Of a DNA stretch of 64,000 nt, positions 1 through 64,000 are shown in pieces. Both the position numbers and the translations under genes were made by a program. Location: the IMG/VR virus record IMGVR_UViG_3300042554_001855, positions 59,212 to 123,211 of that record; one strand, 5' to 3'. Positions within the stretch are counted from its first letter, which is position 1. Every line of letters begins with the position of its first letter. This DNA is from a virus. The notes below the pieces were generated by a model. That model did no database searches. It was given only the letters and a program-made list of their open reading frames with translations, and was not told the DNA's origin.

Positions 1-3000
1 TCGGTTCCTGGAGCAATATAAGATCCACTAGTTGTAGTATGCCTTACGTTATAACCAATACCACCATAAGAACCACCAGAATAACCAGCGACAAGACCAC
101 GACCTTCAGTGCCACCAGAACCTAAGTTAATATTGTAAGTTCCAGTGAAGTCATAGTGGTTTGATGCAGCAATGTTAGCAACACTCAAAACATTAGTGCT
201 TGCATTAAACGCAAATGCAGTCGCAGTTGATCTACTCTTAGGTGTTGCATTAGACCCAAGAGTTGAGACCATGACAGGATATAGAGTCGTGGTCGAAGTA
301 TCATCTATCGATAGAATTGCATTCGAAGGTCCAATTAGACCTTGAGTGCCCTGAGTTCCTTGAGTTCCATTATTACCTTGAATACCCTGAGGTCCTGTGG
401 TCCCCTGAAAACCTTGAATTCCCTGCCGACCCTGAATACCTTGAGTCCCTTGAGGACCTGTAATTCCTTGGATACCTTGAGCACCAGTAATACCCTGAGT
501 ACCCTGAACACCTTGAATACCTTGCGAACCCATAGGTCCAAAGGCAAGATTATTGAATGCAAGGTTTGAAGTATAAATTGAGCTATCAAGGAATAAAGCA
601 CTTCCTGGAGAGCGATTAACTTGTCTCAGTAGAGTTCCATTCAGATAATAGCGAACGGTTGTTCCATCATAAAGAACGTATGCAGTATCCGTAGCAGTGT
701 ATGTTCCTGACGAATAAACAGAAGTTCCACCCTCATAAATTGAGACTGTTCCATTATCAAAGTAGAAAGCATAATCAATCGATGAGAAACTAGTATCAGT
801 TGTTGGGTCTGAGTTAAGACCAAACATTGCAAAACCAGTTGTTGAAGATATTCTTGCGGTTGCATAGACACCAAGAACATATCCCTGAACAGAATAGACT
901 GAGGAATCCCAAGAAGCGTTTGTGCCACCAGTCTTTGTGAATGTTGAAGAGTCTGTAGTAGATTGAGTTACATTAACAAGAACAGGAGTCCAATCGGAAC
1001 CACCACGAGTTCCAGTAATACCTTGTACTCCTTGAGAACCAGTGGTTCCTTGCGTTCCTTGAGAACCAGTGGTTCCTTGTGTTCCAGTTGTGCCTTGAAT
1101 ACCTTGCCTACCCTGAATACCTTGAGCACCCTGAGTTCCCAAAGTTCCAGAAATACCCTGAATACCCTGAGTACCTTGAGTTCCAGTCTGTCCCTGAATA
1201 CCCTGAGTACCTTGAGTTCCAGTCTGTCCCTGAATACCCTGAGTTCCTTGAACTCCCTGGATTCCTTGACGACCTTGAACACCCTGAGCACCAGTTGCAC
1301 CATCAATACCCTGTCTGCCTTGTAATCCTTGAGAACCTTGGGTGCCATTTGCACCAGCAGTTCCTTGAGCACCTAAGACGCCTTGAATACCCTGAACACC
1401 TTGATTTCCAAGTGTTCCCTGAACACCTTGAACACCCTGCTCACCAGTAGTTCCTTGTGTGCCTTGACGACCTTGAACACCTTGGAATCCTTGAGAACCA
1501 TCAGTTCCCTGAGTACCTTGGCGACCTTGAACACCCTGAGCTCCAGTATCTCCAGTGATACCCTGAAGACCCTGGCGACCCTGAATACCTTGATCACCTT
1601 GAACACCTTGAACACCTTGAGTTCCTTGAATACCCTGACCACCAACTGTACCCTGAGTTCCAACTGTTCCTTGAGAACCTGTTACACCTTGGAATCCTTG
1701 AATACCTTGAGCTCCTGTGGTTCCTTGGGCACCTGTAATTCCCTGAACACCTTGCTCACCTTTAATACCTTGAGCACCCTGCTGACCAGTCGTTCCTTGG
1801 ATGCCCTGAATACCCTGACCACCAGTGGTTCCTTGTGTTCCCTGCTGACCTACTGTACCTTGAGTACCTAATAGACCCTGAACACCTTGAACACCTTGAA
1901 TACCTTGACGACCTTGAGTGCCTTGCTCACCTTGGATTCCTTGAGCCCCCTGTCTTCCTTGAACACCCTGGATACCTTGCTCACCTTGTGTCCCCTGAGT
2001 TCCCTGAACACCTTGTTCTCCAAAATTACCTTGAATACCCTGAATACCTTGACGACCTTGTGTGCCTTGGACACCTTGAATTCCTTGCTGACCAAGATCA
2101 CCTGTTCTACTAAATTCTACAGAAAGTAGTTCATTGTTAGAAGGTAAAGTTCCAGAAATAAAGGTAACACCAATAGTATAGTAACCAGTACTATTAGTTA
2201 CTGAATCAATTTGCCATACATTAACTATTGTTCCAGTTGGAGAAGCTGATGTAATTACTAAGTATCCCTTGACAGTACTTGTTGAATCATCCCAGATTCC
2301 ATACCAACCAGTTTGTAAGTTTGAATAATAATCTTGGTTATCAATATAAATTGCATTTACTGATCCAATTGTTCCGCTGTTATACCTGATGAATCCAGTG
2401 CCTGGGTCAGAATTTGTTGTAGTTGTACTAAATTGATAATTAACACCACCCTTGTTTCCAGAAATACCTTGGATACCTTGATATCCTTGAATACCTTGTG
2501 TCCCCTGTACTCCCTGCTCACCCTGAATGCCTTGAGTTCCTTGGTCTCCTACTGTTCCTTGAGTACCTTGGCGACCTTGAACACCCTGAACACCTTGACG
2601 ACCCTGAACACCTTGAGCACCATCAGTTCCTTGAGTACCTACATCACCCTGAATACCTTGGCGACCCTGAATACCTTGGCGACCCTGAAGACCTTGAGTT
2701 CCTTGTTCGCCTTGAAGACCCTGCTCACCTTGAGTTCCTTGAACACCCTGGATTCCCTGACGACCCTGAGTTCCTTGAATACCTTGAGTACCCTGAATAC
2801 CCTGAGTACCTTGCTCACCCTGAACGCCTTGGATGCCTTGAGTACCTTGAGTACCTTGAGTACCTTGAACACCTTGGATACCTTGACGACCTTGAGTGCC
2901 TTGAACGCCCTGAACACCTTGAGCGCCAGTAATACCCTGAGTTCCTTGCTCACCCTGAATACCTTGAACACCTTGAGTACCTTGCTCACCCTGAATACCT

Positions 3001-6000
3001 TGAACACCCTGAGTACCTTGGGTTCCTTGAGTGCCTTGGACACCCTGACGACCTTGAAGACCCTGCTGACCTTGAACGCCTTGAACACCCTGAACACCTT
3101 GAGTGCCTTGGACACCTTGAACACCCTGGCGACCTTGGAGAGCAACTTCTTCAATCAGCGACCAGGTTACTCCAACTCCTGTAGAGGTAAGAACTGAAGT
3201 CGTTGTTCCAACTTGATTAACAGTATCATAAAGTGGTCCCTTAAATGCAACTCCACTAAAGGCAGTAATTAATCCAGCAGAACTAAACTGTGAAGCATGT
3301 AATACTGTAGTTGTTGTAATTCCAAGAGTGCTGATTCCACTGACATTTACTCCAGTGAGTTTTGGAGTTTGAGCAACAGATACAATTCCCGAAGAAACCG
3401 TTAAATTAGTTGCATCAAATGCAGCAATACCTTTTGTAGTATCAGTTGCAAATGTATGAGTATTGCTTGTAATAACGCCAGTTACTCTTCCATAAGAATC
3501 AACATTAATTTGAGTAACAAAAGAAGTATCACCGCTTGTTAGTGAAGACTTAGAAGTTGCAACAGTTGCTAAATCAATATCGTCAGCATTAACAACAATT
3601 CTTGATGTACTTGCTGTACCGACAGCCAGTTCAGTGACAAGACTATTATAAAGACCAGCACCAGCAAGAGTTTGAGTTGGAGCTGTGAATTGTGTCCATT
3701 CTAATGCCGATGTACCAACACCGACATTACCCCTTGTGATATGAACCCAACCAGTGCCGCCATTAATTACACCATCACCAATGAATGTAAAGTCACCAGG
3801 AGCAATTTCAGCATCTTCATCATAATTTGCATCTCTGACTAATTCCCAAGAAGTAGATCCACTACCAGCTCTTGTGATGTTGTAAATACCATTTTCAAAT
3901 AAATTCGTTTGATCTTTAACAAGAATTCTTTCATCAAATATAGATGTAACACCATCAACTATAAGTGTTCCAATCCCAACACCCCACAGCTTTGCTCCAA
4001 CTCCAGCAAAACCATTATCATAATATGAAGAAAGATTTGAAGTCGTTGCAACAGACACAGACTTCTGAATTGTAATCGCAGACTGGAAGTTGTCCAGATA
4101 GTTCTTCGTTACAAGTTCATTGGTTGCACTTGGAATGGTCTCAGTTGCAAAGAAACGATAACCATAAACATTACTTGAAATTCCAGCCTCACCATTTACG
4201 GTGAGGGTTCTGTTCATCACATTGGTTCCAACACCAACACGATTTGCTGCAGAATCATAAACAAGAGTTGCAGCACCAGCAAAAATTCCGTTATCATTAT
4301 ATTGGACTTGCTGGTTACTACCTGCAGCAGTGGTTGCCTGAACAGTGATTGTTGAAATATTTCCAGAAGAGCTGGCAGTAATTCCACTACCAACGAAATT
4401 GACAATCGTTACAGCTCCAAGAGTTCCTACCTGAACACCTTCATCTTGAATTGTAATACCTGTGATTGCATTTGCAGGAGCACCATCTACCCAATCAATG
4501 CCATCTGCAGTTGAGATAAGAACCTGACCACTTGTTCCAGCTTGATTATTCTTATCGTAAAGTGCTCCCTGAAGTCTGATTGCACCAGCAACATCTAAAT
4601 GTCTAGATGGTAATGTTGTATTAATACCAACATAACCAGTCAAACCTTCAACGAATACATCATCATTTAAGTTGATATCAACATCAGATCCATCTCCAAG
4701 TTTTACATAATCTTGTGCTCCTTCAAAAATATCAACTAATTGAACTCCACCAGCATTGATTCTGATTCTATCTTCCGTTAATCTAATAAAAGTATCATCA
4801 GAAATATCTTGATAGCGATAAATGTATTGACCGACATAGATGTCTGTTCCGAATGTGGCAATACCAGTTACATTAAGAGATCCTCCAAGGGCATCAGAAA
4901 TACTTACTCCAGCAAAAGTTGCATTAGAAAGAACAGTAAGATCTTGAGTTCTTACTTCTCCATAAACATCAAGTTCTGTAGTTGCAAGGCTTGTGCCAAT
5001 ACCAACTTTTCCATCCTGAAGAATTGAAATTGCTTCTACTTGAGCCCCAGTTTGGTTATCAGATAAAATAGATAAAGACTTATTGTTACCACCTCTTGTT
5101 CCAAAATACTTAATATTAAATCCATAGTCTGCACTATTTCCACTTATACCATTAGCAAGACCATTGACTCTGAAAATATCAACATCCTTTGATACTACAG
5201 AAGTTCTAATGATTGACCCAGTAGGAGTTGCTACCCCATAGTCAAATCTTAGTTCGTTATCACCAATATCAAGATTATCAGCAAATGTTGAAACACCAGT
5301 AATTGAAAGTTGATTGGCAAACTGAGTTCCATAAACAGTCGAACCAGTTGCAACAGTTTCTAACTTTTTGGAATTATCGTAATAGAGTTCTACTGATCCA
5401 TTCCTTATGAATGAACCCATAGTTTCACCCTCAGTGGTTGCAATAACAACTGCAGCACCATTAGTTTCCAATCTTAAATTACCAGCACCAATATCCCTAA
5501 TGTAGGATTGACCAGATGAATGATAAATATCCAAAGATGGAGTGTTTCCAAAATACAATCTATCATTATCACCAAAGTATGCAGAGGCACCAAATGATAC
5601 GTTGCCAGAGAATGTGCTTAGACCAGATACAAAAATATTCTGTGCATCTAGTGCCTTACTTACAGTAAGACCACCACCTAGAGTGGATACTCCACTTACT
5701 GACAGTCTTGTCAGATCTGCAATTCCACCAATAACAGAAGTTGAAATTCCAGATAGGGGAGCATAAGTTGCAATACCAGCAACCTCAGCGTATGTTGCAA
5801 TGCCAGCAACTTCAGAATACGTTGAGAATCCTGCTTGGCCCGAATATGTAGATACACCAGCTACAAAAGCATAGGTTGCCACACCTGCATTTGTGGCATA
5901 ACCAGAAAACGTAGAGATTCCAGAAATTTGTGCGTAGGTTGAAAACCCAGCTTGACCAGAATATGTAGAGAATCCAGCCTTTGGTGCATAAGTTGCTACG

Positions 6001-6413
6001 CCAGCAGAAGCGGCATAAGTTGCTACACCAGCAGAAGTCGCATAATCAGAAAATGTAGCGATTCCAGAAACTTCAGAATAAGTGGAGAAACCTGCTTGAC
6101 CAGAATACGTTGAGAATCCTGCGGTAGGAGTATAAGTTGCAATTCCAGCAGAAGAAGCATATGTAGAGACACCTGCTGTCTTTGCATATCCAGCAGTTGT
6201 TGCTTCACCCTCAAAAGATCCAACAAAAGAACTAGCGGTAACAATACCAGTGATTTCTGCACCACCTTTAACATACAAGTCACTAGTTGCATTGGTTGTG
6301 CCAATACCGACTCTACCAGTTATTTGTAATACTGATCTACTTTCGGTATAATCAGGAATACCAATGCGTACAAGTTCGTTTCTACCGCTGAGATATCTTA
6401 TTGGACCTGCCAT
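1..6413 (-). CDS. Giant collagen-repeat tail-fibre-like structural protein (3' end beyond window)
   Basis: An open frame of more than 2130 codons runs from ATG at 6413 off the left edge. Residues 1 to about 1090 are fibre-like, with recurring short strands of the type GVSTF, GIATY and SGQAGFSTYS, and include a run (about 110-220) of 12-13 residue repeats around AGxxTY. After that come collagen-like G-x-Q triplets in three blocks (roughly residues 1090-1320, 1436-1800 and 1960-2030), separated by globular stretches that would make trimeric heads. Such proteins occur in T4-like cyanophages as fibre or baseplate-associated virion proteins, so host contact is the likely role. It sits last in a row of structural genes, 13 bp after the 113-residue protein. 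The fibre assignment is inferred from composition and neighbours; no receptor-binding domain can be named. Confidence 0.85.
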   Translation of the reverse strand, partial: MAGPIRYLSGRNELVRIGIPDYTESRSVLQITGRVGIGTTNATSDLYVKGGAEITGIVTASSFVGSFEGEATTAGYAKTAGVSTYASSAGIATYTPTAGFSTYSGQAGFSTYSEVSGIATFSDYATSAGVATYAASAGVATYAPKAGFSTYSGQAGFSTYAQISGISTFSGYATNAGVATYAFVAGVSTYSGQAGFSTYSEVAGIATYAEVAGIATYAPLSGISTSVIGGIADLTRLSVSGVSTLGGGLTVSKALDAQNIFVSGLSTFSGNVSFGASAYFGDNDRLYFGNTPSLDIYHSSGQSYIRDIGAGNLRLETNGAAVVIATTEGETMGSFIRNGSVELYYDNSKKLETVATGSTVYGTQFANQLSITGVSTFADNLDIGDNELRFDYGVATPTGSIIRTSVVSKDVDIFRVNGLANGISGNSADYGFNIKYFGTRGGNNKSLSILSDNQTGAQVEAISILQDGKVGIGTSLATTELDVYGEVRTQDLTVLSNATFAGVSISDALGGSLNVTGIATFGTDIYVGQYIYRYQDISDDTFIRLTEDRIRINAGGVQLVDIFEGAQDYVKLGDGSDVDINLNDDVFVEGLTGYVGINTTLPSRHLDVAGAIRLQGALYDKNNQAGTSGQVLISTADGIDWVDGAPANAITGITIQDEGVQVGTLGAVTIVNFVGSGITASSSGNISTITVQATTAAGSNQQVQYNDNGIFAGAATLVYDSAANRVGVGTNVMNRTLTVNGEAGISSNVYGYRFFATETIPSATNELVTKNYLDNFQSAITIQKSVSVATTSNLSSYYDNGFAGVGAKLWGVGIGTLIVDGVTSIFDERILVKDQTNLFENGIYNITRAGSGSTSWELVRDANYDEDAEIAPGDFTFIGDGVINGGTGWVHITRGNVGVGTSALEWTQFTAPTQTLAGAGLYNSLVTELAVGTASTSRIVVNADDIDLATVATSKSSLTSGDTSFVTQINVDSYGRVTGVITSNTHTFATDTTKGIAAFDATNLTVSSGIVSVAQTPKLTGVNVSGISTLGITTTTVLHASQFSSAGLITAFSGVAFKGPLYDTVNQVGTTTSVLTSTGVGVTWSLIEEVALQGRQGVQGVQGTQGVQGVQGVQGQQGLQGRQGVQGTQGTQGTQGVQGIQGEQGTQGVQGIQGEQGTQGITGAQGVQGVQGTQGRQGIQGVQGTQGTQGTQGIQGVQGEQGTQGIQGTQGIQGTQGRQGIQGVQGTQGEQGLQGEQGTQGLQGRQGIQGRQGIQGDVGTQGTDGAQGVQGRQGVQGVQGRQGTQGTVGDQGTQGIQGEQGVQGTQGIQGYQGIQGISGNKGGVNYQFSTTTTNSDPGTGFIRYNSGTIGSVNAIYIDNQDYYSNLQTGWYGIWDDSTSTVKGYLVITSASPTGTIVNVWQIDSVTNSTGYYTIGVTFISGTLPSNNELLSVEFSRTGDLGQQGIQGVQGTQGRQGIQGIQGNFGEQGVQGTQGTQGEQGIQGVQGRQGAQGIQGEQGTQGRQGIQGVQGVQGLLGTQGTVGQQGTQGTTGGQGIQGIQGTTGQQGAQGIKGEQGVQGITGAQGTTGAQGIQGFQGVTGSQGTVGTQGTVGGQGIQGTQGVQGVQGDQGIQGRQGLQGITGDTGAQGVQGRQGTQGTDGSQGFQGVQGRQGTQGTTGEQGVQGVQGTLGNQGVQGIQGVLGAQGTAGANGTQGSQGLQGRQGIDGATGAQGVQGRQGIQGVQGTQGIQGQTGTQGTQGIQGQTGTQGTQGIQGISGTLGTQGAQGIQGRQGIQGTTGTQGTTGSQGTQGTTGSQGVQGITGTRGGSDWTPVLVNVTQSTTDSSTFTKTGGTNASWDSSVYSVQGYVLGVYATARISSTTGFAMFGLNSDPTTDTSFSSIDYAFYFDNGTVSIYEGGTSVYSSGTYTATDTAYVLYDGTTVRYYLNGTLLRQVNRSPGSALFLDSSIYTSNLAFNNLAFGPMGSQGIQGVQGTQGITGAQGIQGITGPQGTQGIQGRQGIQGFQGTTGPQGIQGNNGTQGTQGTQGLIGPSNAILSIDDTSTTTLYPVMVSTLGSNATPKSRSTATAFAFNASTNVLSVANIAASNHYDFTGTYNINLGSGGTEGRGLVAGYSGGSYGGIGYNVRHTTTSGSYIAPGT
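330..2105. repeat. Collagen-type G-x-Q codon repeats, blocks 2 and 3
   Basis: Nine-base periodicity (RC: GGx xxx CAA/CAG) encodes Gly-x-Gln triplets at about 1010-2105 and again at 330-540. Neighbouring units differ mostly by synonymous or first/second-position changes, which suggests expansion by unequal recombination followed by drift. The repeats lie inside the giant structural gene. Confidence 0.85.
2455..3150. repeat. Collagen-type G-x-Q codon repeats, block 1
   Basis: About 230 uninterrupted residues of Gly-x-Gln (x mostly Val, Ile, Thr, Ala, Asp, Arg) are coded here on the minus strand. On the plus strand this reads as endless variations of CCTTGAACACC. The block lies within the leftmost structural gene and is bounded by non-repetitive sequence on both sides. 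Confidence 0.85.
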
Positions 6414-6426
6414 TTTATTCTACGAA

Positions 6427-6768
6427 TTAGAGGTTAGAAGTTTCTAGAATACTAGTTAAAAATTTCAAATTCGTTGCATTACTACCAGAGGTAACCAGAG
6501 AGTCTCCAGTTTCTAATACTAATTTTCCTGCAAGTAGATTAACAGTGTCATTAGGTGCAATAGGAATATCCTTAATTAAAGGAGTGTCAGATCCATCTCT
6601 GCGGAAATTTAATGTCATTGTATAAGTCGTAGCTCCCATATTTGTGCATTGAGCCAAAAGAACTACTCCTGTGTATCCAACAGGAGCAGTATAAACTACT
6701 GCGTTTGAAGTTCCTACGGTTTGTGTTACCGTCTGAAAAGTATTTACTGCTGCCGATGCTGCTGCCAT
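6427..6768 (-). CDS. Small virion-type protein, 113 aa
   Basis: A 113-residue beta-rich protein with no cysteine pattern or signal peptide beyond an Ala/Thr-rich start. The sequence is low in charge and rich in Thr, Val and Leu (for example YTMTLNFRRDG in the middle and VNLLAGKLVLETGDSL near the end). It lies 4 bp after the 843-residue structural gene and 13 bp before the giant fibre gene, so it is almost certainly translated with them. Similar small proteins sit next to fibre genes in T4-like cyanophages. The exact role is unknown; a tail or fibre accessory protein is the likeliest. Confidence 0.75.
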   Translation of the reverse strand: MAAASAAVNTFQTVTQTVGTSNAVVYTAPVGYTGVVLLAQCTNMGATTYTMTLNFRRDGSDTPLIKDIPIAPNDTVNLLAGKLVLETGDSLVTSGSNATNLKFLTSILETSNL

Positions 6769-6772
6769 TTAA

Positions 6773-9304
6773 TTAATCTCCTCCTAGAGCTAGAATGAAT
6801 GGGGTAACCTGACTGAACAAACTCTTAACATAAATTGCTCCAGAAATTGTTCCTGTAGTTTGGTCGATTATAACACCATCACCAATTCTGAAGTTACCAT
6901 CTTGGTCAGTGCTCGTATAAATGACCTCACCACCATCAATCTTTACAACTTCATTTTCTTGAACTGTCACTCCACCCTTAGAAGGTCTTGCAGTTTCAAT
7001 TGCATTTCCAGCACCAATATACTCAAAAGAATGTGAAGAAGCGATTTGCAAACTTTGTCTAGCAAAATATGCAGTTAATCCTGCTCCAACATCATTATTT
7101 AGATTCTGTACCAGAGAGACTGTTGTGATTCCAGATGATGGAAGAGTTGCAGAATCAATCAAATAATAAATTGGAGATAGCACTGGTTCTGCAGTTGCTG
7201 TTACTCCACCACCAACAGGGGCAGCAATTGTAATTACTGGAGGACTATCTAACTCATACTGGAATCCAGTTGTAAGTATGTTAATACTATCAACTCCACC
7301 AAGAGAATTAAGATTTGCAGTAAGCTGAGCAGGAATTGCGTTACCAGGACCAGTTGGTGCAGTAACAGTAACCAAAGGTGGTGTTGAATATCCTGCTCCA
7401 GGATTTGTAACTGTTGCGGACTGAACTGAGTAATACTTCTTATCAAAATAAACTGATTGTCCAGAATAAGGTCTGAATGTACCAACCCCAGAGAGAACGA
7501 CAACATTATCACCCCTTGTTGTCAGGGTTGTAAGTCCTGCGGTATATCTATCAGTTGATTTTGTAGTTTCATCACCCACACCTTCAGATACAAGACCTTC
7601 TCTACCAAATGAAGAGTTAGAGTTTGTAAGGTCTAACTGTCCGCCTTGTCCAGTATAAATTGCACGGTCAGTACAAATAGTAAAGATAGAAACCAACTGA
7701 GCATAAGCACCGTTTGTGATGGAAACACCAATTCCACCTTGATTATATTGTGTATAGGAATCAACGTGGAATGCACCCTGAATACCAATGTCTCCTTGGT
7801 CTCCTACTTCAGAGTTGAATCCATCAATTTTAGCTCCAATACTATTAGGAATAAAGTTGGTGCAGTTTCTAACATAAGGTCCTTTTGTAACTGGACCAGT
7901 TCCTTGCAGAGGACTTAATGAAGATGTTAGAATTCCTGAGTTAATTGCACCATTATTACCAGGATAGTTTGTATTGATTCCACTTGCAGAAAGTCCGACA
8001 TCAATAATAGTAGTAACAATCCCAACGCAAGAATAAATTGCAGATACAACGTTAGCACAACTATTCACACTATTATTAAATCCAGTTAGAGGATCAGCTT
8101 GCATTGATAGATCCTTTACCTGAGTAAATTCATTCTGATAATTTGTATATTTCTCAACTGTTCCACCAGACGTATAGAAGTGGTCCAATGTGGATACACC
8201 AACCACAACTTCAAACGTATTAACTCCAACAACACTCTTGACTGGGAAAATATATCCGAAAGAACCATCTGGATAAATGACTGTTCCAGGTCCAGAATTA
8301 CAAGTAAATCCTAGACCGATAATTTTTACAGGATCATCCTTTAAAAGTCCGTGATTTGCTACGGTAATTGTTGTAACACCAGTTGTTCTATCATAAGTTG
8401 CATTAGTAACTGATAGACTTCCAATACCAGCAGACTTACTACCCCAAGTAGCGTTATTGATAATCGATCTAACAATGCCTGCAGAGTATTGAATTGCATC
8501 AATCGTTTCTGTCTTTACACCAACAATATGTTGAATTGCACCACCATTGTAATATGACTTACCTGCACCTACACACTTGGAGTTGCCACCTCTGGTAATG
8601 TCGTGGCAAACACAATTCCAAATTGAACGAATATCTTCGATACAATTATTGACTGTTCCAATTCCGATATTGAATGCAGGATTTCTATAATCTGTGCTTG
8701 TAATATACCCTACTGTTTCTCTAGCAATAAATTCAATATTATTACGAATCATTCGAGCAGCATCAAAATATCTGTCTGCTGCAGTTCCTAATAGTGGTCT
8801 TAGTGAAACAACCGCCGCACCATTTGTCGATGGTTGCCCCATAAAACTGATGTTTGTTATATGGCAACCATTGCCCATATAAAACAAATCTTTTGATGGG
8901 TCAGATGGAGTAACTATACAGTTTCTAAGTTCTGCACCTTCGATTCCAAGGTTATCACACATGTTGATAGGATTACTCTCAACATATGTTCCAGGGAAAA
9001 TCCTTATCGTATCATATGGACCAGAAGCAGAAACTGCGGCACCAATTGTCCTTTTTGAATCAATTTGGTTCAGACCAGTATTATCATCCGAACCATTCAT
9101 TGTAACGAATAGTGTCTTACCAGCGGTTGTTGCTGCACCAGCTTCTACAATTCTGGTGCCAATCCCAACCCCGTTTCTATCCTGCTTTAAAAGAATTCTA
9201 CCGTCATATGTGTTAATGGCTAGCTCACCTAGAGGAAGTTGCTCTAAAGTTGGCTTCTTACCAGGGACTGCTGATCTTTTAAACCTAATAATTGGATCGG
9301 CCAT
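6773..9304 (-). CDS. Virion structural protein, parallel-beta-helix-like fibre protein, 843 aa
   Basis: The N-terminus (MADPIIRFKRSAVPGKKPT) and the following GELAINTYDGRILLK element are typical of fibre or baseplate-associated proteins of T4-like cyanophages. Residues about 65-180 hold an irregular repeat with a pectate-lyase/beta-helix flavour (GPYDTIRIFPGTYVES, NLGIEGAELRNCIV). The C-terminal third has repeated YSTPPLVTV / LDSPPVITIA elements. There is no signal peptide or membrane segment. A late promoter box lies 50 bp upstream of the ATG, which fits expression with virion genes. Whether it cleaves a glycan cannot be judged from motifs; I infer a structural role. Confidence 0.8.
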   Translation of the reverse strand: MADPIIRFKRSAVPGKKPTLEQLPLGELAINTYDGRILLKQDRNGVGIGTRIVEAGAATTAGKTLFVTMNGSDDNTGLNQIDSKRTIGAAVSASGPYDTIRIFPGTYVESNPINMCDNLGIEGAELRNCIVTPSDPSKDLFYMGNGCHITNISFMGQPSTNGAAVVSLRPLLGTAADRYFDAARMIRNNIEFIARETVGYITSTDYRNPAFNIGIGTVNNCIEDIRSIWNCVCHDITRGGNSKCVGAGKSYYNGGAIQHIVGVKTETIDAIQYSAGIVRSIINNATWGSKSAGIGSLSVTNATYDRTTGVTTITVANHGLLKDDPVKIIGLGFTCNSGPGTVIYPDGSFGYIFPVKSVVGVNTFEVVVGVSTLDHFYTSGGTVEKYTNYQNEFTQVKDLSMQADPLTGFNNSVNSCANVVSAIYSCVGIVTTIIDVGLSASGINTNYPGNNGAINSGILTSSLSPLQGTGPVTKGPYVRNCTNFIPNSIGAKIDGFNSEVGDQGDIGIQGAFHVDSYTQYNQGGIGVSITNGAYAQLVSIFTICTDRAIYTGQGGQLDLTNSNSSFGREGLVSEGVGDETTKSTDRYTAGLTTLTTRGDNVVVLSGVGTFRPYSGQSVYFDKKYYSVQSATVTNPGAGYSTPPLVTVTAPTGPGNAIPAQLTANLNSLGGVDSINILTTGFQYELDSPPVITIAAPVGGGVTATAEPVLSPIYYLIDSATLPSSGITTVSLVQNLNNDVGAGLTAYFARQSLQIASSHSFEYIGAGNAIETARPSKGGVTVQENEVVKIDGGEVIYTSTDQDGNFRIGDGVIIDQTTGTISGAIYVKSLFSQVTPFILALGGD

Positions 9305-9353
9305 TTAACACATTCGGTATCTACCAGAAGGAACAGTATTTACTATTCTGGTT

Positions 9354-9361
9354 TATTTATA
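9354..9361 (-). promoter_or_regulatory. T4-type late promoter box
   Basis: The minus strand reads TATAAATA, the consensus -10 box of T4-like late promoters, 50 bp upstream of the 843-aa structural gene. No -35 element is expected for this promoter class. Confidence 0.6.
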
Positions 9362-9366
9362 AAAAT

Positions 9367-9738
9367 CTACGAAGCATTATTTCTTCTTGGTCTGTATTTA
9401 AACAGATTAAGAGGAGGGTCTGGTTTCATCCATTCTTCTATTTTATTAAATCTTTCTTCACTATAAAAGTCTTGCTGAACAAACCATAATTTCCAGTGCT
9501 CATGTCCCTTCGACTGGTTACAATCATGACAGCAACAGACTACGTTTTTTGTAAAGTCTGCTCCACCTTTTGATTGAGGGATAATGTGATCAATTGTGAG
9601 TCTCTCCTCCGACCCACAATAAGCACATTGATGATTCCACTGTTCTTTTATATGTTGCCTCCACATTCGTTTCGCCTCCCCAGAACTTGTTGCGTGTAAC
9701 TGAAACAAGTATTCTTTTGGAGAGTGTAGAGGTCCCAT
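9367..9738 (-). CDS. HNH endonuclease, 123 aa
   Basis: The central region carries a zinc-binding HNH fold: CAYC at about residue 38, the LTIDHIIPQSKGG core with the catalytic His, then a second Cys/His cluster, CCHDCNQSKG. This pattern is that of stand-alone HNH homing or nicking enzymes common in T-even-type phages. It interrupts the series of structural genes and has its own gap on both sides, as expected for a mobile gene. Target and activity are not known. The alternative, a non-mobile nuclease in DNA packaging, is less likely at this size. Confidence 0.8.
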   Translation of the reverse strand: MGPLHSPKEYLFQLHATSSGEAKRMWRQHIKEQWNHQCAYCGSEERLTIDHIIPQSKGGADFTKNVVCCCHDCNQSKGHEHWKLWFVQQDFYSEERFNKIEEWMKPDPPLNLFKYRPRRNNAS

Positions 9739-9760
9739 AAGCGATTGCGATTTGAATTAT

Positions 9761-10348
9761 TTATCCAACATACTCAATAATGTAAAGACCCCTTAGAGAT
9801 TCGATTACGTGGGTCTTCTTAATAATGTGGCGGTTATCATAAACAAATCTTTGGGCAGCATCTCTACCACTCCTTTCACTAAAGAAGTCACTAACCAATA
9901 CAACTCTTGCCTTACCTTTAGTTAATTCAAGGTCATGATATCTTCCTTCAAAAGTTGTATCGCCATCAATATGAATCAGATAATAACTATCGTCTAAAGA
10001 TTCTAGTTCTTGACTATTAATTGTTTCGACTCTTATATCAATATTTTCTGCAAGAGATTCTGTCAAATTCTCTTCAGTCCGAGTAGCAGATTCACTATCC
10101 AGTTCATATCCAACAATTTTATTTAAAGTGGTCGAACCCAAAGATAAAGAATAAAGACTGTATCCATTTCTTGTTCCGATTTCTAAAATACTATCTGGGT
10201 CATAATATTTTGAAATAGCATAGAAGAGTTCATAATGACTCCCAGAATTGATATAATCACTATGACCTTCTTCTTCTCTTTCAAAGAAGAATTCCTCATC
10301 ACCAACTTCAAATATTGATGCTGGTTTTAAACTATAAATCTCTTCCAT
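9761..10348 (-). CDS. SAM-dependent methyltransferase-like protein, 195 aa
   Basis: A class I methyltransferase fold is indicated by motif I, SILEIGTRNGYSLYSLS (about residues 62-78), followed by the acidic motif II region VGYELDSE and a later strand with HIDGDTTFEGRYHDLEL. The HIDGD element resembles the Methyltransf_24 group, often found with glycan or cell-surface genes. Stand-alone position between an HNH gene and small phage genes. The substrate cannot be told; methylation of a sugar or small molecule is a guess. Confidence 0.65.
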   Translation of the reverse strand: MEEIYSLKPASIFEVGDEEFFFEREEEGHSDYINSGSHYELFYAISKYYDPDSILEIGTRNGYSLYSLSLGSTTLNKIVGYELDSESATRTEENLTESLAENIDIRVETINSQELESLDDSYYLIHIDGDTTFEGRYHDLELTKGKARVVLVSDFFSERSGRDAAQRFVYDNRHIIKKTHVIESLRGLYIIEYVG

Positions 10349-10369
10349 CTGAATACAGACTCTTTAAAA

Positions 10370-10492
10370 TTATTTATTCTTTGATCCAATAACAAAAACA
10401 AGTTCCTTCAGTGTTATAAAAATATAATGGATCTCATCGTAATAAGTAATGTCTTGATCTCTTTCAAGAAAGTGTTGTATCTTTTTTAGCAT
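10370..10492 (-). CDS. Small hypothetical protein, 40 aa
   Basis: ATG at 10492 lies one base past the stop of the 98-aa gene upstream and the frame stays open for 40 codons to TAA. The peptide has a charged N-half (MLKKIQHFLERDQD) and a hydrophobic C-half (YIFITLKELVFVIGS). The tight spacing suggests translational coupling. No clear Shine-Dalgarno; could be non-coding. Confidence 0.4.
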   Translation of the reverse strand: MLKKIQHFLERDQDITYYDEIHYIFITLKELVFVIGSKNK

Positions 10493-10493
10493 T

Positions 10494-10790
10494 TTACACA
10501 ACCACTGGTTCTGCTTGACTTTCTGGAAGTTTGATTTGTGGCAGTTCTTTCACTTCCCAAGAACCGCCAACTCCACCATCCATATTCACAACAATCTCAT
10601 TAGTTGGTAATGCCTTTGGAATCTCAACATCCACAACAGGTCCCATCAGAAACTTATTACGAGTATAAGTTCTGTTATGTGGATCAAAGGAAACCATTTC
10701 AAGAGCATCAGACTCTTCGCCACAGTCCAGAATCTTTCTTCCAGTTCTTTTATCAATCACTGAAAAATACTCATCACGATACTTGTTCAT
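10494..10790 (-). CDS. Conserved-type phage hypothetical protein, 98 aa
   Basis: A soluble 98-residue protein without a family I can name. The N-half is charged and basic (MNKYRDEYFSVIDKRTGRK), the middle has a hydrophobic turn (NRTYTRNKFLMGPVVDVEIP), and the C-terminus is Glu/Pro-rich. AAGGA stands 8 bp ahead of the ATG. It overlaps the end of the upstream 41-codon gene by 17 bp, so the two are probably co-translated. Function unknown. Confidence 0.65.
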   Translation of the reverse strand: MNKYRDEYFSVIDKRTGRKILDCGEESDALEMVSFDPHNRTYTRNKFLMGPVVDVEIPKALPTNEIVVNMDGGVGGSWEVKELPQIKLPESQAEPVVV

Positions 10791-10899
10791 CTTTTATTTC
10801 CTTTTCTTCATTATAAGATGGTTCTGGTTTTCTGTAAAGACCTGGCCAAGTATCACGAATAATCTCTGCGAGTTTATAGGGTGTTTCTGATGTTATCAT
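10774..10899 (-). CDS. Small hypothetical protein, 41 aa
   Basis: The start codon overlaps the stop of the class II aldolase gene as ATGA, and the frame runs 41 codons (begins MITSETPYKLAEIIRDTWPG). The sequence is hydrophilic with an acidic/basic tail (NEEKEIKDEQVS). The ATGA overlap and a 17 bp overlap with the next gene argue for a real, coupled gene. Function unknown. Confidence 0.6.
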   Translation of the reverse strand: MITSETPYKLAEIIRDTWPGLYRKPEPSYNEEKEIKDEQVS

Positions 10900-11561
10900 T
10901 CTTCAAAGTACATATTACGACGATAGTTTTCTCCAGGACAGTTTTCAATATGTTCAACTTCTTCTTGTGGTAAGAAATGAACACCACCAAGAAGTTTGGC
11001 ACCAACAAAAATCTCAGCAGACTTCTCACACATCAAACTTGCAGATGCACAATCTTTCTGATAAGGAGATGCTGTAATGATGCCGTGATTTTTGAGAAGA
11101 ATTAGTTTAGGAAAATATCCTTCCTCATTCACAAACTTGGTTACATATTCCTCAACCAATGCAAGAATTCTTTCTCCAGGAGGAGCATAAGGAACTAAAC
11201 AAGACTTAGGACCATTTCTTACAATTTGATCTGGAAACCAACGATGATTCGCAAAATCATCTGCTGCATCAGAACAAAGAATCTGTGTGGTATATGGTGG
11301 ATGACTATGAGCGATATAGTTAATCTCTGGAAAAGTTTTCATAATCCAAGCGTGAAACAGTGTCTCAATACTTGGTTTCTTATGACTTAATTCTATCTGT
11401 GCTCCATTTGTATTACATAAGGTCAAATCTTCTTCGGAGAGTGTATGAAGACTTGTACCACTTGCCTTAATTAAAAAAGTATCTTTATCAACTCTTTCAG
11501 ATACATTACCTTCCCCACAAATCGTATAATCTGCAATCGTATGTGCCAGATCTAATATCAT
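10896..11561 (-). CDS. Class II aldolase/adducin-family protein, 221 aa
   Basis: Full-length for the zinc-dependent class II aldolase/epimerase fold. Visible family motifs are GEGNVSER near residue 17, KASGTSLHTLSEEDL, the zinc-binding HSHPPYTTQ around residue 81, and LLKNHGII with the last zinc histidine near 157. The family includes L-fuculose-1-phosphate aldolase, L-ribulose-5-phosphate 4-epimerase and methylthioribulose dehydratase; which activity applies is not decidable here. A second member sits in the glycan operon at 34.5 kb. It begins a small leftward unit with the next two or three genes. Confidence 0.75.
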   Translation of the reverse strand: MILDLAHTIADYTICGEGNVSERVDKDTFLIKASGTSLHTLSEEDLTLCNTNGAQIELSHKKPSIETLFHAWIMKTFPEINYIAHSHPPYTTQILCSDAADDFANHRWFPDQIVRNGPKSCLVPYAPPGERILALVEEYVTKFVNEEGYFPKLILLKNHGIITASPYQKDCASASLMCEKSAEIFVGAKLLGGVHFLPQEEVEHIENCPGENYRRNMYFEE

Positions 11562-11650
11562 AGTTTATAGAACAAAACCTTGAAATTTTATTTATTAAAA
11601 CATAACTTAATGGTTGTCTGGAAATCAATACAAAATACTTAAAAGGACAT

Positions 11651-11677
11651 AAAAAAGGAGGAGTCAAGCCCCTCCTT
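11651..11677 (-). terminator. Intrinsic terminator after psbD unit, loop contains TTGAC
   Basis: The minus strand forms AGGAG/CTCCT with the loop GGGCTTGA followed by six Ts. It overlaps the stop codon of the 44-aa gene downstream of psbD. TTGACT in the loop could serve as a -35 box for the aldolase unit, but the -10 at 17-18 bp (TTTTAA) is weak. Confidence 0.75.
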
Positions 11678-11798
11678 GTGAATATGCAGGTTGCAGGATT
11701 CCTCCATCTTGGTCATCATCGTCATCGTGGTCTTCAGTAAAAATAACGATAAGTGCGAATGCGAAGATGACCAAGTATAGAAGATACTGTGCGGTCAC
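11664..11798 (-). CDS. Small acidic-tailed membrane protein coupled to psbD, 44 aa
   Basis: A GTG start overlaps the psbD stop codon as GTGA. The peptide is one hydrophobic helix ([18 protein letters not shown], residues 3-20) followed by a very acidic tail ([13 protein letters not shown]) and AYSQGGA. Single-span peptides of this size are typical of photosystem subunits, but I do not recognise it as any named Psb protein. The terminator overlaps its stop codon, so psbD and this gene form one transcript. A role beside D2 is inferred from coupling alone. Confidence 0.6.
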
Positions 11799-12856
11799 AG
11801 TGCGTTGCCTCTTGGTAGAACTTCCTCTGGGAACACAAAGTTCTCATGAGGTTGATCTACTGGTGCCATCCACGCTCTAAGTCCCTCATTAAGGAGGATA
11901 TTCTTCGTATAGAACGTCTCAAACTCTGGATCCTCTGCCGCTCTAATCTCCTGAGATACAAAGTCGTAAGCACGGAGGTTAAGAGCAAGACCGATGATGC
12001 CGATAGAAGAAGTCCAGAGACCCATAACTGGAACGAAAAGCATAAAGAAGTGCAACCAACGCTTATTACTAAAAGCAATACCGAAGATCTGAGACCAGAA
12101 TCGGTTCGCAGTAACCATAGAATACGTCTCTTCCTCTTGAGTTGGTTCAAATGCTTTGAAAGTGTTTGCTTGATCACTATCTTCAAATAACGTGTTTTCT
12201 ACTGTTGCTCCATGAATCGCACAGAGTAGTGCTCCACCCAGAATACCAGCAACTCCCATCATATGGAAGGGGTTGAGAGTCCAGTTGTGGAAACCCTGAA
12301 GAAACAGAAGGAACCTGAAGATAGCAGCAACTCCAAAAGAAGGTGCGAAGAACCAACTGGATTGACCAAGAGGATACATCAAGAATACAGAAACGAATAC
12401 TGCGATGGGACCAGAGAATGCGATTGCGTTATAAGGACGGATACCTACAAGACGGGCAATCTCAAACTGACGAAGCATAAACCCTATAAGAGCGAAGGCT
12501 CCGTGGAGTGCCACAAAAGGCCAGAGTCCCCCAAGTTGGCACCACCTGACGAAATCCCCTTGAGCCTCAGGACCCCAGAGCAGAAGAAGAGAATGACCCA
12601 TAGCGTCTGCTGGAGTACTAACTGCCGCAGTAAGAAAGTTTGCACCCTCAAGATAGGAACTTGCCAACCCGTGAGTATACCAACTCGTAACGAAAGTTGT
12701 CCCAGTAAGCCAACCACCAAGAGCAAGGTAAGCAGTGGGAAAAAGAAGAAGTCCAGACCAGCCAACAAAAACGAAACGGTCTCTCTTAAGCCAGTCGTCG
12801 AGTACATCGAACCATCCCCTTTGTTGAATTGGTTTTGAAAGTGTAGAAGAAGTCAT
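11795..12856 (-). CDS. psbD: Photosystem II reaction centre protein D2
   Basis: 353 residues, full length for cyanobacterial D2. It begins with [20 protein letters not shown], has five hydrophobic spans, and contains the chlorophyll/pheophytin and iron-ligand helices ([20 protein letters not shown], and [12 protein letters not shown] near the end). D2 pairs with D1 in the thylakoid to carry the primary photochemistry. AAAGGAGG sits just before the ATG, and a sigma70-type promoter lies 28-56 bp upstream. It is preceded by an endonuclease gene and psbA, the common cyanophage order, and is intact with no intron. Its phage role is to keep photosystem II working during infection. Confidence 0.97.
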
Positions 12857-12883
12857 AGCCTCCTTTTGTTATTTCTCATATTT

Positions 12884-12912
12884 ATCTTAACATTTTTTAA
12901 CAAAGAGGTCAA
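12884..12912 (-). promoter_or_regulatory. psbD promoter, TTGACC-17-TAAGAT
   Basis: On the minus strand TTGACC (12907-12912) and TAAGAT (12884-12889) are exactly 17 bp apart and point into psbD, whose ATG is 28 bp beyond the -10 box. It lies directly after the end of the endonuclease gene, with no terminator between. Confidence 0.65.
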
Positions 12913-12918
12913 TGAGTA

Positions 12919-13356
12919 TTAGTGCTCATCCCTATGCCGTTTAACATACTCAATCATATTTCTAATTAATTCAACATCTTCATTTACATAACCAATAGTT
13001 CTGTTGCAGACATTGCAGAGAAGTCCACGAACCTCACCAGTTTTATGATTGTGGTCAACATAAAAAACATCTACTCCACCACCTCTACCAGATTTTCTAC
13101 CTTTCGGGTCAGTGGAATTGCAAATAGCACACTTATGCCCTTGCTTTTCTAACAGAGTATTATATTCCTCAATACCAATACCATAAACTCTTTTCAAATT
13201 TTCATCCCTCTTTTTTACTGGGTCATAATTTTCTTGTTGCTTTTTTACATAACATTTTTTACATTTTCCGTGATGCCCATATGGACTACCATTTCTTACA
13301 GTTTGATAAAAGTCTGTAAGTGGTTTTAACTGATTGCAGATTTTACAAGTTTTCAT
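12919..13356 (-). CDS. Endonuclease VII-type HNH nuclease between psbA and psbD, 145 aa
   Basis: The N-terminus has two CxxC pairs (CKICNQLKPLTDFY, CKKCYVKK). The C-terminal half carries the recombination endonuclease VII signature: HKCAICNSTDP, then VDHNHKTGEVRGLLCNVCN with the catalytic DHxH and last zinc cysteines. T4 gp49 and many mobile stand-alone nucleases share this domain. At 145 residues it is a stand-alone enzyme, and a nuclease in the psbA-psbD interval is typical of marine cyanophages, where it may promote spread of the photosystem genes. It has its own promoter after the psbA terminator. Confidence 0.85.
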   Translation of the reverse strand: MKTCKICNQLKPLTDFYQTVRNGSPYGHHGKCKKCYVKKQQENYDPVKKRDENLKRVYGIGIEEYNTLLEKQGHKCAICNSTDPKGRKSGRGGGVDVFYVDHNHKTGEVRGLLCNVCNRTIGYVNEDVELIRNMIEYVKRHRDEH

Positions 13357-13378
13357 AGTCGGTTTATTTGTTAAAGTT

Positions 13379-13407
13379 ATTATACCATAACTTTAAGTAT
13401 TTAGCAA
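13379..13407 (-). promoter_or_regulatory. Promoter for endonuclease gene, TTGCTA-17-TATAAT
   Basis: Minus strand: TTGCTA (13402-13407) and a perfect TATAAT (13379-13384) with 17 bp spacing. The -35 box starts right where the U-tract of the psbA terminator ends, so the two elements are fused. Confidence 0.65.
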
Positions 13408-13430
13408 TAAAAAAGACCCCTTTCGGGGTC
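13408..13430 (-). terminator. psbA intrinsic terminator
   Basis: Minus strand GACCCC-GAAA-GGGGTC with a stable tetraloop followed by six Ts, 22 bp beyond the psbA stop. Nothing similar lies on the other strand. Confidence 0.9.
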
Positions 13431-13452
13431 TCCGTTAGAAAATTCTAACTTA

Positions 13453-14535
13453 TCAACCAATCGCAGGAGCAGTCAAGGCAACAGGAGTTGCTTCGGCAGC
13501 AGCGAGGTCCAGAGGAAAGTTATGGGCGTTTCTCTCATGCATCACTTCCATTCCGAGTCCAGCACGGTTCAGGACATCTGCCCAAGTGTTGAGCACACGA
13601 CCCTGACTATCCAGGATACTCTGATTGAAATTCAGTCCGTTGAGATTAAAAGCCATCGTGGAAACACCAAGAGCGGTGAACCAGATGCCTACAACAGGCC
13701 AGGCAGCAAGGAAGAAGTGCAGCGAACGTGAGTTATTGAACGAAGCATATTGGAAAATAAGGCGTCCAAAGTAACCGTGAGCAGCAACGATGTTATAGGT
13801 CTCTTCTTCTTGACCAAACTTGTAACCATAGTTCTGGGACTCGTTCTCAGTGGTTTCACGAACCAGCGAGGAAGTAACCAGAGAACCGTGCATTGCACTG
13901 AACAGAGAACCACCGAAGACACCAGCAACTCCAAGCATATGGAAGGGGTGCATCAGGATGTTGTGCTCTGCCTGGAACACAAGCATGTAGTTGAAAGTAC
14001 CAGAGATACCCAGAGGCATCGCATCAGAGAACGAACCTTGACCGAAAGGATAGACCAGGAACACTGCACTCGCAGCAGCAACAGGTGCGCTATAAGCAAC
14101 ACAGATCCATGGACGCATACCAAGACGGTAGGAAAGTTCCCACTCACGACCCATATAAGCATAGATACCGATCAGGAAGTGGAACACAACCAGTTGGAAA
14201 GGACCACCGTTGTAAAGCCACTCATCTAGGGAAGCAGCTTCCCAGATGGGGTAAAAGTGCAGTCCAATAGCATTGGACGAAGGAATCACAGCACCAGAGA
14301 TGATGTTGTTTCCGTACATGAGTGAACCAGCAACGGGTTCACGGATACCATCGATATCCACAGGGGGAGCACCGATGAATGCGATGATGAAGCAAGTCGT
14401 AGCAGCAAGCAGACAGGGAATCATCAGAACGCCAAACCAACCCACATAGAGGCGGTTATCGGTTGAAGTAACCCAGTTGCAGAACTGTTCCCAAATATTC
14501 GATTGTGATTTTTGACGTGAAAGAGTAGCAGTCAT
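13453..14535 (-). CDS. psbA: Photosystem II reaction centre protein D1
   Basis: 360 residues, the full D1 length. It shows [17 protein letters not shown] at the first span, the quinone and chlorophyll helices ([20 protein letters not shown]), and the C-terminal manganese-ligand region [17 protein letters not shown]. The short tail after LDLA is the piece removed by the processing protease. D1 turns over fast under light, and phage copies replace it during infection. The frame is uninterrupted, so there is no group I intron. The leader is about 160 nt with a strong hairpin, and the gene ends at its own terminator. Confidence 0.98.
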
Positions 14536-14587
14536 TTGTAATAAACAGGTAGTAAGACCATCAGGGAAATGGTGGAGATACTATGCT

Positions 14588-14606
14588 CCCCGCACCCTTA
14601 GCGGGG
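14588..14606 (-). promoter_or_regulatory. Hairpin in psbA leader
   Basis: Minus strand CCCCGC-TAAGGGT-GCGGGG forms a six-pair G/C stem about 50 nt ahead of the psbA ATG. A second possible stem (CACCC/GGGTG) lies upstream. It lacks a U-tract, so it is a leader structure rather than a terminator; mRNA stability or translation control is a guess. Confidence 0.5.
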
Positions 14607-14696
14607 ATATGAGAGACGTAATTTATACACCCATAGGTCTCGGTTAGCGGGTGTTGCAAACATTAAGGATTTGTTACATTCTTTAACGTGTTGATG

Positions 14697-14730
14697 TATT
14701 TATATTAACACAAAAAAACACCCCCGTCAA
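14697..14730 (-). promoter_or_regulatory. psbA promoters: TTGACG-17-TAATAT overlapping a late box TATAAATA
   Basis: The minus strand has TTGACG at 14725-14730 and TAATAT at 14702-14707 with exactly 17 bp between. A T4-type late box TATAAATA (14697-14704) overlaps the -10 box. psbA could therefore be read by the host polymerase early and by the modified polymerase late. The -35 box lies in the loop of the upstream terminator. Confidence 0.65.
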
Positions 14731-14739
14731 GGGGGTGTG
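14712..14739 (-). terminator. Terminator of upstream structural block; loop carries psbA -35 box
   Basis: Minus strand ACACCCCC-TTGA-CGGGGGTGT followed by seven Ts: a strong hairpin 18 bp past the stop of the 70-aa gene. The loop/stem junction supplies the TTGACG of the psbA promoter. Confidence 0.88.
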
Positions 14740-14756
14740 CCAGTTTTGGAATTGTC

Positions 14757-14969
14757 CTACTTGCTATAGACTCCTCTTGGGAACACTTGTCCTGTTTGAG
14801 GTCTTCTTCCTGTTAAGAATCCAGGTCTTGTTTCATTAAAACTAATATCTCTATTTTCCTGAACTGGAATACTATTATTTACGGTAAAAGTTGTCTGAAC
14901 TCCAACTGGAGAAGTTGAAGCAAATCCAACAACAGCAGTTCCTAGATTAGGAATTGAAAAATCTGCCAT
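14757..14969 (-). CDS. Small virion-associated protein, 70 aa
   Basis: A 70-residue protein (MADFSIPNLGTAVVGFAST at the start, RPGFLTGRRPQTGQVFPRG near the end) with no domain I can name. It overlaps the 515-aa structural gene by one base at the TGATGG junction and ends the leftward structural block, followed by a strong terminator. Its beginning resembles that of other short fibre-linked proteins here (MAD-). Likely a minor structural or assembly protein, by position only. Confidence 0.65.
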   Translation of the reverse strand: MADFSIPNLGTAVVGFASTSPVGVQTTFTVNNSIPVQENRDISFNETRPGFLTGRRPQTGQVFPRGVYSK

Positions 14970-16516
14970 CAGACCTTCCTCGCACAGAAGAGAATTCCAG
15001 CGGTCTCATTGGACTTGTTATAAGAACCAGTAATCACAGTATAAACTTCAGAACCACTGATTGTGATTGTATCTCCCTGTTTGATATCTTGTCCCGATGC
15101 AGTTAGTTTGAAATCAATCAATACAAAATCATCAGGCATATAATAAGGACAAGGAATTAGATTTCCATTAATAGGAATACCTTTAATTACAGATGCATAT
15201 GTTGTAATTGGATATCTATTTCCATAAGTTCTTGTGGAACTCTCAATGGTTAAAGTTCCTGTATTTTTAAAACTACTATTCCTTGAAAAGATTGTTGCTT
15301 CATTAGAACTAGGATCTTCATAGTCATTACCAGCAGTTCCACCTCCAGTCGAATTTGTATATGACGTTTGAGATGATGCTATTGAATAATTTTGAGCAGC
15401 CAGTCCATAGCGACTATTTTCACTATAAATCTGAGACCATCCTGCTTCTGCTGATCTTAAGCTTATATTCTGTTCAGTAAGATACTTCATTCCAGTTAGA
15501 TAAGTTCTAAATCCAAGATGAGCAGAATCTCCACCATTTGTATTAATAGAAGGTCTAGGCATAACAACAGTAAGTCCAGCAGAAAATACTTCATCAAAAT
15601 TATATAAACTTGAAGTGAAATTATGGACAATAAATGTTGAAAACGTACTATCGTTCAGTGTTCCAGAGACTGTTGGTTGTGAATAGGAAAGAACGGCAAA
15701 ATTAGGATCAATACCAGAACGATAAATGTTTAGATTAAGGTCATGAGTTGTTGGTGAGTTTAATGTTGCAAATCTAAAAACATCTTCATATTGTGCAGAA
15801 ATTTGTGCATAAGCATCATTGGATCGATCCAATGATGTCTGAGTACCTAGCGATTCTCTAGAGATATCTAAAAATTCTGTTCCCCTAAAAGAATCTCTAT
15901 AGTATCCACCTCTATTGTTAACGTTATCTACATTGTATGGGAAAAATGATGATCCAGCAACTAATGTCATTTGATAGTTACTATAAACCTTAAATCCCCT
16001 ATAGGTTACTCCAAATCTTTTGTTTGTATCAAAGTCCTGTTTTAATACTCCCCAAGGACGAGTGCTATCATTAGAAGGTGTGAAGTTTTTATCAAAAAAT
16101 TGATTGGTTGATCCATATCCAACTGGAGATGCACCACCATCAACATTTACAGTAATTCCTATCGCAACCGCAGATCCGCCACCAATATCAGCAGCAGATA
16201 GAGTTACATATTCTCCTTGAACATAATTTTCTCCTGGACGATTGACATAAACAGCAGATATTGAACCACTAGTTCTACTAATATCAAATGTTGCTCCTGT
16301 CCCAATACCAGTTGTAGTTGCGACAGGAACATCATAATAATATGTACCAGAAGATCCAACCGTTCCACCACCACTATAAGAACTAATACTGGTCACAAGT
16401 CCTGATATCTGAGTTCCGTGCAATTCTAACCAAGTGAATGCTTGCTCCAACTGATCAATCACATCAGTTCTTGCCCATCCTACTGATTTTGTAAATGTTG
16501 TAGTCGTAATAGCCAT
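14969..16516 (-). CDS. Virion structural protein, 515 aa
   Basis: A 515-residue protein rich in Ser, Thr, Gly and Tyr, without signal peptide or membrane span. The N-terminus (TKSVGWARTDVIDQLEQAFTW) is of a type seen in T4-like cyanophage particle proteins. Residues 60-130 are Gly/Thr-rich strands (YYYDVPVATTTGIGTGATFD), and the last 80 residues make a compact end domain (GDTITISGSEVYTVITG). It sits 8 bp after the 385-aa fibre-like gene and is translated with it. Role inferred from context: tail, baseplate or fibre component. Confidence 0.72.
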   Translation of the reverse strand: MAITTTTFTKSVGWARTDVIDQLEQAFTWLELHGTQISGLVTSISSYSGGGTVGSSGTYYYDVPVATTTGIGTGATFDISRTSGSISAVYVNRPGENYVQGEYVTLSAADIGGGSAVAIGITVNVDGGASPVGYGSTNQFFDKNFTPSNDSTRPWGVLKQDFDTNKRFGVTYRGFKVYSNYQMTLVAGSSFFPYNVDNVNNRGGYYRDSFRGTEFLDISRESLGTQTSLDRSNDAYAQISAQYEDVFRFATLNSPTTHDLNLNIYRSGIDPNFAVLSYSQPTVSGTLNDSTFSTFIVHNFTSSLYNFDEVFSAGLTVVMPRPSINTNGGDSAHLGFRTYLTGMKYLTEQNISLRSAEAGWSQIYSENSRYGLAAQNYSIASSQTSYTNSTGGGTAGNDYEDPSSNEATIFSRNSSFKNTGTLTIESSTRTYGNRYPITTYASVIKGIPINGNLIPCPYYMPDDFVLIDFKLTASGQDIKQGDTITISGSEVYTVITGSYNKSNETAGILFCARKV

Positions 16517-16523
16517 TTGTTAC

Positions 16524-17681
16524 TTATGCCTCCAGTTGAAGAAGTGTTAGATTTACAGAAATACTTGAAGTGACTCCAGAAAGATTCGTGATTGCTGCAT
16601 AAACTGTAGTATCAGCAGGGTTATTCAAATTACCACCCATTACAAAAGGAGATATGATTTGCGTTGTTGAAATGCCTGTGGTGATAACCTCAGCAATCAC
16701 TCCACTTCCAGGTGATGGATCAATACCAATCGAACGAGAGGCATCAGCAGAGCGAGATGCACTATCAGTATATAGTCTCAACCAACCTGCAGTAGAAAGA
16801 CCAACCTTCATTAATGAGTAAGACTTAAATCCAGTAATATTAGTATTGCCAATTCCATTATTTGGAATTGATGTTGTAACTCCAGATACTATTGTCCTTG
16901 ATTTAAGAGTATTAGATCCAGAGAATGATGTTGCTGTGACTACACCAGTAAAGGATGCTTGAGTTCCAAATAAAGACGCAGAATGAGTGGCAATTCCAAC
17001 AAATGTAGAAACACCAGAAACACTTAATTGGTTGGTAAAGGTAGTTCCATTGATTGTTACACCAGCACCGAGAGTTTCAAACTTTTTAACATCATCATAA
17101 TAAAGTTCGTTGGCACCATTCGCAACAAATCTTGCAATACCACCACCAGTTGAAGCATTACTAATATAAAATTCTGCATTATCAAGTAATTGATATATAA
17201 CTCGACTTCCTCCAGTTCCACCAGTCTGTTGAAAATTGAAAGTTACATCATCATTAGCAGCACTATATGAGAGTGAAAAAACATTTTCATCAGTAGGTGT
17301 TTTTAATGATAAAATTCCATTGTAAATATCGACATTAGTTCTAAATGTAGAAACACCAACAACATCCAGTTGCTTAGAAAATAAAGTAGATCCAGTAACT
17401 GTAGTGATTCCAGCAAATGTAGAAACACCAGAAACATTTAGATTACTTAAATTTGTCTGTCCTCTAACATCCAAGTCCCCTGTTGGAACTGTCGTGCCTA
17501 TACCAATTGATTTTCCAGTTCCAACAATAATATTGGAGGTTACCTGACCACCAATGGTTACATCTGTGCTGATTGCGACAGTGACAGCATTAAGATTTAA
17601 ATTATTAGGACTAGTTAAGTTTGGAGTGCCAGAAGCACCAATCAGATCTATCTGTTTTACTCCAAATTTCTTATCTGCCAT
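16524..17681 (-). CDS. Fibre-like structural protein, 385 aa
   Basis: Begins MADKKFGVKQIDLIGASGTP and then has the same repetitive GVSTF / GIATH / ISTD elements as the giant collagen-repeat protein (LNVSGVSTFAGITTVTG, LSVSGVSTFVGIATHSA), spaced about 35-40 residues. No collagen block. This shared grammar indicates related fibre shafts that may assemble together or have arisen by duplication. It follows the protease-domain protein by 17 bp. A tail-fibre role is inferred. Confidence 0.75.
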   Translation of the reverse strand: MADKKFGVKQIDLIGASGTPNLTSPNNLNLNAVTVAISTDVTIGGQVTSNIIVGTGKSIGIGTTVPTGDLDVRGQTNLSNLNVSGVSTFAGITTVTGSTLFSKQLDVVGVSTFRTNVDIYNGILSLKTPTDENVFSLSYSAANDDVTFNFQQTGGTGGSRVIYQLLDNAEFYISNASTGGGIARFVANGANELYYDDVKKFETLGAGVTINGTTFTNQLSVSGVSTFVGIATHSASLFGTQASFTGVVTATSFSGSNTLKSRTIVSGVTTSIPNNGIGNTNITGFKSYSLMKVGLSTAGWLRLYTDSASRSADASRSIGIDPSPGSGVIAEVITTGISTTQIISPFVMGGNLNNPADTTVYAAITNLSGVTSSISVNLTLLQLEA

Positions 17682-17698
17682 TTCTCTTTTTTAAGTAT

Positions 17699-19756
17699 TT
17701 AGGATTGGGTGAATAAAATGCCAGACATCTGGACACCAGAAATTGAACTCTGCTGATTAGTTGCAAAAGGGTTTCGAAGGACTTTCTTAGGAGCACCTCT
17801 CAAACTACCATTACCACGAACATTATAAGAATCATTAGTACTAGATGCAGAATCAAAAGTAGCATTATAAGTCTGTGACCAATATCCCGTAGAATTTGGG
17901 TCTGGATATGGATCTGACAAATTGATTTCTACACTTCCATGTCTATCTAACCACTCATGTACATCTGCTTGCGTTGCTTTTCGATTTGATTCAAGATACA
18001 AAGCAATTGCTGAACAAGTATTTGGTCCTGCAGAGCTGGTGCCATTAAACCAAGTATCATAAAAAGTTATATTATCCTGTCTCGCAAAATCTTCATATGT
18101 GGATGTATATCCTGCAGCCATGGTCATTTCTGCAGGTGCCCAAACATTAATCATTGGACCAGAGTTAGAATAACAAACTCTCCTGATTGCATATGGAGTA
18201 GATCCTTGCTTTGAATCTGCTGGCTCTACAGAACAATCTAAAGCACCCACTCGTATAGTTCCTTTTTTCCTCTCATGAATGCCAGTGAATCCTCTACTAA
18301 CCCCCCCACAACGATTAACATAATTCGTTGTGGAACTATACCAATTATTAAAATCTACATCAGTTTCATCAGAAAACTTTTGATTTTGATTTCCTGCAGA
18401 TGTTACAACGATACATCCAGCAGCAATGGCATTTTCTGCTGAAGCACTTGTTGTTGCAGAATGTGGAGTATATTCACCGCTGCCAGAATAAGCAGATAAA
18501 GCGGTTCCCCCACCAGTATTATAAGTAAAAGATTTTGTATTTCTGCAAGCACCAGCATTTGCCTGAACAGTGAAACTACTTCCATTGCCAGTATAACTTA
18601 ATGTTGCACCTCGATATCCATGACTATATGGAGTACCATTTGTATTACCAGTTGTTGAAGTCTGACCCCAACTATTATTAATAATCGTAGGATCTGGATT
18701 TCCATTCTGAGCAATTCTTTTTGCCTGGTGCCAAATAGTACAAATATCCAGTGCTGATGACCCAGCAATATATCCACCTACTCCACTAAGAGAAATTCTA
18801 ATATTCCATAAGTTGCACTCAAATGCTAATCCAAAAGATTTACCACCGATTTGAGAAGCACAAGCAGTCCCATGACCATCAACCAATTGATTACTACTCG
18901 CATTAGAAGTTTTAGTTGCTACATGAGGAACAGTATATAAAGCAGTTACCGAAACTGTTCCTAAACTTTGAAACGCAGCAGAGCGACTAGCTGCAGTGCT
19001 CCACCATGCAGCAGCTGCAGTTGTCACAATACCAACTCCAAGATTCACGCCATCCACAATCTTAGTATAAGTTAAACCCCTACTTGTAAAGTAATCAGGA
19101 TCAACTTTATATGGACCATCAAGAATTACATCTTTAACTCTATAAGTTCCATCTGGACTTTGAAATTCTGGATGCAAATGAGCAACTCCAGAATCAATAA
19201 TGACTGCATCAACTCCTCTACCCGTCAAAGAATATTCAACATCACTCTCAGCATACGTTGTGCTAGTAACACCAACTCCTTTAAATGGCAAACTCGTGGG
19301 ATTAGTAACAAATAAGTGAGACCAATTAGAACGAGTCTCATTTAGAAAATAAGTTGTCTCAGTATCAAAAGCAGCGACTAATTCAGGTTTATTAAATGCA
19401 ATTGGTTTTTTATATCTTAGAGTATCGGTCGATTGTGGTTGCGGATACTTTTCTGGATTCAATTCCACACTTTCAATTTTAGGATGAGACTTGAGAACTT
19501 CTGCCTCTTCCTGACTCATCAAATAAATCGAAGTTCTAAGAGAATGTTCTTGAGTGTTTATGCAGGGTATTGCCCTATTTGGAATTCCATCAATCTCATT
19601 TTCATTGATGATGTAACCATGAATCTCTTCCCAATCTCCAGCATCCTCAACAACAACAATATATTCATCAATAGGGTCTGGAGAATACTCTATGACAGGA
19701 GTTTCTGGAGATAGAACAATCTCAACATCTTCTGATATGGGAAGTAATCGTGTCAT
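17699..19756 (-). CDS. Structural protein with subtilisin-like (S8) protease domain, 685 aa
   Basis: The subtilase triad is visible in order: Asp188 in VDAVIIDSGVAHLHPEF, His295 in VDGHGTACASQIGG, and Ser574 in FNGTSSAGPNTCSAIALY, with the oxyanion Asn region IINNSWGQ and the ITSAGNQN-type strand (VVTSAGNQNQ) between. The N-terminal 150 residues include an IYLMSQEEAEVLKSHPKIESV stretch like an inhibitor/prodomain. No signal peptide. It lies between two fibre-type genes (gap of 1 bp upstream), so it is probably carried on the particle, maturing a virion protein or cutting host surface proteins. Catalytic residues look intact. Confidence 0.85.
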   Translation of the reverse strand: MTRLLPISEDVEIVLSPETPVIEYSPDPIDEYIVVVEDAGDWEEIHGYIINENEIDGIPNRAIPCINTQEHSLRTSIYLMSQEEAEVLKSHPKIESVELNPEKYPQPQSTDTLRYKKPIAFNKPELVAAFDTETTYFLNETRSNWSHLFVTNPTSLPFKGVGVTSTTYAESDVEYSLTGRGVDAVIIDSGVAHLHPEFQSPDGTYRVKDVILDGPYKVDPDYFTSRGLTYTKIVDGVNLGVGIVTTAAAAWWSTAASRSAAFQSLGTVSVTALYTVPHVATKTSNASSNQLVDGHGTACASQIGGKSFGLAFECNLWNIRISLSGVGGYIAGSSALDICTIWHQAKRIAQNGNPDPTIINNSWGQTSTTGNTNGTPYSHGYRGATLSYTGNGSSFTVQANAGACRNTKSFTYNTGGGTALSAYSGSGEYTPHSATTSASAENAIAAGCIVVTSAGNQNQKFSDETDVDFNNWYSSTTNYVNRCGGVSRGFTGIHERKKGTIRVGALDCSVEPADSKQGSTPYAIRRVCYSNSGPMINVWAPAEMTMAAGYTSTYEDFARQDNITFYDTWFNGTSSAGPNTCSAIALYLESNRKATQADVHEWLDRHGSVEINLSDPYPDPNSTGYWSQTYNATFDSASSTNDSYNVRGNGSLRGAPKKVLRNPFATNQQSSISGVQMSGILFTQS

Positions 19757-19757
19757 A

Positions 19758-22595
19758 TTAGAGTAGTGTAGTTCTTACAAATCTATAGGTTGTTAATCCT
19801 GTAACACCTGCCTCTGGAGTTGCTTGTAATTTACACACTCCAGCAGAGACTGTAGCTCCAACAGAAACAACAATCGATGGGTCATACATGATTGCATATT
19901 CTTGTGAATATGCGGTGGTTCCGTTTTGCATGACAAGAACTTTCTGAGATTGAATATAAGTTCCATATCCAACATGGAGTGTATATTCTGCTGTCTTAAA
20001 GTCAGTTGTTGCGATTGTAAAGCTATCAATATCAGTTGCAACTCCAACAGTAGAATTGAAGGTTCCAAATCCTGTTGATACTCCGTATCTCTCAACTTGT
20101 AGTTTTGATACTGGATTTGTTGTAGCAATGCCAACATTGGAAAGTGTATGAATGCCAACGCCAGTTGCTACCCAGTAAGATTCTCCACCCCCACCACCAG
20201 CTCCTGCAGGTCCTTGAACACCCTGAATTCCTTGGGCGGCGGCAGAACCTGCTATACCCTGTGTTCCCTGGGATCCAGTAATACCTTGAATTCCTTGTGT
20301 TGCTGTTCCAGTAGTTCCCTGAACACCTTGAGTTCCTTGAGTTCCTGCTCCAGTAATACCTTGGATACCTTGAGTTCCCTGAGTTCCTTGAATACCTTGA
20401 ATACCTTGAATACCTTGAGAACCTTGTGTCCCTGCACCAGCGATGCCCTGAATACCCTGAGTTCCTTGAGTTCCTGTTCCAGAAATACCCTGGATTCCCT
20501 GAGTTCCTTGAACACCCTGAATACCTTGAGTTCCTGCTCCAGTAATACCTTGGATTCCTTGAATACCTTGGATACCTTGAGTTCCCTGTGAAGCTTGTGT
20601 TCCTTGGACACCCTGAACACCTTGGGTTCCCTGAATACCTTGAGAAGCAAAGGCACCATCATTTCCCTGAATACCCTGAGCACCAGGTCCTCCAGTTGCC
20701 CCACCAGTTCCCTGAGAACCTTGAATCCCTTGACTTCCAGTTCCAGTTGTACCCTGAGTTCCATTAGAACCCTGAGTACCTTGAATACCTTGAACCGTCG
20801 CATCAGAACCCTGAACACCTTGAGTCCCTTGAACACCTTGCCCACCAACAACACCTTGAATACCTTGATATCCTTGGGCAGCTGCTTCACCTGATATTCC
20901 CTGATTTCCCTGAGTTCCATTAGACCCAGCGACACCTTGAATACCTTGATATCCCTGGAAAGTTGCAGATCCATCATTTCCCTGGACACCTTGACCACCT
21001 TGAAGACCCTGGTTACCCTGAACACCTTGAGAACCAGTTGCACCATTGGCACCTTGGATTCCCCCAGAACCTTGAGTTCCACCCTCACCCTGAACACCCT
21101 GAGTTCCTTGAGTTCCTGCCCCTATAGTGCCCTGAATACCCTGAACACCTTGACGACCTTGTGTTCCTTGAGTTCCACCGTATCCCTGAACACCCTGAAT
21201 ACCCTGGCGTCCTTGTGACCCCTGAGTACCTTGAGTTCCTCCAGAACCTTGAGTTCCTGCTGTACCTTGAGCTCCAGACCCAGTAACACCTTGAATACCT
21301 TGAGTTCCTTGAGTACCGCTATCCCCCTTATCACCAGTTCTAGCAAAAGTAATAATTACATCTTCATCGTTAGAAAATGAAGAAGCACTTGCGGTGCTTA
21401 TACCACAAGGAATTTTAAAATATCCTGTTCCTTCTACACTTGACCCAGTAATAACAAATAAAGCAAAATCAGAAGCGTTTGATTTATTTGTTATTCTAAA
21501 ATGACCCTTTATTGATGAAGTAGAATCATCAATCGTTCTTAGATAATCCTGAATATCAGTAGCATTATCATCCTGGTCATCAATATAAAGTTCGGTTGCT
21601 ATACCGACAGAAGCATTGTTTAACTTTAATCTACCAGATCCAGGGTCTGTATCTGAAGTATTAGAGTCAAAAGTAAAGTCAAATGTTACGCCACCAAAAT
21701 TACCAGTAGTTCCCTGAATACCCTGAACACCTTGAGTTCCTTGAATTCCTTGAACTGTTGATGCACTACCTTGGATACCCTGAACACCTTGAGATCCATT
21801 TGTTCCACCTACACCTTGGATACCCTGAACACCTTGAGTTCCATTTGTTCCATTTGCGCCATCTACACCTTGGATACCTTGAATACCTTGAGTCCCTGGA
21901 CCACCGCCACCTACTACTGTCTCAAATACAAATTTTCCTAAAGTATGATCATACTTTAAATACTTACCATCATAAGCAGAAGCATTTGTTGCAATACCAA
22001 CAACGTCATCAAGATACTTTAGTTTAGTTTCACCACCGCCACCAACTGTAGCAATTTGCTCCTGAATACGATTGATGAATAAATTATAGTGCTTATTCAG
22101 GTCTTCAATCGTTACAAAATTTTGATCTAATGGTGTCAGTGGATCTGTAGTAACTGTTTCTGGTGGTTGATTTAACAAACCCTCTTGAAGGTCATTATAA
22201 ATTCTTAAGACCTTATCTACTTTCTTTTCAATACTTGGAATATTAAAAAGAAAATTTTCAGATATCTCATCAAAAATTTGCTTTCTCAATAAAGAAAGTT
22301 CTTCTTCTACAGAATTAATATGCCCCTTTACCTTCTTAATTGAATTATTATTTACCTTTGATTCTCTTACAACAGAAATTTCTTCCGTTAGAATATCATT
22401 TTTTGCAGGAACAGCATCCTCTCTCCAACTATATTTTACAACTTCATTCTCCTTATTTTTTTGCTCATACAAAAAATTCTTGTCACTGTCATTAACGGCA
22501 ACATCGGTCTTTTTTAATTCAGATTCCAACATCTTAAGTTTTTCATCCAAGTTGGAACCCTTGGAATGTCTTATACTCTTCTTAAAAATACCCAT
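19758..22595 (-). CDS. Collagen-repeat fibre protein with coiled-coil N-terminus, 945 aa
   Basis: Residues 1-150 are charged and heptad-like (LDEKLKMLESELKKTD, KKVDKVLRIYNDLQEG), a probable trimeric coiled coil or attachment region. Short G-x-Q collagen runs follow at about 232-298, then a globular domain (about 300-420), then a long G-x-Q block (about 429-797) ending GPAGAGGGGG, and finally a compact beta domain of about 130 residues that would trimerise or bind a receptor. It heads the second structural block. A box AATAAATA (22621-22635 area, minus strand) upstream resembles a late promoter. Fibre function inferred. Confidence 0.85.
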   Translation of the reverse strand: MGIFKKSIRHSKGSNLDEKLKMLESELKKTDVAVNDSDKNFLYEQKNKENEVVKYSWREDAVPAKNDILTEEISVVRESKVNNNSIKKVKGHINSVEEELSLLRKQIFDEISENFLFNIPSIEKKVDKVLRIYNDLQEGLLNQPPETVTTDPLTPLDQNFVTIEDLNKHYNLFINRIQEQIATVGGGGETKLKYLDDVVGIATNASAYDGKYLKYDHTLGKFVFETVVGGGGPGTQGIQGIQGVDGANGTNGTQGVQGIQGVGGTNGSQGVQGIQGSASTVQGIQGTQGVQGIQGTTGNFGGVTFDFTFDSNTSDTDPGSGRLKLNNASVGIATELYIDDQDDNATDIQDYLRTIDDSTSSIKGHFRITNKSNASDFALFVITGSSVEGTGYFKIPCGISTASASSFSNDEDVIITFARTGDKGDSGTQGTQGIQGVTGSGAQGTAGTQGSGGTQGTQGSQGRQGIQGVQGYGGTQGTQGRQGVQGIQGTIGAGTQGTQGVQGEGGTQGSGGIQGANGATGSQGVQGNQGLQGGQGVQGNDGSATFQGYQGIQGVAGSNGTQGNQGISGEAAAQGYQGIQGVVGGQGVQGTQGVQGSDATVQGIQGTQGSNGTQGTTGTGSQGIQGSQGTGGATGGPGAQGIQGNDGAFASQGIQGTQGVQGVQGTQASQGTQGIQGIQGIQGITGAGTQGIQGVQGTQGIQGISGTGTQGTQGIQGIAGAGTQGSQGIQGIQGIQGTQGTQGIQGITGAGTQGTQGVQGTTGTATQGIQGITGSQGTQGIAGSAAAQGIQGVQGPAGAGGGGGESYWVATGVGIHTLSNVGIATTNPVSKLQVERYGVSTGFGTFNSTVGVATDIDSFTIATTDFKTAEYTLHVGYGTYIQSQKVLVMQNGTTAYSQEYAIMYDPSIVVSVGATVSAGVCKLQATPEAGVTGLTTYRFVRTTLL
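20205..21310. repeat. Collagen-type G-x-Q repeats in the 945-aa fibre gene
   Basis: About 370 residues of Gly-x-Gln/Gly-x-x triplets coded on the minus strand, with recurring GAGTQG, GTQGIQG and GNDG units every 20-30 residues. A shorter block lies at 21700-21900. Confidence 0.85.
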
Positions 22596-22630
22596 TAATA
22601 TAAAGGTTTTCTTTTTAATAATAGTATTTA

Positions 22631-22795
22631 TTATACCCTGTATTCCTCTATTTTATCAAGAACTTTGTTGAGATAATGATGGGCTAACCACTTAGGATCA
22701 TATCCAGACTTATTCATCCACTCTTTATCCAAGTCTGCCTTTAATTTAATAACCTCACACTTGATAATATCTTTGGTCAGGTGTCCGCGTGGCAT
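22631..22795 (-). CDS. Small phage hypothetical protein, 54 aa
   Basis: ATG at 22795 opens 54 codons: a basic start (MPRGHLTKDIIKCEVIKLKA) and an amphipathic remainder (SGYDPKWLAHHYLNKVLDKI). No membrane span. It is read after the peroxiredoxin terminator and before the collagen-repeat gene. Similar short soluble proteins are widespread in T4-like cyanophages; function unknown. Confidence 0.65.
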   Translation of the reverse strand: MPRGHLTKDIIKCEVIKLKADLDKEWMNKSGYDPKWLAHHYLNKVLDKIEEYRV

Positions 22796-22802
22796 AATAC
22801 TA

Positions 22803-22834
22803 AAAAACTCTGCTGCTTATTTAGCAACAGAGTT
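22803..22834 (-). terminator. Terminator after peroxiredoxin gene
   Basis: Minus strand AACTCTGTTGCT-AAATA(A)-AGCAGCAGAGTT with six Ts, about 20 bp past the peroxiredoxin stop. A long, nearly perfect 11-12 bp stem. Confidence 0.85.
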
Positions 22835-22854
22835 AAATATTATGAAGTCTTATA

Positions 22855-23382
22855 TCAAACAGTAGTGCCAACCTTCACATTTGCTGACACATACTCTAGA
22901 ACATTTTCTGGAGTAGTCTGCTCATAAGGGTCGGTGTCGGCGTTGTCCCGTTGCCCCACTTCCACGAATAGTTTCTCGATGACTCCGTTATCCACGACCG
23001 CAGCATAACGCCAAGAGCGATCACCGAAACCAAGGTTAGACTTGCTGACAAGCATTCCCATAGAACGTGTGAAGTAAGCATTGCCGTCTGGGATGAGTTT
23101 GACATTAGCAATATTCTGGTCCTTAGCCCAGGCATTCATTACAAACCCATCATTAACAGAGATGCAATAAATGTCATCAATGCCAAGTCCAATAAAATCT
23201 TCGTACTTCTCTTCAAATCCAGGCAGCTGATAAGCAGAGCAAGTAGGAGTGAATGCACCAGGCAGACTGAAAATAACCACACGCTTACCATCAAAAAGTT
23301 CCGAAGTTGTACGATTTACAAACTCACCAGACTCACGAAAGGTGAATTGAACTTGAGGAACTTGATATCCTTCGCTACGCAT
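22855..23382 (-). CDS. Peroxiredoxin (Prx5 type)
   Basis: The motif SLPGAFTPTCSAYQLPGF with its peroxidatic Cys (about residue 49) is diagnostic for Prx5-type thiol peroxidases, and the arginine expected later is in FGDRSWRYAAVV. 175 residues, a normal length. GGAGG stands six bases before ATG 23382, which I prefer over upstream in-frame ATGs. It detoxifies hydrogen or alkyl peroxides with a thiol reductant in the cytoplasm. It follows hli and ferredoxin genes and ends at a terminator, forming a light/oxidative-stress unit. Cyanophage copies would protect photosynthesis during infection. Confidence 0.88.
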   Translation of the reverse strand: MRSEGYQVPQVQFTFRESGEFVNRTTSELFDGKRVVIFSLPGAFTPTCSAYQLPGFEEKYEDFIGLGIDDIYCISVNDGFVMNAWAKDQNIANVKLIPDGNAYFTRSMGMLVSKSNLGFGDRSWRYAAVVDNGVIEKLFVEVGQRDNADTDPYEQTTPENVLEYVSANVKVGTTV

Positions 23383-23393
23383 TTTAACCTCCA

Positions 23394-23513
23394 TCACCAA
23401 ACACCAGGAATTACTTGACCAGTGAAAGCATAAGAGGCAACAGCTGCAACGAAACCAAGCATTGCCAGACGAGAATTGAGGATTTCTGCCTCAGGGGTAA
23501 AACCGAATTTCAT
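23394..23513 (-). CDS. hli: High-light-inducible protein, short form, 39 aa
   Basis: The single chlorophyll-binding helix is evident: EAEILNSRLAMLGFVAAVAS with the Glu and Asn/Arg ligands, then FTGQVIPGVW as the usual C-terminus of phage Hli proteins. Preceded by the 91-aa gene with a 4 bp overlap at ATGA and followed by the peroxiredoxin ribosome-binding site. Hli proteins bind chlorophyll in the thylakoid and dissipate excess energy or stabilise photosystem II assembly. Start chosen for the tight coupling and complete N-terminus. Confidence 0.9.
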   Translation of the reverse strand: MKFGFTPEAEILNSRLAMLGFVAAVASYAFTGQVIPGVW

Positions 23514-23785
23514 TTTTTTTCTCCTTGATAGGGGTGTTGTTGTTTAAGTTCTGGATTGGGTTGGGAGAAGACCATAGGACTTCTGGTTTTATTCTTGATA
23601 ACAATAAAAGCGTCGTTCTGATAGGTTACGGTTCCAAATGGCTTCGCCCACTTTGCATTTGCGTCTGGGTGAGTCGCAGTTCCAGTTACTGCTACTCCAC
23701 CAATCTCAACAGAGAGTTCATCATTCATATCCCACCCAAGTTCTTGAAGGGCAAGTGCAAACTGCCCAAGCATTCCAGCGGTCAC
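23510..23785 (-). CDS. Hypothetical protein in light-stress unit, 91 aa
   Basis: A soluble 91-residue protein with no recognised family. The GTG start overlaps the ferredoxin stop (GTGA) and GAGG lies seven bases ahead, so GTG is preferred to the ATG four codons later. Sequence features: amphipathic [19 protein letters not shown], then a beta-rich middle ([32 protein letters not shown]). Placement between ferredoxin and hli suggests a photosynthesis-linked role, but nothing in the sequence shows one. Confidence 0.65.
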
Positions 23786-24072
23786 AGGTTTTCCTCTTGC
23801 TCAGTGAGAATCACACAATCGCTAGTAGGATAGGCAACACATGTGAGTACCCAACCGTCAGCAATTTGGTCATCATCCAGGAAAGACTGTTCTTCATTAT
23901 CGACGGTGCCACTAATCAGTTTTCCAGCACAGGCAGAGCAAGCACCTGCCTTACAGGAGGAAGGAAGATCGACACCTGCGTCTTCTGCTGCTTCAAGAAT
24001 GTACTGATCACCTTCACACTGGATGGTGGTCTCAGTGCCATCGGGAGAGCGGAGAGTAACATTATAAGCCAT
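23782..24072 (-). CDS. petF: Plant-type [2Fe-2S] ferredoxin
   Basis: 96 residues with the canonical four cysteines: three in [15 protein letters not shown] (residues about 39-47) and one in [12 protein letters not shown] (about 77). The start [15 protein letters not shown] and the tail are typical of photosynthetic ferredoxin, which carries electrons from photosystem I to ferredoxin-NADP reductase or other acceptors in the cytoplasm. Phage ferredoxins can supply reductant for bilin or nucleotide synthesis. It is flanked by a 28-codon membrane peptide and the 91-aa gene, all leftward and overlapping. Confidence 0.95.
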
Positions 24073-24075
24073 AGT

Positions 24076-24162
24076 TTAATAAGTTTCTGATAGTTGATTT
24101 ACGGAGTGTGCCAGTAATACGAGAAAGGCAACACTAGTAATTGTAAAGATAATTGAAGTCAT
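24076..24162 (-). CDS. Possible single-span membrane peptide, 28 aa
   Basis: An ATG-to-TAA frame of 28 codons fits exactly between an hli gene and ferredoxin. It encodes one hydrophobic helix (IIFTITSVAFLVLLAHSV) with a polar tail. Size and position recall tiny subunits of photosynthetic complexes, but I cannot match it to a named one, and no clear Shine-Dalgarno is visible. Confidence 0.4.
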   Translation of the reverse strand: MTSIIFTITSVAFLVLLAHSVNQLSETY

Positions 24163-24175
24163 TGTCAATCAATTG

Positions 24176-24370
24176 TCAGAAGATTCCGAAGAAGAACTTG
24201 TCAGTGAGAGCATAAGAAATAAACCCAGCAATAATGCCGACCATTGCCCAACGCCCATTAGTTTTCTCCTTTACTTGATTGGGCGTATCCATCCCATAAT
24301 TTTCATAGTACATTACGGGCTCTTTAGCAAACATATTTTGCTGCCCATACTCATTCGTTGTTACAGTCAT
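24176..24370 (-). CDS. hli: High-light-inducible protein, 64 aa
   Basis: The chlorophyll-binding motif KEKTNGRWAMVGIIAGFISY (about residues 34-53), with Asn/Arg and Glu ligands, is clear, followed by ALTDKFFFGIF. The N-terminus is a longer polar arm than in the 39-aa copy. First gene of the light-stress unit, transcribed from a near-consensus sigma70 promoter 29-57 bp upstream. Function as for other Hli proteins: photoprotection in the thylakoid. Two different hli genes in one unit point to separate acquisition or early divergence. Confidence 0.92.
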   Translation of the reverse strand: MTVTTNEYGQQNMFAKEPVMYYENYGMDTPNQVKEKTNGRWAMVGIIAGFISYALTDKFFFGIF

Positions 24371-24398
24371 CGTTACATTCGTTAAGAATTGTTACACA

Positions 24399-24427
24399 AT
24401 TATATAGCAAAAATAAAGGGGCGTCAA
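24399..24427 (-). promoter_or_regulatory. Promoter of light-stress unit, TTGACG-17-TATAAT
   Basis: Minus strand TTGACG (24422-24427) and TATAAT (24399-24404), exactly 17 bp apart, 28 bp ahead of the hli ATG. The -35 box is the loop of the glycan-operon terminator. Confidence 0.75.
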
Positions 24428-24436
24428 GCCCCCTTT
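24415..24436 (-). terminator. Terminator of the glycan operon, loop contains TTGAC
   Basis: Minus strand AAAGGGG-GCTTGACG-CCCCTTT followed by ATTTTT. It lies about 37 bp past the last glycosyltransferase stop and overlaps the promoter of the hli unit. Confidence 0.82.
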
Positions 24437-24472
24437 GTTACGGTTTCCCGATTTATTAAGTATAAATGCTTA

Positions 24473-25264
24473 CTATTTGCCTTCCCAACCAGGTGGAAGA
24501 GTTCCATAGTAAGGATTCAATTCGAAAAATTGATTCCAATCATCAATCTTATTGGATTCGTTTTTCCAAAAATCCCACAGACCATCATAACTTGATTTAT
24601 GAAATACATCTACATGTTCTGTATGGATTGTTGATCCAAGTTCAATCTTATAAAGAAATAAAGGGATTGCATAAGTATTGCCAGAGTTATAAATCAAGTC
24701 ATCTGCAACTGCCCTTGGCTTAACTCCATTATCCAGTTTATATTTGTCACCTCTAACATGCAGTTCAATTAACTTTTGTGCGTGACGACGAGTAATCAAA
24801 TAACATGCCGTAGAAAAATCATTTACAAAACGACGATGAATTGGAATATTAATTTGTGCTGGATTAATAATCGCAAGTTGAACCACATCATAAGCATACG
24901 GAATTTTGGAAAAGAAATCTTTCCAAGTAAATGGCCAATATGAAACTGTGGAAATATCACAATCATCCTCCATGATTAAAGCACATGGAGCATCAGAGGT
25001 CTCAACAAAATGCTTAAGAACTTTCAGGTGAGAAGTTACACATCCAACCTCTCCCGAATTCATCATGTCAGGATATCGACCTTTTAGAATTGAACCTAGA
25101 TCATCTTCTCTACCATCATAAGCAGAGATTCTCTCAAAGTTTTCAATTTCCCAGTACTTAAACTGACCTTCCATATATTGTGCCCTTTCTGGTTGCCCAT
25201 CAAGATTGATATAATAGATGGGAGGAAGACCTTTAAGTTTATACGCTGCTTTATTCTTGTCCAT
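24473..25264 (-). CDS. Glycosyltransferase family 25-like, 263 aa
   Basis: GT25 (LPS-type galactosyltransferase) signatures: YYINLDGQPERAQYMEGQF at residue 17, GEVGCVTSHLKVLKHF around 72, and the metal-binding IMEDDCDIS near 97. It transfers a sugar from a nucleotide donor to a growing glycan in the cytoplasm. Last gene of the 19-gene operon; overlaps its predecessor by 14 bp and is followed by the operon terminator. The donor and acceptor cannot be told. A shorter GT25 copy lies at 29.5 kb. Confidence 0.82.
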   Translation of the reverse strand: MDKNKAAYKLKGLPPIYYINLDGQPERAQYMEGQFKYWEIENFERISAYDGREDDLGSILKGRYPDMMNSGEVGCVTSHLKVLKHFVETSDAPCALIMEDDCDISTVSYWPFTWKDFFSKIPYAYDVVQLAIINPAQINIPIHRRFVNDFSTACYLITRRHAQKLIELHVRGDKYKLDNGVKPRAVADDLIYNSGNTYAIPLFLYKIELGSTIHTEHVDVFHKSSYDGLWDFWKNESNKIDDWNQFFELNPYYGTLPPGWEGK

Positions 25265-25970
25265 GGTTCAATATGTTGTTTAAAATTTCGACCTTTTGAT
25301 TGAATACATTTACCTTACCATCCCATAAAGTTCCACCTCTAAAGTGAAGAAACTTCCCATTCATAAAAGTTTCCATATTAATAAGAGTTTGACCACGATA
25401 ATCACCCTCAAATACACAGTCTATAGATTCTGGGGTAATATTATTTTCGTTTAAAAAGTTATAAGATTCTCCACCAGTATCACACAGTTGCCCACCAAAC
25501 GATCCTGGAAAAAATCTTGGTCTCCCAGACATCTCTTTTAATTTAGGCATATTTAAAAGAGTAAATCCTGGCCAAAGATAATTAACATCTTCTCGACTTT
25601 GCATATATGAAGATATAACTTTATCTTCCATATAATTGACCATATCAAACTTTTCCATCAAAAAGCAATCACTATCCACAAGGAAAACAACATCATCCAT
25701 ACAAGACCTATAGATGATATTATCAAGTGCATATTGAATTGCATTTGCGTGAGATGCCGAAGGTCCAGCAACATCTGAATTCATATTCTTGATGTATGTT
25801 GCATCATACATCTCACAAATTCTCATGAACTCATTGCTAATATCTGGATCCTTTGAATCATCTATTGCAAAAAGACGATAATCACACGTCAGATTTTCTT
25901 GGAACTGAATGCATTGCAATTCCAAGAACTGAGGAAAATTAACAACTGGAGAAAAAATACTTAGTTTCAT
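25251..25970 (-). CDS. GT-A type glycosyltransferase-like protein, 239 aa
   Basis: N-terminal strand MKLSIFSPVVNFPQFLELQ and the region VVFLVDSDCFLMEKFD (about residues 94-109), with a DxD-type metal site, indicate a GT-A fold. The C-terminal FLHFRGGTLWDGK is of the kind that closes the acceptor site. No membrane span. Overlaps the upstream methyltransferase by 4 bp (ATGA). Family number not assigned; activity inferred from fold and neighbours. Confidence 0.65.
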   Translation of the reverse strand: MKLSIFSPVVNFPQFLELQCIQFQENLTCDYRLFAIDDSKDPDISNEFMRICEMYDATYIKNMNSDVAGPSASHANAIQYALDNIIYRSCMDDVVFLVDSDCFLMEKFDMVNYMEDKVISSYMQSREDVNYLWPGFTLLNMPKLKEMSGRPRFFPGSFGGQLCDTGGESYNFLNENNITPESIDCVFEGDYRGQTLINMETFMNGKFLHFRGGTLWDGKVNVFNQKVEILNNILNHGQE

Positions 25971-26686
25971 TTCTTCTGGAGAACTACCTGATATTCGTCC
26001 ATTACCAATTCAAATCCATTATCAATCAGATAAGGAATTGAATATTTTGCCTTACCATAATCAGATTCATCTTCAGCAATAATCTTAGGAGTTGTATTCC
26101 TAACATCATCAATCAGAATAATTCCTTTGTCGCTGATTAAATCCCTTTCAACGATAATCTTAGATTCTCTCAAATGAAGTTCTGCAGTTGGTTCAATGGG
26201 AGTCATATCCCCAGTGTCCATGTACAGAAAATCAATCTTACCTTCACCGAGTTCTAGAAACTCCTCAGAGGACATAACAACATGCTCAATGTTATCAAGA
26301 CCTTCAGTTACAACTTTACTTCTACGAATATGACGTGGTTCCAAATCAACAGTGATGAAATCAATATCTGTTCCCTGAATTAATTCACCAACAACACGGG
26401 TGAAGCAACCCGCTGCCCAGTCCCACACATCAGGATTTTCTGGTTGCCAAAACTTAATATCATCACTATTGCATCCAGGAAACTTACCATCAACAAAACT
26501 GCGAGTTGTTCCAAGTTCAACAATTGTAGTAAAACCATTCTCTACAACTTGGTCCCAGCAATACTTCATTGTATCGTAACGGAACTTAGGAACTCTTCCG
26601 TAATACTTTTTAAATTCTTCATCAGTAGTATATTTTGCGTGAGCATTATCCATATACTCTTTATACTTTTCTAATGCATTAGACAT
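25967..26686 (-). CDS. SAM-dependent methyltransferase-like protein, 239 aa
   Basis: Motif I is FTTIVELGTTRSFVDGKF (about residue 52), and the later acidic strand DFLYMDTGDMTPIEPT plus GIILIDDVRNTTPK resemble Methyltransf_24 enzymes, several of which act on glycans. The N-terminal 50 residues are helical. Overlaps the upstream gene by 8 bp and the downstream by 4 bp. Probably methylates a sugar of the phage-made polymer; inference from context. Confidence 0.65.
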   Translation of the reverse strand: MSNALEKYKEYMDNAHAKYTTDEEFKKYYGRVPKFRYDTMKYCWDQVVENGFTTIVELGTTRSFVDGKFPGCNSDDIKFWQPENPDVWDWAAGCFTRVVGELIQGTDIDFITVDLEPRHIRRSKVVTEGLDNIEHVVMSSEEFLELGEGKIDFLYMDTGDMTPIEPTAELHLRESKIIVERDLISDKGIILIDDVRNTTPKIIAEDESDYGKAKYSIPYLIDNGFELVMDEYQVVLQKK

Positions 26687-27701
26687 TATAGATTTTCCTC
26701 CATTGTTGTAGGGTTTTTTCCTTATGGGTTTTACTGCATTCTAACATTATAGCACAAATCTCTTCTCTGTGTGAAACAACAGTTCGAAATGCTTCTGGTA
26801 TTTCAGAGAAGTCATCAATATAAACTGCAAACTTATCAAAGTATTCATTATACCATTCACATGTCTGAACAGTATTCTGATAGAGACCGCTACCAAACCA
26901 ATAATTTGGTTGTCTCGAAAGTTTAAATATCAAATCCTCAGATGGAAGAATGACAGGCAATCCAATGCCCATCATTTCAAATGCTGCAAGTTTAGAATAC
27001 TGCTCTGGTAAAATAAAATATGCTTGATATTTCTTTGCAAGTTCAACAAGTCCAGAGTACCCCCTGTACTTACAAACATCTGCAACTAAATTATAGGAAT
27101 CAAATAATTTTATACTATCTTGAAAAATTGTGTCATTATGATAGCGAGATATAAGCACATCTCCACCTTTCAATTCATCTCCGTAATCCCCACCAAATCC
27201 GATTAATTTCAAATCATCTTCATCAGAAAGCGAAGTATCAATTGAATAACCAATAGGTCTCACAACTTCTTCAGTGATATTCACTCCAAAGTGCTTTGCC
27301 CACACTCTTTCAAATTCAGTATATGGAATCACTTTTACATTATCCATTGTTGTTGCTTGAGCGAACAAGGTATGATAATCACTATCACCTTGCATATCAT
27401 AATTAAATCGATTACAGACCCAGATAATCAATTGGCCAGTAAATTCTTGAATATTCTCAAGAAAAATTCGTGAAAGTGGAGCAGTGTCTGAGGTAATTAC
27501 AAAATCAAAAGAATTAAAGTATTCTTTGTTCTTTTGCCAAACAGAGTTTGCATAATCTTTACTAATCACATAATGATCTCTCTCAAGGATTTGGTTCCAA
27601 ATTGAAAGTTTATTGGTTAAATCCAAACCCAATTCATTACAAACATATTGATGGTCCTTCAGGCAACCATAATGGTGTGATAGATGTAGAACTTTTTTCA
27701 T
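26679..27701 (-). CDS. GT-B type glycosyltransferase-like protein, 340 aa
   Basis: Two Rossmann-like halves can be seen. The first begins KKVLHLSHHYGCLKDHQYV with FVITSDTAPLSRIFLE; the second has YQAYFILPEQYSKLAAFEMMGIGLPVILPS, where the Glu of AAFEMMGIGLPV matches the nucleotide-binding EAMxxGxPV signature of GT4-like enzymes. Hence a retaining GT-B glycosyltransferase is likely. Embedded in the glycan operon with 4-8 bp overlaps. Donor sugar unknown. Confidence 0.7.
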   Translation of the reverse strand: MKKVLHLSHHYGCLKDHQYVCNELGLDLTNKLSIWNQILERDHYVISKDYANSVWQKNKEYFNSFDFVITSDTAPLSRIFLENIQEFTGQLIIWVCNRFNYDMQGDSDYHTLFAQATTMDNVKVIPYTEFERVWAKHFGVNITEEVVRPIGYSIDTSLSDEDDLKLIGFGGDYGDELKGGDVLISRYHNDTIFQDSIKLFDSYNLVADVCKYRGYSGLVELAKKYQAYFILPEQYSKLAAFEMMGIGLPVILPSEDLIFKLSRQPNYWFGSGLYQNTVQTCEWYNEYFDKFAVYIDDFSEIPEAFRTVVSHREEICAIMLECSKTHKEKTLQQWRKIYNV

Positions 27702-28597
27702 TGCTCAGAAATCCAATCCTCAAGTTTTATACTCGATTGCCACCCATAAACTCTCTTTATCTTAGATACATTTGCCAAACTCTGCCTTGCTTCCGCAGGT
27801 CTTGGTGGAATGTGTGTAATATCACTGGAAATCATCTCAGCAATTTTTTTAATCGTTGTAGCCTTACCAGTTCCAACATTATAGACTTGTCCATAAGTCT
27901 CAACATCCTTTTCAGCAACAGTAAGGTTTGCTGAGGCAATATCAGATACATGAATAAAGTCTCTAGTTTGTCTGCCATCACCAACAACAGTCAAGGTTTT
28001 TCCATCCTTTCTCTGATCTAGAAAAATTCCCATCACAGGAGCGTATTGACCCGTCTTTGGTTGGCGTGGTCCATAGACATTAAAGTATCTAAGAGTTACT
28101 GTCTTCACATTATATAAGTCAGCATACATCTTCATCAAATATTCACCAGACAACTTAGAAACTGAATAAGGATTCAAAGGGTCTGGGGTATCAGTCTCTA
28201 AGCAAATTTTATCAGTCAGACCGTAGATTGCTGCTGTAGATGAAAATACAACTTTATCAACCTTAGCAACTCTTGCTGCTTCCAAAACGTGACAAAGACT
28301 TGATACATTATTGAGATATGCTTTGTCTGGATTCTCAATACAATAAGGAATGGAAACATCAGATGCTAGATGAAAAATGTAATCACATCCCCTACACATT
28401 TCTGTTAGAGTTCCAAGATTATCAGGAGAACTTAAATCAAACTGATAGTTTCTAGCACCAGGATTCCAATAATACTCATCATGACTATTGGCAGATTCAT
28501 TGTCTATGACCATTACGTCGTAGTCATTTGCCAATAGTAAATCTACCAGATTAGATCCAATAAATCCTGCACCACCTGTAACTAATGCTTTTTTCAT
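27698..28597 (-). CDS. NAD-dependent sugar-nucleotide epimerase (GalE/WbpP-like), 299 aa
   Basis: Extended short-chain dehydrogenase: ALVTGGAGFIGSNLVDLLL binds NAD at the N-terminus, FHLASDVSIPYCIENP and VFSSTAAIYG follow, and the catalytic Tyr/Lys is in NPYSVSKLSGEYL. The late motif RYFNVYGPRQPKTGQY is typical of UDP-hexose 4-epimerases. Slightly short of the usual 320-340 residues. It interconverts UDP-sugars for the glycosyltransferases of this operon. Overlaps both neighbours by 4 bp. Confidence 0.88.
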   Translation of the reverse strand: MKKALVTGGAGFIGSNLVDLLLANDYDVMVIDNESANSHDEYYWNPGARNYQFDLSSPDNLGTLTEMCRGCDYIFHLASDVSIPYCIENPDKAYLNNVSSLCHVLEAARVAKVDKVVFSSTAAIYGLTDKICLETDTPDPLNPYSVSKLSGEYLMKMYADLYNVKTVTLRYFNVYGPRQPKTGQYAPVMGIFLDQRKDGKTLTVVGDGRQTRDFIHVSDIASANLTVAEKDVETYGQVYNVGTGKATTIKKIAEMISSDITHIPPRPAEARQSLANVSKIKRVYGWQSSIKLEDWISEQ

Positions 28598-29532
28598 AAG
28601 ATTGCAAACATGTCCTTTAATCTACTTACATAGGTATGCCCATCTCTAATGAAGGACATCGCACTTCTCATTTTCTCTTCAGTGCAGTTTCTAGAATCTT
28701 CAACCAGTTTCTGATATAGATTTTCTAGATTGGAATCGGTTGTAAAGTGTTCTCCAAAAACATCGGCAATTTCTGGATGATTTGAACCCGTCCATCTACC
28801 ATAACTAATGTTCTTAAATAATCTACAAGGATAATATCTACCCTGCACCAAATGGGGAGCATCTCGTATATCAACTGAAATATAAGAGTCTCTTACCATC
28901 TGAATGTTTTGATTGATGTCTGGAGCACTGTTAGAGTAAATACCAGACCATCCACCAGGATTCCTAAAATACTTTCCGTGCCTTTCACAGATATTTTTAA
29001 ACTCTAGGATATTCTGCCCGTTTGGAGTTCCGATAAAATAAATGCTATCTCTCGACTCATCAAACAATTCAGGTTCAACTTGATCGATTTCATCGGGCAG
29101 TAAATCAGTTGCCCACATCGTTGTAATTGTCTTCGTCTTTGGATGAAAATAATGGTGCAAACTTATCTTCTGCAACTCATCATCACTTGACCAAGTAATA
29201 TTATCTGCAGGATTCCAACGATCTGCAAAATAAACAAAGTTAAAATACCTTGGATGCGTTAAGCGATATGGAGTATCTCTATCAGAAAGCCCAAAAGGCA
29301 AATCTGCATTGTGATTAAAATACACACAGTCATCTAAAACTGGCATATTCTTACAAACATTATGCTCAGTAATAAAAATAGATTCAGAAAAATCTACATT
29401 ACTCACATCGTCATCATCATCAAACCATTCAACTTCATATCCAAGATAATCTGCTGCCCGCCAATATCCGAAATGTACATAAGAGTGAGTATGAGTTCCA
29501 ATCTTATGTCCCCATATTACTACCTTTTTCAT
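28594..29532 (-). CDS. Glycosyltransferase-like protein, 312 aa
   Basis: N-terminal KKVVIWGHKIGTHTHSYVHF and a C-terminal segment with GRYYPCRLFKNISYGRWTGSN suggest a GT-B-like architecture as in several cyanophage surface-glycan proteins. The family is not clear: no EAMxxG signature is seen. An acidic run (WFDDDDDVSN) lies near residue 36. 4 bp overlaps on both sides place it firmly in the operon. Function inferred from fold hints and position only. Confidence 0.5.
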   Translation of the reverse strand: MKKVVIWGHKIGTHTHSYVHFGYWRAADYLGYEVEWFDDDDDVSNVDFSESIFITEHNVCKNMPVLDDCVYFNHNADLPFGLSDRDTPYRLTHPRYFNFVYFADRWNPADNITWSSDDELQKISLHHYFHPKTKTITTMWATDLLPDEIDQVEPELFDESRDSIYFIGTPNGQNILEFKNICERHGKYFRNPGGWSGIYSNSAPDINQNIQMVRDSYISVDIRDAPHLVQGRYYPCRLFKNISYGRWTGSNHPEIADVFGEHFTTDSNLENLYQKLVEDSRNCTEEKMRSAMSFIRDGHTYVSRLKDMFAIL

Positions 29533-30173
29533 TCTTTAACCCTCAATGGTAACCAAAAACGTTGGTCGGGAGACATAAACTCTACTGAAGGATAATCTGT
29601 CAATTTACCATCCGTTCCGTTAGAACTGGTTTGATAGAACATAGGTTCATCAAAAGCATATACATCATAATACTTTTGAACATCAGCAAATCCAATATCA
29701 TGATGATCGGAAATCAAATACCCATGATAGGCAATTCGCTTGCACAAATCAACGTAGTCAGGATTGATATAGAGAATTGCATGGGCACTAACCATATTAT
29801 AAATGCGAACTAAATCATCATACCCCTCTACTTTGTCCCACTGAACACAAGGTCCAGAGTGAGAGTTCATTCTTCCCCATGAAGAAATTCCTAGATAAAC
29901 AGCATCTGCCTCATCAGGAATCTCAATCTCATCTACAAAGTTAAGAGGAATGCAATCATCCTCTAAAACAATAAAGGGAGAATCTACTTCCTCCAATGCC
30001 AAAGCATGGGAATAAGCACATCCCCTTTTACCTATTGGGTCTTTGAATGCAGAAACCCTAATAACATTTTTGAATCCTAGTTTTTCTAGATTCTCTTCCA
30101 TCAACTCCCGCCTACGGGATTGTTCATCTAAGTTAATATAAACAACTGGTAGTTCTGTCAGTTTTAACTTCAT
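29529..30173 (-). CDS. Glycosyltransferase family 25-like, 214 aa
   Basis: GT25 marks are VVYINLDEQSRRRELMEENL at residue 10, KRGCAYSHALALEEV near 49, and FIVLEDDCIPLNF about 67. It is shorter than the copy at 24.5 kb and only distantly similar, so not a recent duplicate. Cytoplasmic sugar transferase for the operon's glycan. ATGA overlaps on both sides. Confidence 0.78.
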   Translation of the reverse strand: MKLKLTELPVVYINLDEQSRRRELMEENLEKLGFKNVIRVSAFKDPIGKRGCAYSHALALEEVDSPFIVLEDDCIPLNFVDEIEIPDEADAVYLGISSWGRMNSHSGPCVQWDKVEGYDDLVRIYNMVSAHAILYINPDYVDLCKRIAYHGYLISDHHDIGFADVQKYYDVYAFDEPMFYQTSSNGTDGKLTDYPSVEFMSPDQRFWLPLRVKE

Positions 30174-31030
30174 ACTTCACCTCTAAGGGCTCTCAATATA
30201 CCTTCTTCTAAAGAAATTTTAGGAGTGTAAAAACTTAGCATTTTTGATGGATCACAAACCCGATATTGAACTCCAACAGGAGCAGTTGGAATATGATTCG
30301 GAGTTGGACTATATCCTTTCAATGAAGTGACTAAAGAAAACAGTTCATTGAAAGAAGTAGCAATGCCCCAACCAAGATTTACAGGACCTTGAATATCCTC
30401 TTTGATTGCAGTATCTACTGCTTCAATTATATCATGCATATGAATAAAATCCCTAACCTGATTTCCATCTCCCCATATATCAAATGGGTCTGCAAGATTT
30501 CTAGCTCTATTAATATAAGATGGGAAAGGATAATCTAAATCTTGGTCGGTTCCATATCCACTAAAAGGTCTAAAGACATTAATCTTTATACCTTCTGCTT
30601 CTAAAAACTGCATCAAAAATTCACCCGTCAATTTAGACCAACCATAAGTCATATCAGGGTTATTGATATCTGATAAATCAATATCAGTTTCCTTTAATTG
30701 ATACTTCTGTGTCTGCAGTTTGGTTGGATAGGCAGCAGAAGATGAAAAGTAAATAATGCGTGTTGGTTTAGTTCGAAGTGCCCACTGACACATTTCGGAA
30801 TCAATAGAAAGGTCAGTTGCTACTGATAAAGGATTATGTTCGATTGTCTGACGACCACCAACGATTGCTGCTAGATGGACTACTAAATCAAACTTATCCT
30901 CTGAAGTCTTGAAGTAATCTCTACAATCATTGCCATCTTTAATATCGATACCAACAATATCATGATCAACATACTTCCTCATGAAGTATTTTCCGACAAA
31001 TCCTTTATGTCCTGTGATTAATATTTTCAT
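30170..31030 (-). CDS. NAD-dependent epimerase/reductase (SDR), 286 aa
   Basis: Begins KILITGHKGFVGKYFMRKYV (NAD-binding glycine motif), then DLVVHLAAIVGGRQ, the Ser of YFSSSAAYPT, and the catalytic Tyr/Lys in MTYGWSKLTGEFLM. The region FRPFSGYGTDQDLDYPFPS resembles GDP-sugar or dTDP-sugar epimerases (GDP-fucose synthase/GME-like). With an alpha-fucosyltransferase family gene in the same operon, a sugar epimerase/reductase making a deoxysugar or heptose nucleotide is plausible. Substrate uncertain. Confidence 0.8.
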   Translation of the reverse strand: MKILITGHKGFVGKYFMRKYVDHDIVGIDIKDGNDCRDYFKTSEDKFDLVVHLAAIVGGRQTIEHNPLSVATDLSIDSEMCQWALRTKPTRIIYFSSSAAYPTKLQTQKYQLKETDIDLSDINNPDMTYGWSKLTGEFLMQFLEAEGIKINVFRPFSGYGTDQDLDYPFPSYINRARNLADPFDIWGDGNQVRDFIHMHDIIEAVDTAIKEDIQGPVNLGWGIATSFNELFSLVTSLKGYSPTPNHIPTAPVGVQYRVCDPSKMLSFYTPKISLEEGILRALRGEV

Positions 31031-31722
31031 GCTCTGAGTTCAGAATGATTTTTCTTTAGGGCAATAATTTTAGGAGCAAAGGGATAATCTGGATTTCCCA
31101 TTTGTTCTTCGGCAAAACAATACGAAGGTGTCAGACTCAAAGTGGGTGGATTATCAATCAGGTAACGATTCATCTGTGACTCATCATGCCACAAAGCAAT
31201 CACACCATTCTCAAGGTCTTTAGTCACACGGTCTGCAAGAACCTCTGCCATCTCAAGAAATCTTTTAGTAGATCCACCATTGAATCCACCAGCGTAATAG
31301 TCCTCTCCTTCCTCACCCACAGGGACGTATGCCAGCGACTGTGGGTTTCTATCGTAAGACCTCTGCTCCTTAGGATAGAAGGACTGGTAGGGGTGCTGAG
31401 TGGCAACCAGGTCGCTTAGAACCTCATCACCAACCTTATCTACCAGACCCATATCCACATCAAAGTAGAAGCAATAATCAAACTGAGAGATAAACTCTTT
31501 TTCTTTTACAAAGTAGTTGTATCTCTTCAGAGTTGGCATTGGCCAAGGTTCGTGGTCAATCTGACAAACTCGCACATTGTCAGATGCTTCAACTTCATGG
31601 TCTGTGAAAAGCAAACACTCAATCTCATGTCCATTGAGAAAGTTCTCTTCAATATTATCAAGAAGTCTTTCAACGAACTGAATATACTTGTTTGTTGCAA
31701 TGGTCAGGATACAGATTTTCAT
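31027..31722 (-). CDS. Glycosyltransferase family 6-like (ABO-type), 231 aa
   Basis: The signature of GT6 is present: FYFDVDMGL with a DxD metal site, YYAGGFNGGSTKRFLEM, and WHDESQMNRYLIDNPPT followed by LTPSYCF. In vertebrates this family holds the ABO blood-group and alpha-1,3-galactosyl transferases; GT6 copies are rare in bacteria and are also reported in a cyanophage. The start at 31722 is preferred because GAGGTG stands before it, rather than four codons upstream. It would add alpha-1,3-linked Gal or GalNAc to a fucosylated or plain galactose acceptor; the fucosyltransferase gene is in the same operon. Confidence 0.82.
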   Translation of the reverse strand: MKICILTIATNKYIQFVERLLDNIEENFLNGHEIECLLFTDHEVEASDNVRVCQIDHEPWPMPTLKRYNYFVKEKEFISQFDYCFYFDVDMGLVDKVGDEVLSDLVATQHPYQSFYPKEQRSYDRNPQSLAYVPVGEEGEDYYAGGFNGGSTKRFLEMAEVLADRVTKDLENGVIALWHDESQMNRYLIDNPPTLSLTPSYCFAEEQMGNPDYPFAPKIIALKKNHSELRA

Positions 31723-31723
31723 C

Positions 31724-32452
31724 TTACACCTCAATATAATTTACATTATCAAAAACAAAAAATCCCTTGTCTTTATGTTCTTGAACGGTTCCATGTAAAA
31801 AGCAATTGAGATTTACTTCGGAACCATACTTATATTTAATCGCTGCTGCCATGGAGTTTCCTCCAGAGTAGAGACAGAAATAATCCTTTGCACTATGAAT
31901 GATATCAGCATACTGGAAAATACTCTCAATCTCAAGAGGATTATTTTCAAATTCAAATCCACCTGAAAGTGAAAGTGAATTTACATTTTTAAAAGTTACC
32001 AATAATGCATCATCAGGAATAGAAGATTCTACCAATGAAAATAATTTATCAGCATCATAAAATTCACCGACATCATTCTTCAATAAAGTATGTGCAGACA
32101 AATCAACAATCGTCTTATCTCTATATTCCTCTAAAAGATTTGGTTGATAATAGATTTCAGGATATCTACCGTCACCTGCAAATCCATGCCGAATTTCTGC
32201 AGCAGAAACAATGTTGTCTGTTGTTCCATTTTTAAGATCGGGAGCACATGAACCAATGTTTGCATGATTGGTTGCAACACCTTTTACATAAGGATTGTCT
32301 CTCCAACAAAATTCATAAATCTCAGGGTTTCTATATGTATTGTCAGCACTGATATAAAAATTATATCCCTTTTCTGCATACAATTTAGGTAGGGTAGTGA
32401 ATTGAAGATTGTCACCTAATCCACCCCAAGGTTGTCCAAAAAATACGTTCAT
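31724..32452 (-). CDS. Glycosyltransferase-like protein of glycan operon, 242 aa
   Basis: The start MNVFFGQPWGGLGDNLQFTT, with glycines in a GGLGDNL loop, resembles the first half of GT9/ADP-heptose-type GT-B enzymes, and YFCLYSGGNSMAAAI matches their donor-site Gly-Gly/Ser loop. At 242 residues it is short for GT9 (about 320). No membrane span. It overlaps the upstream gene by 4 bp. I call it GT-like with caution. Confidence 0.55.
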   Translation of the reverse strand: MNVFFGQPWGGLGDNLQFTTLPKLYAEKGYNFYISADNTYRNPEIYEFCWRDNPYVKGVATNHANIGSCAPDLKNGTTDNIVSAAEIRHGFAGDGRYPEIYYQPNLLEEYRDKTIVDLSAHTLLKNDVGEFYDADKLFSLVESSIPDDALLVTFKNVNSLSLSGGFEFENNPLEIESIFQYADIIHSAKDYFCLYSGGNSMAAAIKYKYGSEVNLNCFLHGTVQEHKDKGFFVFDNVNYIEV

Positions 32453-33141
32453 TTTCCTTTATTTACAAAGATAAAATCTGTTCCGAAATGAACTCCAGTA
32501 TTTCCATAAGCCCTATAGAAATTGTGAGTTTTCAAAAAATTATTTACATCATCAAAAAGACACTGCCCATCATACATTGGATTAATCTCCAACTCTGTAT
32601 GAATCACCTGAACAGTTGAAAGAAGTTTTTCGCCCATTGATTCTAATGCAATTAACTCAGCACCCTGAAGGTCCATCCACATCAAATCAATATTCTCAAT
32701 TCCATTTTCTTCACAAAAAGAATCTAGTCTCACACAATCAACTTCCAATTCTTTTTGGACGTATTTTTCAATATGGTCATATGTGCCATTTGCTTTATAA
32801 AGACTAGATGCACCTCTATTTCCATCAAACCAAGGAGTAACAGTTTTCTCAGGGTCAATAGGATAAAAAGTGCATATTCCATTGTAACTATTCACAGCTT
32901 TATTAATGACTGTAATGTTATCAATGTCTTTGGTATTCTCTAAACAAACTTGATAAGAATCTGGGTTTGCTTCAAATGCAAATATCCTTGCATTCTTATA
33001 TCGTTTGGAGAATTCAATAGACTCCAAACAATGCAAAGAACCAACATCAAAAATTACAGAAACCTCATTTGGATCTCTGAATTTTTGGTTGGCAAAAGTA
33101 TAAAATGTATCTAAAGATGAGACTTGGTACTGGGTTGTCAT
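32449..33141 (-). CDS. FkbM-family methyltransferase, 230 aa
   Basis: FkbM pattern: SVIFDVGSLHCLESIEFSKR (SAM loop), ARIFAFEANPDSYQVCLEN, VINKAVNSYNG, then VDCVRLDSFCEENGIENIDLMWMDLQGAEL with the family's conserved DxxGxE-like block. FkbM enzymes O-methylate sugars or polyketides. With the Methyltransf_24-like gene at 26 kb it would decorate the operon's glycan. 4 bp overlaps on both sides. Confidence 0.8.
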   Translation of the reverse strand: MTTQYQVSSLDTFYTFANQKFRDPNEVSVIFDVGSLHCLESIEFSKRYKNARIFAFEANPDSYQVCLENTKDIDNITVINKAVNSYNGICTFYPIDPEKTVTPWFDGNRGASSLYKANGTYDHIEKYVQKELEVDCVRLDSFCEENGIENIDLMWMDLQGAELIALESMGEKLLSTVQVIHTELEINPMYDGQCLFDDVNNFLKTHNFYRAYGNTGVHFGTDFIFVNKGK

Positions 33142-33467
33142 TTAAAAAAGTCTTTGTCCGAAATTGCTTTATCATCAATATAATAATCACCGAAGGGTTT
33201 CCCTAACATAAGATTAGTAAATTTACAACCCCAGGAAACTAACTGATCATATGTTTCATTATAACATGCATCATATGCTATTCTAACAGAGTTTTTACCT
33301 CTGCCCATACCTCTTGCAGTGAAGTATATAATAGTATGCCCATCATCATACAATGAATTAACTTTAGCAATCCTATCATAGAAAGGTTCTGCTAAAGAAT
33401 AATCACCATATGTTTGAGTGCATATGGTGTTATCAATATCTACAATATATGTTTTCAGTTCAGCCAT
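33138..33467 (-). CDS. Small HAD-type phosphatase, 109 aa
   Basis: HAD motif I is YIVDIDNTIC (nucleophile Asp and acid Asp), motif II the Thr in IIYFTARGMGRG, and motif III/IV the Lys/Asp in GKPFGDYYIDDKAI. At 109 residues it is a capless minimal phosphatase of the type found in capsule and sugar-phosphate loci. In this operon it could remove the phosphate between kinase and nucleotidyl-transfer steps, analogous to GmhB, though GmhB is longer. Overlaps transaldolase by 13 bp. Confidence 0.72.
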   Translation of the reverse strand: MAELKTYIVDIDNTICTQTYGDYSLAEPFYDRIAKVNSLYDDGHTIIYFTARGMGRGKNSVRIAYDACYNETYDQLVSWGCKFTNLMLGKPFGDYYIDDKAISDKDFFK

Positions 33468-34126
33468 GCAGAGAAGTCCTTATCAAAGCGTTCGATTGCT
33501 TCAGTGCTCTTAGGATGCTCAACCATCTCAAGAATAACGGGAAGACCAGTCGTTACGATATCGGCACCTTCTTTCCAAGCATCAGAAACATCAGTTTGAG
33601 TACGGATACTGCCAGCGATAATCTCACAATCTAGGGCGTTCTCATAAATGTAATTCTTGGTTCGGTCAAGAACCTTTGCAACATCTCCACCATGCTGCTT
33701 CAGGCGGCAGTAAAAGAGAGAAACGTAATGAGCACCAGCAGAAGCACACAGTTGCAGTTGCTGCTCACTGTAGCAAGCAGTGGCATTGATTTGCACACCT
33801 GCCTTGGAAACAGTTTTGATTGCACGAAGACCATCAAATCCAACTGGAATTTTCACATGAAACTTATTGCAAAGAGGATAAAACCTTTCATACATTTCAC
33901 TTGCTTGACGAACCATGCCCTCATAATCTAGGGCAAACACTTCAGCACTCAGAGAAAGATCTTCACTACCACAATACTCAGCAAGTTTTTGAATTAGTGC
34001 ATCAAAACTTCCCTTTGGTTCTTTAGCAATAATGGAAGGGTTGGTTGTTACACCTTGAATGGCACCCATTTCATTTGCTTTAATAATTTCATCAAGATTA
34101 GCTGTATCAGCAAAAAGATAGTTCAT
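33455..34126 (-). CDS. talC: Transaldolase, TalC type
   Basis: 223 residues of the short transaldolase/fructose-6-phosphate aldolase family: LFADTANLDEI at the start, GVTTNPSIIAKE, the Schiff-base Lys in NKFHVKIPVGFDG, and NATACYSEQQLQL. Transaldolase exchanges a three-carbon unit between sedoheptulose-7-phosphate/glyceraldehyde-3-phosphate and erythrose-4-phosphate/fructose-6-phosphate. Cyanophages use TalC to pull host carbon through the pentose phosphate pathway. Here it is embedded in the glycan operon rather than alone, so it may also feed a C5 or C7 sugar-phosphate to the kinase and nucleotidyltransferase nearby. Confidence 0.9.
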   Translation of the reverse strand: MNYLFADTANLDEIIKANEMGAIQGVTTNPSIIAKEPKGSFDALIQKLAEYCGSEDLSLSAEVFALDYEGMVRQASEMYERFYPLCNKFHVKIPVGFDGLRAIKTVSKAGVQINATACYSEQQLQLCASAGAHYVSLFYCRLKQHGGDVAKVLDRTKNYIYENALDCEIIAGSIRTQTDVSDAWKEGADIVTTGLPVILEMVEHPKSTEAIERFDKDFSAWLN

Positions 34127-34560
34127 TCGTCCTCTTTAAATACGTAGGTTTTTCCATCTTCAACGATGTTTGAATCTTCATCATCGTCTTTATTTGACCA
34201 TTCTACCACAATAGTATCCTCCAATGCAATACGCATATGCATCAAACCAGGAGGAATATGAAATACATCTCCTGCTTCTAAAATGATAGATTTATTTTTG
34301 GCACGACCAATTCTCATACCAACTTTAAGTTTTCCAGATTGAATATAATAATATTCATCTTTAGTGACGTGATACTCCATACTACTTTGAGTACCCGCTT
34401 TCATAAAGACTTCTTTTAAGGTAAAGTCATCAGTAGCAAATACGGTAGTGATGTATCCCCAATACTTCTCTCTTTTTTCTTCACACTTAAGTACAAGAGG
34501 AAGTTCTTGCCTCCCGTAACTATTGTCCGTAGTATTTGTTGATTCCATTCTTTCGTTCAA
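34123..34560 (-). CDS. Cupin-domain protein (sugar isomerase-like), 145 aa
   Basis: One cupin barrel: QSSMEYHVTKDEYYYIQSGKL (metal-ligand His and Glu motif) and then GDVFHIPPGLMHMRIALEDT with the last His. This arrangement occurs in type II mannose-6-phosphate isomerase and in sugar-nucleotide epimerases, and the C-terminus VEWSNKDDDEDSN is acidic. It overlaps the AraD-like gene by about 41 bp; ATG 34548 is an alternative start. Probably a sugar-phosphate isomerase or dehydratase in this pathway, not proven. Confidence 0.68.
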   Translation of the reverse strand: MNERMESTNTTDNSYGRQELPLVLKCEEKREKYWGYITTVFATDDFTLKEVFMKAGTQSSMEYHVTKDEYYYIQSGKLKVGMRIGRAKNKSIILEAGDVFHIPPGLMHMRIALEDTIVVEWSNKDDDEDSNIVEDGKTYVFKEDE

Positions 34561-35212
34561 AATGTTTTTTATACAAGTCTCTACTCAATCTACATGGTTG
34601 AATATGTGGATTGATTGAGGTGGTGTAGTAAGCCATTTCAGCAATTTCCTCTAACACTATAGCACATTCTAGTGTTCTTTTAGATGAATCTGAGAATACC
34701 ATAACACCATGCCCAGGCAAAAGGATGGCAGGTATGTTAAGTGGATTTATTTTCTTAGATTGATAAAAATCAACTACGCACTGTCCCAGATTCTTTTCAT
34801 ATTCATCAAGTTCAAACTTTTCTAGTTGTCTAGCAACTGGAATATCAGATAGAAAGTAATCGGCGTGAGTTGTCCCTAAAATAGGAATTGGTTTAAGTGC
34901 CTGTGCCCATGAAGTTGCAAACTTTGAATGACTATGAATAACTGATTTAATCTCTGGAAATGCCTTATAAATTTCCAAATGAATTGCTGTATCGACAGAG
35001 GGTTTCATACCAGAAATTAATTTTCCAGTATAAAGTTCGACAATACAAAGTTGGCTAAACGTAAGTTTATCAAACTCAATCCCAGAAGGTTTAATAACAA
35101 TATGCTTACCATCTTCAGTAAGCACACTGGCATTTCCCCAAGTTAGTTTGACTAAACTGTTTTCCTTTAAACTTTTGTTCAGAGATAAACAATCTTCAAT
35201 TGCCTTATTCAT
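34520..35212 (-). CDS. AraD-like L-ribulose-5-phosphate 4-epimerase/class II aldolase, 230 aa
   Basis: Full-length class II aldolase/epimerase with LTWGNASVLTEDGK, KPSGIEFDKLTFSQL, zinc ligands in VIHSHSKFATSWAQA and GTTHADYF, HGVMVFS, and the C-terminal KKHFERKNGINKYYGQ. The last block is that of AraD/SgbE-type pentulose-phosphate 4-epimerases rather than fuculose aldolases. ATG 35212 gives the family's normal N-terminus; the stop of the kinase gene overlaps by 8 bp. It would epimerise a ketopentose-phosphate supplied by the pentose phosphate pathway. Confidence 0.78.
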   Translation of the reverse strand: MNKAIEDCLSLNKSLKENSLVKLTWGNASVLTEDGKHIVIKPSGIEFDKLTFSQLCIVELYTGKLISGMKPSVDTAIHLEIYKAFPEIKSVIHSHSKFATSWAQALKPIPILGTTHADYFLSDIPVARQLEKFELDEYEKNLGQCVVDFYQSKKINPLNIPAILLPGHGVMVFSDSSKRTLECAIVLEEIAEMAYYTTSINPHIQPCRLSRDLYKKHFERKNGINKYYGQ

Positions 35213-35981
35213 GTAATGGTTTAGATACAAATTCAGCGGCGACTTGGTTAGCAAAAACTGGGTCACCAGTTGCTAGAAGAGCTGCATAAAAACAATCTCC
35301 TGCACCAATAGTATTTACCACATTTTCCACAGGCGTTGCTGGATAATTAACACCGTTCATCATGCAACCATCTGCACCTTTTGTTACACAGATATTTGTT
35401 ACCCGATCTACGTGTTTTGCTTCCTCTTGATTACAGACTAAGTAATCAACCGCCCAATACCTATCATAGTTTGATGTCTTACTCGATACCTGAGAAGAGG
35501 CATATGTAATTTTTCCAGAATCAGTTGCATGTTTGATGAATGATTCTGTAATAAATCCACAACGGTAATCAGCAAAAGCAATGATATCAAACTCATCAAT
35601 ATCAAAATTTTCTAAGAACGATTTTGAAAACTCATTATTGACATCATTAACTTGTAGATGATTGTATCGACTATCTCCATGATTAACCCAGTATCTTGTT
35701 TTAGTATTATTACGACCCTGGAAAAAACTTTTTACTGGGAGATCATAATGCAACTCAAAAGTATCACAGTCTTTATCAGACATTGATGTTGCAAATGTTA
35801 CGTCTCTACCAAATCCACGAAGAAACTTGGCAACATTAGCAGCGCCACCAAAATCATAACTGTGCTCTTCAATTACCGTTTTGATTGTTGGAGACTCTAG
35901 TGATAGTCCGATTGCCCTAAGTTCTAGAGTTTCATCAATGATGGTATCACCAACAATTAGATACTTTAAATTTTCTCGCAT
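35205..35981 (-). CDS. PfkB-type sugar kinase, HldE N-domain-like, 258 aa
   Basis: Begins LKYLIVGDTIIDETLELRAI, with ESPTIKTVIEEHSYDFGG and GGAANVAKFLRGFGRDVTF as in the kinase half of HldE (D-glycero-beta-D-manno-heptose-7-phosphate kinase). The catalytic base and anion hole are in VVNTIGAGDCFYAALL. Some 50 residues shorter than HldE-N. Next gene upstream encodes an HldE C-domain-like nucleotidyltransferase fused to an isomerase, so the bifunctional HldE appears split and rearranged. It likely adds a phosphate to C1 of a sugar-phosphate before activation. Confidence 0.8.
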   Translation of the reverse strand: MRENLKYLIVGDTIIDETLELRAIGLSLESPTIKTVIEEHSYDFGGAANVAKFLRGFGRDVTFATSMSDKDCDTFELHYDLPVKSFFQGRNNTKTRYWVNHGDSRYNHLQVNDVNNEFSKSFLENFDIDEFDIIAFADYRCGFITESFIKHATDSGKITYASSQVSSKTSNYDRYWAVDYLVCNQEEAKHVDRVTNICVTKGADGCMMNGVNYPATPVENVVNTIGAGDCFYAALLATGDPVFANQVAAEFVSKPLHE

Positions 35982-36826
35982 GTTTCAAGTTCTCTAATTT
36001 TTTGCATGGTATTGGTTGTGGAATAGTCTCCAACCAAAGGATAAACTTTAACTTGTATAGACTCTGGAATACAGTCTCTGCTTCTTACTTCATCAGCAGT
36101 CCATTCAGAACCCTTAACAATTACATCTGGAGAGAGTGTTTGATAGAATTCTTGAAGTTCTTCAGTTGAATCAAAAATGATGACTTCATCAACATAACGA
36201 TTTGTCTCAAGAACCCTTCTACGATCTTCTTCATTATTAACAGGTCGATTGTCACCTTTGAGTTGTTTTACTCTGCGGTCAGAATCAATAGCAACAATCA
36301 GTTTTGTTCCCTGCAATCTAGCAAACTTCAAAAGTTCAATATGGCCCTTATGAAGGATATCAAAAACTCCATTTGTTAAAACAATGCCAGTATGTGAATC
36401 AATCTTTTCAACACGCTTGACATGACGACCTTCTCCCCATGCTTCATCTAACCACATTTTGCTCATCTCTCTCATTTCAATCTGAGAAGACAACCACGTA
36501 CCCAAACAAAGAACATTGGAATCATTATGCTCTCTAGACTTAACCGCAGTGAGTTCATTATGAGCTAGAACAGCACGGACACCAGCAAAACGATTTGCAA
36601 CGATACTCATACCAACACCAGTTCCACAGATAAGGATACCTCGGTCCGCCTCACGATTACTCACAATTGTAGATAACTGAGCTGCATAATCAACATAATC
36701 GACACTCACATCAGAAGTATAAGGTCCAATATCAATAACCCGATATCCTTCTCCCTTAAGATACATCTTTAGTTGTTCTTTGTTCTCGACCCCATTATGG
36801 TCAGAAGAAATAATGATCGTTTTCAT
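35966..36826 (-). CDS. Fusion: RpiB/LacAB-type isomerase plus HldE C-domain-type nucleotidyltransferase, 286 aa
   Basis: Residues 1-140 match RpiB: ISSDHNGVENKEQLKMYL, the catalytic Cys in ILICGTGVGMSIVANRF, VRAVLAHNELTAVKSREHN, and a His/Arg end (GRHVKRVEKI). Residues 145-286 are a cytidylyl/adenylyltransferase of the HldE-C/TagD fold: IVLTNGVFDILHKGHIELL with HxGH, LKGDNRPVN, DVIVKGSEW, and YSTTNTMQKIRELE. I know of no named enzyme with this fusion. It suggests that one protein isomerises a pentose/hexose/heptose phosphate and, after phosphorylation by the neighbouring kinase, activates it as a nucleotide sugar. ATGA overlap with the fucosyltransferase gene. Confidence 0.85.
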   Translation of the reverse strand: MKTIIISSDHNGVENKEQLKMYLKGEGYRVIDIGPYTSDVSVDYVDYAAQLSTIVSNREADRGILICGTGVGMSIVANRFAGVRAVLAHNELTAVKSREHNDSNVLCLGTWLSSQIEMREMSKMWLDEAWGEGRHVKRVEKIDSHTGIVLTNGVFDILHKGHIELLKFARLQGTKLIVAIDSDRRVKQLKGDNRPVNNEEDRRRVLETNRYVDEVIIFDSTEELQEFYQTLSPDVIVKGSEWTADEVRSRDCIPESIQVKVYPLVGDYSTTNTMQKIRELETCEKI

Positions 36827-37623
36827 AGAAATTCAAAGTTACCAAATGGATAATCAACTGTTGATTTATTATAGCATTCTCCACCAAACCAATTTTTGGG
36901 GGCAATTACTTTTTTACTTTTTGCTAACCATGCACCCCACCAAGAGAATGATGAATTTGCAATGATGTGATAATCGCATAATGACATTAAGCAAAGATCA
37001 GCATCGGTTGTGTTTTCTTCTGATATCAAAAACCTATCATCTTTAAATAAATCCTGCTCTTTACACCAAGATTCATCATCAGAAAAAACAATAACAGGAA
37101 GTTCTGGTAGTTTAGAAAGTGCTTCCTGATAATAACTAATTGGTTGCACAGGATGATTTGGATTAGAGGTATAATCTCCTCTACGAATATGTAAAGAGAT
37201 TACTTCACTATCAAAATTTTCTTTAAGAAATTCTTTACAATTAGAATACAACTCTTCATTAAATCTAAAGTCTTCTCGTATCTCATCTTCAATATGCTTG
37301 AAGTATTTTTCGGTTTGAAAGTATCCCATTAAATCTACATTATCTGGGCAATTGATGAATAATTCCTCATCAAATTCATGCTTTCTTTCCCAAAAAGTAT
37401 TGGCATCCTGTAGAGCACAATCATTATTTTTTTCTATATTTTCAAAAACATCGTATAAAATAACATCAGAATTTTTGACATTATCATCATGCTGCCCAAA
37501 AACATATCTAGGTGGAATGATAAATCCATATCCCCTATTTCTAGCAATTCCTTTTAAAGAAGCATATTGAAACATTTGATTGGCAAGTCTTCCAAGATTG
37601 CCAATATGATTGAGTGATATCAT
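36823..37623 (-). CDS. Alpha-1,2-fucosyltransferase-like, GT11, 266 aa
   Basis: GT11 motifs are complete: NHIGNLGRLANQMFQYASLK at the start, VISLHIRRGDYTSN (the HxRRxDY donor-binding site) and IANSSFSWWGAWLAKSK near the C-terminus. The family transfers fucose (or galactose) from GDP/UDP donors to the O-2 of galactose. Cytoplasmic, inverting. It is the second gene of the operon and is ATGA-linked to both neighbours. Together with the GT6 gene the pair recalls ABO-like stepwise synthesis. Confidence 0.85.
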   Translation of the reverse strand: MISLNHIGNLGRLANQMFQYASLKGIARNRGYGFIIPPRYVFGQHDDNVKNSDVILYDVFENIEKNNDCALQDANTFWERKHEFDEELFINCPDNVDLMGYFQTEKYFKHIEDEIREDFRFNEELYSNCKEFLKENFDSEVISLHIRRGDYTSNPNHPVQPISYYQEALSKLPELPVIVFSDDESWCKEQDLFKDDRFLISEENTTDADLCLMSLCDYHIIANSSFSWWGAWLAKSKKVIAPKNWFGGECYNKSTVDYPFGNFEFL

Positions 37624-38207
37624 ACTTTATAATTAAATGAAATAGTAACTCTTGGATCAGTATTAAGACCAGGAGGAACCATATGAACAGTGGATGATTG
37701 AAAAATTAACAAAGAACGTTCAACTGGTTCTATAGAATATGAATCTGAATTATACTCATTTCTGATAGAATGTGGGGTACAGTAATAAAAATTAGGATGG
37801 TGAAATACTATAGGTGCAGATCCCTCTGGTCTTTTACAGAAATATACTCCACTAATAGAAGATGGTAAATGATGATGAAACTCTTGACTGTTTTTATTAG
37901 TATAAACATTCCACCACCACTCACTTAAAAAGAATTTATGATGGTCACAATTTAAAAATTTTGCGTATTCATTAACTTTAGTATTGATTCTTTCAAATAG
38001 TAAGTCAAAAATTTTATTCTCATACCCAATATTAAATGAATTTTGTGGGCTATTTGCTCCCGAATACCAGGAGTCTATCCCTCTACCTTTAACAACATCC
38101 TTTTCTTTTAGAATGTGTTGATATATTCTCATATTTTCTTCTTCAGAAATGAGATCGTATGACCGATAAACTGAAGTTGGAAACAATAAATGAATATTAT
38201 CCTGCAC
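37620..38207 (-). CDS. 2OG-Fe(II) oxygenase-like protein (2OG-FeII_Oxy_5 type), 195 aa
   Basis: Pattern LFPTSVYRSYDL at the start, SEWWWNVYTNKNSQEFHHHL with the metal-binding His cluster, VYFCKRPEGSAPIVFHHP, and the late VPPGLNTDPRVTISFNYKV with the Arg for 2-oxoglutarate. GTG 38207 is chosen as start because it gives the family's usual beginning and lies downstream of the promoter; longer upstream frames would run through the promoter/terminator. First gene of the glycan operon. Substrate unknown; such genes are frequent in cyanophages. Confidence 0.72.
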   Translation of the reverse strand: MQDNIHLLFPTSVYRSYDLISEEENMRIYQHILKEKDVVKGRGIDSWYSGANSPQNSFNIGYENKIFDLLFERINTKVNEYAKFLNCDHHKFFLSEWWWNVYTNKNSQEFHHHLPSSISGVYFCKRPEGSAPIVFHHPNFYYCTPHSIRNEYNSDSYSIEPVERSLLIFQSSTVHMVPPGLNTDPRVTISFNYKV

Positions 38208-38231
38208 AAATATATCACAATATATCAAATT

Positions 38232-38260
38232 ATTATAATAAAAAAGGGAGTTGTTGTCAA
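38232..38260 (-). promoter_or_regulatory. Promoter of the glycan operon, TTGACA-17-TATAAT
   Basis: Minus strand: a perfect -35 TTGACA (38255-38260) and a perfect -10 TATAAT (38232-38237) exactly 17 bp apart, 25 bp ahead of the GTG start. The -35 box is part of the terminator hairpin of the previous unit. Confidence 0.85.
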
Positions 38261-38267
38261 CTCCCTT
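38239..38267 (-). terminator. Terminator before glycan operon, loop contains TTGACA
   Basis: Minus strand AAGGGAGTT-GACAAC-AACTCCCTT followed by TTTTATTA: a nine-pair stem and a U-tract that merges into the -10 region of the next unit. Confidence 0.85.
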
Positions 38268-38285
38268 GATTCTTTTCAGGCTCGC

Positions 38286-38425
38286 CACCAATTCTTTGAC
38301 TGGAAATTGGAAACCAGGCGGGAGAGAGTCCCATCCGCACCACTTGCTTTTTTATGGGAAAGCAAGAAACCAGAAGGGGTCAAATTTGACTCCACCACTT
38401 GGTTTTAAGAAACCAAGAAAAGTTG
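38286..38425. repeat. Three tandem structured repeats of about 52-55 bp
   Basis: Three units begin with (C)CACCA at 38285, 38338 and 38392. Each continues into a hairpin whose sequence differs but whose pairing is kept (plus strand CCAATT/AATTGG; CTTGCTTT/AAAGCAAG; CTTGGTTT/AAACCAAG), then AAACCAG or AAAAG, then a second possible small hairpin. No convincing ORF spans them. Compensating stem changes argue for an RNA (or hairpin DNA) function. Lies between a small membrane-protein gene and the glycan operon. Confidence 0.6.
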
Positions 38426-38632
38426 GGTTAACTTTGATATTTCGGTGATACCAAAGAATGCTATCAGAAATAGCACATCCCAGAGTTTGAGTTTGATAGC
38501 AAAAGGAATACCGAGTAGTCCCCCAATAAACTTTATTATCAAACCATTTTTGAAATCTCCCCACAACATGATTTGATAACCAAGTAGGAGAAGAAAGTTC
38601 CCGATATACCTCAGGATACTTGTTTTAGACAT
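38405..38632 (-). CDS. Small hydrophobic membrane protein, 75 aa
   Basis: Two or three membrane segments are visible (YIGNFLLLLGYQIMLWG, GLIIKFIGGLLGIPFAI, LWDVLFLIAFFGI) with basic residues between, giving a small polytopic protein. No family recognised. It follows the 84-aa gene by 26 bp and ends at the structured repeats. A holin- or transporter-like role cannot be judged. The alternative overlapping frame on the same strand lacks a sensible hydrophobic profile. Confidence 0.6.
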   Translation of the reverse strand: MSKTSILRYIGNFLLLLGYQIMLWGDFKNGLIIKFIGGLLGIPFAIKLKLWDVLFLIAFFGITEISKLTQLFLVS

Positions 38633-38658
38633 AAGGGGTTTGCTCCCGACCAGTGCTG

Positions 38659-38913
38659 TTATAGACCATCCGTGTCTTCTTCATCGTCTCTTACATAACA
38701 AGGAACTCTATCTGGATCTAACCATTTCGCATACTCAATATCCTCCATTGCAGTAGAACATTGTAGAACATTATCAAAAAGATAAATGTCATTCCAGCGT
38801 TTGGTATAGTAATTTTGCTTTTGCAAACGATAATCTGGTTTGCCGTTTATCTCAAGAATACCTGCTTCAATAAAGCGATATCCTTCACGTTCCAGAAGAA
38901 CTTTGGTTTTCAT
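38659..38913 (-). CDS. Hypothetical protein, 84 aa
   Basis: A soluble 84-residue protein with an aromatic middle (YRLQKQNYYTKRWNDIYLF) and an acidic tail (RDDEEDTDGL). No motif recognised. It overlaps the preceding 71-aa gene by 4 bp (ATGA), so the two are co-translated from the promoter at 39.15 kb. Function unknown. Confidence 0.6.
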   Translation of the reverse strand: MKTKVLLEREGYRFIEAGILEINGKPDYRLQKQNYYTKRWNDIYLFDNVLQCSTAMEDIEYAKWLDPDRVPCYVRDDEEDTDGL

Positions 38914-39125
38914 GCAACCTCAACAGATTCAAGATCGCTGGCGACATACTCCATGAGCATTTCGTAGTCGTCAAGAGGGTCACCAGAAAATACGACACCT
39001 TCATTTTCATAAAAGCGACGAACTTTTTTATAAAGTTTCGGATTCTTTACATCAAGGTAGATTTCCCCGTTAGCAGCAAGGCGAAGAGTGCTAACATCTT
39101 TCTTGAATTTTGCGGTCAGAGACAT
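38910..39125 (-). CDS. Small phage hypothetical protein, 71 aa
   Basis: 71 residues, basic start (MSLTAKFKKDVSTLRLAANG) and acidic end (MLMEYVASDLESVEVA), predicted soluble. First gene behind a consensus sigma70 promoter, which marks it as an early-type gene. Proteins of this kind occur widely in T4-like cyanophages. No function can be assigned. Confidence 0.65.
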   Translation of the reverse strand: MSLTAKFKKDVSTLRLAANGEIYLDVKNPKLYKKVRRFYENEGVVFSGDPLDDYEMLMEYVASDLESVEVA

Positions 39126-39148
39126 TGTTTTGTGTTGTTTGCTCTAGT

Positions 39149-39177
39149 ATTATAAGGTGTTGAGACTTTTCTGTCAA
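39149..39177 (-). promoter_or_regulatory. Consensus sigma70 promoter, TTGACA-17-TATAAT
   Basis: Minus strand TTGACA (39172-39177) and TATAAT (39149-39154), 17 bp spacing, 24 bp ahead of the 71-aa gene. Here no terminator hairpin accompanies the -35 box. Confidence 0.85.
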
Positions 39178-39198
39178 GTGTGCCAGTCTATGAACTGG

Positions 39199-39849
39199 TT
39201 ATGTTATATAGTCACTAAAATCTTTTGCACAAAGATACATATTTCCAGATATAGAAATCCTGTTACTATCAGATGTATAAAATGGATAAACACAATGATT
39301 AACTCTAGATGGAAACACGATAATTTCCTTCTCGAAAGTAGAATCCAATTCTATTAAATGCTCTTCCATATCACCGATTGCATTTGGATAATAAAATGCA
39401 AAAGATCCAGGACACTTATTATTTGAATTCTTACATAAGTCTTGATCAAATTCATTCCTAAAGTCATAGGGTATTTTTACCCATATAACAAAACTATAAA
39501 GACCAGTATGATGATGGACAGGATTGAACTCGTATTTCTTTTGATAATTTACCCACAATCTTTTAAGTTCAAGATTGTATCCATCAGCAATAACTGATTT
39601 TTCATATCTCATCAAATTATACTGCCTTTCATATTTGGCACATAATTTTACAAGGTATTCTTCAACAAAGATAAAATCTTCTTGTGACAAATTAATATCA
39701 TAAGATTCTTCTATATTTCCAGCTAGGGTATTAACAGCTCTATTATTATTTTCTTTTGCATCCAATGCACTATTGACAAGACGATCAAAGATAGCGTCGG
39801 GAACTCTATCTTTAATAAATCCAATGCTATAAAATGGTATAGATTCCAT
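39199..39849 (-). CDS. 2OG-Fe(II) oxygenase-like protein, 216 aa
   Basis: The double-stranded beta-helix motifs are NPVHHHTGLYSFVIWVKIPY (His cluster at about residue 112) and FPSRVNHCVYPFYTSDSNRISIS, where the distal His and the 2OG-binding Arg sit. N-terminal half is helical. No signal peptide. It stands between the tRNA-Pro gene and an early promoter, alone. One of five such oxygenases in the window; hydroxylation of protein or sugar is possible, substrate unknown. Confidence 0.7.
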   Translation of the reverse strand: MESIPFYSIGFIKDRVPDAIFDRLVNSALDAKENNNRAVNTLAGNIEESYDINLSQEDFIFVEEYLVKLCAKYERQYNLMRYEKSVIADGYNLELKRLWVNYQKKYEFNPVHHHTGLYSFVIWVKIPYDFRNEFDQDLCKNSNNKCPGSFAFYYPNAIGDMEEHLIELDSTFEKEIIVFPSRVNHCVYPFYTSDSNRISISGNMYLCAKDFSDYIT

Positions 39850-39866
39850 AATTAAATATAGACTAA

Positions 39867-39942
39867 TCGGAGTATTCGGATTTGAACCGAAATTATTCCG
39901 CTTCCCAAAAGCGGTGCCATGACCAAGTTAGGCGATACTCCG
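39867..39942 (-). tRNA. tRNA-Pro (UGG)
   Basis: Minus strand folds as a cloverleaf: acceptor CGGAGTA/TACTCCG, anticodon arm CCGCT-TTTGGGA-AGCGG (anticodon TGG) and T-arm TTCGGTTCAAATCCGAA. No CCA is encoded. The 3' end of the HNH gene overlaps its 5' part by 15 bp. Confidence 0.93.
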
Positions 39943-40284
39943 TAGTTCCAACTCACCAGAATGAACTGCTGCGTGGCAACAAGCACATAATAGCACACAT
40001 TCCTTTATTTCGTCAATAATACGTTCGTGACTCCATCCACGAATCCCATGAAATTTAGCGTCTTTTTGAGATGGATCTAAATGATGAACTTGAAGTGCTG
40101 ATGAATATTTATCATAACCACAAGAAACACACTTACCTCCCATTTCTTCAAGAATAAAATTTCTTTTTTTCTGTCCCAACTCTAATGTATATTTGTTATG
40201 ACAAGCACCACAAACACTTTTTTTATGCCCATAAAACTTAGATGGATCAGTTTCTCCACAATGCCCACACTTATGCGTTCTCAT
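39928..40284 (-). CDS. HNH endonuclease overlapping tRNA-Pro, 118 aa
   Basis: Two zinc knuckles (CGHCGETDPSKF with CGACH; CVSCGY with CACCH) frame a core LQVHHLDPSQKDAKFHG. The HHLDP block plus LLCACCHAAVHSG is typical of HNH nucleases of phages. Its last five codons (including stop) are also the first bases of tRNA-Pro, as if the nuclease had settled at a tRNA. Likely a homing or nicking enzyme; target unknown. Confidence 0.8.
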   Translation of the reverse strand: MRTHKCGHCGETDPSKFYGHKKSVCGACHNKYTLELGQKKRNFILEEMGGKCVSCGYDKYSSALQVHHLDPSQKDAKFHGIRGWSHERIIDEIKECVLLCACCHAAVHSGELELRSIA

Positions 40285-40310
40285 TTTCGGTAGAATAAGT
40301 TTATCTACCG

Positions 40311-40460
40311 TTATTTATGTTTTTTATCAAATGGAGCCCAGTGCTGCCATTCGTATTTGTGTATTGCCCAGATACCCATAATAGGAAGCACAATCAAAAT
40401 GTATCCAAGAAATCCAAGAGTATAGGGGTTTTCTAGAACCCATCGAGCAAAATGTCCCAT
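40311..40460 (-). CDS. Single-span membrane protein, 49 aa
   Basis: ATG overlaps the stop of the 73-aa gene (TGATG). One hydrophobic segment (YTLGFLGYILIVLPIMGIWAI) lies between a short polar start and a Trp/Lys-rich tail (HKYEWQHWAPFDKKHK). Last gene of the plastoquinol oxidase/gnd unit. The tight packing supports translation. Function unknown; could assist a membrane redox enzyme. Confidence 0.65.
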   Translation of the reverse strand: MGHFARWVLENPYTLGFLGYILIVLPIMGIWAIHKYEWQHWAPFDKKHK

Positions 40461-40681
40461 CAGTATCCTCTCCAGGTCTTAAACTCATAATAAAAGTATT
40501 GATCCACTACCCTATCATCTAATGGGGCATTTTCAGTTCTATGTGCCCATACCTCACAAAATTCTACGATGCGACGATCGTGTAATGAACTATGTCCCCA
40601 CATTCTTACAAATGCTGATGCGGCAAAGTGATACCGCTGTCTAATGTGCGGTTCCGTTTCCTTTATACTTTTCGGTGTCAT
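40460..40681 (-). CDS. Hypothetical protein in PTOX unit, 73 aa
   Basis: A soluble, His- and aromatic-rich protein (RQRYHFAASAFVRMWGHSSL, VDQYFYYEFKTWRGY). No family recognised. Its start overlaps the previous 40-aa gene by 41 bp and its stop the next gene by one base, so it belongs to the same compact transcript as the oxidase. Function unknown. Confidence 0.6.
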   Translation of the reverse strand: MTPKSIKETEPHIRQRYHFAASAFVRMWGHSSLHDRRIVEFCEVWAHRTENAPLDDRVVDQYFYYEFKTWRGY

Positions 40682-40763
40682 AATATCCCCCTTTTGTTCC
40701 GAAGTAAAGAGTTGTTAATACGAAAGGAATTGAAACAAATAAAAGTGCTTTTGCTAATAACAT
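40641..40763 (-). CDS. Single-span membrane protein next to PTOX, 40 aa
   Basis: ATG overlaps the oxidase stop codon (TGATG). A helix (LLAKALLFVSIPFVLTTLYF) is followed by a polar tail GTKGGYYDTEKYKGNGTAH. The form is that of small photosynthetic-complex subunits, but it matches none I can name. The strict coupling to PTOX suggests a partner or assembly peptide. Confidence 0.65.
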   Translation of the reverse strand: MLLAKALLFVSIPFVLTTLYFGTKGGYYDTEKYKGNGTAH

Positions 40764-41263
40764 CAGATCATCTCCATTGCTCGTTCTAGTTCAATATAAT
40801 GGTTCATTTCATCCACTGCGATCTCTGCAATCTTTGCATCATCCTGATGATCCCAGAAGTAATCTAGGTATGTTTCTGTTGCATGAAACTCAATACCTGA
40901 GTTCAGATGATAAGCGAAAACAGGAGCAAGAAAATAATAACCCACCATAATCCAATAATAGATGAGAACCAAATGATAAGCGAAAAAGCGATCAACCCAG
41001 CGATCTGCTCCGCCACGCGACTCCATTTCTCTGAGGTGTTCGGTTTCATTAATTGTCTGTGCGAAGTGTTCTTTCATTAAGTAGTAATGTTCTTCTGTTC
41101 GGAGACCTAGTGATTCTCTGAGATGAAGAACACTGAGAAAAGCGAAGTAAGGTGCTCTGGCGATTGTTTCCAGCACCCAGAATCTTTGGATTGGTAGATC
41201 ACGGTAGAGGAAGTCAATGATGGCTACCGTAATTGATAGAACTGCATCATTGAACTTTCTCAT
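40763..41263 (-). CDS. ptox: Plastoquinol terminal oxidase (alternative oxidase family)
   Basis: Di-iron ligands of the family are present in order: Glu in FWVLETIARAPYF, ExxH in TINETEHLREM, Glu in IEFHATETYLDYF, and ExxH in AVDEMNHYIELE. ATG 41263 is preferred because GGAG stands seven bases ahead and the family begins there; 166 residues is right for phage copies. The protein lies on the thylakoid membrane and passes electrons from plastoquinol to oxygen, relieving over-reduction when CO2 fixation is shut down by the phage. It is coupled by ATGA to a 55-aa gene upstream and by TGATG to a membrane peptide downstream. Confidence 0.9.
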   Translation of the reverse strand: MRKFNDAVLSITVAIIDFLYRDLPIQRFWVLETIARAPYFAFLSVLHLRESLGLRTEEHYYLMKEHFAQTINETEHLREMESRGGADRWVDRFFAYHLVLIYYWIMVGYYFLAPVFAYHLNSGIEFHATETYLDYFWDHQDDAKIAEIAVDEMNHYIELERAMEMI

Positions 41264-41427
41264 AGGAATACTCCTGGTTGATAATTTACTAACTTTTGAA
41301 TCTCGGTAAGAAGTGCTCCATACTCCCTGAACTTTCTGTCTCCAGCAATATGGTGTCTTTGTCTGACCCACACTGCGTCTGCAATCAGACGAAGTTCATA
41401 TTCTGAAAAATCTTTAAATCGTTCCAT
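41260..41427 (-). CDS. Hypothetical protein between gnd and PTOX, 55 aa
   Basis: TAAGGAG precedes ATG 41427 and the stop overlaps the PTOX start (ATGA). The peptide is soluble and charged (MERFKDFSEYELRLIADAVW, RKFREYGALLTEIQKLV). Function unknown, but position makes co-expression with PTOX certain if translated. Confidence 0.7.
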   Translation of the reverse strand: MERFKDFSEYELRLIADAVWVRQRHHIAGDRKFREYGALLTEIQKLVNYQPGVFL

Positions 41428-41438
41428 TGATAATCTCC

Positions 41439-42473
41439 TTATCTAACGTGATGACCACCAAACATAAATCTCATGCCATTCAGGATTTTTGCTCCGAAAG
41501 ATCCGAGATTGCGTGAATTAAATCGCTCAAATAGGGCAGTAGTAATAACAGGAGCGGATATCCCCAAATCCACAGCGGCAGAAACAGTCCAACGACCCTC
41601 ACCGCTGTCGGATACCCCACCAGAGAACTGTTTAAGCTCACTGTTGCCGCGTAACACATCAGCAGTAAGATCAAGTAACCAACTACCAACCACGCTACCA
41701 CGACGCCATAACTCAGCCACCTCAGCAACATCAATATCATAGCAATAGGATTCGGGGTCTGCCATTGGGGCGACTTCTGCATCTCCTTCTCTAACATACT
41801 GAGCACCTGCGTTTGCGTTTTTGATGATGTTGAATCCTTCAGCGTATGCTTGCATGATGCCATATTCAATACCATTATGCACCATCTTTACAAAGTGACC
41901 AGCACCAGGACCACCACAATGCAACCAACCGTGCTCTGCAGAAGTTACGTCTGAGTCAAATTGAGTCCTGGGGGCAGCACTGATTCCTGGGGCAAGGGCA
42001 TCAAAAATGCGCGAACAAGAGGCGACCGCAATATTTCCCCCACCAACCATAAGACAGTATCCACGATCCAAACCATAAACACCGCCGCTAGTGCCACAAT
42101 CAATATATTGGATACCCATCTTTGCCAAACGTTCTGCTCTTTTCCGACTGTCTTTAAAATTGCTATTGCCATGATCAATAATAATATCTCCCTCACTACA
42201 AAATCGTAATAACTCATTGATTGTCTCCTCTACTGTTTCTGCTGGCACAACCATTTGGAAGATTCCTGGTTGTATTCCCCCGTTTTTTGTTTGTTTAACT
42301 ACTTGAACAAGATTTTGAATAGTAGTTGTAACTCCATTAACAAATCCCTTTTCATAAGCTTCCTGAGCCTTTTCATAATTTCTCCTGTAACCCCAGACTT
42401 CAATTCCTGCCTTCATCATGCGGCGAGACATTCCTTCTCCCATTCGCCCCAGTCCAATTAATCCTACTCTCAT
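41439..42473 (-). CDS. gnd: 6-phosphogluconate dehydrogenase, decarboxylating
   Basis: 344 residues of the short (GndA/YqeC-like) form. The cofactor site is VGLIGLGRMGEGMSRRM, the substrate/catalytic block DCGTSGGVYGLDRGYCLMVGG, then GAGHFVKMVHNGIEYGIMQA with the catalytic Lys, and FGGHHVR at the end. It oxidises 6-phosphogluconate to ribulose-5-phosphate and CO2, giving NAD(P)H. Preceded by GGGGAG. In cyanophages gnd goes with talC and zwf to drive host carbon to pentoses and reductant. Here it is fused transcriptionally to PTOX. Confidence 0.95.
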   Translation of the reverse strand: MRVGLIGLGRMGEGMSRRMMKAGIEVWGYRRNYEKAQEAYEKGFVNGVTTTIQNLVQVVKQTKNGGIQPGIFQMVVPAETVEETINELLRFCSEGDIIIDHGNSNFKDSRKRAERLAKMGIQYIDCGTSGGVYGLDRGYCLMVGGGNIAVASCSRIFDALAPGISAAPRTQFDSDVTSAEHGWLHCGGPGAGHFVKMVHNGIEYGIMQAYAEGFNIIKNANAGAQYVREGDAEVAPMADPESYCYDIDVAEVAELWRRGSVVGSWLLDLTADVLRGNSELKQFSGGVSDSGEGRWTVSAAVDLGISAPVITTALFERFNSRNLGSFGAKILNGMRFMFGGHHVR

Positions 42474-42482
42474 AACTCTCCC

Positions 42483-42575
42483 CTAATATTGTGGATATGC
42501 GTGTGTAAGTCCCCAATAAACAAATAACCCAATGGAACTAAAAAGTAACAATGAAGAAATAAAAAGGTTATTCAT
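42483..42575 (-). CDS. Single-span membrane peptide, 30 aa
   Basis: ATG overlaps the end of the 37-aa gene by 8 bp; 30 codons follow. One helix (LFISSLLLFSSIGLFVYWGL) with the tail THAYPQY. It ends 9 bp before gnd. Typical size of thylakoid complex small subunits, but not identified. Confidence 0.55.
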   Translation of the reverse strand: MNNLFISSLLLFSSIGLFVYWGLTHAYPQY

Positions 42576-42681
42576 CGTCTTCGTCCTCATAAGTAGATGG
42601 TTCTTCAAATAGTTCTTCTATTTTTTGTTGTGTAACTCTTCTTTGGAGTTCTTTTAAATCTTCTTCTGTAAGAGAGATCAT
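42568..42681 (-). CDS. Acidic small protein, 37 aa
   Basis: ATGA overlap with the previous gene; sequence is Glu-rich and helical (MISLTEEDLKELQRRVTQQK, then EELFEEPSTYEDEDDE). No family. Only its compact placement supports translation. Confidence 0.5.
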   Translation of the reverse strand: MISLTEEDLKELQRRVTQQKIEELFEEPSTYEDEDDE

Positions 42682-42857
42682 TTGTCCTTGAGTAAGTCTT
42701 CTATTCTTTTACGCATATTTGAACTTTCCTGTTTCATATAGTCTCGGAGAGAATATCCTCTTTGACCTCTCATAATACAAGTGCCTTGATAGAACATCGT
42801 GGCGGCAAATACTAACAGGAAAACAATACCGATTAGTTCAGGGTAATGTTGAGCCAT
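42678..42857 (-). CDS. Single-span membrane protein, 59 aa
   Basis: Starts within the end of the 66-aa membrane gene. N-terminal helix (LIGIVFLLVFAATMFYQGTC) followed by a basic tail (RGQRGYSLRDYMKQE, RKRIEDLLKDK). No signal cleavage site evident. Part of the small-protein series ahead of gnd/PTOX. Function unknown. Confidence 0.6.
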   Translation of the reverse strand: MAQHYPELIGIVFLLVFAATMFYQGTCIMRGQRGYSLRDYMKQESSNMRKRIEDLLKDK

Positions 42858-43033
42858 GGTAATACAGGCGGAATAACACCTACAAGTCGGAGGAGTCCTT
42901 CAGCAAATAAAGCAAGAACCACCCAACCGACGCACATGCTAATGATAGAAGCATTACGGTTGTGTCGTCGTATAGCAGCATCAATCATCTCCTGAACTTC
43001 AGAACGGCTTACAAACTCGTCTTGAGGTTCCAT
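42833..43033 (-). CDS. Single-span membrane protein, 66 aa
   Basis: ATG 43033 overlaps the stop of the 49-aa gene (TGATG). N-terminal cytosolic helix with SRSEVQEMIDAAIRRHNRN, then a membrane segment (IISMCVGWVVLALFAEGLL) and a hydrophobic end (VIPPVLPWLNITLN). Arrangement resembles small phage membrane proteins of unknown role. Second gene of the PTOX unit. Confidence 0.65.
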   Translation of the reverse strand: MEPQDEFVSRSEVQEMIDAAIRRHNRNASIISMCVGWVVLALFAEGLLRLVGVIPPVLPWLNITLN

Positions 43034-43182
43034 CACTTCTCATCTCCAAGAAACTTCGCAAGTGGGTCTTTTCTGGTCTTTACGATTTCAACAGATCTCT
43101 TGTAGAACATATTGTCCGTATTACCAGACGTTTCAAACGTCTCCTTGATCTTCACCCAATTGTCGTAGGTGCGTTGATCCAT
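43033..43182 (-). CDS. Hypothetical protein, 49 aa
   Basis: First gene behind the promoter at 43.2 kb. A soluble, charged protein (MDQRTYDNWVKIKETFETSG, VEIVKTRKDPLAKFLGDEK). It is linked by TGATG to the next gene. Function unknown. Confidence 0.6.
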   Translation of the reverse strand: MDQRTYDNWVKIKETFETSGNTDNMFYKRSVEIVKTRKDPLAKFLGDEK

Positions 43183-43206
43183 AGGGTTTTAGATTGAATA
43201 TTATTA

Positions 43207-43237
43207 GTTATACTAGTGAGTACTTTTACTATGTCAA
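43207..43237 (-). promoter_or_regulatory. Promoter of gnd/PTOX unit
   Basis: Minus strand TTGACA at 43232-43237; possible -10 boxes are TAGTAT (43210-43215, 16 bp spacing) or TATAAC (43207-43212, 19 bp). About 25 bp ahead of the 49-aa gene. Confidence 0.55.
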
Positions 43238-43298
43238 CTATGTGTTGATACAAAAATATAGATTAAGAAAATCTAAAACTTTGTAATATTTGTAACAA

Positions 43299-43383
43299 GG
43301 AAGATCAGGGATTCGAACCCTGGAACGCTATTAACGTTATTAGTTTTCAAGACTAACGCCATCAACCACTCGGCCAATCTTCC
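43299..43383 (-). tRNA. tRNA-Ser (UGA)
   Basis: Minus strand: acceptor GGAAGAT/ATCTTCC, anticodon arm TTAGT-CTTGAAA-ACTAA (TGA), a long variable arm (TAACGTTAATAGCGTT) as in class II tRNAs, and T-arm CAGGGTTCGAATCCCTG. A sigma70-like promoter lies just upstream. Confidence 0.93.
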
Positions 43384-43394
43384 GATTATGTTAT

Positions 43395-43423
43395 AATATA
43401 CACTATCTATTCAATTTCGTCAA
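43395..43423 (-). promoter_or_regulatory. tRNA-Ser promoter, TTGACG-17-TATATT
   Basis: Minus strand TTGACG (43418-43423) and TATATT (43395-43400), 17 bp apart, 12 bp ahead of the mature tRNA 5' end. It abuts the start codon of the divergent plus-strand gene. Confidence 0.65.
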
Positions 43424-44032
43424 GTGCTTATCACCCCATCAACAAAAAGAATTGAGTTTGAAAGACTACTCAAAAAACTTGGATATCGTGATAGGTCTCC
43501 AGTTTATCCAAAAGAAAATAAAAGATATCAACAAGTCAATTTTAAATGTGAGGATGGCGCTCTAGCAATTTATACATTTATAATACTTTATCAAACTAAA
43601 AAAAGTTACTTATACTTAGAGTTTGAAGACCATTATAACTCACCACAGTTAGAAGAAAAAATAAAAACTTTAGCAGAAAGAATTTATTTTCATGAAAAAA
43701 CCAGAGTTGCAGAGGTTGGTTATGAAGTCAAATATACTAAGCAACCAAACGAATTTTCATTAGAAGAAAGGAAAAAAATCTTCTATAACTTTATGAAATA
43801 TACTTATAAAAATTTAGAAGAGGGTATGGTCAAACTTTCTCCAAGACCTGGAGATGTTTTAGTTGCAAAACCACATGGACCAAAACTAAACGATGGTTTT
43901 ACAGAGTCTTCACTGGTTATTGGAAAACACCAACGTTCTTTGGTTGCTCGCAGATTTGGTTTTGGAAAACTAAATGATGATGGATTTCAGTATGCACGTT
44001 ATGATGAAAATACTATACTAAGACCTATCTAA
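43424..44032 (+). CDS. Hypothetical protein on plus strand, 202 aa
   Basis: GTG start; one of only five plus-strand genes in the window. Soluble, basic, with RYQQVNFKCEDGALAIYTFI and a C-terminal block (SPRPGDVLVAKPHGPKLNDG, SLVIGKHQRSLVARRFGFGK). No domain recognised. It is divergent from tRNA-Ser and converges with the zinc-ribbon gene, overlapping its end by 8 bp. TATAAT lies at 43392-43397 on the plus strand but without a good -35. Opposite orientation suggests a separate acquisition. Confidence 0.65.
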   Translation: MLITPSTKRIEFERLLKKLGYRDRSPVYPKENKRYQQVNFKCEDGALAIYTFIILYQTKKSYLYLEFEDHYNSPQLEEKIKTLAERIYFHEKTRVAEVGYEVKYTKQPNEFSLEERKKIFYNFMKYTYKNLEEGMVKLSPRPGDVLVAKPHGPKLNDGFTESSLVIGKHQRSLVARRFGFGKLNDDGFQYARYDENTILRPI

Positions 44033-44276
44033 CTTCAAAATCTAAACGTCTTACTTTTCTATTTCTACGAGCATTTTGATATTCTAGGTCTTCATTGGAA
44101 AAGACACTTGATTTTTGATTTGAAGCATTAGAAGATACCATTACAATTTTAGACAAATCTAAAGCAGTAATAGTTTCCCCTCTAACTGTGGTCATATTAG
44201 AACACCCACAGCACCTTGTTTTTGTAGGGTGGCTAGTCAATTCGACTCCACACTCTTTACATCTAATTACAATCAT
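44025..44276 (-). CDS. Small zinc-ribbon protein, 83 aa
   Basis: N-terminal zinc ribbon: two CxxC pairs in MIVIRCKECGVELTS and TRCCGCSNMTT. The remainder is a Ser/Asn-rich stretch and a basic tail (ARRNRKVRRLDFEVR). Small zinc-ribbon proteins in T4-like phages may bind nucleic acid or polymerase; no specific role is shown. It follows the Dps-like gene by 22 bp and converges with the plus-strand gene. Confidence 0.65.
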   Translation of the reverse strand: MIVIRCKECGVELTSHPTKTRCCGCSNMTTVRGETITALDLSKIVMVSSNASNQKSSVFSNEDLEYQNARRNRKVRRLDFEVR

Positions 44277-44298
44277 GGTTTAAAAATAATTAACTTTA

Positions 44299-44859
44299 TT
44301 ATTCTGGAATTACTTCTTCAATTGGTTCTTCGACTGACTCAGTTTGTACAGGTGCTTGTTGAGGAACTTCTACTTCTACTTGGATATCTTCTAGTGCCGC
44401 AGATGCCGATCTGGCAGTCTCTGAGATAGACCTCAACATCCACACATATTTGCCATGAGACTCCATTAAGTCCTGAAGAATATTTGCTGTAGCAAGACTC
44501 TCAATTCTTTCAGCAGAATTGGAAGCATCAATTAGCATATCAATAAGTGTTTGATTATCACCAAGAAGTTGCTTCACCATCATCTTAGCGTTGATTCCCT
44601 GAGCACTATTTGATGCTTGTTCAATATGAGTGACTTCAGTGATTCTAGTTAGTGTGCTCACTGGTTTCATACCAAGAAATCTCATATGTTCAGTCAGACG
44701 ATCGATCTCTTCAAACATTGCAGTATATTGCTCACCGAAGAGAGTATGTAGTTGGTGAAAATCAGGTCCTACAACATTCCAATGATAAATCCATGTCTTA
44801 TGAAACAAGACAAACAAAGATGCCTGAATATCACTCAATTGTTTGAAAAGTTTTTCCAT
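44299..44859 (-). CDS. Dps-like ferritin protein, 186 aa
   Basis: The Dps ferroxidase-centre helix is evident: HKTWIYHWNVVGPDFHQLHT followed by FGEQYTAMFEEIDRLTEHMR, with the inter-subunit His and acidic ligands. The remaining helices match in length to about residue 150. A Pro/Glu/Val-rich tail of about 30 residues (VEVEVPQQAPVQTESVEEP) is extra compared with bacterial Dps. Dps oligomers store iron and protect DNA from peroxide. A late promoter box 18 bp upstream points to late expression, so packaging with the virion or DNA protection late in infection is possible. Confidence 0.78.
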   Translation of the reverse strand: MEKLFKQLSDIQASLFVLFHKTWIYHWNVVGPDFHQLHTLFGEQYTAMFEEIDRLTEHMRFLGMKPVSTLTRITEVTHIEQASNSAQGINAKMMVKQLLGDNQTLIDMLIDASNSAERIESLATANILQDLMESHGKYVWMLRSISETARSASAALEDIQVEVEVPQQAPVQTESVEEPIEEVIPE

Positions 44860-44877
44860 TATACTTCTTTTTTGAAG

Positions 44878-44885
44878 TATTTATA
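44878..44885 (-). promoter_or_regulatory. T4-type late promoter box before Dps-like gene
   Basis: Minus strand TATAAATA, 18 bp ahead of the Dps-like ATG and directly after tRNA-Val. Confidence 0.6.
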
Positions 44886-44888
44886 AAG

Positions 44889-44960
44889 TGGGCGATGACG
44901 GATTCGAACCGCCGACCAATTGCGTGTAAAGCAACTGCGCTACCGCTGCGCTAATCGCCC
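44889..44960 (-). tRNA. tRNA-Val (UAC)
   Basis: Minus strand: acceptor GGGCGAT/ATCGCCC, D-arm GCGC...GCGC, anticodon arm GTTGC-TTTACAC-GCAAT (TAC), T-arm GGCGGTTCGAATCCGTC. No CCA encoded. Confidence 0.94.
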
Positions 44961-44967
44961 AATCAAT

Positions 44968-45132
44968 TCAATGTTTATCCATAATGTATTCTACAGTATT
45001 TGCTACATCATTCATAGCATCACGTAGATGTTTTTGTTGTCCAGATTCTTGTCTGACAATTGGACGATGATCATCAGTCAAAGTCCAACGCCAGAGGTTC
45101 ATATCTTTACAATACCAGAGATTAATTTTCAT
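44968..45132 (-). CDS. Hypothetical protein, 54 aa
   Basis: ATG 45132 lies inside the end of the 70-aa gene (11 bp overlap); 54 codons follow and stop 8 bp before tRNA-Val. Aromatic, basic start (MKINLWYCKDMNLWRW), then QKHLRDAMNDVANTVEYIM. Soluble; function unknown. Confidence 0.6.
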   Translation of the reverse strand: MKINLWYCKDMNLWRWTLTDDHRPIVRQESGQQKHLRDAMNDVANTVEYIMDKH

Positions 45133-45334
45133 TCTTGAAGTATTCCAAACGAACCCAGTTAAGAAGAGTATTTAACTCATACAGTTCTTGTTTATATGTA
45201 GTATATTCTGGATAGTTTGAATCTCCAACTAAGTCAGAATCTTCAATAAAAGAAATTTCACTTTTAAGAAAATCCGCATAATGCTCAAAGGCAGTAATAG
45301 CAAGTTGTCTATCGAGTTGTGAAAGAAGAGACAT
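45122..45334 (-). CDS. Hypothetical protein, 70 aa
   Basis: Soluble, acidic, helical protein (QLDRQLAITAFEHYADFLKS, YKQELYELNTLLNWVRLEYF). First gene behind a terminator-embedded promoter. Function unknown. Confidence 0.62.
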   Translation of the reverse strand: MSLLSQLDRQLAITAFEHYADFLKSEISFIEDSDLVGDSNYPEYTTYKQELYELNTLLNWVRLEYFKNEN

Positions 45335-45355
45335 AAACCACCTGACTCGTTACTT

Positions 45356-45384
45356 ATAATACATTAAAAAGGGGGTTTTGTCAA
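45356..45384 (-). promoter_or_regulatory. Promoter TTGACA-17-TATTAT after pstS
   Basis: Minus strand TTGACA (45379-45384) and TATTAT (45356-45361), 17 bp apart. TTGACA is the loop region of the pstS terminator. Serves the two small genes and tRNA-Val. Confidence 0.75.
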
Positions 45385-45390
45385 CCCCCC
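45366..45390 (-). terminator. pstS terminator, loop contains TTGACA
   Basis: Minus strand GGGGGTT-GACA-AAACCCCC followed by five Ts, just after the pstS stop codon. Confidence 0.85.
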
Positions 45391-45396
45391 TATGTA

Positions 45397-46374
45397 TCAC
45401 TTCTCGCCCAGACCGACTTGTTGAACTTTCAGACGGGCACGGTTCAGGACCGAACCAGCAAGAGGAACATAACCCAGGTCATCAGCAATCGACTGTGCCT
45501 TAGAACTCAGAGCATAGTTCAGAGCATCACGAACAGCAGATGCCTTACCAGGAGCATAACCACTCTTATAGGCAAGAATCCAAGTCAGAGTGGAGATAGG
45601 ATAGGCACGGGCACCTGCAGGATTGGGATCTTCTCCAGCAAGGGTCACGGGGTCCAGTTTGATGCCATTCAGAGCGGCAGCACCAGTCACAGCAGAAGGT
45701 CCAACAAACTTACCTGCCTTGTTCTGAAGCACAGCAGCCTGGAGTTTGTTAGCACGAACGAATCCAGTGTTCAGATAACCGATACCGCCAGGAGTGTTAG
45801 AAAGGGTTCCAGCAACGCCTTCGTTACCTTTAGCACCAACACCAGTAGGCCAGTTGATTGACTTACCAACACCCGCAGTCCAACCACCAAAAGCATCCAG
45901 AGAATTAGTGAATGCATAGGTAGTTCCAGAACCGTCTGAACGATGGACAACTCTGATAGAACCAGCAGCACAACCAACTTCCTTCCAGTCCTTGATGTGT
46001 CCCATAAAGATATGGACAACTTGTTTCTGAGTCAGTTTCAGTTTGCATCCAGGCTTGTTATAGGCAACAGCAATAGTTCCACCGACCATAGGAATCTGAA
46101 CGACACCACGCTTTACTTTTGCTGCTTCCTTTGCTTTGATAGGTTCATCAGTAGCACCAAAATCAACAGTTCCAGCAACGAACTGGCGAACGCCAGCACC
46201 AGAACCAACGGACTGATAATTGACTTTTTCACCAGTGGTGGAAGAATAATCAACGAACCAACGCTGGTAGATAGGTGCAGGGAAGGTAGCACCAGCACCA
46301 TTAATAGCAGGTCCAGCAAATGCGGTAGCGGGAGCAAGAGCGAGACCGATTGTAGCAATATGTTTGAGTTTCAT
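45397..46374 (-). CDS. pstS: Phosphate-binding periplasmic protein PstS
   Basis: 325 residues with a signal peptide (KHIATIGLALAPATAFA, cleavage before GPAINGAG). Family blocks: INGAGATFPAPIYQRWFVDY, YQSVGSGAGVRQFVAGTVDF, FGATDEPI, and HRSDGSGTTYAFTNSL, whose Ser/Gly/Thr and Arg/Asp bind phosphate. It captures phosphate in the periplasm for the host Pst ABC transporter. Phage pstS is known from cyanophages of phosphate-poor water and is controlled by host PhoB; a Pho-box-like repeat is visible upstream. Adjacent to a porin gene, with its own terminator. Confidence 0.95.
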   Translation of the reverse strand: MKLKHIATIGLALAPATAFAGPAINGAGATFPAPIYQRWFVDYSSTTGEKVNYQSVGSGAGVRQFVAGTVDFGATDEPIKAKEAAKVKRGVVQIPMVGGTIAVAYNKPGCKLKLTQKQVVHIFMGHIKDWKEVGCAAGSIRVVHRSDGSGTTYAFTNSLDAFGGWTAGVGKSINWPTGVGAKGNEGVAGTLSNTPGGIGYLNTGFVRANKLQAAVLQNKAGKFVGPSAVTGAAALNGIKLDPVTLAGEDPNPAGARAYPISTLTWILAYKSGYAPGKASAVRDALNYALSSKAQSIADDLGYVPLAGSVLNRARLKVQQVGLGEK

Positions 46375-46396
46375 GAGAATTAAAAACTTCTTTGTA

Positions 46397-46429
46397 ATTG
46401 TACTCGATTAAGTTTAAGAGAAAGTTAAA
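46397..46429 (-). promoter_or_regulatory. Pho-box-like promoter of pstS
   Basis: Minus strand TTTAACTT-TCT-CTTAAACT (46411-46429): two 8 bp units three bases apart, matching the cyanobacterial Pho-box form, followed 8 bp later by a -10 box TACAAT (46397-46402). No -35 box, as expected for PhoB activation. Confidence 0.65.
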
Positions 46430-46443
46430 TGTCGCCAAACACC

Positions 46444-46468
46444 AAAAAACCTCCCCGAAAGGAGGTTT
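46444..46468 (-). terminator. Porin terminator
   Basis: Minus strand AACCTCC-TTTCGG-GGAGGTT followed by six Ts, 19 bp past the porin stop. Separates the porin and pstS transcripts. Confidence 0.88.
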
Positions 46469-46486
46469 AGAGGTATAAAGATACTA

Positions 46487-47989
46487 TCAGAAGCGGAAGG
46501 TCGTCTGAATCACACCACCATAATTGTCCGAAGCTTGCTTCAGACCTTGGTTGTTGGACACATAGAAGACCGCAGGAGTCACGCTAATCGCATCGCTAAC
46601 CTTGTAACGATAGAAGGCTTCCCACATAATTGCCTTTTGGTCATCATTCAGAGTAGCAGCATTACCAGGAGCACCGATGGCGAAACCAGCGGCATTACCC
46701 TTCACAAACACATCGCTCCACTGAAGACCTGCCATCCAAGTTTGTGAATCGGTAGCAGCATTAGGAGTCGTGCGGTTGTTAGACAGACTTACGGTGTTCC
46801 AACCATAAGCAGCACTCACAGAAGGAATGATGCCCGACTTCTTGGGTTGCCAGTAAGCATTAATCGCATAACCATTGGAGGTTTGGTTAGCAGCAAGGTT
46901 ACCAGAACCACCACCCAGAGCGTTGAAGTTACGGACGCGAGTTCCTTCAGTGCCGTAGCGGTAACCGAAAGCAATACCATACTGAGGAGCACGATACCCA
47001 ACTTGAGCAAGAGTGTTCAGAGAACCATCTTCATCAAACTGACCTTTGGTAGAATCGTTACCGCTCTGGGCAACATAGTTCAGGTTAGCAACGAAACCAC
47101 CTTTACCCTTCTTGGTGGGTTGTACCCACTCTACACCGAAACCAGAACCAGTTGCCTTGTTATAGACACCAGGAGCACCAGCAACGGAGAAGAAGTCAAG
47201 GATGTCCGACTTATATGCGGTAGGAACCCATGCCATCTCAGTGTTACGAACCTGAGCACCAGCGGTCAGATAAACGCCCTTAGCAAGTGCAGGGAAGCGA
47301 TAGTAGAGACGGTCAAGCGTCATCGTGTTCGCATAGGTTTCTGCCTTGTCCAGTTTGAACAGTGACGAGGAAGAACCGAAAGGTTGCGATGAGAAGTTAC
47401 CCGAACGCAGACGGGTCTTGAGCAGATCCTTACCAGTGAAGGAAGTATCAAAACTCAGACGGAGGTCATAGTTGAAAGCAGTGTTTCCAACGTTGGTACT
47501 GTTAGCAAGACGGGCGCCTTCTACACCACCCAGAACGAAGGTTGCTTCACCCTTGAGTTTGGTAGTAGTGGAAAACTGTTGTGCCTGAAGAGCAGCAGAC
47601 TGCTTCTCCAGTTTGGCAACGCGACCACGAAGAACTTGAAGTTCATTGGCGAACTCAGTAGCAAGACGCTGGAGTTCATCGGTAACTTCAGTTACGCGAT
47701 CCAGACAAGCATTCAGAAGAGCAGCGGCTTCAAAACGGGTCATGGACTTACCACCAAGGTAAGTTCCGTTTTCATAACCAGCAACGCAACCATAACGCTC
47801 AACCAGATTGCTGAGTGCCTGATAAGCCCAATCCGTAGGACGGACATCAGACAGTTGTGTGACGCTAGAAACTTGTTCTGTGGAAGTGTATTGGTTGACT
47901 GCTGCAATATTCAGGTCTGCGGCATTCGCAGCAACAGGAGCAACCATTCCAAAAGCAACAGGTGCAAGCATCAGTTGTTTGAATTTCAT
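46487..47989 (-). CDS. Cyanobacterial-type outer-membrane porin (SLH plus OprB-like barrel), 500 aa
   Basis: Signal peptide (LMLAPVAFGMVAPVAANA), then an S-layer-homology domain (TDWAYQALSNLVERYGCVAG, about residues 52-110) that ties cyanobacterial porins to the cell wall, a short coiled coil (LQRLATEFANELQVLRGRVA), and a long barrel of amphipathic strands ending in ...VIQTTFRF, with the terminal Phe needed for barrel insertion. Complete and host-like. Such Som-type porins let small solutes through the outer membrane. It stands upstream of pstS, so phosphate entry is an attractive role, but its specificity cannot be read from sequence. Probably of host origin. Confidence 0.9.
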   Translation of the reverse strand: MKFKQLMLAPVAFGMVAPVAANAADLNIAAVNQYTSTEQVSSVTQLSDVRPTDWAYQALSNLVERYGCVAGYENGTYLGGKSMTRFEAAALLNACLDRVTEVTDELQRLATEFANELQVLRGRVAKLEKQSAALQAQQFSTTTKLKGEATFVLGGVEGARLANSTNVGNTAFNYDLRLSFDTSFTGKDLLKTRLRSGNFSSQPFGSSSSLFKLDKAETYANTMTLDRLYYRFPALAKGVYLTAGAQVRNTEMAWVPTAYKSDILDFFSVAGAPGVYNKATGSGFGVEWVQPTKKGKGGFVANLNYVAQSGNDSTKGQFDEDGSLNTLAQVGYRAPQYGIAFGYRYGTEGTRVRNFNALGGGSGNLAANQTSNGYAINAYWQPKKSGIIPSVSAAYGWNTVSLSNNRTTPNAATDSQTWMAGLQWSDVFVKGNAAGFAIGAPGNAATLNDDQKAIMWEAFYRYKVSDAISVTPAVFYVSNNQGLKQASDNYGGVIQTTFRF

Positions 47990-48016
47990 AAAAGTTTGTT
48001 TTTAGTACTAAACGAC

Positions 48017-48045
48017 ATTGTACCAGAGATACAGATATACCTCAA
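48017..48045 (-). promoter_or_regulatory. Proximal porin promoter, TTGAGG-17-TACAAT
   Basis: Minus strand TTGAGG (48040-48045) and TACAAT (48017-48022), 17 bp apart, 27 bp before the porin ATG. Confidence 0.6.
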
Positions 48046-48112
48046 GTATTATGGGTCACATATAGACGCGAGTAGTTGGGGCGTCTGCTATGCGGGAGTA
48101 TTTAGAGTGACT

Positions 48113-48188
48113 TAACCAAATCTTAAAAGATAATTAAGTTGGTGGTATCATAGCATAACCGTATCGGTTGTGTCAATTAAGATACGGT
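48113..48188 (-). promoter_or_regulatory. Distal porin promoter in a hairpin loop, with possible Pho-box-like repeats
   Basis: Minus strand hairpin ACCGTATC/GATACGGT (48158-48188) holds TTGACA (48171-48176) in its loop; TATGAT (48147-48152) follows at 18 bp. Just beyond are three 8 bp units, CTTAATTA-TCT-TTTAAGAT-TTG-GTTAAGTC, spaced like a weak Pho box. There is no U-tract, so termination is doubtful. Confidence 0.45.
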
Positions 48189-48199
48189 TAAGATTATTG

Positions 48200-48814
48200 T
48201 TAGGGAACAAAAACATCAAAATTCAAAACAATACGTTCATTGTACTTTGGAATTCCAGCAGCATGATAATGTGCTCCATCAAAAACCACAACTCTTCCTT
48301 GTTTTGGAGTAACTCTTTCTAAGATTTCAATGTGTGCATCATCAGTAATCAAACCCTTTGGATTATGCCAGTTTGGATTACCTGCTGTTGAATCATCATC
48401 TTCGTCTTTACCATACTCAAATTTATTTTTCAGAATAACCGTATCTCCATCAGAATCATTCACATAATATAAGAATACGGTATGAGGAACTTCAATATCA
48501 TCAATATGAAAAAAGTCATGGTCCTTTTCATTCATTGATGGCAGTTGAAAAAATGTTCTAGCTCTTATTACATGGTCATAATTTACACCAGATTTATTAG
48601 AAACTTCATAAATTAGAGGTGAAAAAAAATCATAGTACTTACTGTTCATCTCTGGTCTGGTTTCACACAACCAATGAGTAAATCCAGAAGCACTCCCATA
48701 ATTATCAGAAGTTAATAGACGATTATAATGCCAATCAAAAACTTTACCAAAAAGAGTGGCTTTTATTTCTTCTTGATATCTTTTTCCAATAACATTATCA
48801 ATTACTTTTATCAT
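48200..48814 (-). CDS. 2OG-Fe(II) oxygenase-like protein, 204 aa
   Basis: Motifs: HxD iron ligands in KDHDFFHIDDIEVPHTVFLYY, the distal His in VVFDGAHYHAAGIPKYNERI and the 2-oxoglutarate Arg just after (NERIVLNFD). This is the prolyl-hydroxylase-like fold. Soluble. First of three neighbouring genes (48.2-49.9 kb) of cupin/2OG type, all leftward and nearly contiguous, which may modify one product stepwise. Substrate unknown. Confidence 0.75.
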   Translation of the reverse strand: MIKVIDNVIGKRYQEEIKATLFGKVFDWHYNRLLTSDNYGSASGFTHWLCETRPEMNSKYYDFFSPLIYEVSNKSGVNYDHVIRARTFFQLPSMNEKDHDFFHIDDIEVPHTVFLYYVNDSDGDTVILKNKFEYGKDEDDDSTAGNPNWHNPKGLITDDAHIEILERVTPKQGRVVVFDGAHYHAAGIPKYNERIVLNFDVFVP

Positions 48815-48818
48815 ATGA

Positions 48819-49349
48819 CTACTCCCATGAAAAACTTAATGTAATTCTAGGACCAGTTACAACTGGTTCATGATATGTACCTTTTGGAATGAAAAGACTA
48901 TCTCCAACATTCAATTTATAAGTAATACCTTCACAGATATATGACATTGTTCCCTTTGCTTGCAATATCAAAACATCGACCGTATCTTTATGATCACCAA
49001 AAGTTAAGTTATCACGTCCAAATGAAAAATAAACATGCATGACCTTTAATCCTTGCTTTGCAGAAACTTCTTGAAAAATTTGATTTAAAGTTCCTGGACG
49101 ATAATCACTATGCAAAACAAAAGTTGGTGGATTAGTGAATTGTCTATGAATAGTTTTACGGAGTTTTACTTTTTCATGTGGATTTACTGAGGAATGTATC
49201 TCATAATCATTCCAGATAACAATACCAGTAAAAGGTGGTACTGATAACTCAGAAGATGCCTTATCCATAACATCATCCCAAGTCACATCCTTAACTGAAG
49301 GATAATGATTTCTGGTTAATTTTATACTATCTAAATGCTGGTCCACCAT
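48819..49349 (-). CDS. Cupin-fold protein, 176 aa
   Basis: C-terminal half forms a cupin: FGDHKDTVDVLILQAKGTMSY (His and Asp ligands) and GDSLFIPKGTYHEPVVTGPR with the last His, ending LSFSWE. This is also the pattern of JmjC-like cupin_8 oxygenases, but the second-domain signature is unclear. ATG 49349 starts 23 bp inside the end of the previous oxygenase gene. Sugar or protein modification is possible; not assigned. Confidence 0.62.
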   Translation of the reverse strand: MVDQHLDSIKLTRNHYPSVKDVTWDDVMDKASSELSVPPFTGIVIWNDYEIHSSVNPHEKVKLRKTIHRQFTNPPTFVLHSDYRPGTLNQIFQEVSAKQGLKVMHVYFSFGRDNLTFGDHKDTVDVLILQAKGTMSYICEGITYKLNVGDSLFIPKGTYHEPVVTGPRITLSFSWE

Positions 49350-49896
49350 ACCACCCAACTAAAGAAATTCTTTTACCACTTTTTAATCGACGTACTCTAT
49401 GTATTATATCTGAAGGGAATATGATTACGTCACCAACATCCATTGAAATTGTTTTCATATTTCTCGGACCAGACATGAGTTGAAATTCTCCACCTTCATA
49501 GTCATCCTTTGATGATAAGCAAAGAGATATGCTTAGTTTTCTTATTATACCAGGATTGTACTGTTCAGTAGTAAAATCACTGTGCCAAGCATAATGAGAA
49601 CCTTTTCCCTCATAGACTGTAAATTGAATTTGATCGTGCCAAGATGTTAAATCATAATTAAAAAGATTTAAGTTTGCACAGTTAATAAAGTGTGCCATCA
49701 TACCAGCAACCCAATGGTCTGTTGGTATCCAAAAATTTTTACTTTTTCTTATATCAGAGTCAATGGCAGATTGAGAATCTTGAAGTCTAATCGTTGAGGA
49801 TGTTAAAGATTCTTGTCCAAATTCTTTTTGTATTAGACTACAAAATTCTTTTTTAATGCCAGAAGGAATATAGTAATAATTATTGTATATGCTCAT
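49327..49896 (-). CDS. 2OG-Fe(II) oxygenase (PKHD-type), 189 aa
   Basis: The PKHD pattern is clear: GSHYAWHSDFTTEQYNPG with HxD ligands, RKLSISLCLSSKDDYEGGEF, and GDVIIFPSDIIHRVRRLKSG with the distal His, then GKRISLVGWYGG with the Arg. Near full length for this family (about 190-220). Soluble. Start ATG 49896 lies 18 bp after the tRNA-Gly gene. These oxygenases recur in T4-like cyanophages, where their targets are unknown. Confidence 0.82.
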   Translation of the reverse strand: MSIYNNYYYIPSGIKKEFCSLIQKEFGQESLTSSTIRLQDSQSAIDSDIRKSKNFWIPTDHWVAGMMAHFINCANLNLFNYDLTSWHDQIQFTVYEGKGSHYAWHSDFTTEQYNPGIIRKLSISLCLSSKDDYEGGEFQLMSGPRNMKTISMDVGDVIIFPSDIIHRVRRLKSGKRISLVGWYGGPAFR

Positions 49897-49913
49897 TTTT
49901 ACTACTTCGTAAG

Positions 49914-49985
49914 AGCGGAGTATCGGAATCGAACCGACGACATCTAACTTGGAAGGATAGCGTTCTACCGCTGAACTAACTCCGC
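49914..49985 (-). tRNA. tRNA-Gly (UCC)
   Basis: Minus strand: acceptor GCGGAGT/ACTCCGC with discriminator T, D-arm GTTC...GAAC, anticodon arm CTATC-CTTCCAA-GTTAG (TCC), T-arm TCGGTTCGATTCCGA. Confidence 0.94.
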
Positions 49986-50063
49986 AATGGTGGGGATTTA
50001 CCCAGCCTCAGAGTTTCCTCTTCACAGGCACGGAACCCCAGCGCATCTTCGCTTCACACGGAC
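49986..50063 (-). ncRNA. Candidate structured RNA next to tRNA-Gly
   Basis: Transcribed from the promoter at 50.07-50.10 kb ahead of tRNA-Gly. The minus strand folds as AGCG-AAGATG-CGCT, then a long hairpin closed by TGGGG/CCCCA with an inner AGAG-GAAA-CTCT tetraloop stem, and ends in CCACCA just before the tRNA. It is not a tRNA (no anticodon arm). T4 encodes stable non-tRNA RNAs C and D in its tRNA cluster; this may be comparable, or simply a processed leader. Confidence 0.45.
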
Positions 50064-50069
50064 TAAAAT

Positions 50070-50098
50070 ATTATAAAGCATAATGAGTATTATGTCAA
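50070..50098 (-). promoter_or_regulatory. tRNA-Gly promoter, TTGACA-17-TATAAT
   Basis: Minus strand TTGACA (50093-50098) and TATAAT (50070-50075), 17 bp apart: full consensus. The -35 overlaps the stop codon of the HNH gene. Confidence 0.85.
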
Positions 50099-50544
50099 GC
50101 CCTTTTTTTATTTCCCCAAGTATCTGTCTGAGAGTGGCAATTTGGACATAAAAATCTTAAATTTTCTACTCGGTTGTCGTTATTTACACCATTAATATGG
50201 TCTATTTGTAGTGATATTGGATTTCCCATCCATTCAGATATACCACACTTTAAACATTCATACTTTAATATATCATCTTTCAATATTCTCTTTTTTAAAT
50301 CTTTTCTATCATAAGTAGAAAATTCGCAAAAAATTTCAGAGTGAGTTTTCTTTTTGGTGCTTTTACCACCCTTCCTAAAAATAGGAAGTTTAATTCCTCT
50401 ATTATCAAGGTCTTTTTTTACAATATCATAAGTAGTTCCGCTTTTATTAGTATATCCAAGTTTTTTACAAAACTGCCAAAAAGAAGAACTTTCTAAAAGA
50501 AAAGATTTTATTTCCTCATCAGAATATAAATTTTTAATAGACAT
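50095..50544 (-). CDS. HNH endonuclease with N-terminal DNA-binding-like region, 149 aa
   Basis: C-terminal HNH: YECLKCGISEWMG (CxxC), LQIDHINGVNNDNRVENLRF, and LCPNCHSQTDTWGNKK with the second CxxC. Residues 1-80 are helical and basic (SFWQFCKKLGYTNKSGTTYD; KGGKSTKKK), like the helix-turn-helix element of homing nucleases. Located inside the tRNA cluster, with a late promoter box 21 bp upstream. Likely a mobile stand-alone homing enzyme. Confidence 0.85.
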   Translation of the reverse strand: MSIKNLYSDEEIKSFLLESSSFWQFCKKLGYTNKSGTTYDIVKKDLDNRGIKLPIFRKGGKSTKKKTHSEIFCEFSTYDRKDLKKRILKDDILKYECLKCGISEWMGNPISLQIDHINGVNNDNRVENLRFLCPNCHSQTDTWGNKKRA

Positions 50545-50564
50545 ATAAAAAGTTTATCTATTAG

Positions 50565-50572
50565 TATTTATA
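50565..50572 (-). promoter_or_regulatory. T4-type late promoter box before HNH gene
   Basis: Minus strand TATAAATA, 21 bp ahead of the HNH ATG. Homing nucleases with late promoters occur in T-even phages. Confidence 0.6.
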
Positions 50573-50604
50573 CACTTCCTTATTTAGGAAGTGTATATTG
50601 TAAG

Positions 50605-50677
50605 AGCCCCCGACAAGACTTGAACTTGCGACATCGGCTTTACAAAAGCCGCGCTCTACCAGCTGAGCTACAAGGGC
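50605..50677 (-). tRNA. tRNA-Thr (UGU)
   Basis: Minus strand: acceptor GCCCTTG pairs with CGGGGGC (two G-T pairs), anticodon arm CGGCT-TTTGTAA-AGCCG (TGT), T-arm GCAAGTTCAAGTCTTGT. Confidence 0.93.
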
Positions 50678-50682
50678 GAAAC

Positions 50683-50766
50683 AGGGGAGGCCATCCCCCT
50701 GACCTAGAAATATTCTAGGTTTTAGTTGGAAGGAGTGCTCTTGAGGTTATCGCAGGATCACTTCCA
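50683..50766 (-). ncRNA. Candidate structured RNA between tRNA-Asn and tRNA-Thr
   Basis: Three successive hairpins on the minus strand: AGTTGGAAG...CTTCCAACT, CCTAGAA-TAT-TTCTAGG and CAGGGG-GATGGCC-TCCCCTG. No open frame or tRNA arms. It may be a spacer RNA cut out during tRNA processing or a stable RNA in its own right. Confidence 0.4.
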
Positions 50767-50767
50767 A

Positions 50768-50839
50768 CTCCCCCTCCTGGATTCGAACCAGGGACCCTAC
50801 GATTAACAGTCGTTTGCGCTACCGCTGCGCCAAGGGGGA
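50768..50839 (-). tRNA. tRNA-Asn (GUU)
   Basis: Minus strand: acceptor TCCCCCT/AGGGGGA, D-arm GCGC...GCGC, anticodon arm ACGAC-TGTTAAT-CGT(A) (GTT), T-arm CCTGGTTCGAATCCAGG, discriminator G. Confidence 0.93.
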
Positions 50840-50870
50840 ATACTAACGGGGGTGTTGCCACCCCACTATT

Positions 50871-51068
50871 TTATTTGGAACTTACAAAAGTATTGATTTT
50901 ATCAGCAAGTGCTTCAACCTCTTCATATGTAGGAAACTCTGGATAATCCATTTTTACATTTCTATCCCTATTCCACATTTCTGCAAGATTATAGTTTGCG
51001 TGAAACTCATCTTGCGCCTGACCGTAAGCTTGCTTAAAAATTTCAAAGCGCAGTTCGTAAGGTGTCAT
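50871..51068 (-). CDS. Small phage hypothetical protein, 65 aa
   Basis: Start ATG 51068 is set by AAGGAG nine bases upstream; longer frames would run through tRNA-Leu. The protein is soluble and acidic: MTPYELRFEIFKQAYGQAQD, then PEFPTYEEVEALADKINTFV. Short proteins with the MTPYELRFEIF start are common in T4-like cyanophages. Function unknown. Embedded between tRNA-Leu and tRNA-Asn. Confidence 0.75.
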   Translation of the reverse strand: MTPYELRFEIFKQAYGQAQDEFHANYNLAEMWNRDRNVKMDYPEFPTYEEVEALADKINTFVSSK

Positions 51069-51117
51069 TGTTTTACTCCTTGTGTGTTTGTGTGTGTATG
51101 GAGAATAAAATCTCCAA

Positions 51118-51197
51118 TGCCCGAGAGAGGACTCGAACCTCCACTCCGAAGAACATGATCCTAAGTCATGCGTGGCTACCAATTACACCACTCGGGC
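51118..51197 (-). tRNA. tRNA-Leu (UAG)
   Basis: Minus strand: acceptor GCCCGAG/CTCGGGC, anticodon arm CATGA-CTTAGGA-TCATG (TAG), long variable arm (TTCTTCGGAGTGG region), T-arm GAGGTTCGAGTCCTC. Confidence 0.92.
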
Positions 51198-51200
51198 TGG

Positions 51201-51274
<74 letters not shown>

Positions 51275-51277
51275 AAG

Positions 51278-51352
51278 AGACCTCCCATCTTTATCGACCC
51301 AGTGGGCAAGGAGGGGCAGGTCTTATACGGAGTTTGAACCCCCGCCGCCTAT
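51278..51352 (-). ncRNA. Structured leader/RNA ahead of tRNA-Arg with tRNA T-arm-like piece
   Basis: The transcript from the 51.36-51.39 kb promoter first makes GGGGGTTCAAACTCC (T-arm-like, 51329-51343), then a long hairpin AGACCT...AGGTCT (51278-51323) with an inner CCCA-CTGGG. No acceptor or anticodon arm can be formed, so it may be a decayed tRNA plus spacer, or an unknown RNA. Confidence 0.4.
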
Positions 51353-51358
51353 GAGACA

Positions 51359-51387
51359 ATCATACCAGATACGGTGCGAATCGTCAA
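51359..51387 (-). promoter_or_regulatory. tRNA cluster promoter, TTGACG-17-TATGAT
   Basis: Minus strand TTGACG (51382-51387) and TATGAT (51359-51364), 17 bp apart. Points into tRNA-Arg and tRNA-Leu. It overlaps the stop codon of the oxygenase-like gene. Confidence 0.72.
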
Positions 51388-51905
51388 GATCCAAAAATTT
51401 GAATCGAAATTCTTGGTTCTGGTAAATAATTTGAGACTAATGTTACGACATGACCTTCATGAATATCATTCAAAACTAAAGACCTACATTCTGGAACTAG
51501 GGCTTTCATGATAGAACTACCATCCTCTTGCTCTTCTTGCCACACAAATAATCCACCATGATTAATATGCCATTCTTTGTTTAAGTATATAGTTGCACCA
51601 AATTTATGATTAGAATCATCATGAAGTGCGATACCACCGTTAGGTAGCGTTACATGATAATTCATGGATATTTTATTACAATAGGGTAAAATATCTTTAA
51701 TTTCTTCGAGTATTTCTAATCTCAATTCTGGATTTACTTTTCTGAATAGACAGTTTCCAGAAATACCCAGTGTTGCATACCTTGGCCAAGCAAAGGTACT
51801 AACTTTCCAACTATCGGAGAGATTGGAATTAACATCATCAAGACATTTTTTCCACAAATCTAAACTAATACTATCTTTAAATACTTTCATTTGAACAATT
51901 TTCAA
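51384..51905 (-). CDS. 2OG-Fe(II) oxygenase-like protein, 173 aa
   Basis: Core motifs: NGGIALHDDSNHKFGATIYL with HxD-type iron ligands, NHGGLFVWQEE, the late His in VLNDIHEGHVVTLVSN and an Arg in EPRISIQIFG. This matches the 2OG-FeII_3-like family. It starts within the last 29 bp of the gene upstream. Soluble; substrate unknown. Confidence 0.7.
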   Translation of the reverse strand: MKIVQMKVFKDSISLDLWKKCLDDVNSNLSDSWKVSTFAWPRYATLGISGNCLFRKVNPELRLEILEEIKDILPYCNKISMNYHVTLPNGGIALHDDSNHKFGATIYLNKEWHINHGGLFVWQEEQEDGSSIMKALVPECRSLVLNDIHEGHVVTLVSNYLPEPRISIQIFGS

Positions 51906-52299
51906 TCCAAGGAGAGCAAATCCTCATGGGAGGAGCAAGTTTTTTACATTCATCAGTATAGCACACTGAATCGTCATTTTTTTCTTCAATATACTGAGGT
52001 TGATATCTTTTATTTGATTCAGAAATAATGCGATCATACTCAGGTGTGACTTCATCAATTGCTCGATCTATATCACGCTTGACTCTGCGTTCTACCGCGT
52101 GAGGATCTTGCAAAATAAGTTCATTCAAAATCCCGTTCGGGAAATATTTACGTTGAACTTCATCCAATAAGTCCCAAAGTGCGTGATCGGGAATTTTTGT
52201 ACATTGTGAAAGTGCTGCAATAAGACTTGATAATACGACACCAACTATGAGCAGTTGTTTCTTATCAGTTTTCTTCTTACCGAAGTTAAAGTTAAACAT
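51877..52299 (-). CDS. Membrane-anchored protein after the lysozyme gene, 140 aa
   Basis: N-terminal basic start then one hydrophobic segment (QLLIVGVVLSSLIAALSQC), so a signal anchor; the Cys does not fit the usual lipobox. The rest is periplasmic or outside, charged and with two Cys pairs near the C-terminus (CYTDECKK, CSPWIENC) that could form disulfides. It follows a cell-wall hydrolase and its weak terminator. A spanin-like or lysis-accessory role is possible by position only. Confidence 0.6.
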   Translation of the reverse strand: MFNFNFGKKKTDKKQLLIVGVVLSSLIAALSQCTKIPDHALWDLLDEVQRKYFPNGILNELILQDPHAVERRVKRDIDRAIDEVTPEYDRIISESNKRYQPQYIEEKNDDSVCYTDECKKLAPPMRICSPWIENCSNESI

Positions 52300-52300
52300 A

Positions 52301-52327
52301 AGAAAGGGGAGTTCTGCAGCACTCCCC
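52301..52327 (-). terminator. Weak terminator after lysozyme gene
   Basis: Minus strand AAGGGGAGT-GCTGCAG-AACTCCCCTT followed by TCTTATG. Long stem, poor U-tract; partial read-through into the 140-aa gene is likely. Confidence 0.65.
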
Positions 52328-52334
52328 TTATATA

Positions 52335-52955
52335 TTAAACTTCTACCGTGATCAGTCGGTTGGCATAATCATGAGCATACGAAGTGCGAGCACCATGATG
52401 CCCCCAACCAATCCAACTATACGCATAGTCCATGTAGCGGTTAATTGATTTACCAGGAGTCTTCATACGCTCCTCAATCTCTTTCCACTGGACTTCATTT
52501 GTTAGATAACGAAGTTGCGTGTGAAGATTTGATGGCGAACCACCAAACTTCTTAGCAAAATCACCCAATCCATAATAACGGTTGGCAGATGTCCATTGAA
52601 TCAGTCCGTAACCGCGTCCGCAGTTACCCCAACTGGTTCTGCTACCTCCTTCGCAAATATTAGGCACGAATGTTGATTCTTGTCTAATATTGCCCATGAT
52701 GGTAGCAAGGGCGTTTCTGTCTTTAATACCACGATCCTGGAAATATGCCAGGGTAGCATTCTCATTTTCATTACACCCTTTACAAATTAGCCTTTTCTCT
52801 TTTGGCTTTTCAGGTTGAGCAACCTCTCTGGTCGCTGTCTCTTCAACTACAGGGGGCGGAGGACCGTCCATTTTGTAGTTTACGAATGGCAGTGTTGCCG
52901 TCGATGTTGTAACCGTTGCCAGGAGAGGCAGGGCTACTGTAAAGATATTTTGCAT
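52335..52955 (-). CDS. Exported phage-tail-lysozyme-type cell-wall hydrolase, 206 aa
   Basis: N-terminal hydrophobic signal/anchor (IFTVALPLLATVTTSTATLP), a Pro/Glu-rich linker (about 30-60), then a lysozyme-like domain: LATIMGNIRQESTFVPNICE with the catalytic Glu in RQES, and GYGLIQWTSANRYYGLGDF. This is the pattern of the phage tail lysozyme (Phage_lysozyme2) family. It would cut peptidoglycan from the periplasmic side. It has its own promoter with a structured leader of about 100 nt. An endolysin with signal-arrest-release export is possible. Confidence 0.78.
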   Translation of the reverse strand: MQNIFTVALPLLATVTTSTATLPFVNYKMDGPPPPVVEETATREVAQPEKPKEKRLICKGCNENENATLAYFQDRGIKDRNALATIMGNIRQESTFVPNICEGGSRTSWGNCGRGYGLIQWTSANRYYGLGDFAKKFGGSPSNLHTQLRYLTNEVQWKEIEERMKTPGKSINRYMDYAYSWIGWGHHGARTSYAHDYANRLITVEV

Positions 52956-52977
52956 TAAATTTGATTGAACTCTACAT

Positions 52978-53026
52978 CCGTATAGGGAAAGCGCACTTCC
53001 CTCTTCTCAGAGGGCAGACCCCACGG
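52978..53026 (-). promoter_or_regulatory. Leader with two mutually exclusive hairpins before the lysozyme gene
   Basis: Minus strand CCCTCT-GAGA-AGAGGG competes with GGGAA-GTGCGCT-TTCCC for the same GGG, inside a possible closing CCGT/ACGG stem. It lies about 22-70 nt ahead of the ATG. The layout looks like a small switch or attenuator; no known riboswitch matches. Confidence 0.4.
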
Positions 53027-53087
53027 CTCTAATTGTCACGTCAAGGACTAATAATAAGAAACCCGCCATTTTGTAGCGGGTTTGTAC

Positions 53088-53116
53088 ATAATAAGTTAAT
53101 ATTTAGGTTTTGTCAA
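53088..53116 (-). promoter_or_regulatory. Lysozyme-gene promoter, TTGACA-17-TATTAT
   Basis: Minus strand TTGACA (53111-53116) and TATTAT (53088-53093), 17 bp apart. A hairpin AACCCGC/GCGGGTT (53058-53083) follows right after the start site. Confidence 0.75.
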
Positions 53117-53172
53117 GGTGCCAATTAAAGAAGTGTCTTACTAAATACAAATAGTTCATCACCACTAGAACA

Positions 53173-53634
53173 ATGAAAAGATTAGCACTTATCTTTTCGT
53201 TATTCCTTACTACTCCTGCTTTTGCTGGCGAAATCACATCAAAAATCACTGACTCAATTCAATTAAGCGTTCAGGGTGCGGCGGTTCAATCAGAAAGAGT
53301 AGGAGCTTCCTACGCTGTCTCTGGCACAAACATTAATGTAACAACTCTTGGAGGAGTTGGCGGCGCAGGTTCCTATGCGATCAACACAAACGGACAAGCA
53401 TTTAGTTTCTCTGAAACATCAATTACTGCAGATACTGATGTTACCAGTCAGTCGGCAGCTTCTGGAACAATTGCTTCTCCCAACCTTTATAGCAACTCTA
53501 CTACTCAGTTAGGTGGAGATAAAGGTTCTCTGGCAGGTACTCTGAGTGGAACTGGTGTTCCTACAGTCACTGCTGGTGGTCCTGGAAGCAGCGCAACAGC
53601 ACAAAGAACCATTGAGTTAAGCGTATTCAAGTGA
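53173..53634 (+). CDS. Exported Ser/Thr/Gly-rich protein, plus-strand operon gene 1, 153 aa
   Basis: Clear signal peptide (RLALIFSLFLTTPAFA) then a beta-rich, Gly/Ser/Thr-rich chain with ASYAVSGTNINVTTLGGVGG and GQAFSFSETSITADT. The same grammar occurs in the next gene (TVTGTNINIPG, APFQFSETHLTPG), so the two are paralogues. No catalytic motif. Found as the first of four rightward, overlapping genes between the lysozyme and the SNase genes. Periplasmic or surface location inferred; function unknown. Confidence 0.75.
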   Translation: MKRLALIFSLFLTTPAFAGEITSKITDSIQLSVQGAAVQSERVGASYAVSGTNINVTTLGGVGGAGSYAINTNGQAFSFSETSITADTDVTSQSAASGTIASPNLYSNSTTQLGGDKGSLAGTLSGTGVPTVTAGGPGSSATAQRTIELSVFK

Positions 53635-53993
53635 GACACATAACTCCCGTTTTGCTGGCAGCAGCGGGACTTATATCTCCCTGCTATGCTGCGCCCCTCA
53701 CTCCTAACTTTACGAGTGGCACAATTACTTCTGAGACTAAAACTCGTACTGAAGTGATTGAAGTTATCAAACAAATAGAATATACCACTGGGACATCTTA
53801 TACAGTCACTGGTACTAATATCAACATCCCTGGAACACCTGCTCCAGGAGCGAACTACACCATCATCAATCAAGGTGCTCCGTTCCAGTTTAGTGAAACA
53901 CACTTGACTCCTGGAATTGCGAAAGAAACATGGATAGATCGCAAAACTACCGAAGAATCGGTAACAAATTCTATATCTGTCTTTACACAATAA
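53631..53993 (+). CDS. Exported protein, paralogue of gene 1, 120 aa
   Basis: GTG start overlaps the previous stop (GTGA), which gives a good signal peptide (ITPVLLAAAGLISPCYA). It shares with gene 1 the series YTVTGTNINIPG and GAPFQFSETHL, though shorter and with a variable linker. The end WIDRKTTEESVTNSISVF overlaps the next gene by 64 bp in another frame. Tandem duplication inferred. Confidence 0.75.
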   Translation: MRHITPVLLAAAGLISPCYAAPLTPNFTSGTITSETKTRTEVIEVIKQIEYTTGTSYTVTGTNINIPGTPAPGANYTIINQGAPFQFSETHLTPGIAKETWIDRKTTEESVTNSISVFTQ

Positions 53994-54517
53994 TCGGTTT
54001 AGCGGCACCTGCATTTGCAGAAGCACCATCTAATACGAATATTGCAGGACCCTCAGCATCTGCGACTGGTAATGTAACCAACCAGGCAGTACAGGTGCTT
54101 CAGGGTCCTTTTTCTGTGAATACTTATGGTTCTGGTGTTTCTTGCCAGGGACCTACACTGAACTTACAGACCTTTGGATACAATAGTCTATCTGGTAGCA
54201 CCGACCCAACAACTTATCAACAAAACTCTCTGAACACTGGTTTATCAGCAGGATTTTCCATCCCTCTTGATGGTTCATTTCAAGAACTCTGTAAAGCAAG
54301 GGTTCGTACAGAGATTACAAGACAACAAGCAGAAGCAGATAAAGCACGTTTGGACTTTGAGTTAGTCAGATTATTAAAGTGTGGTGAAGCAATGAAGAAT
54401 GGAATTTCATTTCACCCAGAAAGTCCTTATGCGAAAATTTGTGCTGATGTCGTTGTGAAGTATCCACGAGTACAGGATGTAGCAAATGGAAATCAGACCA
54501 ATCCAAATAAGAAGTAA
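53930..54517 (+). CDS. Exported protein, plus-strand operon gene 3, 195 aa
   Basis: N-terminal charged part then a signal-like segment (FYICLYTIIGLAAPAFA). The mature part has VTNQAVQVLQGPFSVNTYGS, GFSIPLDGSFQELCKARVRT and a Cys-containing helical end (FELVRLLKCGEAMKNGISF, ICADVVVKYPRV). No family identified; related sequences with the ARVRTEITRQQAEADKARLD helix seem characteristic of marine picocyanobacteria and their phages. Function unknown. Confidence 0.7.
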   Translation: MDRSQNYRRIGNKFYICLYTIIGLAAPAFAEAPSNTNIAGPSASATGNVTNQAVQVLQGPFSVNTYGSGVSCQGPTLNLQTFGYNSLSGSTDPTTYQQNSLNTGLSAGFSIPLDGSFQELCKARVRTEITRQQAEADKARLDFELVRLLKCGEAMKNGISFHPESPYAKICADVVVKYPRVQDVANGNQTNPNKK

Positions 54518-55160
54518 TCCTCCACCGATTATTCCAACTATAGAACCTCCTGTGACTCGCAGAACGGGTAGAACTATTATACCCGAAATTAATATGCCCA
54601 TCATTAATATGCCTGATACAACTATCAAATATCCAATAATTGATGTGCCGACTCAAGAAGAGTTTGATGCTGCAGTAAGGGCAGAGCAAAAGAAACAGCA
54701 GGAAGAGAAAGAAGAAAAGACCAGAGGACTTCCTGATGCTACCCCTACCCCTCAACTGCCTCCATCTGTTCAAACCCCCCAGGATAATCGGATTATTTCC
54801 GATGATGCACCCAAAACTAGTAACTTAGGAGTGCCCGTCATTGAAGTACCAATCGTCGGAGAAGTCCCTATCCCACCTAAAGAGCAGGTTATTCTTGCTG
54901 GCACCACTGCTACTGCTTCTGTTGCTGCGGCTCTTGTTGGGAAATCTTTGGTGGAATGGATGGTAGGTAAGATGAAACCTATTGTTCAACAGATATTTGT
55001 AAGGGGTAAGAAACTCTTAAGCAGAGACCTTACCCCCTATGAACTTCAAGTTTATTTTGCGTTTGAAAAAAGTCAGTCTCTTAAAAAAGTAAATAAGTTA
55101 CTGAAGAAAGAACAGAAGAATCAAAAGAAAGAACAATACAAAAAGTTTCACTCAAAGTGA
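54486..55160 (+). CDS. Proline-rich membrane protein, plus-strand operon gene 4, 224 aa
   Basis: N-half is Pro/Ile-rich (PPPIIPTIEPPVTRRTG, PEINMPIINMPD) then acidic/charged; a hydrophobic segment (VILAGTTATASVAAALVG, about residue 145) is followed by basic helices to the end (KVNKLLKKEQKNQKKEQYKK). The arrangement resembles an energy-transducing or periplasm-spanning connector, but no TonB motif is seen. Overlaps gene 3 by 32 bp and converges with the SNase gene one base apart. Function unknown. Confidence 0.68.
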   Translation: MEIRPIQIRSNPPPIIPTIEPPVTRRTGRTIIPEINMPIINMPDTTIKYPIIDVPTQEEFDAAVRAEQKKQQEEKEEKTRGLPDATPTPQLPPSVQTPQDNRIISDDAPKTSNLGVPVIEVPIVGEVPIPPKEQVILAGTTATASVAAALVGKSLVEWMVGKMKPIVQQIFVRGKKLLSRDLTPYELQVYFAFEKSQSLKKVNKLLKKEQKNQKKEQYKKFHSK

Positions 55161-55574
55161 TTACTTCTTACGCTTCTCTAACAATACACTAAAGTTTTTA
55201 TCTTTTGTTCCCCCATCATAAGCAAGAGCATAACCTTCGTCAATCATTTGATTATTCAATGAGGTCTCTTGTCCATTAATAAACAAATGCCCGATGATTC
55301 TTCCATACTTCTCTGTACTGTCTGGAAGTTCGGTCTTGATAATAATATCTTTAGCACCTTCAAGTTTTTTTTTCAACCATTCTTTTGATTCAAGACCCAT
55401 TGCCTTCTCTTTGAGATCCGTTGTTCTACTTTCGGGAGTATCAACCCCAGCAAGACGAATACGTTTAGTGAGAGATATATCAAACCCTAAATCAATATCC
55501 GCATCAATCGTATCCCCATCGACTACTTTATGAATCTCACGAATTCTGTAAATATATGGATCTTTATTTTCCAT
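55161..55574 (-). CDS. Staphylococcal-nuclease-like (SNase) protein, 137 aa
   Basis: SNase motifs are complete: IHKVVDGDTIDADIDLGF, KRIRLAGVDTPESR with the first catalytic Arg and Asp, TEKYGRIIGHLFING with the second Arg and Tyr. No signal peptide. Calcium-dependent cleavage of DNA/RNA is the family activity; here it may degrade host nucleic acid. Overlaps the 70-aa gene by one base. Cytoplasmic. Confidence 0.85.
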   Translation of the reverse strand: MENKDPYIYRIREIHKVVDGDTIDADIDLGFDISLTKRIRLAGVDTPESRTTDLKEKAMGLESKEWLKKKLEGAKDIIIKTELPDSTEKYGRIIGHLFINGQETSLNNQMIDEGYALAYDGGTKDKNFSVLLEKRKK

Positions 55575-55786
55575 CAGAAAGGTAACTTGAACTTCTCAGT
55601 ATTTAGTTTGGGGATAGGAAGTTTCTCAAATGCTTTGCTGACTTGCTTCTCTACAACAGCACCGACGAACTCTTCTGGGTTGTCCAGAATCTTCTGTGCT
55701 TTCTGATAAGTCACATAAGCACCATAGCATAGTGCTCCACTCACCGCCAGACTTGCCGCTGATAAAATAAGTGCTAGGTTCTTCAT
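55574..55786 (-). CDS. Small anchored protein, 70 aa
   Basis: N-terminal hydrophobic segment (LALILSAASLAVSGALCYGAY) followed by a polar, amphipathic tail with KAFEKLPIPKLNTEKFKLPF. The tail recalls small membrane-linked proteins of phages. ATGA overlap with the lipase-like gene. Function unknown. Confidence 0.7.
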   Translation of the reverse strand: MKNLALILSAASLAVSGALCYGAYVTYQKAQKILDNPEEFVGAVVEKQVSKAFEKLPIPKLNTEKFKLPF

Positions 55787-56379
55787 TTTAGTAACTTCTC
55801 AATTGCGTTATAATAGTAAACAGCATTATGGTCTTCTACACCATCAAATCTCTTATCATCAGCATCTTCTAAATGAATCTCTGGATGAGTATGAACATAT
55901 CCAGTCAAGAAAGGTGGAGTTTTGGGAACAACATCATCGCCGTGAACAAAACGAAGGTGCTCTACATTCTTCAGTCTTTCTTTCAAACCTCTACCACCTG
56001 GACGGGGAGAACCAATTGTGATGATTGCTAGGTCTGGTGCGGACTTAAGCATAAGGTCAGCAACAACAGTCGCAGTCGCACCACCAAGAGAGTGTCCCGC
56101 AAGAATCAGTTTTCTACCCTTCTCTAGTGACTCAAAGTTTAATACTAACTCAGTAATTGTTCTGGTAGCATTATCTTTAAATCCCCTGTGAGTATCCTCA
56201 CTACGGAATAAGAATTTTAGATTAGTTGCCCAGTCTGATGTTTCGTTGGTTCCCTCAATTGCGAGAATACAATATCCAGGAATACTCTTATCTACAATGA
56301 AATCATTCTTATCAGCATAAACATCAACACAGTTTTTAACTGCCTTTAGAATGACTTCCTTTGGTAATGTTGTGTTCAT
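55783..56379 (-). CDS. Class 3 lipase-like hydrolase, 198 aa
   Basis: The nucleophile elbow LILAGHSLGGATATVVADLM (Ser at about residue 106), the Asp in HGDDVVPKTPPF and the late His in GVEDHNAVYYYN reproduce the class 3 lipase triad. No signal peptide is visible, so it would act in the cytoplasm or on the inner face of membranes. Phospholipid hydrolysis at lysis or membrane remodelling are possible roles. Near membrane proteins and cell-wall hydrolases. Confidence 0.8.
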   Translation of the reverse strand: MNTTLPKEVILKAVKNCVDVYADKNDFIVDKSIPGYCILAIEGTNETSDWATNLKFLFRSEDTHRGFKDNATRTITELVLNFESLEKGRKLILAGHSLGGATATVVADLMLKSAPDLAIITIGSPRPGGRGLKERLKNVEHLRFVHGDDVVPKTPPFLTGYVHTHPEIHLEDADDKRFDGVEDHNAVYYYNAIEKLLK

Positions 56380-56488
56380 CTTTCATCTCCTCGTTTGCTA
56401 ACCGTAGTATATAGTAAATGATATACGAAACAAAGATAAGTCCTGGACCAAGAATCGCCATTACTCCCCAAGGAAATTCTTGCGGCAT
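56336..56488 (-). CDS. Single-span membrane protein, 50 aa
   Basis: ATG shares one base with the stop of the metallopeptidase-like gene (TAATG). One helix (GVMAILGPGLIFVSYIIYYI) then a charged tail. Its end overlaps the start of the lipase gene by 44 bp. Function unknown; size and form fit a small lysis-related or holin-like protein. Confidence 0.65.
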   Translation of the reverse strand: MPQEFPWGVMAILGPGLIFVSYIIYYILRLANEEMKDEHNITKGSHSKGS

Positions 56489-57234
56489 TAGAACTTACCT
56501 TCTACACAATAATCTGCTTTTTTATTTGGTGTATATTCCTTATGACCTTCTTGGGGTTTCATCCAACCACATCCAATCAACCATTCCATCGTCATCGGAG
56601 TGGGTCTTACCTGCTCCCAGAGTGGTCCTTTCGCACACATTTCTAGGTGCTTTGCCGTTTGACCTAACTGTTCTTCTGCCCAGTTCGCATCTGCCTCCCA
56701 AGGCACAGCACGACTTTGACCCATAGACTCATAAGAAAGCCTTGTGGTCTTCATTACCCAAGATGGTATTTCAGCATCTTGATGAACCTGAGCCATAAAT
56801 GCTGTTTCTATTCCACCACCCATACAGTCCTGAACAACGTGCCATCCTTCGTGACGTAGTGTTCCTAGAAACTCTCTTGGGTCTTTGAGTAACTCTTCAT
56901 TTATAAAAAGACGATTATACTTTGGTTTATATAACCCTACTGTTCTTGGTGTGAAATATCTGGGTGGAGCAATATAAACACCAACATTGACTTTCTCTAG
57001 TCCTACTAAAATACGCTTGACTTCTTCTCTGAATGGGTCAAGTTCTTTTGCTTTGAGTAATTCTGATTCTGATGTAAGTTTCTCAACACCTTCAGTACAT
57101 TCTAATAGAATCATACAACCCATCGCTGCCAGACTATATGCTGGAACGGTGGGTTGTTTCTTTACTATTTTTTCAGCACTTGCGGGAAGAACTAAACTTA
57201 ATGATAGACCGATTGCCGTGAGGAGTTTTTTCAT
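56488..57234 (-). CDS. Exported zincin-like protein (HExxH), 248 aa
   Basis: ATG 57234 is favoured because it overlaps the upstream stop (ATGA) and gives a signal peptide (KKLLTAIGLSLSLVLPASA). The zinc motif is in TLRHEGWHVVQDC (HEGWH), with a probable third ligand in WEADANWAEEQLGQ. Several Cys could form disulfides. Family not named; similar exported proteins occur in marine picocyanobacterial phages. Probably a periplasmic metallopeptidase. Confidence 0.7.
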   Translation of the reverse strand: MKKLLTAIGLSLSLVLPASAEKIVKKQPTVPAYSLAAMGCMILLECTEGVEKLTSESELLKAKELDPFREEVKRILVGLEKVNVGVYIAPPRYFTPRTVGLYKPKYNRLFINEELLKDPREFLGTLRHEGWHVVQDCMGGGIETAFMAQVHQDAEIPSWVMKTTRLSYESMGQSRAVPWEADANWAEEQLGQTAKHLEMCAKGPLWEQVRPTPMTMEWLIGCGWMKPQEGHKEYTPNKKADYCVEGKF

Positions 57235-57425
57235 TCTCGTCCCTCTTGATGATGTATCCAAACTTTCAAATCTTTTACATATTTTCTTAAGGTTTCTGCT
57301 TGTGATAGGTGCCACTCTTCTTGTGTATCTAGATACAGTCTCATATGATTATCAACTGCGTCTAGACACTTTTTAATTACAGGATTCCAAGGCTCCCGAA
57401 TCGGAGTGTTCCACTCTCGTGGCAT
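57231..57425 (-). CDS. Hypothetical protein, 64 aa
   Basis: Soluble 64-residue protein, Trp- and His-rich (MPREWNTPIREPWNPVIKKC, YLDTQEEWHLSQAETL). Stop overlaps the signal-peptide gene's ATG. It follows the Lys-rich peptide gene by six bases. Function unknown. Confidence 0.65.
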   Translation of the reverse strand: MPREWNTPIREPWNPVIKKCLDAVDNHMRLYLDTQEEWHLSQAETLRKYVKDLKVWIHHQEGRE

Positions 57426-57431
57426 AATACC

Positions 57432-57545
57432 TCACTTTTTTTTACCACCGTTTTTTGCTTTGTTTGCCGTCGCATTTCCTTGGTTCTGCTTAGAGTTTTT
57501 ACCTCCAGCAGAACCTTTCTTGCCTTTGTTTGCGGACTTTGCCAT
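57432..57545 (-). CDS. Lys/Gly/Asn-rich basic peptide, 37 aa
   Basis: ATG overlaps the stop of the membrane protein gene (TAATG). The peptide is almost only Lys, Gly, Asn, Ala and Ser (MAKSANKGKKGSAGGKNSKQ), strongly basic, and lacks secondary structure. Possible nucleic-acid binder or low-complexity artefact; the coupling supports reality. Confidence 0.5.
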   Translation of the reverse strand: MAKSANKGKKGSAGGKNSKQNQGNATANKAKNGGKKK

Positions 57546-57862
57546 TATGCTCCACCTGTGCGGGGTTGAACTTGACCCTCTTCCAGTGCTTCAACTCTTG
57601 CTTCAAGATTTGTAACAGGTGCTTCTGCTACTGGAGCAGGTGGTTCTGGAGGAGCTTCTACAACTGCTTCTCTGCGTGGCTCTTCTTTCTTCTCATCATC
57701 CTCACCACCTTTCTTCATTGTATTAATACCAAAAGTGGCAGCAGAAGCGGTGAAGACCGTCGCAATAAAGGTAGGATCCATTTTGGATAGCATACCAGCA
57801 TAGCTAGCAGTCAGAAGAGCGGCAGACCAACTCAAAATAGCAATACGAATCACTTGTCCCAT
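57545..57862 (-). CDS. Two-span membrane protein, holin-like, 105 aa
   Basis: Start ATG 57862 is preferred for AAAGGA ahead. Two hydrophobic segments (VIRIAILSWSAALLTASYAG, PTFIATVFTASAATFGINTM) are followed by a charged, Pro/Ala/Glu tail (KKGGEDDEKKEEPRREA) of about 50 residues. This layout fits a class II-type holin, and cell-wall hydrolase genes lie close by, but no holin family motif is clear. Confidence 0.55.
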   Translation of the reverse strand: MGQVIRIAILSWSAALLTASYAGMLSKMDPTFIATVFTASAATFGINTMKKGGEDDEKKEEPRREAVVEAPPEPPAPVAEAPVTNLEARVEALEEGQVQPRTGGA

Positions 57863-57921
57863 AGCTTTTTCCTTTGTGTTTCCCATCAGTCCGTGTGATG
57901 AAGTCTGTTTTATTTAGGTTT

Positions 57922-59946
57922 TTAGAACTTAAATTTAACTTTTCCAGCAATAGAATTGTTGGTGACTCCATTATTCACACCGTGAGATGCTTCAACAATC
58001 AACATCTCCTTATAATCTACTTCTGCAGTAACTCCATATGAGTTATCAGTACCATAAGCACCTTCTACACTGACACCAAACAAGTCTTTCTTCTTACCAC
58101 CAAAACGAGTTTCAAGTTTGAGACCTGCTTCACCAACGTGAGATGTTTGATTGAATTCTTCAACACTTCTAGCAGACTGAATCGAACCAGTTTCCACATA
58201 AGCGTTTCTCTTGTTATTCCACACAGTATAACCAATAAATGGTTTAATTGCTTTATGAAGATGCCAGTATAAACGATTCGAAACCCACCACTCAGAACCA
58301 GTCGTTGCACCTTCATTATTGAAGACGCCCTCTACGGTTCTGTTGTAATTGTATTTGCTGTTTGCAATCGCAGCATTTGTATTCAGAGTCAGTGTATTAC
58401 CTCTAAGTTCGCTGAATACACCAAAGTGATCTTTGTTGTGTTGCGTAATTGAATCAACACCATTGAGGTTTATATTAACTCTATTATACTGGAAACCAAC
58501 AGTCCAACCTTTGGTAGCATCAAACTCAAAACCACCACCAAAAATCTTGGAATCAGCATTGTATCCATCAGCATTGTATGACTGAACAAATCTGTTGTTC
58601 TCAAATACTCTGAGTCTTTGCTTACCTACAGTTGGTTCATGATTTAAAAGTCCGTTGATACTATCATTGATACCATCAAGAACTTCTAATTGATCAATAC
58701 GTCCATAGAAATCGTCATAAGCGTGTGAAGTTTCGACAGAGTTTGTTAAATTATAAGTAGTAACTGGTGTTCCGTTCGTAACAACGGTAGAACCGTCACT
58801 ATAAGTATCAGTTGTTACAGGAGTTGTAACTGTGGTTGTTACATAAGGTGTGGTTACATTTGTGGTGGTGTGGCGATTGATTCTTTGACGACCACCAGTT
58901 TCGGTTGCACCATGCTCTGCCAGACTTACAGTTACGACAGGAAGAGTTGTGGATTGTGCAGTCGATGAACTTACATTATTAACAGTGCTTGTGCTTACAA
59001 CTGTTGGGGTAGATGGAGTTGTAGGGGCAGAAGCAGAACCCACATCAGTAACAGTAAAAGTTGATGGAGTCGCTCCTCCAGCACCACCAGCAACTGCACC
59101 AGAACCAGCAGCGAATGCAGATGGTCCAAAAATATAAGCATATTGGATATTTACAATGTCTCCAGTATTAATACCAGAGAACATAAATCCAAGACCAATT
59201 GTATGGTCTCCACTTGGACCACCATCAGTTCCATTATAATAGTCTTCTGGATTTGTAGACCATCCAGCACTAATTCCAGAATTTACACCACCAATCTGTC
59301 CAGTAAATAATCCTAAAGCATATTTGGATACAAGTGCTTCAGAAAGAACAACGTTGGTTGCTGGAATACCACCAGCATATCCTCTAGTATTGTCCGTTCT
59401 AGAACTGTCTCCAGCAGCGGCTCTTGCGTCTGGATCCGTAAAACGTCCAAAGTATAATGTTGGAACGTTCATCTTGAATTCTAAACGAGTATTGATATCA
59501 ACAAACTGTTGGTTATCATTAAAGCGATAATCGTTTTCAATATCAAACTCAGTTACTGAACCAGACCATACGGCACGGTTATCAAAAGTAACTCCGCGAT
59601 AAGAAATACCTGAATAATCTATAAGTGTTCCAGTAATCTGCGCTCCTCCAACACTATTATTGTTATTATAGTAGTTGAAAAGAACGGTTGAACCGTCTTT
59701 ACCTTTAACAGTAAATCCTTCAAAAGGATTTCCAGGAGTCAGGTAATCGTATGCTGGATTAAACGTTGCGGTTCCAGTTGAATCATACTGAATACCAGGA
59801 GAAGTTGCTCCACCAGAACCAACGGTTCCAGCATCATTAACTCCAATCTTGACGTAGTTTCCTTCTAGGACCAATGGTGCTGCGATTGCACTACTTCCCA
59901 TCAACAAAGCAGACGCTGCAGCGAGCGCCTTTGTGGCGTAAGACAT
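57922..59946 (-). CDS. Autotransporter-like outer-membrane barrel protein, 674 aa
   Basis: Start ATG 59946 gives a signal peptide (ALAAASALLMGSSAIAA) after GAGGA. Mature part: a passenger of about 350 residues with NPFEGFTVKGKDGSTVLFNY and a Thr/Ser/Pro-rich linker (TTTNVTTPYVTTTVTTPV), then a C-terminal barrel of about 250 residues with alternating strands (TVGFQYNRVNINLNG, GVSVEGAYGTDNSYGVTAE) ending in GKVKFKF, whose terminal Phe is the barrel insertion signal. This is how type V autotransporters and some porins are built. It would display a passenger on the host or act as an adhesin. Unusual in a phage. Complete, uninterrupted. Confidence 0.8.
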   Translation of the reverse strand: MSYATKALAAASALLMGSSAIAAPLVLEGNYVKIGVNDAGTVGSGGATSPGIQYDSTGTATFNPAYDYLTPGNPFEGFTVKGKDGSTVLFNYYNNNNSVGGAQITGTLIDYSGISYRGVTFDNRAVWSGSVTEFDIENDYRFNDNQQFVDINTRLEFKMNVPTLYFGRFTDPDARAAAGDSSRTDNTRGYAGGIPATNVVLSEALVSKYALGLFTGQIGGVNSGISAGWSTNPEDYYNGTDGGPSGDHTIGLGFMFSGINTGDIVNIQYAYIFGPSAFAAGSGAVAGGAGGATPSTFTVTDVGSASAPTTPSTPTVVSTSTVNNVSSSTAQSTTLPVVTVSLAEHGATETGGRQRINRHTTTNVTTPYVTTTVTTPVTTDTYSDGSTVVTNGTPVTTYNLTNSVETSHAYDDFYGRIDQLEVLDGINDSINGLLNHEPTVGKQRLRVFENNRFVQSYNADGYNADSKIFGGGFEFDATKGWTVGFQYNRVNINLNGVDSITQHNKDHFGVFSELRGNTLTLNTNAAIANSKYNYNRTVEGVFNNEGATTGSEWWVSNRLYWHLHKAIKPFIGYTVWNNKRNAYVETGSIQSARSVEEFNQTSHVGEAGLKLETRFGGKKKDLFGVSVEGAYGTDNSYGVTAEVDYKEMLIVEASHGVNNGVTNNSIAGKVKFKF

Positions 59947-60092
59947 AAAAATCCTCTGTGACTCAGTGTGTACTAAACGAAACAAACCGAAGTTTTGTTT
60001 AAAAGTAAAGTATTCACCAAGTCCAGAGGACTCGGGCTATGTAGATTCAGACCAGTTAAGATCAAGAATCAGTAATGATTGCAACTATTTAG

Positions 60093-60761
60093 TTATCCTT
60101 TTTTCCAAGCCTCGCCTTCTGCTTTTCTTCTACGTGCTAGTCCTGCTTCTACATTTGAACCAGGATTGCGATAGAGGAATAAAGCATCGGGCACTAAGTC
60201 CCACTCTTTATTCTTCAGGCGTTTAGTAATAGTATTAAAGTTATCGCCACCGTAGAAACCAGCACCGAGATTATAAGCAAAGCTGAGCAGAGCGCCTCTT
60301 TTTCCATCTGACATTTCACTCCAATATGGGATTTTGCGTAATGCGGGAAGAAACTCCTTCTTGCACTGTTCAATCAGAAGTGCATCTGCTTCTGCCTGTG
60401 TAAGGGTATCACCAAGTTTGAATGCTGAACCATCTTTCTTGCGGGTGGAACCCCAACCGATTGTGATTGGAAGTCCCCCTGTAAGAGGGTCAGGATATGC
60501 CTTTAGGTGACATCCTTCAAACTCTTTGATTAACTTAATGCCCATTTGTGGGACATCATCACCACCTGTTACAGGAGCTGCAGCAGCGGCAGGGGCTGGT
60601 GCAGCACTAGTCTTTTTTCCTCTAAAAATCTCCGCCCAATCTACGTTATCTTCTAGATACTTGACTGGTAGGTTATCTTCTAACCACTGAACTGCCTTGA
60701 CATGGTTAGGATTTCTTTCATCATAAAACTGAAAGAAATTGTGTAAATCAACTCTTGCCAT
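60093..60761 (-). CDS. GH24 (T4-type) lysozyme with N-terminal module, 222 aa
   Basis: Residues 75-222 are a glycoside hydrolase 24 lysozyme: LIKEFEGCHLKAYPDPLTGG with the catalytic Glu, then ITIGWGST. Residues 1-48 are a module (RVDLHNFFQFYDERNPNHVK, AVQWLEDNLPVKYLEDN, WAEIFRG) that occurs also in the peptidase-like protein next to it. An Ala/Pro linker joins them. No signal peptide, so a holin would be needed. It cleaves the peptidoglycan glycan chain at lysis. Its ATG overlaps the end of a 46-aa gene. Confidence 0.9.
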   Translation of the reverse strand: MARVDLHNFFQFYDERNPNHVKAVQWLEDNLPVKYLEDNVDWAEIFRGKKTSAAPAPAAAAAPVTGGDDVPQMGIKLIKEFEGCHLKAYPDPLTGGLPITIGWGSTRKKDGSAFKLGDTLTQAEADALLIEQCKKEFLPALRKIPYWSEMSDGKRGALLSFAYNLGAGFYGGDNFNTITKRLKNKEWDLVPDALFLYRNPGSNVEAGLARRRKAEGEAWKKG

Positions 60762-60888
60762 TGTTGTCTCCTTCGAAATACTTTGAATAAAGTTGTTGTG
60801 CTTCTACGTGTCTGCCGTGATTTGTGAGGTCTTTAATCTTTTGTAAGATTTTCCTCTTGAAATTAATCGAAGATTCTTCCCCAGCCAT
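60748..60888 (-). CDS. Small protein nested between two hydrolase genes, 46 aa
   Basis: ATG 60888 lies inside the end of the peptidase-like gene with GGAGGG five bases ahead, a strong ribosome site. 46 codons follow (MAGEESSINFKRKILQKIKD, then NHGRHVEAQQLYSKYFEGDN) and overlap the lysozyme start by 14 bp. Soluble, basic. Two-way overlap and a good SD argue for a genuine gene; function unknown, perhaps lysis regulation. Confidence 0.72.
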   Translation of the reverse strand: MAGEESSINFKRKILQKIKDLTNHGRHVEAQQLYSKYFEGDNNGKS

Positions 60889-61534
60889 CGTTCCCTCCTG
60901 GACACCAGCGGTGCTTCAGCATTGCCTTAGTGTAAATGGTCTTCTTACCATTTGTTACTGGACCAGTGTAATTGTCATTGCAAGAACCATATGGATCATT
61001 GACATAATATCCTTTACCATCTGGTGTCTTACCGATGACTACACACATGTGCCCACCAGTAGGAGCAGATAAAGGACCACGGTGCAGGATACCAATAACA
61101 ACAGGTTTCCCAGCATCAAGACTCTTATCAATGTCAGCAAAAGAAAGATTATAGCTAAAGTGTGACTTAACTCCATAACCTGCCAGAACTTTTGTCTGTA
61201 CCGCATGGTCAGTCGTGTCACCAATCGCAAATACTTTTTTGACATACTCATCATCACCTTTGATGCTTCCTGGCTTGAGGAAAGCAAGGCACATTGCACA
61301 CGATGAAGAGTTACACGTTCTATGTGCATCTCTGTAGTTATCTACTTGGTTAAAATATGGAACTTCAAGAACTGCTGGAGTTGGTGGTTTTGTTCTAAAA
61401 ATACCAATCCAATCAGTTTCTGCATCGTCTAAAAACTCAGCAGGCAGGTTATCCTCTAACCATTGTACTGCTGCTACGTGATTTGAATTTTTTTCGTCGT
61501 AAAACTTAAAAAAGTTGTGAAGGTCAAGTGTCAT
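60863..61534 (-). CDS. C39-like cysteine peptidase with N-terminal module, 223 aa
   Basis: Residues 1-47 share the module of the lysozyme (LDLHNFFKFYDEKNSNHVA, AVQWLEDNLPAEFLDD). From about 55 a C39_2-like peptidase domain follows: VPYFNQVDNYRDAHRTCNSS with the catalytic Cys region, GKPVVIGILHRG, and GGHMCVVIGKTPDG with His and then YVNDPYGS with Asp. Papain-like peptidoglycan or protein cleavage is expected. No signal peptide. The pair with the lysozyme suggests a two-enzyme lysis system with a shared anchor. Confidence 0.82.
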   Translation of the reverse strand: MTLDLHNFFKFYDEKNSNHVAAVQWLEDNLPAEFLDDAETDWIGIFRTKPPTPAVLEVPYFNQVDNYRDAHRTCNSSSCAMCLAFLKPGSIKGDDEYVKKVFAIGDTTDHAVQTKVLAGYGVKSHFSYNLSFADIDKSLDAGKPVVIGILHRGPLSAPTGGHMCVVIGKTPDGKGYYVNDPYGSCNDNYTGPVTNGKKTIYTKAMLKHRWCPGGNDGWGRIFD

Positions 61535-61715
61535 CTTCCTCTCCTATGAACTCTAATGAGAAAATATCATGCTCTGGAATATTCGGATTCAACCATTCAC
61601 TAAACTCAGATTGAATCGCATGGGCATTTTCAAAACAGTTTTCTTCACAGAGAGTATGAATACGATCAACTGCCCAATCATGTGATTGTTTCAGAGTCTT
61701 TTCCAAAATTTCCAT
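61524..61715 (-). CDS. Hypothetical protein, 63 aa
   Basis: Soluble, acidic, helical 63-residue protein (MEILEKTLKQSHDWAVDRIH, then HDIFSLEFIGEEDDT). Overlaps the peptidase start by 11 bp and the upstream gene's end by 38 bp. Function unknown. Confidence 0.6.
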   Translation of the reverse strand: MEILEKTLKQSHDWAVDRIHTLCEENCFENAHAIQSEFSEWLNPNIPEHDIFSLEFIGEEDDT

Positions 61716-62127
61716 AATCTTTTCGCATGTAGCGTCCTAGGATATTACTATTGTAATACGCTGGACTCCCATCGTCAAGAGACTCGATCAACACATTATT
61801 TAGGAAAAGCTGTTTTGTTTCTTCGTAGTTACACTGTCCTTTTGTTTTATGGAGGCTAAGTATTCTTCTGTCGCAGGATGCTTTTCCCCAAATGTCAATA
61901 TCGGCTTTGAGTTCAGGACAGGAGCCGTAATATCTTTTCCAATCGGACTCTGACTTAACTTTTCTAGATTTTCCTCTTGGTGTGCGGAAAGACCAGAAAT
62001 ACTTTCTACCAATATAACTACGACCAGTTTTATTACAGTGAATATGATAAACGAAACCAAAATTATCTTGAATATCAGAAGACTCAAAAATTTCCCCATT
62101 GAATCTCCAAGGGTTTTCATAACTCAT
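61678..62127 (-). CDS. GIY-YIG-like nuclease, 149 aa
   Basis: The GIY-YIG pattern appears as DNFGFVYHIHCNKTGRSYIG (F-V-Y ... Y-I-G, spacing 12-13) followed by the RK of the first helix (GRKYFW). Later Arg/Glu residues (DRRILSL, NYEETKQLF) fit the catalytic Glu region, but the Glu is not certain. Small stand-alone GIY-YIG enzymes are homing nucleases in T4-like phages. Possibly degenerate. Confidence 0.6.
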   Translation of the reverse strand: MSYENPWRFNGEIFESSDIQDNFGFVYHIHCNKTGRSYIGRKYFWSFRTPRGKSRKVKSESDWKRYYGSCPELKADIDIWGKASCDRRILSLHKTKGQCNYEETKQLFLNNVLIESLDDGSPAYYNSNILGRYMRKDYGNFGKDSETIT

Positions 62128-62175
62128 ACTAAGAATCTTTATGAGCTATTATTTATCTTCAACCCTAGCAAAGCG

Positions 62176-62205
62176 ATTCTAGCAATAAAAAAGCACCCCT
62201 GTCAA
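62176..62205 (-). promoter_or_regulatory. Promoter TTGACA-18-TAGAAT
   Basis: Minus strand TTGACA (62200-62205) lies in the loop of the terminator; TAGAAT (62176-62181) follows at 18 bp. Serves the GIY-YIG-like gene and the lysis genes beyond. Confidence 0.6.
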
Positions 62206-62213
62206 GAGGTGCT
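62189..62213 (-). terminator. Terminator after structural protein gene, loop contains TTGACA
   Basis: Minus strand AGCACCTC-TTGA-CAGGGGTGCT followed by six Ts, about 20 bp past the structural gene's stop. Confidence 0.85.
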
Positions 62214-62234
62214 TAGAATTATGTTATGATTATA

Positions 62235-63545
62235 TCAACGACCGAAATCTGTTCCTTGATTTACTGGTTTGATTTTGTTTTTATTTTCAAGATTCTTACC
62301 ACCTTGCTGCATAACTTGGGCACGAGTTTGACCTGTTTTTTCTGCTGCAGCACCGCCGCCAGCACCATAGGTTGTTAATCTACCACTGTCATCCTTACTT
62401 GCTGGTTTAGCAAATGGTGAAGGAGTGCTAGGAAGTGGTTTAGTTTGTTGATTTGCAAATGGATTAGTATTTGCTCTGGCAGCATTGCTTCTGTCAATTT
62501 TATTTTTTGCTGCCATAGCCGCTAAAGCACCACTAGCAAGCACACCTCCAGCAAGTAATGCAGGTGCAATCTCATCAAGAATTTCTTTTTTCCACCCTTC
62601 ACCCATATTTGCCATAATAGCAAGAGCTGCTTTTTCAGTTTCGGCATAACCCTCATCAAGAAGATGACCCTTGATGATATCAAATATATCAAAGGATTGG
62701 GATTGAAGATTTACACCCTTTTTAGCAAGATCAAAACCTGTTGTTGGTTTATTCTCTACTGGTTTAGGGGTTGCAGCAGTTCCCTGTGAGAATTTTGTGG
62801 CGGGGTCTGGTGCTTTAAGATTAGATGCTGCTGCGGTCGCTTGTGATGTATTAACAGCGGTTGATGGTGGTGTCTTTAATTGGTCTGATGTAACATTTGC
62901 ACCTGCCTGTCTCATCTGAGAAGCCGTTTGCATTGCTTTAATATCAGCGACATCTTGTTTAATCTTTGGTTGTGCTGGTGCCGCTGGTTTTGGTGCAGAA
63001 GGAGCAGCACTACCACCACGAGCAACATAACGCTCTTTCTCAGCACCTGTAAAGGCACCTGCAGTGAATTTACCAGTTGCCTTATCTAATTTACCTTCTA
63101 CACCACCTTGCTTGGCAAGAACGACTGAAGAGGCAGCAGGAGCGGTTTTAGTGCCTGCTGGTGGATTCCCTGAACCTGCTGGAGGATTACCTGAACCTGC
63201 TGGAGGATTACCTGAACCTGCTGGACGTGTAGGTTTTGATACACCAGCTTTTTGTCTAGCGACTTCCCAAGATTTATCAGTTTCAGCACCTGGTTTAGTG
63301 AAGAACTTTGCTGCTCCTGCAGTTACAGCTGGTTTAAGATAATCTGGTTTAGCTGGTGGTTTTTTACCTGTCAAAAGTTGAGTGGCAGATTGTTGTTGTG
63401 CAGATTTCATAGCAGGTGTAGAAAATACATCCATTTTTTCATCGATCTTCTCAACATTTTCTACAACTTCTTCTTGTTGAGGAGCATAGACAGCACTATA
63501 TGCTTCCATCATATTTGCAACTTCATTACCTGTAAGTCTAGACAT
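62235..63545 (-). CDS. Pro/Ala-rich structural-type protein, 436 aa
   Basis: Low-complexity protein: N-terminal helix (MSRLTGNEVANMMEAYSAVY), a long Ala/Pro/Lys/Gln region with three PAGSGNP repeats (about residues 110-130), then a block QSFDIFDIIKGHLLDEGYAE followed by KAALAIMANMGEGWKKEILD and an Ala/Gly helix (APALLAGGVLASGALAAMAA). The FDIIKGHLLDEGYAE-type block recurs in T4-like cyanophage particle proteins. A late promoter box precedes the gene by 29 bp. Tail-linked or scaffold-like structural role inferred. Confidence 0.72.
   Translation of the reverse strand: MSRLTGNEVANMMEAYSAVYAPQQEEVVENVEKIDEKMDVFSTPAMKSAQQQSATQLLTGKKPPAKPDYLKPAVTAGAAKFFTKPGAETDKSWEVARQKAGVSKPTRPAGSGNPPAGSGNPPAGSGNPPAGTKTAPAASSVVLAKQGGVEGKLDKATGKFTAGAFTGAEKERYVARGGSAAPSAPKPAAPAQPKIKQDVADIKAMQTASQMRQAGANVTSDQLKTPPSTAVNTSQATAAASNLKAPDPATKFSQGTAATPKPVENKPTTGFDLAKKGVNLQSQSFDIFDIIKGHLLDEGYAETEKAALAIMANMGEGWKKEILDEIAPALLAGGVLASGALAAMAAKNKIDRSNAARANTNPFANQQTKPLPSTPSPFAKPASKDDSGRLTTYGAGGGAAAEKTGQTRAQVMQQGGKNLENKNKIKPVNQGTDFGR
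63150..63220. repeat. Short tandem repeat coding PAGSGNP
   Basis: Three near-identical 21 bp units (plus strand around GGATTACCTGAACCTGCTGG) in the structural gene, coding seven-residue repeats. Recent expansion is likely, since the last two are almost identical at DNA level. Confidence 0.75.
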
Positions 63546-63573
63546 CTTTTCTTTTATGATTTTTCTATAATTT

Positions 63574-63581
63574 TATTTATA
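63574..63581 (-). promoter_or_regulatory. T4-type late promoter box fused to a terminator
   Basis: Minus strand TATAAATA begins at the last T of the U-tract of the upstream terminator (63581) and lies 29 bp ahead of the structural gene. Confidence 0.65.
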
Positions 63582-63605
63582 AAAAAAGAGGGTCCGAAGA
63601 CCCTC
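63581..63605 (-). terminator. Terminator ahead of structural gene
   Basis: Minus strand GAGGGTC-TTCG-GACCCTC followed by seven Ts, overlapping the stop codon of the 53-aa gene. Strong, with a UUCG tetraloop. Confidence 0.92.
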
Positions 63606-63765
63606 ATTTCACATCGTCATTGCATTTACCCAACCATTCTTTGGAATAATCATAATCTCCAAAAAGAAACTCATCGCACTCTGCCGCTTCCTGATATGCG
63701 TTCAGGATTTCCTGTTCGCACCATTCATCATAGTTGGAATCCTGAGAAAGTATCTTTGGTAACAT
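63604..63765 (-). CDS. Acidic hypothetical protein, 53 aa
   Basis: ATG overlaps the stop of the upstream gene (TAATG); 53 codons end in the terminator. Acidic and aromatic (DSNYDEWCEQEILNAYQEAA, DEFLFGDYDYSKEWLG). Soluble; function unknown. Confidence 0.65.
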   Translation of the reverse strand: MLPKILSQDSNYDEWCEQEILNAYQEAAECDEFLFGDYDYSKEWLGKCNDDVK

Positions 63766-64000
63766 TAGATTATGTTAAGTCCTGGTTCTAATAATTTATA
63801 TCTTTTTCCATCATATGCAACCCCAGAGTAATATTCTGTAGTATTCATAACGGAAAACATATTATATTCTCTACCATCCTCAAATGGAGTTATATCAACT
63901 AGATCTCCATAAGTATTTTTCCAGATACTATGATATATTGCACATCCATAAGTTTCATCTTCAGTATCTGTAATCAAATAGTATCCACTTATCTTTTCTC
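63765..64000 (-). CDS. Partial hypothetical protein (5' end beyond window)
   Basis: The frame is open to the right edge (KISGYYLITDTEDETYGCAI at the edge), so the true start lies outside. At least 77 residues are seen, ending AYDGKRYKLLEPGLNII. Soluble beta-rich character with aromatic residues; no family recognised. Linked by TAATG to the 53-aa gene. Confidence 0.6.
   Translation of the reverse strand, partial: EKISGYYLITDTEDETYGCAIYHSIWKNTYGDLVDITPFEDGREYNMFSVMNTTEYYSGVAYDGKRYKLLEPGLNII

What the first reader, a model, noticed from the sequence alone, without database searches (positions are those of the whole stretch)
14697..62213. Recurring fused terminator-promoter modules with TTGAC in the hairpin loop
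At five sites (14.70-14.74, 24.40-24.44, 38.23-38.27, 45.36-45.39, 62.18-62.21 kb) an intrinsic terminator on the minus strand has TTGACA or TTGACG in its apical loop, and this is exactly 17 bp (18 at 62.2 kb) from a good -10 box (TATAAT, TAATAT, TATTAT, TAGAAT). So the same 40-50 bp ends one transcript and starts the next. A weaker case lies at 11.65 kb, and a U-tract-less hairpin with TTGACA in the loop at 48.16 kb. The regular geometry suggests a spreading or selected module, not chance.
Basis: seen in the sequence. Interest (0 to 1): 0.82.

Follow-up and report, generated by a model that had tools for sequence, protein, structure and literature searches.

The report
Phage terminators that double as promoters
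In this virus of photosynthetic bacteria, and in a good number of its relatives, one stretch of about 45 DNA letters seems built to stop one gene transcript and start the next, because the loop of the stop-signal hairpin also carries half of a start signal.

Summary
The window is part of a T4-like cyanophage. Six minus-strand terminators carry TTGAC in the loop; five have a -10-like hexamer 17 bp (18 at 62.2 kb) further on, the 11.65 kb one has none.

It is not chance. In 80 related loci TTGAC is at the apex of 39 of 305 terminators, its reverse complement at 6. Starting from 387 sigma70-type promoters, 40 have a GC-rich hairpin centred on the -35. Exchanging flanks among 712 terminators leaves 7.2±2.5 full joints; 44 were observed.

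Stems vary (54 different among 57) while TTGAC and the -10 stay, and the joint recurs before the same genes (hli, thyX, sometimes psbA). That fits repeated selection, not a copied element.

The pattern is broader: other cyanophage terminators have TATAAT or the late motif TAAATA just after the U-tract, and TTG-type loops go with TATAAT, UUCG loops with TAAATA (32:2 versus 6:14).

No transcript ends were measured. Best reading: a compact joint that insulates and restarts transcription. Polymerase hand-off is possible but untested. My paper searches found no earlier description.

The parts
14697..14738 (-). Joint before psbA: terminator stem-loop 14738-14718, -35 TTGACG 14730-14725, weak -10 TAATAT 14707-14702 (spacer 17), overlapping late motif TATAAATA 14704-14697
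   Evidence: psbA 13453-14535 named by NCBIfam psbA
14573..14666 (-). PhotoRC-II RNA between the 14.7 kb joint and psbA
   Evidence: Rfam RF01717, 79.5 bits
24399..24435 (-). Joint before hli-ferredoxin: stem-loop 24435-24415, -35 TTGACG 24427-24422, -10 TATAAT 24404-24399, spacer 17
   Evidence: hli 24176-24370 and ferredoxin 23782-24072
38232..38267 (-). Joint after the wcaG RNA: stem-loop 38267-38244, -35 TTGACA 38260-38255, -10 TATAAT 38237-38232, spacer 17
38274..38374 (-). wcaG RNA ending 6 nt before the 38.2 kb hairpin
   Evidence: Rfam RF01761, 100.7 bits
45356..45391 (-). Joint after the pstS gene: stem-loop 45391-45369, -35 TTGACA 45384-45379, -10 TATTAT 45361-45356, spacer 17
   Evidence: PstS 45397-46374
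62176..62214 (-). Joint at 62.2 kb: stem-loop 62214-62191, -35 TTGACA 62205-62200, -10 TAGAAT 62181-62176, spacer 18
11655..11677 (-). Terminator with TTGACT in the loop after psbD and no acceptable -10: terminator only
   Evidence: psbD 11795-12856 named by NCBIfam
48147..48189 (-). Promoter TTGACA (48176-48171)-18-TATGAT (48152-48147) with the -35 in a long hairpin loop (arms 48189-48181 and 48165-48157), no U-tract: not a terminator joint
   Evidence: sequence read
63574..63605 (-). Late-type joint: UUCG-loop terminator 63605-63588 whose U-tract runs into TATAAATA 63581-63574
13398..13432 (-). Late-type joint after psbA: GAAA-loop terminator 13432-13413 then CTAAATA 13404-13398

Best explanation
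Each good site is a terminator-promoter joint: an intrinsic terminator and a sigma70-type promoter for the host RNA polymerase share about 45 bp. The apical loop is the -35. The 3' arm plus the U-tract fill the 17-bp spacer, and the -10 follows the U-tract directly. The geometry explains itself: put a -10 right after a U-tract and a 17-bp spacer lands the -35 in the loop, the one part of the hairpin that need not pair and is free to be TTGAC. The joint closes the upstream unit, limits read-through and opens the next unit without extra DNA. Shown here: hairpin, U-tract, exact spacing, enrichment, intergenic position, stem change with -35 and -10 kept. Inferred: that both halves work in the cell and that insulation with economy of DNA is what selection favours.
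For: TTGAC at the apex of 39 of 305 terminators against 6 for GTCAA; after collapsing similar contexts 46 against 9 of 586. Of 39 distinct TTGAC hairpins 28 have a -10 of at least 5/6 at spacer 17, 0-3 at each other spacer from 5 to 39. Promoter-first test: 40 of 387 spacer-17 promoters have a hairpin centred on the -35, with 17 and 21 at offsets -1 and 0 and 0-5 at every other offset from -50 to +60; GTCAA control 2 of 55. Flank exchange: 65 of 712 observed, 22.2±4.2 expected; with -35 of at least 5/6, 44 observed, 7.2±2.5 expected. Apex inside an ORF of 100 aa or more in 7 of 65 joints, against 1602 of 2000 random positions. IMG/VR pattern scan: -10 at spacer 17 in 48 of 96, GTCAA version 5 of 80, cellular genomes 4 of 80. 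At homologous hli sites L008 and L049 differ by two compensated stem pairs. 10 of 13 hli genes and 5 of 6 thyX genes that have any upstream terminator have the TTGAC kind.
Against: No transcript ends. Sequences are related, so counts are not independent. Stem counts come from a finder that requires pairing; only the promoter-first test is free of that. Most psbA/psbD-type genes lack the joint (TTGAC terminator before 4 of 115). Syn9 has none, S-CRM01, S-RSM4 and S-CREM2 one each, near the chance level of about 3% of terminators implied. 52 of 96 patterned viral hairpins lack a -10 at 17.
Confidence: 0.78

Rival explanations
1. Hand-off element: termination leaves RNA polymerase on top of the overlapping promoter, so it can rebind sigma and start the next unit (or, while paused in the U-tract, block that promoter). 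The coupling itself, not economy of DNA, is selected.
For: The terminated polymerase would lie over the promoter by geometry (inference). E. coli polymerase stays on DNA after intrinsic termination and re-initiates nearby in vitro (PMC6978380, passages; PMC6978322, abstract; PMC11347151, passages).
Against: Nothing here separates it from economy of DNA. PMC6978380 states that re-initiation had not been seen in vivo, and PMC6978322 reports mostly antisense restarts. PMC11347151 estimates recycling works over about 1000 bp, so a zero distance would not be needed.
Confidence: 0.2
2. By-product of crowding: terminators and promoters merely abut in a compact genome and the TTGAC loop has no function beyond ordinary promoter drift.
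For: Phage intergenic gaps are short; many other terminators have a -10 just after the U-tract with poor -35 loops.
Against: Crowding alone does not predict TTGAC in the loop linked to a -10 at exactly 17 bp beyond flank-exchange expectation.
Confidence: 0.1
3. A spreading mobile repeat copied between sites.
For: Several copies per genome in some phages; CM1 has three near-identical TTGCCA copies.
Against: 54 different stem-loops among 57 TTGAC candidates; flanks differ.
Confidence: 0.03
4. Hairpin with a TTGAC loop is an operator or RNA-protein site rather than a terminator.
For: The 48.16 kb hairpin has no U-tract.
Against: The other window sites have clear U-tracts and stop codons just upstream; arm sequences vary freely. 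My strict sets require a U-tract, so they cannot speak to hairpins without one.
Confidence: 0.05

Closest known systems
Separately predicted sigma70 promoters, late promoters and Rho-independent terminators of cyanomyoviruses (PMC3037559, PMC2984593; passages seen)
   Same: Same parts: host-type early promoters, NATAAATA late promoters, intrinsic terminators
   Different: Passages seen do not describe overlap of terminator and promoter or a -35 in the loop
Overlapping early and late promoters controlling middle genes in RB49 and S-PM2 (told in PMC2984593, passages)
   Same: The 14.7 kb psbA site carries a weak sigma70 -10 and an exact late motif in the same place
   Different: No terminator is part of that description
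Post-termination recycling and re-initiation of E. coli RNA polymerase (PMC6978380, PMC6978322, PMC11347151; passages or abstract)
   Same: Terminator followed by nearby promoter, possible hand-off
   Different: Those elements are separate; here they share the same bases
Engineered yeast terminator-promoter bifunctional elements (PMC10298055; listing and start of abstract only)
   Same: One short element meant to end one unit and begin the next
   Different: Synthetic and eukaryotic; no hairpin loop acting as -35

Membership tests
Intrinsic (Rho-independent) terminator | GC-rich hairpin followed by a U-tract | tested here: met
   Six window sites, folds -13.1 to -15.5 kcal/mol with U-tracts
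Intrinsic (Rho-independent) terminator | Transcripts end in the U-tract | not testable with these tools
   No transcript data held
sigma70-type promoter | -35 and -10 hexamers 16-18 bp apart | tested here: met
   24.4, 38.2, 45.4 and 62.2 kb meet at least 11 of 12; 14.7 kb only 9 of 12; 11.65 kb fails
sigma70-type promoter | Transcripts start 6-8 nt past the -10 | not testable with these tools
   No transcript data held
T4-type late promoter (recalled: needs no -35) | TATAAATA-like motif | tested here: met
   63581-63574 and 14704-14697 exact; 13404-13398 CTAAATA; use as promoters not tested
Mobile repeat or cassette | Copies share sequence beyond the functional letters | tested here: not met
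   54 different stem-loops among 57; differing flanks

The most novel reading that the evidence does not exclude
Large lytic phages mark transcription-unit borders with two standard joints: a terminator whose loop is a -35 and whose U-tract leads into a sigma70 -10 (early), and a UUCG-type terminator whose U-tract leads into a late -10 that needs no -35. The joints act as polymerase hand-off points, so that ending one unit loads the next, and they arose separately in cyanophages and in at least one proteobacterial jumbo phage.
Probability: 0.2. Interest if true: 0.85.

Novelty: new variant of a known kind. Interest (0 to 1): 0.62.

Why it matters
If both halves work, these phages solve the border between transcription units in about 45 bp by letting the one unpaired part of a terminator serve as a promoter element. 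It would explain how packed phage genomes insulate neighbouring units, sharpen the calling of transcription units in uncultured cyanophages (including those for phage-carried photosynthesis genes), and give a natural test bed for whether polymerase recycling after termination matters in living cells.

Tried and rejected
Mobile-element reading: disfavoured, stems and flanks differ. The '65 stem-loops in 65 joints' was counted after collapsing similar contexts, so I use the uncollapsed 54 of 57 instead.

Host-derived signal: not supported.

A general link of wcaG with the joint: present in the window and S-SRM01, absent in L078 and L066, so 2 of the 4 wcaG RNAs that my Rfam scans of the window and 20 loci returned.

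That every short-query hit was the same module: Cronobacter CR3 is a UUCG-loop terminator without the -35; P-SSM7 and S-CREM2 have weaker loops at the hit (TTACAC, TTGCTA). CM1 carries full joints but TTGAC apices are no commoner than GTCAA there (4 and 4 of 123), and S-CREM2 has 5 against 3 with only 1 full joint.

Limits: one search kept the best 80 of 599 loci and is biased to psbA. One search used 96 distinct of 120 stretches, a GTCAA set that partly overlaps by palindromy, and 80 of 81 genome stretches. P-SSP7 (40,000 of 45,176 bases) and Syn5 (20,000 of 46,214) were only partly read. The reversed-motif control is imperfect for TAAATA: ATAAAT, its reversal, is about as frequent in the IMG/VR loci (16 against 15) and less so in named phages (33 against 22). 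T5 was not available.
Full report
What the window is. The window is bases 59212-123211 of a 123,211-base virus record. It carries psbA (13453-14535), psbD (11795-12856) and pstS (45397-46374), hli, ferredoxin and a 2OG-oxygenase-like gene. Its best named matches are Synechococcus phages such as DSL-LC03 and S-SRM01. It is a T4-like cyanophage.

Check of the observation. The named sites exist as described. Five terminators carry TTGACA or TTGACG in the apical loop with a -10-like hexamer 17 bp away (18 at 62.2 kb); the one at 14.7 kb is weak (TAATAT). The 11.65 kb terminator has no -10. The 48.16 kb site is a promoter whose -35 lies in a long hairpin loop without a U-tract. Surroundings: the 14.7 kb joint precedes psbA with a PhotoRC-II RNA in between; the 24.4 kb joint lies between a glucosyltransferase and hli-ferredoxin; the 38.2 kb joint follows a wcaG RNA and precedes a 2OG-oxygenase-like gene; the 45.4 kb joint follows pstS; the 62.2 kb joint precedes a phrog_447 gene.

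Is it chance? First, loop content. In 80 IMG/VR loci found through psbA, TTGAC is at the apex of 39 of 305 strict terminators, level with CTTCG (40); GTCAA, the same letters on the other strand, is at 6. In nine named cyanomyoviruses it is 11 against 4 of 300, in T4, lambda and HTVC008M 0 and 0 of 62. With the window record added and contexts collapsed at 70% identity it is 46 against 9 of 586. Second, spacing. Of 39 distinct TTGAC hairpins, 28 have a -10 of at least 5/6 at spacer 17; other spacers from 5 to 39 have 0-3. Third, promoters first, no hairpin required: 387 distinct spacer-17 promoters (spacers 16 and 18: 54 and 91; 14, 15 and 19-22: 22-51), of which 40 have a hairpin of at least 6 pairs centred on the -35; offsets -1 and 0 hold 17 and 21, every other offset from -50 to +60 holds 0-5; the GTCAA control has 2 of 55. 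Fourth, linkage. Of 712 collapsed terminators 65 have a -10 just after the U-tract with a -35 of at least 4/6 in the apex, against 22.2±4.2 after exchange of flanks; with at least 5/6 it is 44 against 7.2±2.5. Joints are mostly intergenic: apex inside an ORF of 100 aa or more in 7 of 65, against 1602 of 2000 random positions.

Where it occurs. A fixed hairpin pattern scanned over IMG/VR gave 96 distinct sequences, 48 with the -10 at 17; the GTCAA version gave 5 of 80 and cellular genomes 4 of 80. By locus, 60 of 120 have a good -10; 43 of those 60 have three or more ORFs matching my reference phages (mostly T4-like cyanophages), against 19 of the other 60; 17 of the 60 are unassigned. Full sigma70 joints per named record among strict terminators: S-SKS1 6 of 33, S-SRM01 6 of 45, the window record 5 of 26 (four in the window), P-SSM2 3 of 31, P-SSM7 3 of 35, S-PM2 2 of 26, S-SCSM1 2 of 23, DSL-LC03 2 of 29, S-CAM1 2 of 31, S-RSM4 1 of 27, S-CRM01 1 of 55, S-CREM2 1 of 63, RB49 1 of 58 (weak), and 0 in Syn9 (31), Ma-LMM01 (23), T4 (33), lambda (20), HTVC008M (9) and 400 kb of a host-family genome (54). 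About 3% is expected by chance, so single cases carry no weight. Stenotrophomonas jumbo phage CM1 has 7 of 123, one matching 12 of 12 and one 11 of 12, and three that are near-identical copies; there TTGAC apices are no commoner than GTCAA (4 and 4).

One element or many? The 57 TTGAC-loop candidates have 54 different stem-loops. Eleven of the 57 precede hli or the hli-ferredoxin pair, five psbA, and ten a gene family named ThyX by NCBIfam for one member. Before hli the upstream gene differs (glucosyltransferase, pstS-like and others) while -35 and -10 stay. L008 and L049, which share the upstream glucosyltransferase, differ by two compensated pairs; before psbA the window and L032 differ by one compensated pair. 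The joint is not fixed: in the 80 loci a TTGAC terminator precedes 10 of 30 hli genes (10 of the 13 with any upstream terminator), 5 of 8 thyX genes (5 of 6), and 4 of 115 psbA/psbD-type genes (4 of 30). This looks like repeated selection for pairing plus promoter, strongest before hli and thyX.

A broader rule. Many terminators without TTGAC have a -10 right after the U-tract, with loops such as TTGCAC, TTGATC, TTTACA and TTCACA. Exact TATAAT 3-14 nt after the stem occurs in 30 of 305 and 29 of 300 terminators, against 9.0±3.0 and 9.9±2.8 in shuffles; TAAATA in 16 and 33, against 6.1±2.3 and 8.2±2.4, though its reversal ATAAAT reaches 15 and 22. After collapsing, TTGAC and TTG-like loops have 32 TATAAT to 2 TAAATA, UUCG loops 6 to 14 (Fisher p = 1e-6, not corrected for kinship). 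The UUCG-late link comes mainly from the named phages (12 TAAATA to 2 TATAAT of 31); in the IMG/VR loci it is 3 to 4 of 42. It fits a late promoter that needs no -35 (recalled; late motif NATAAATA and sigma70-like early promoters are told in PMC2984593, passages). The window has late-type joints at 63.6 and 13.4 kb and a mixed one at 14.7 kb.

Mechanism. The distance from stem end to -10 is 7-11 nt in 57 of 65 joints, so arm plus U-tract make the 17-bp spacer and the -35 falls in the loop. I think the joint is kept because it insulates and restarts transcription in little space. Polymerase hand-off is a live possibility from published in vitro work (PMC6978380, PMC11347151, passages; PMC6978322, abstract), but nothing here separates the two.

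What is known. PMC3037559 and PMC1524935 predicted promoters and terminators as separate features (passages). Searches for fused elements and passages of PMC2864571, PMC10134795, PMC12282133 and PMC8707807 showed none in phages. The library holds open-licence papers only and lacks the Syn9 transcriptome paper, so 'not described' means not in those searches. I rate it a new variant of a known kind.

Noticed in passing
window 38274-38374 (-); S-SRM01 L114:12327-12424 (+): The wcaG RNA ends 6-8 nt before a terminator-promoter joint in both phages (loops TTGACA and TTGCAT, different stems), so it lies upstream of the predicted promoter and would not be in the mRNA started there; two other wcaG RNAs (L078, L066) lack this.
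   Followed up: partly
RB49 record (W20), Syn9 (W01), Ma-LMM01 (W15): A second layout: some TTGAC-N18-TATAAT promoters have a GC-rich hairpin in the spacer between -35 and -10 (by eye 4 of 10 RB49 matches, 1 or 2 of 8 in Syn9, the single Ma-LMM01 match).
   Followed up: no
61 genomes of the family of Prochlorococcus MIT 9302: TTGAC-N18-TATAAT is nearly absent from the host family (18 matches in 61 genomes) but common in most cyanomyoviruses: the phage promoters are not host-like at the -35.
   Followed up: partly
L047:6463-6509, L035:8031-8129, L010:7494-7592: Glutamine riboswitch aptamers (RF01739) lie about 350-500 nt upstream of a TTGAC joint in three related loci.
   Followed up: no
CM1 record OP883945, L551: Three near-identical terminator-like repeats with TTGCCA in the loop followed by TATAGT in a Stenotrophomonas jumbo phage.
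   Followed up: no
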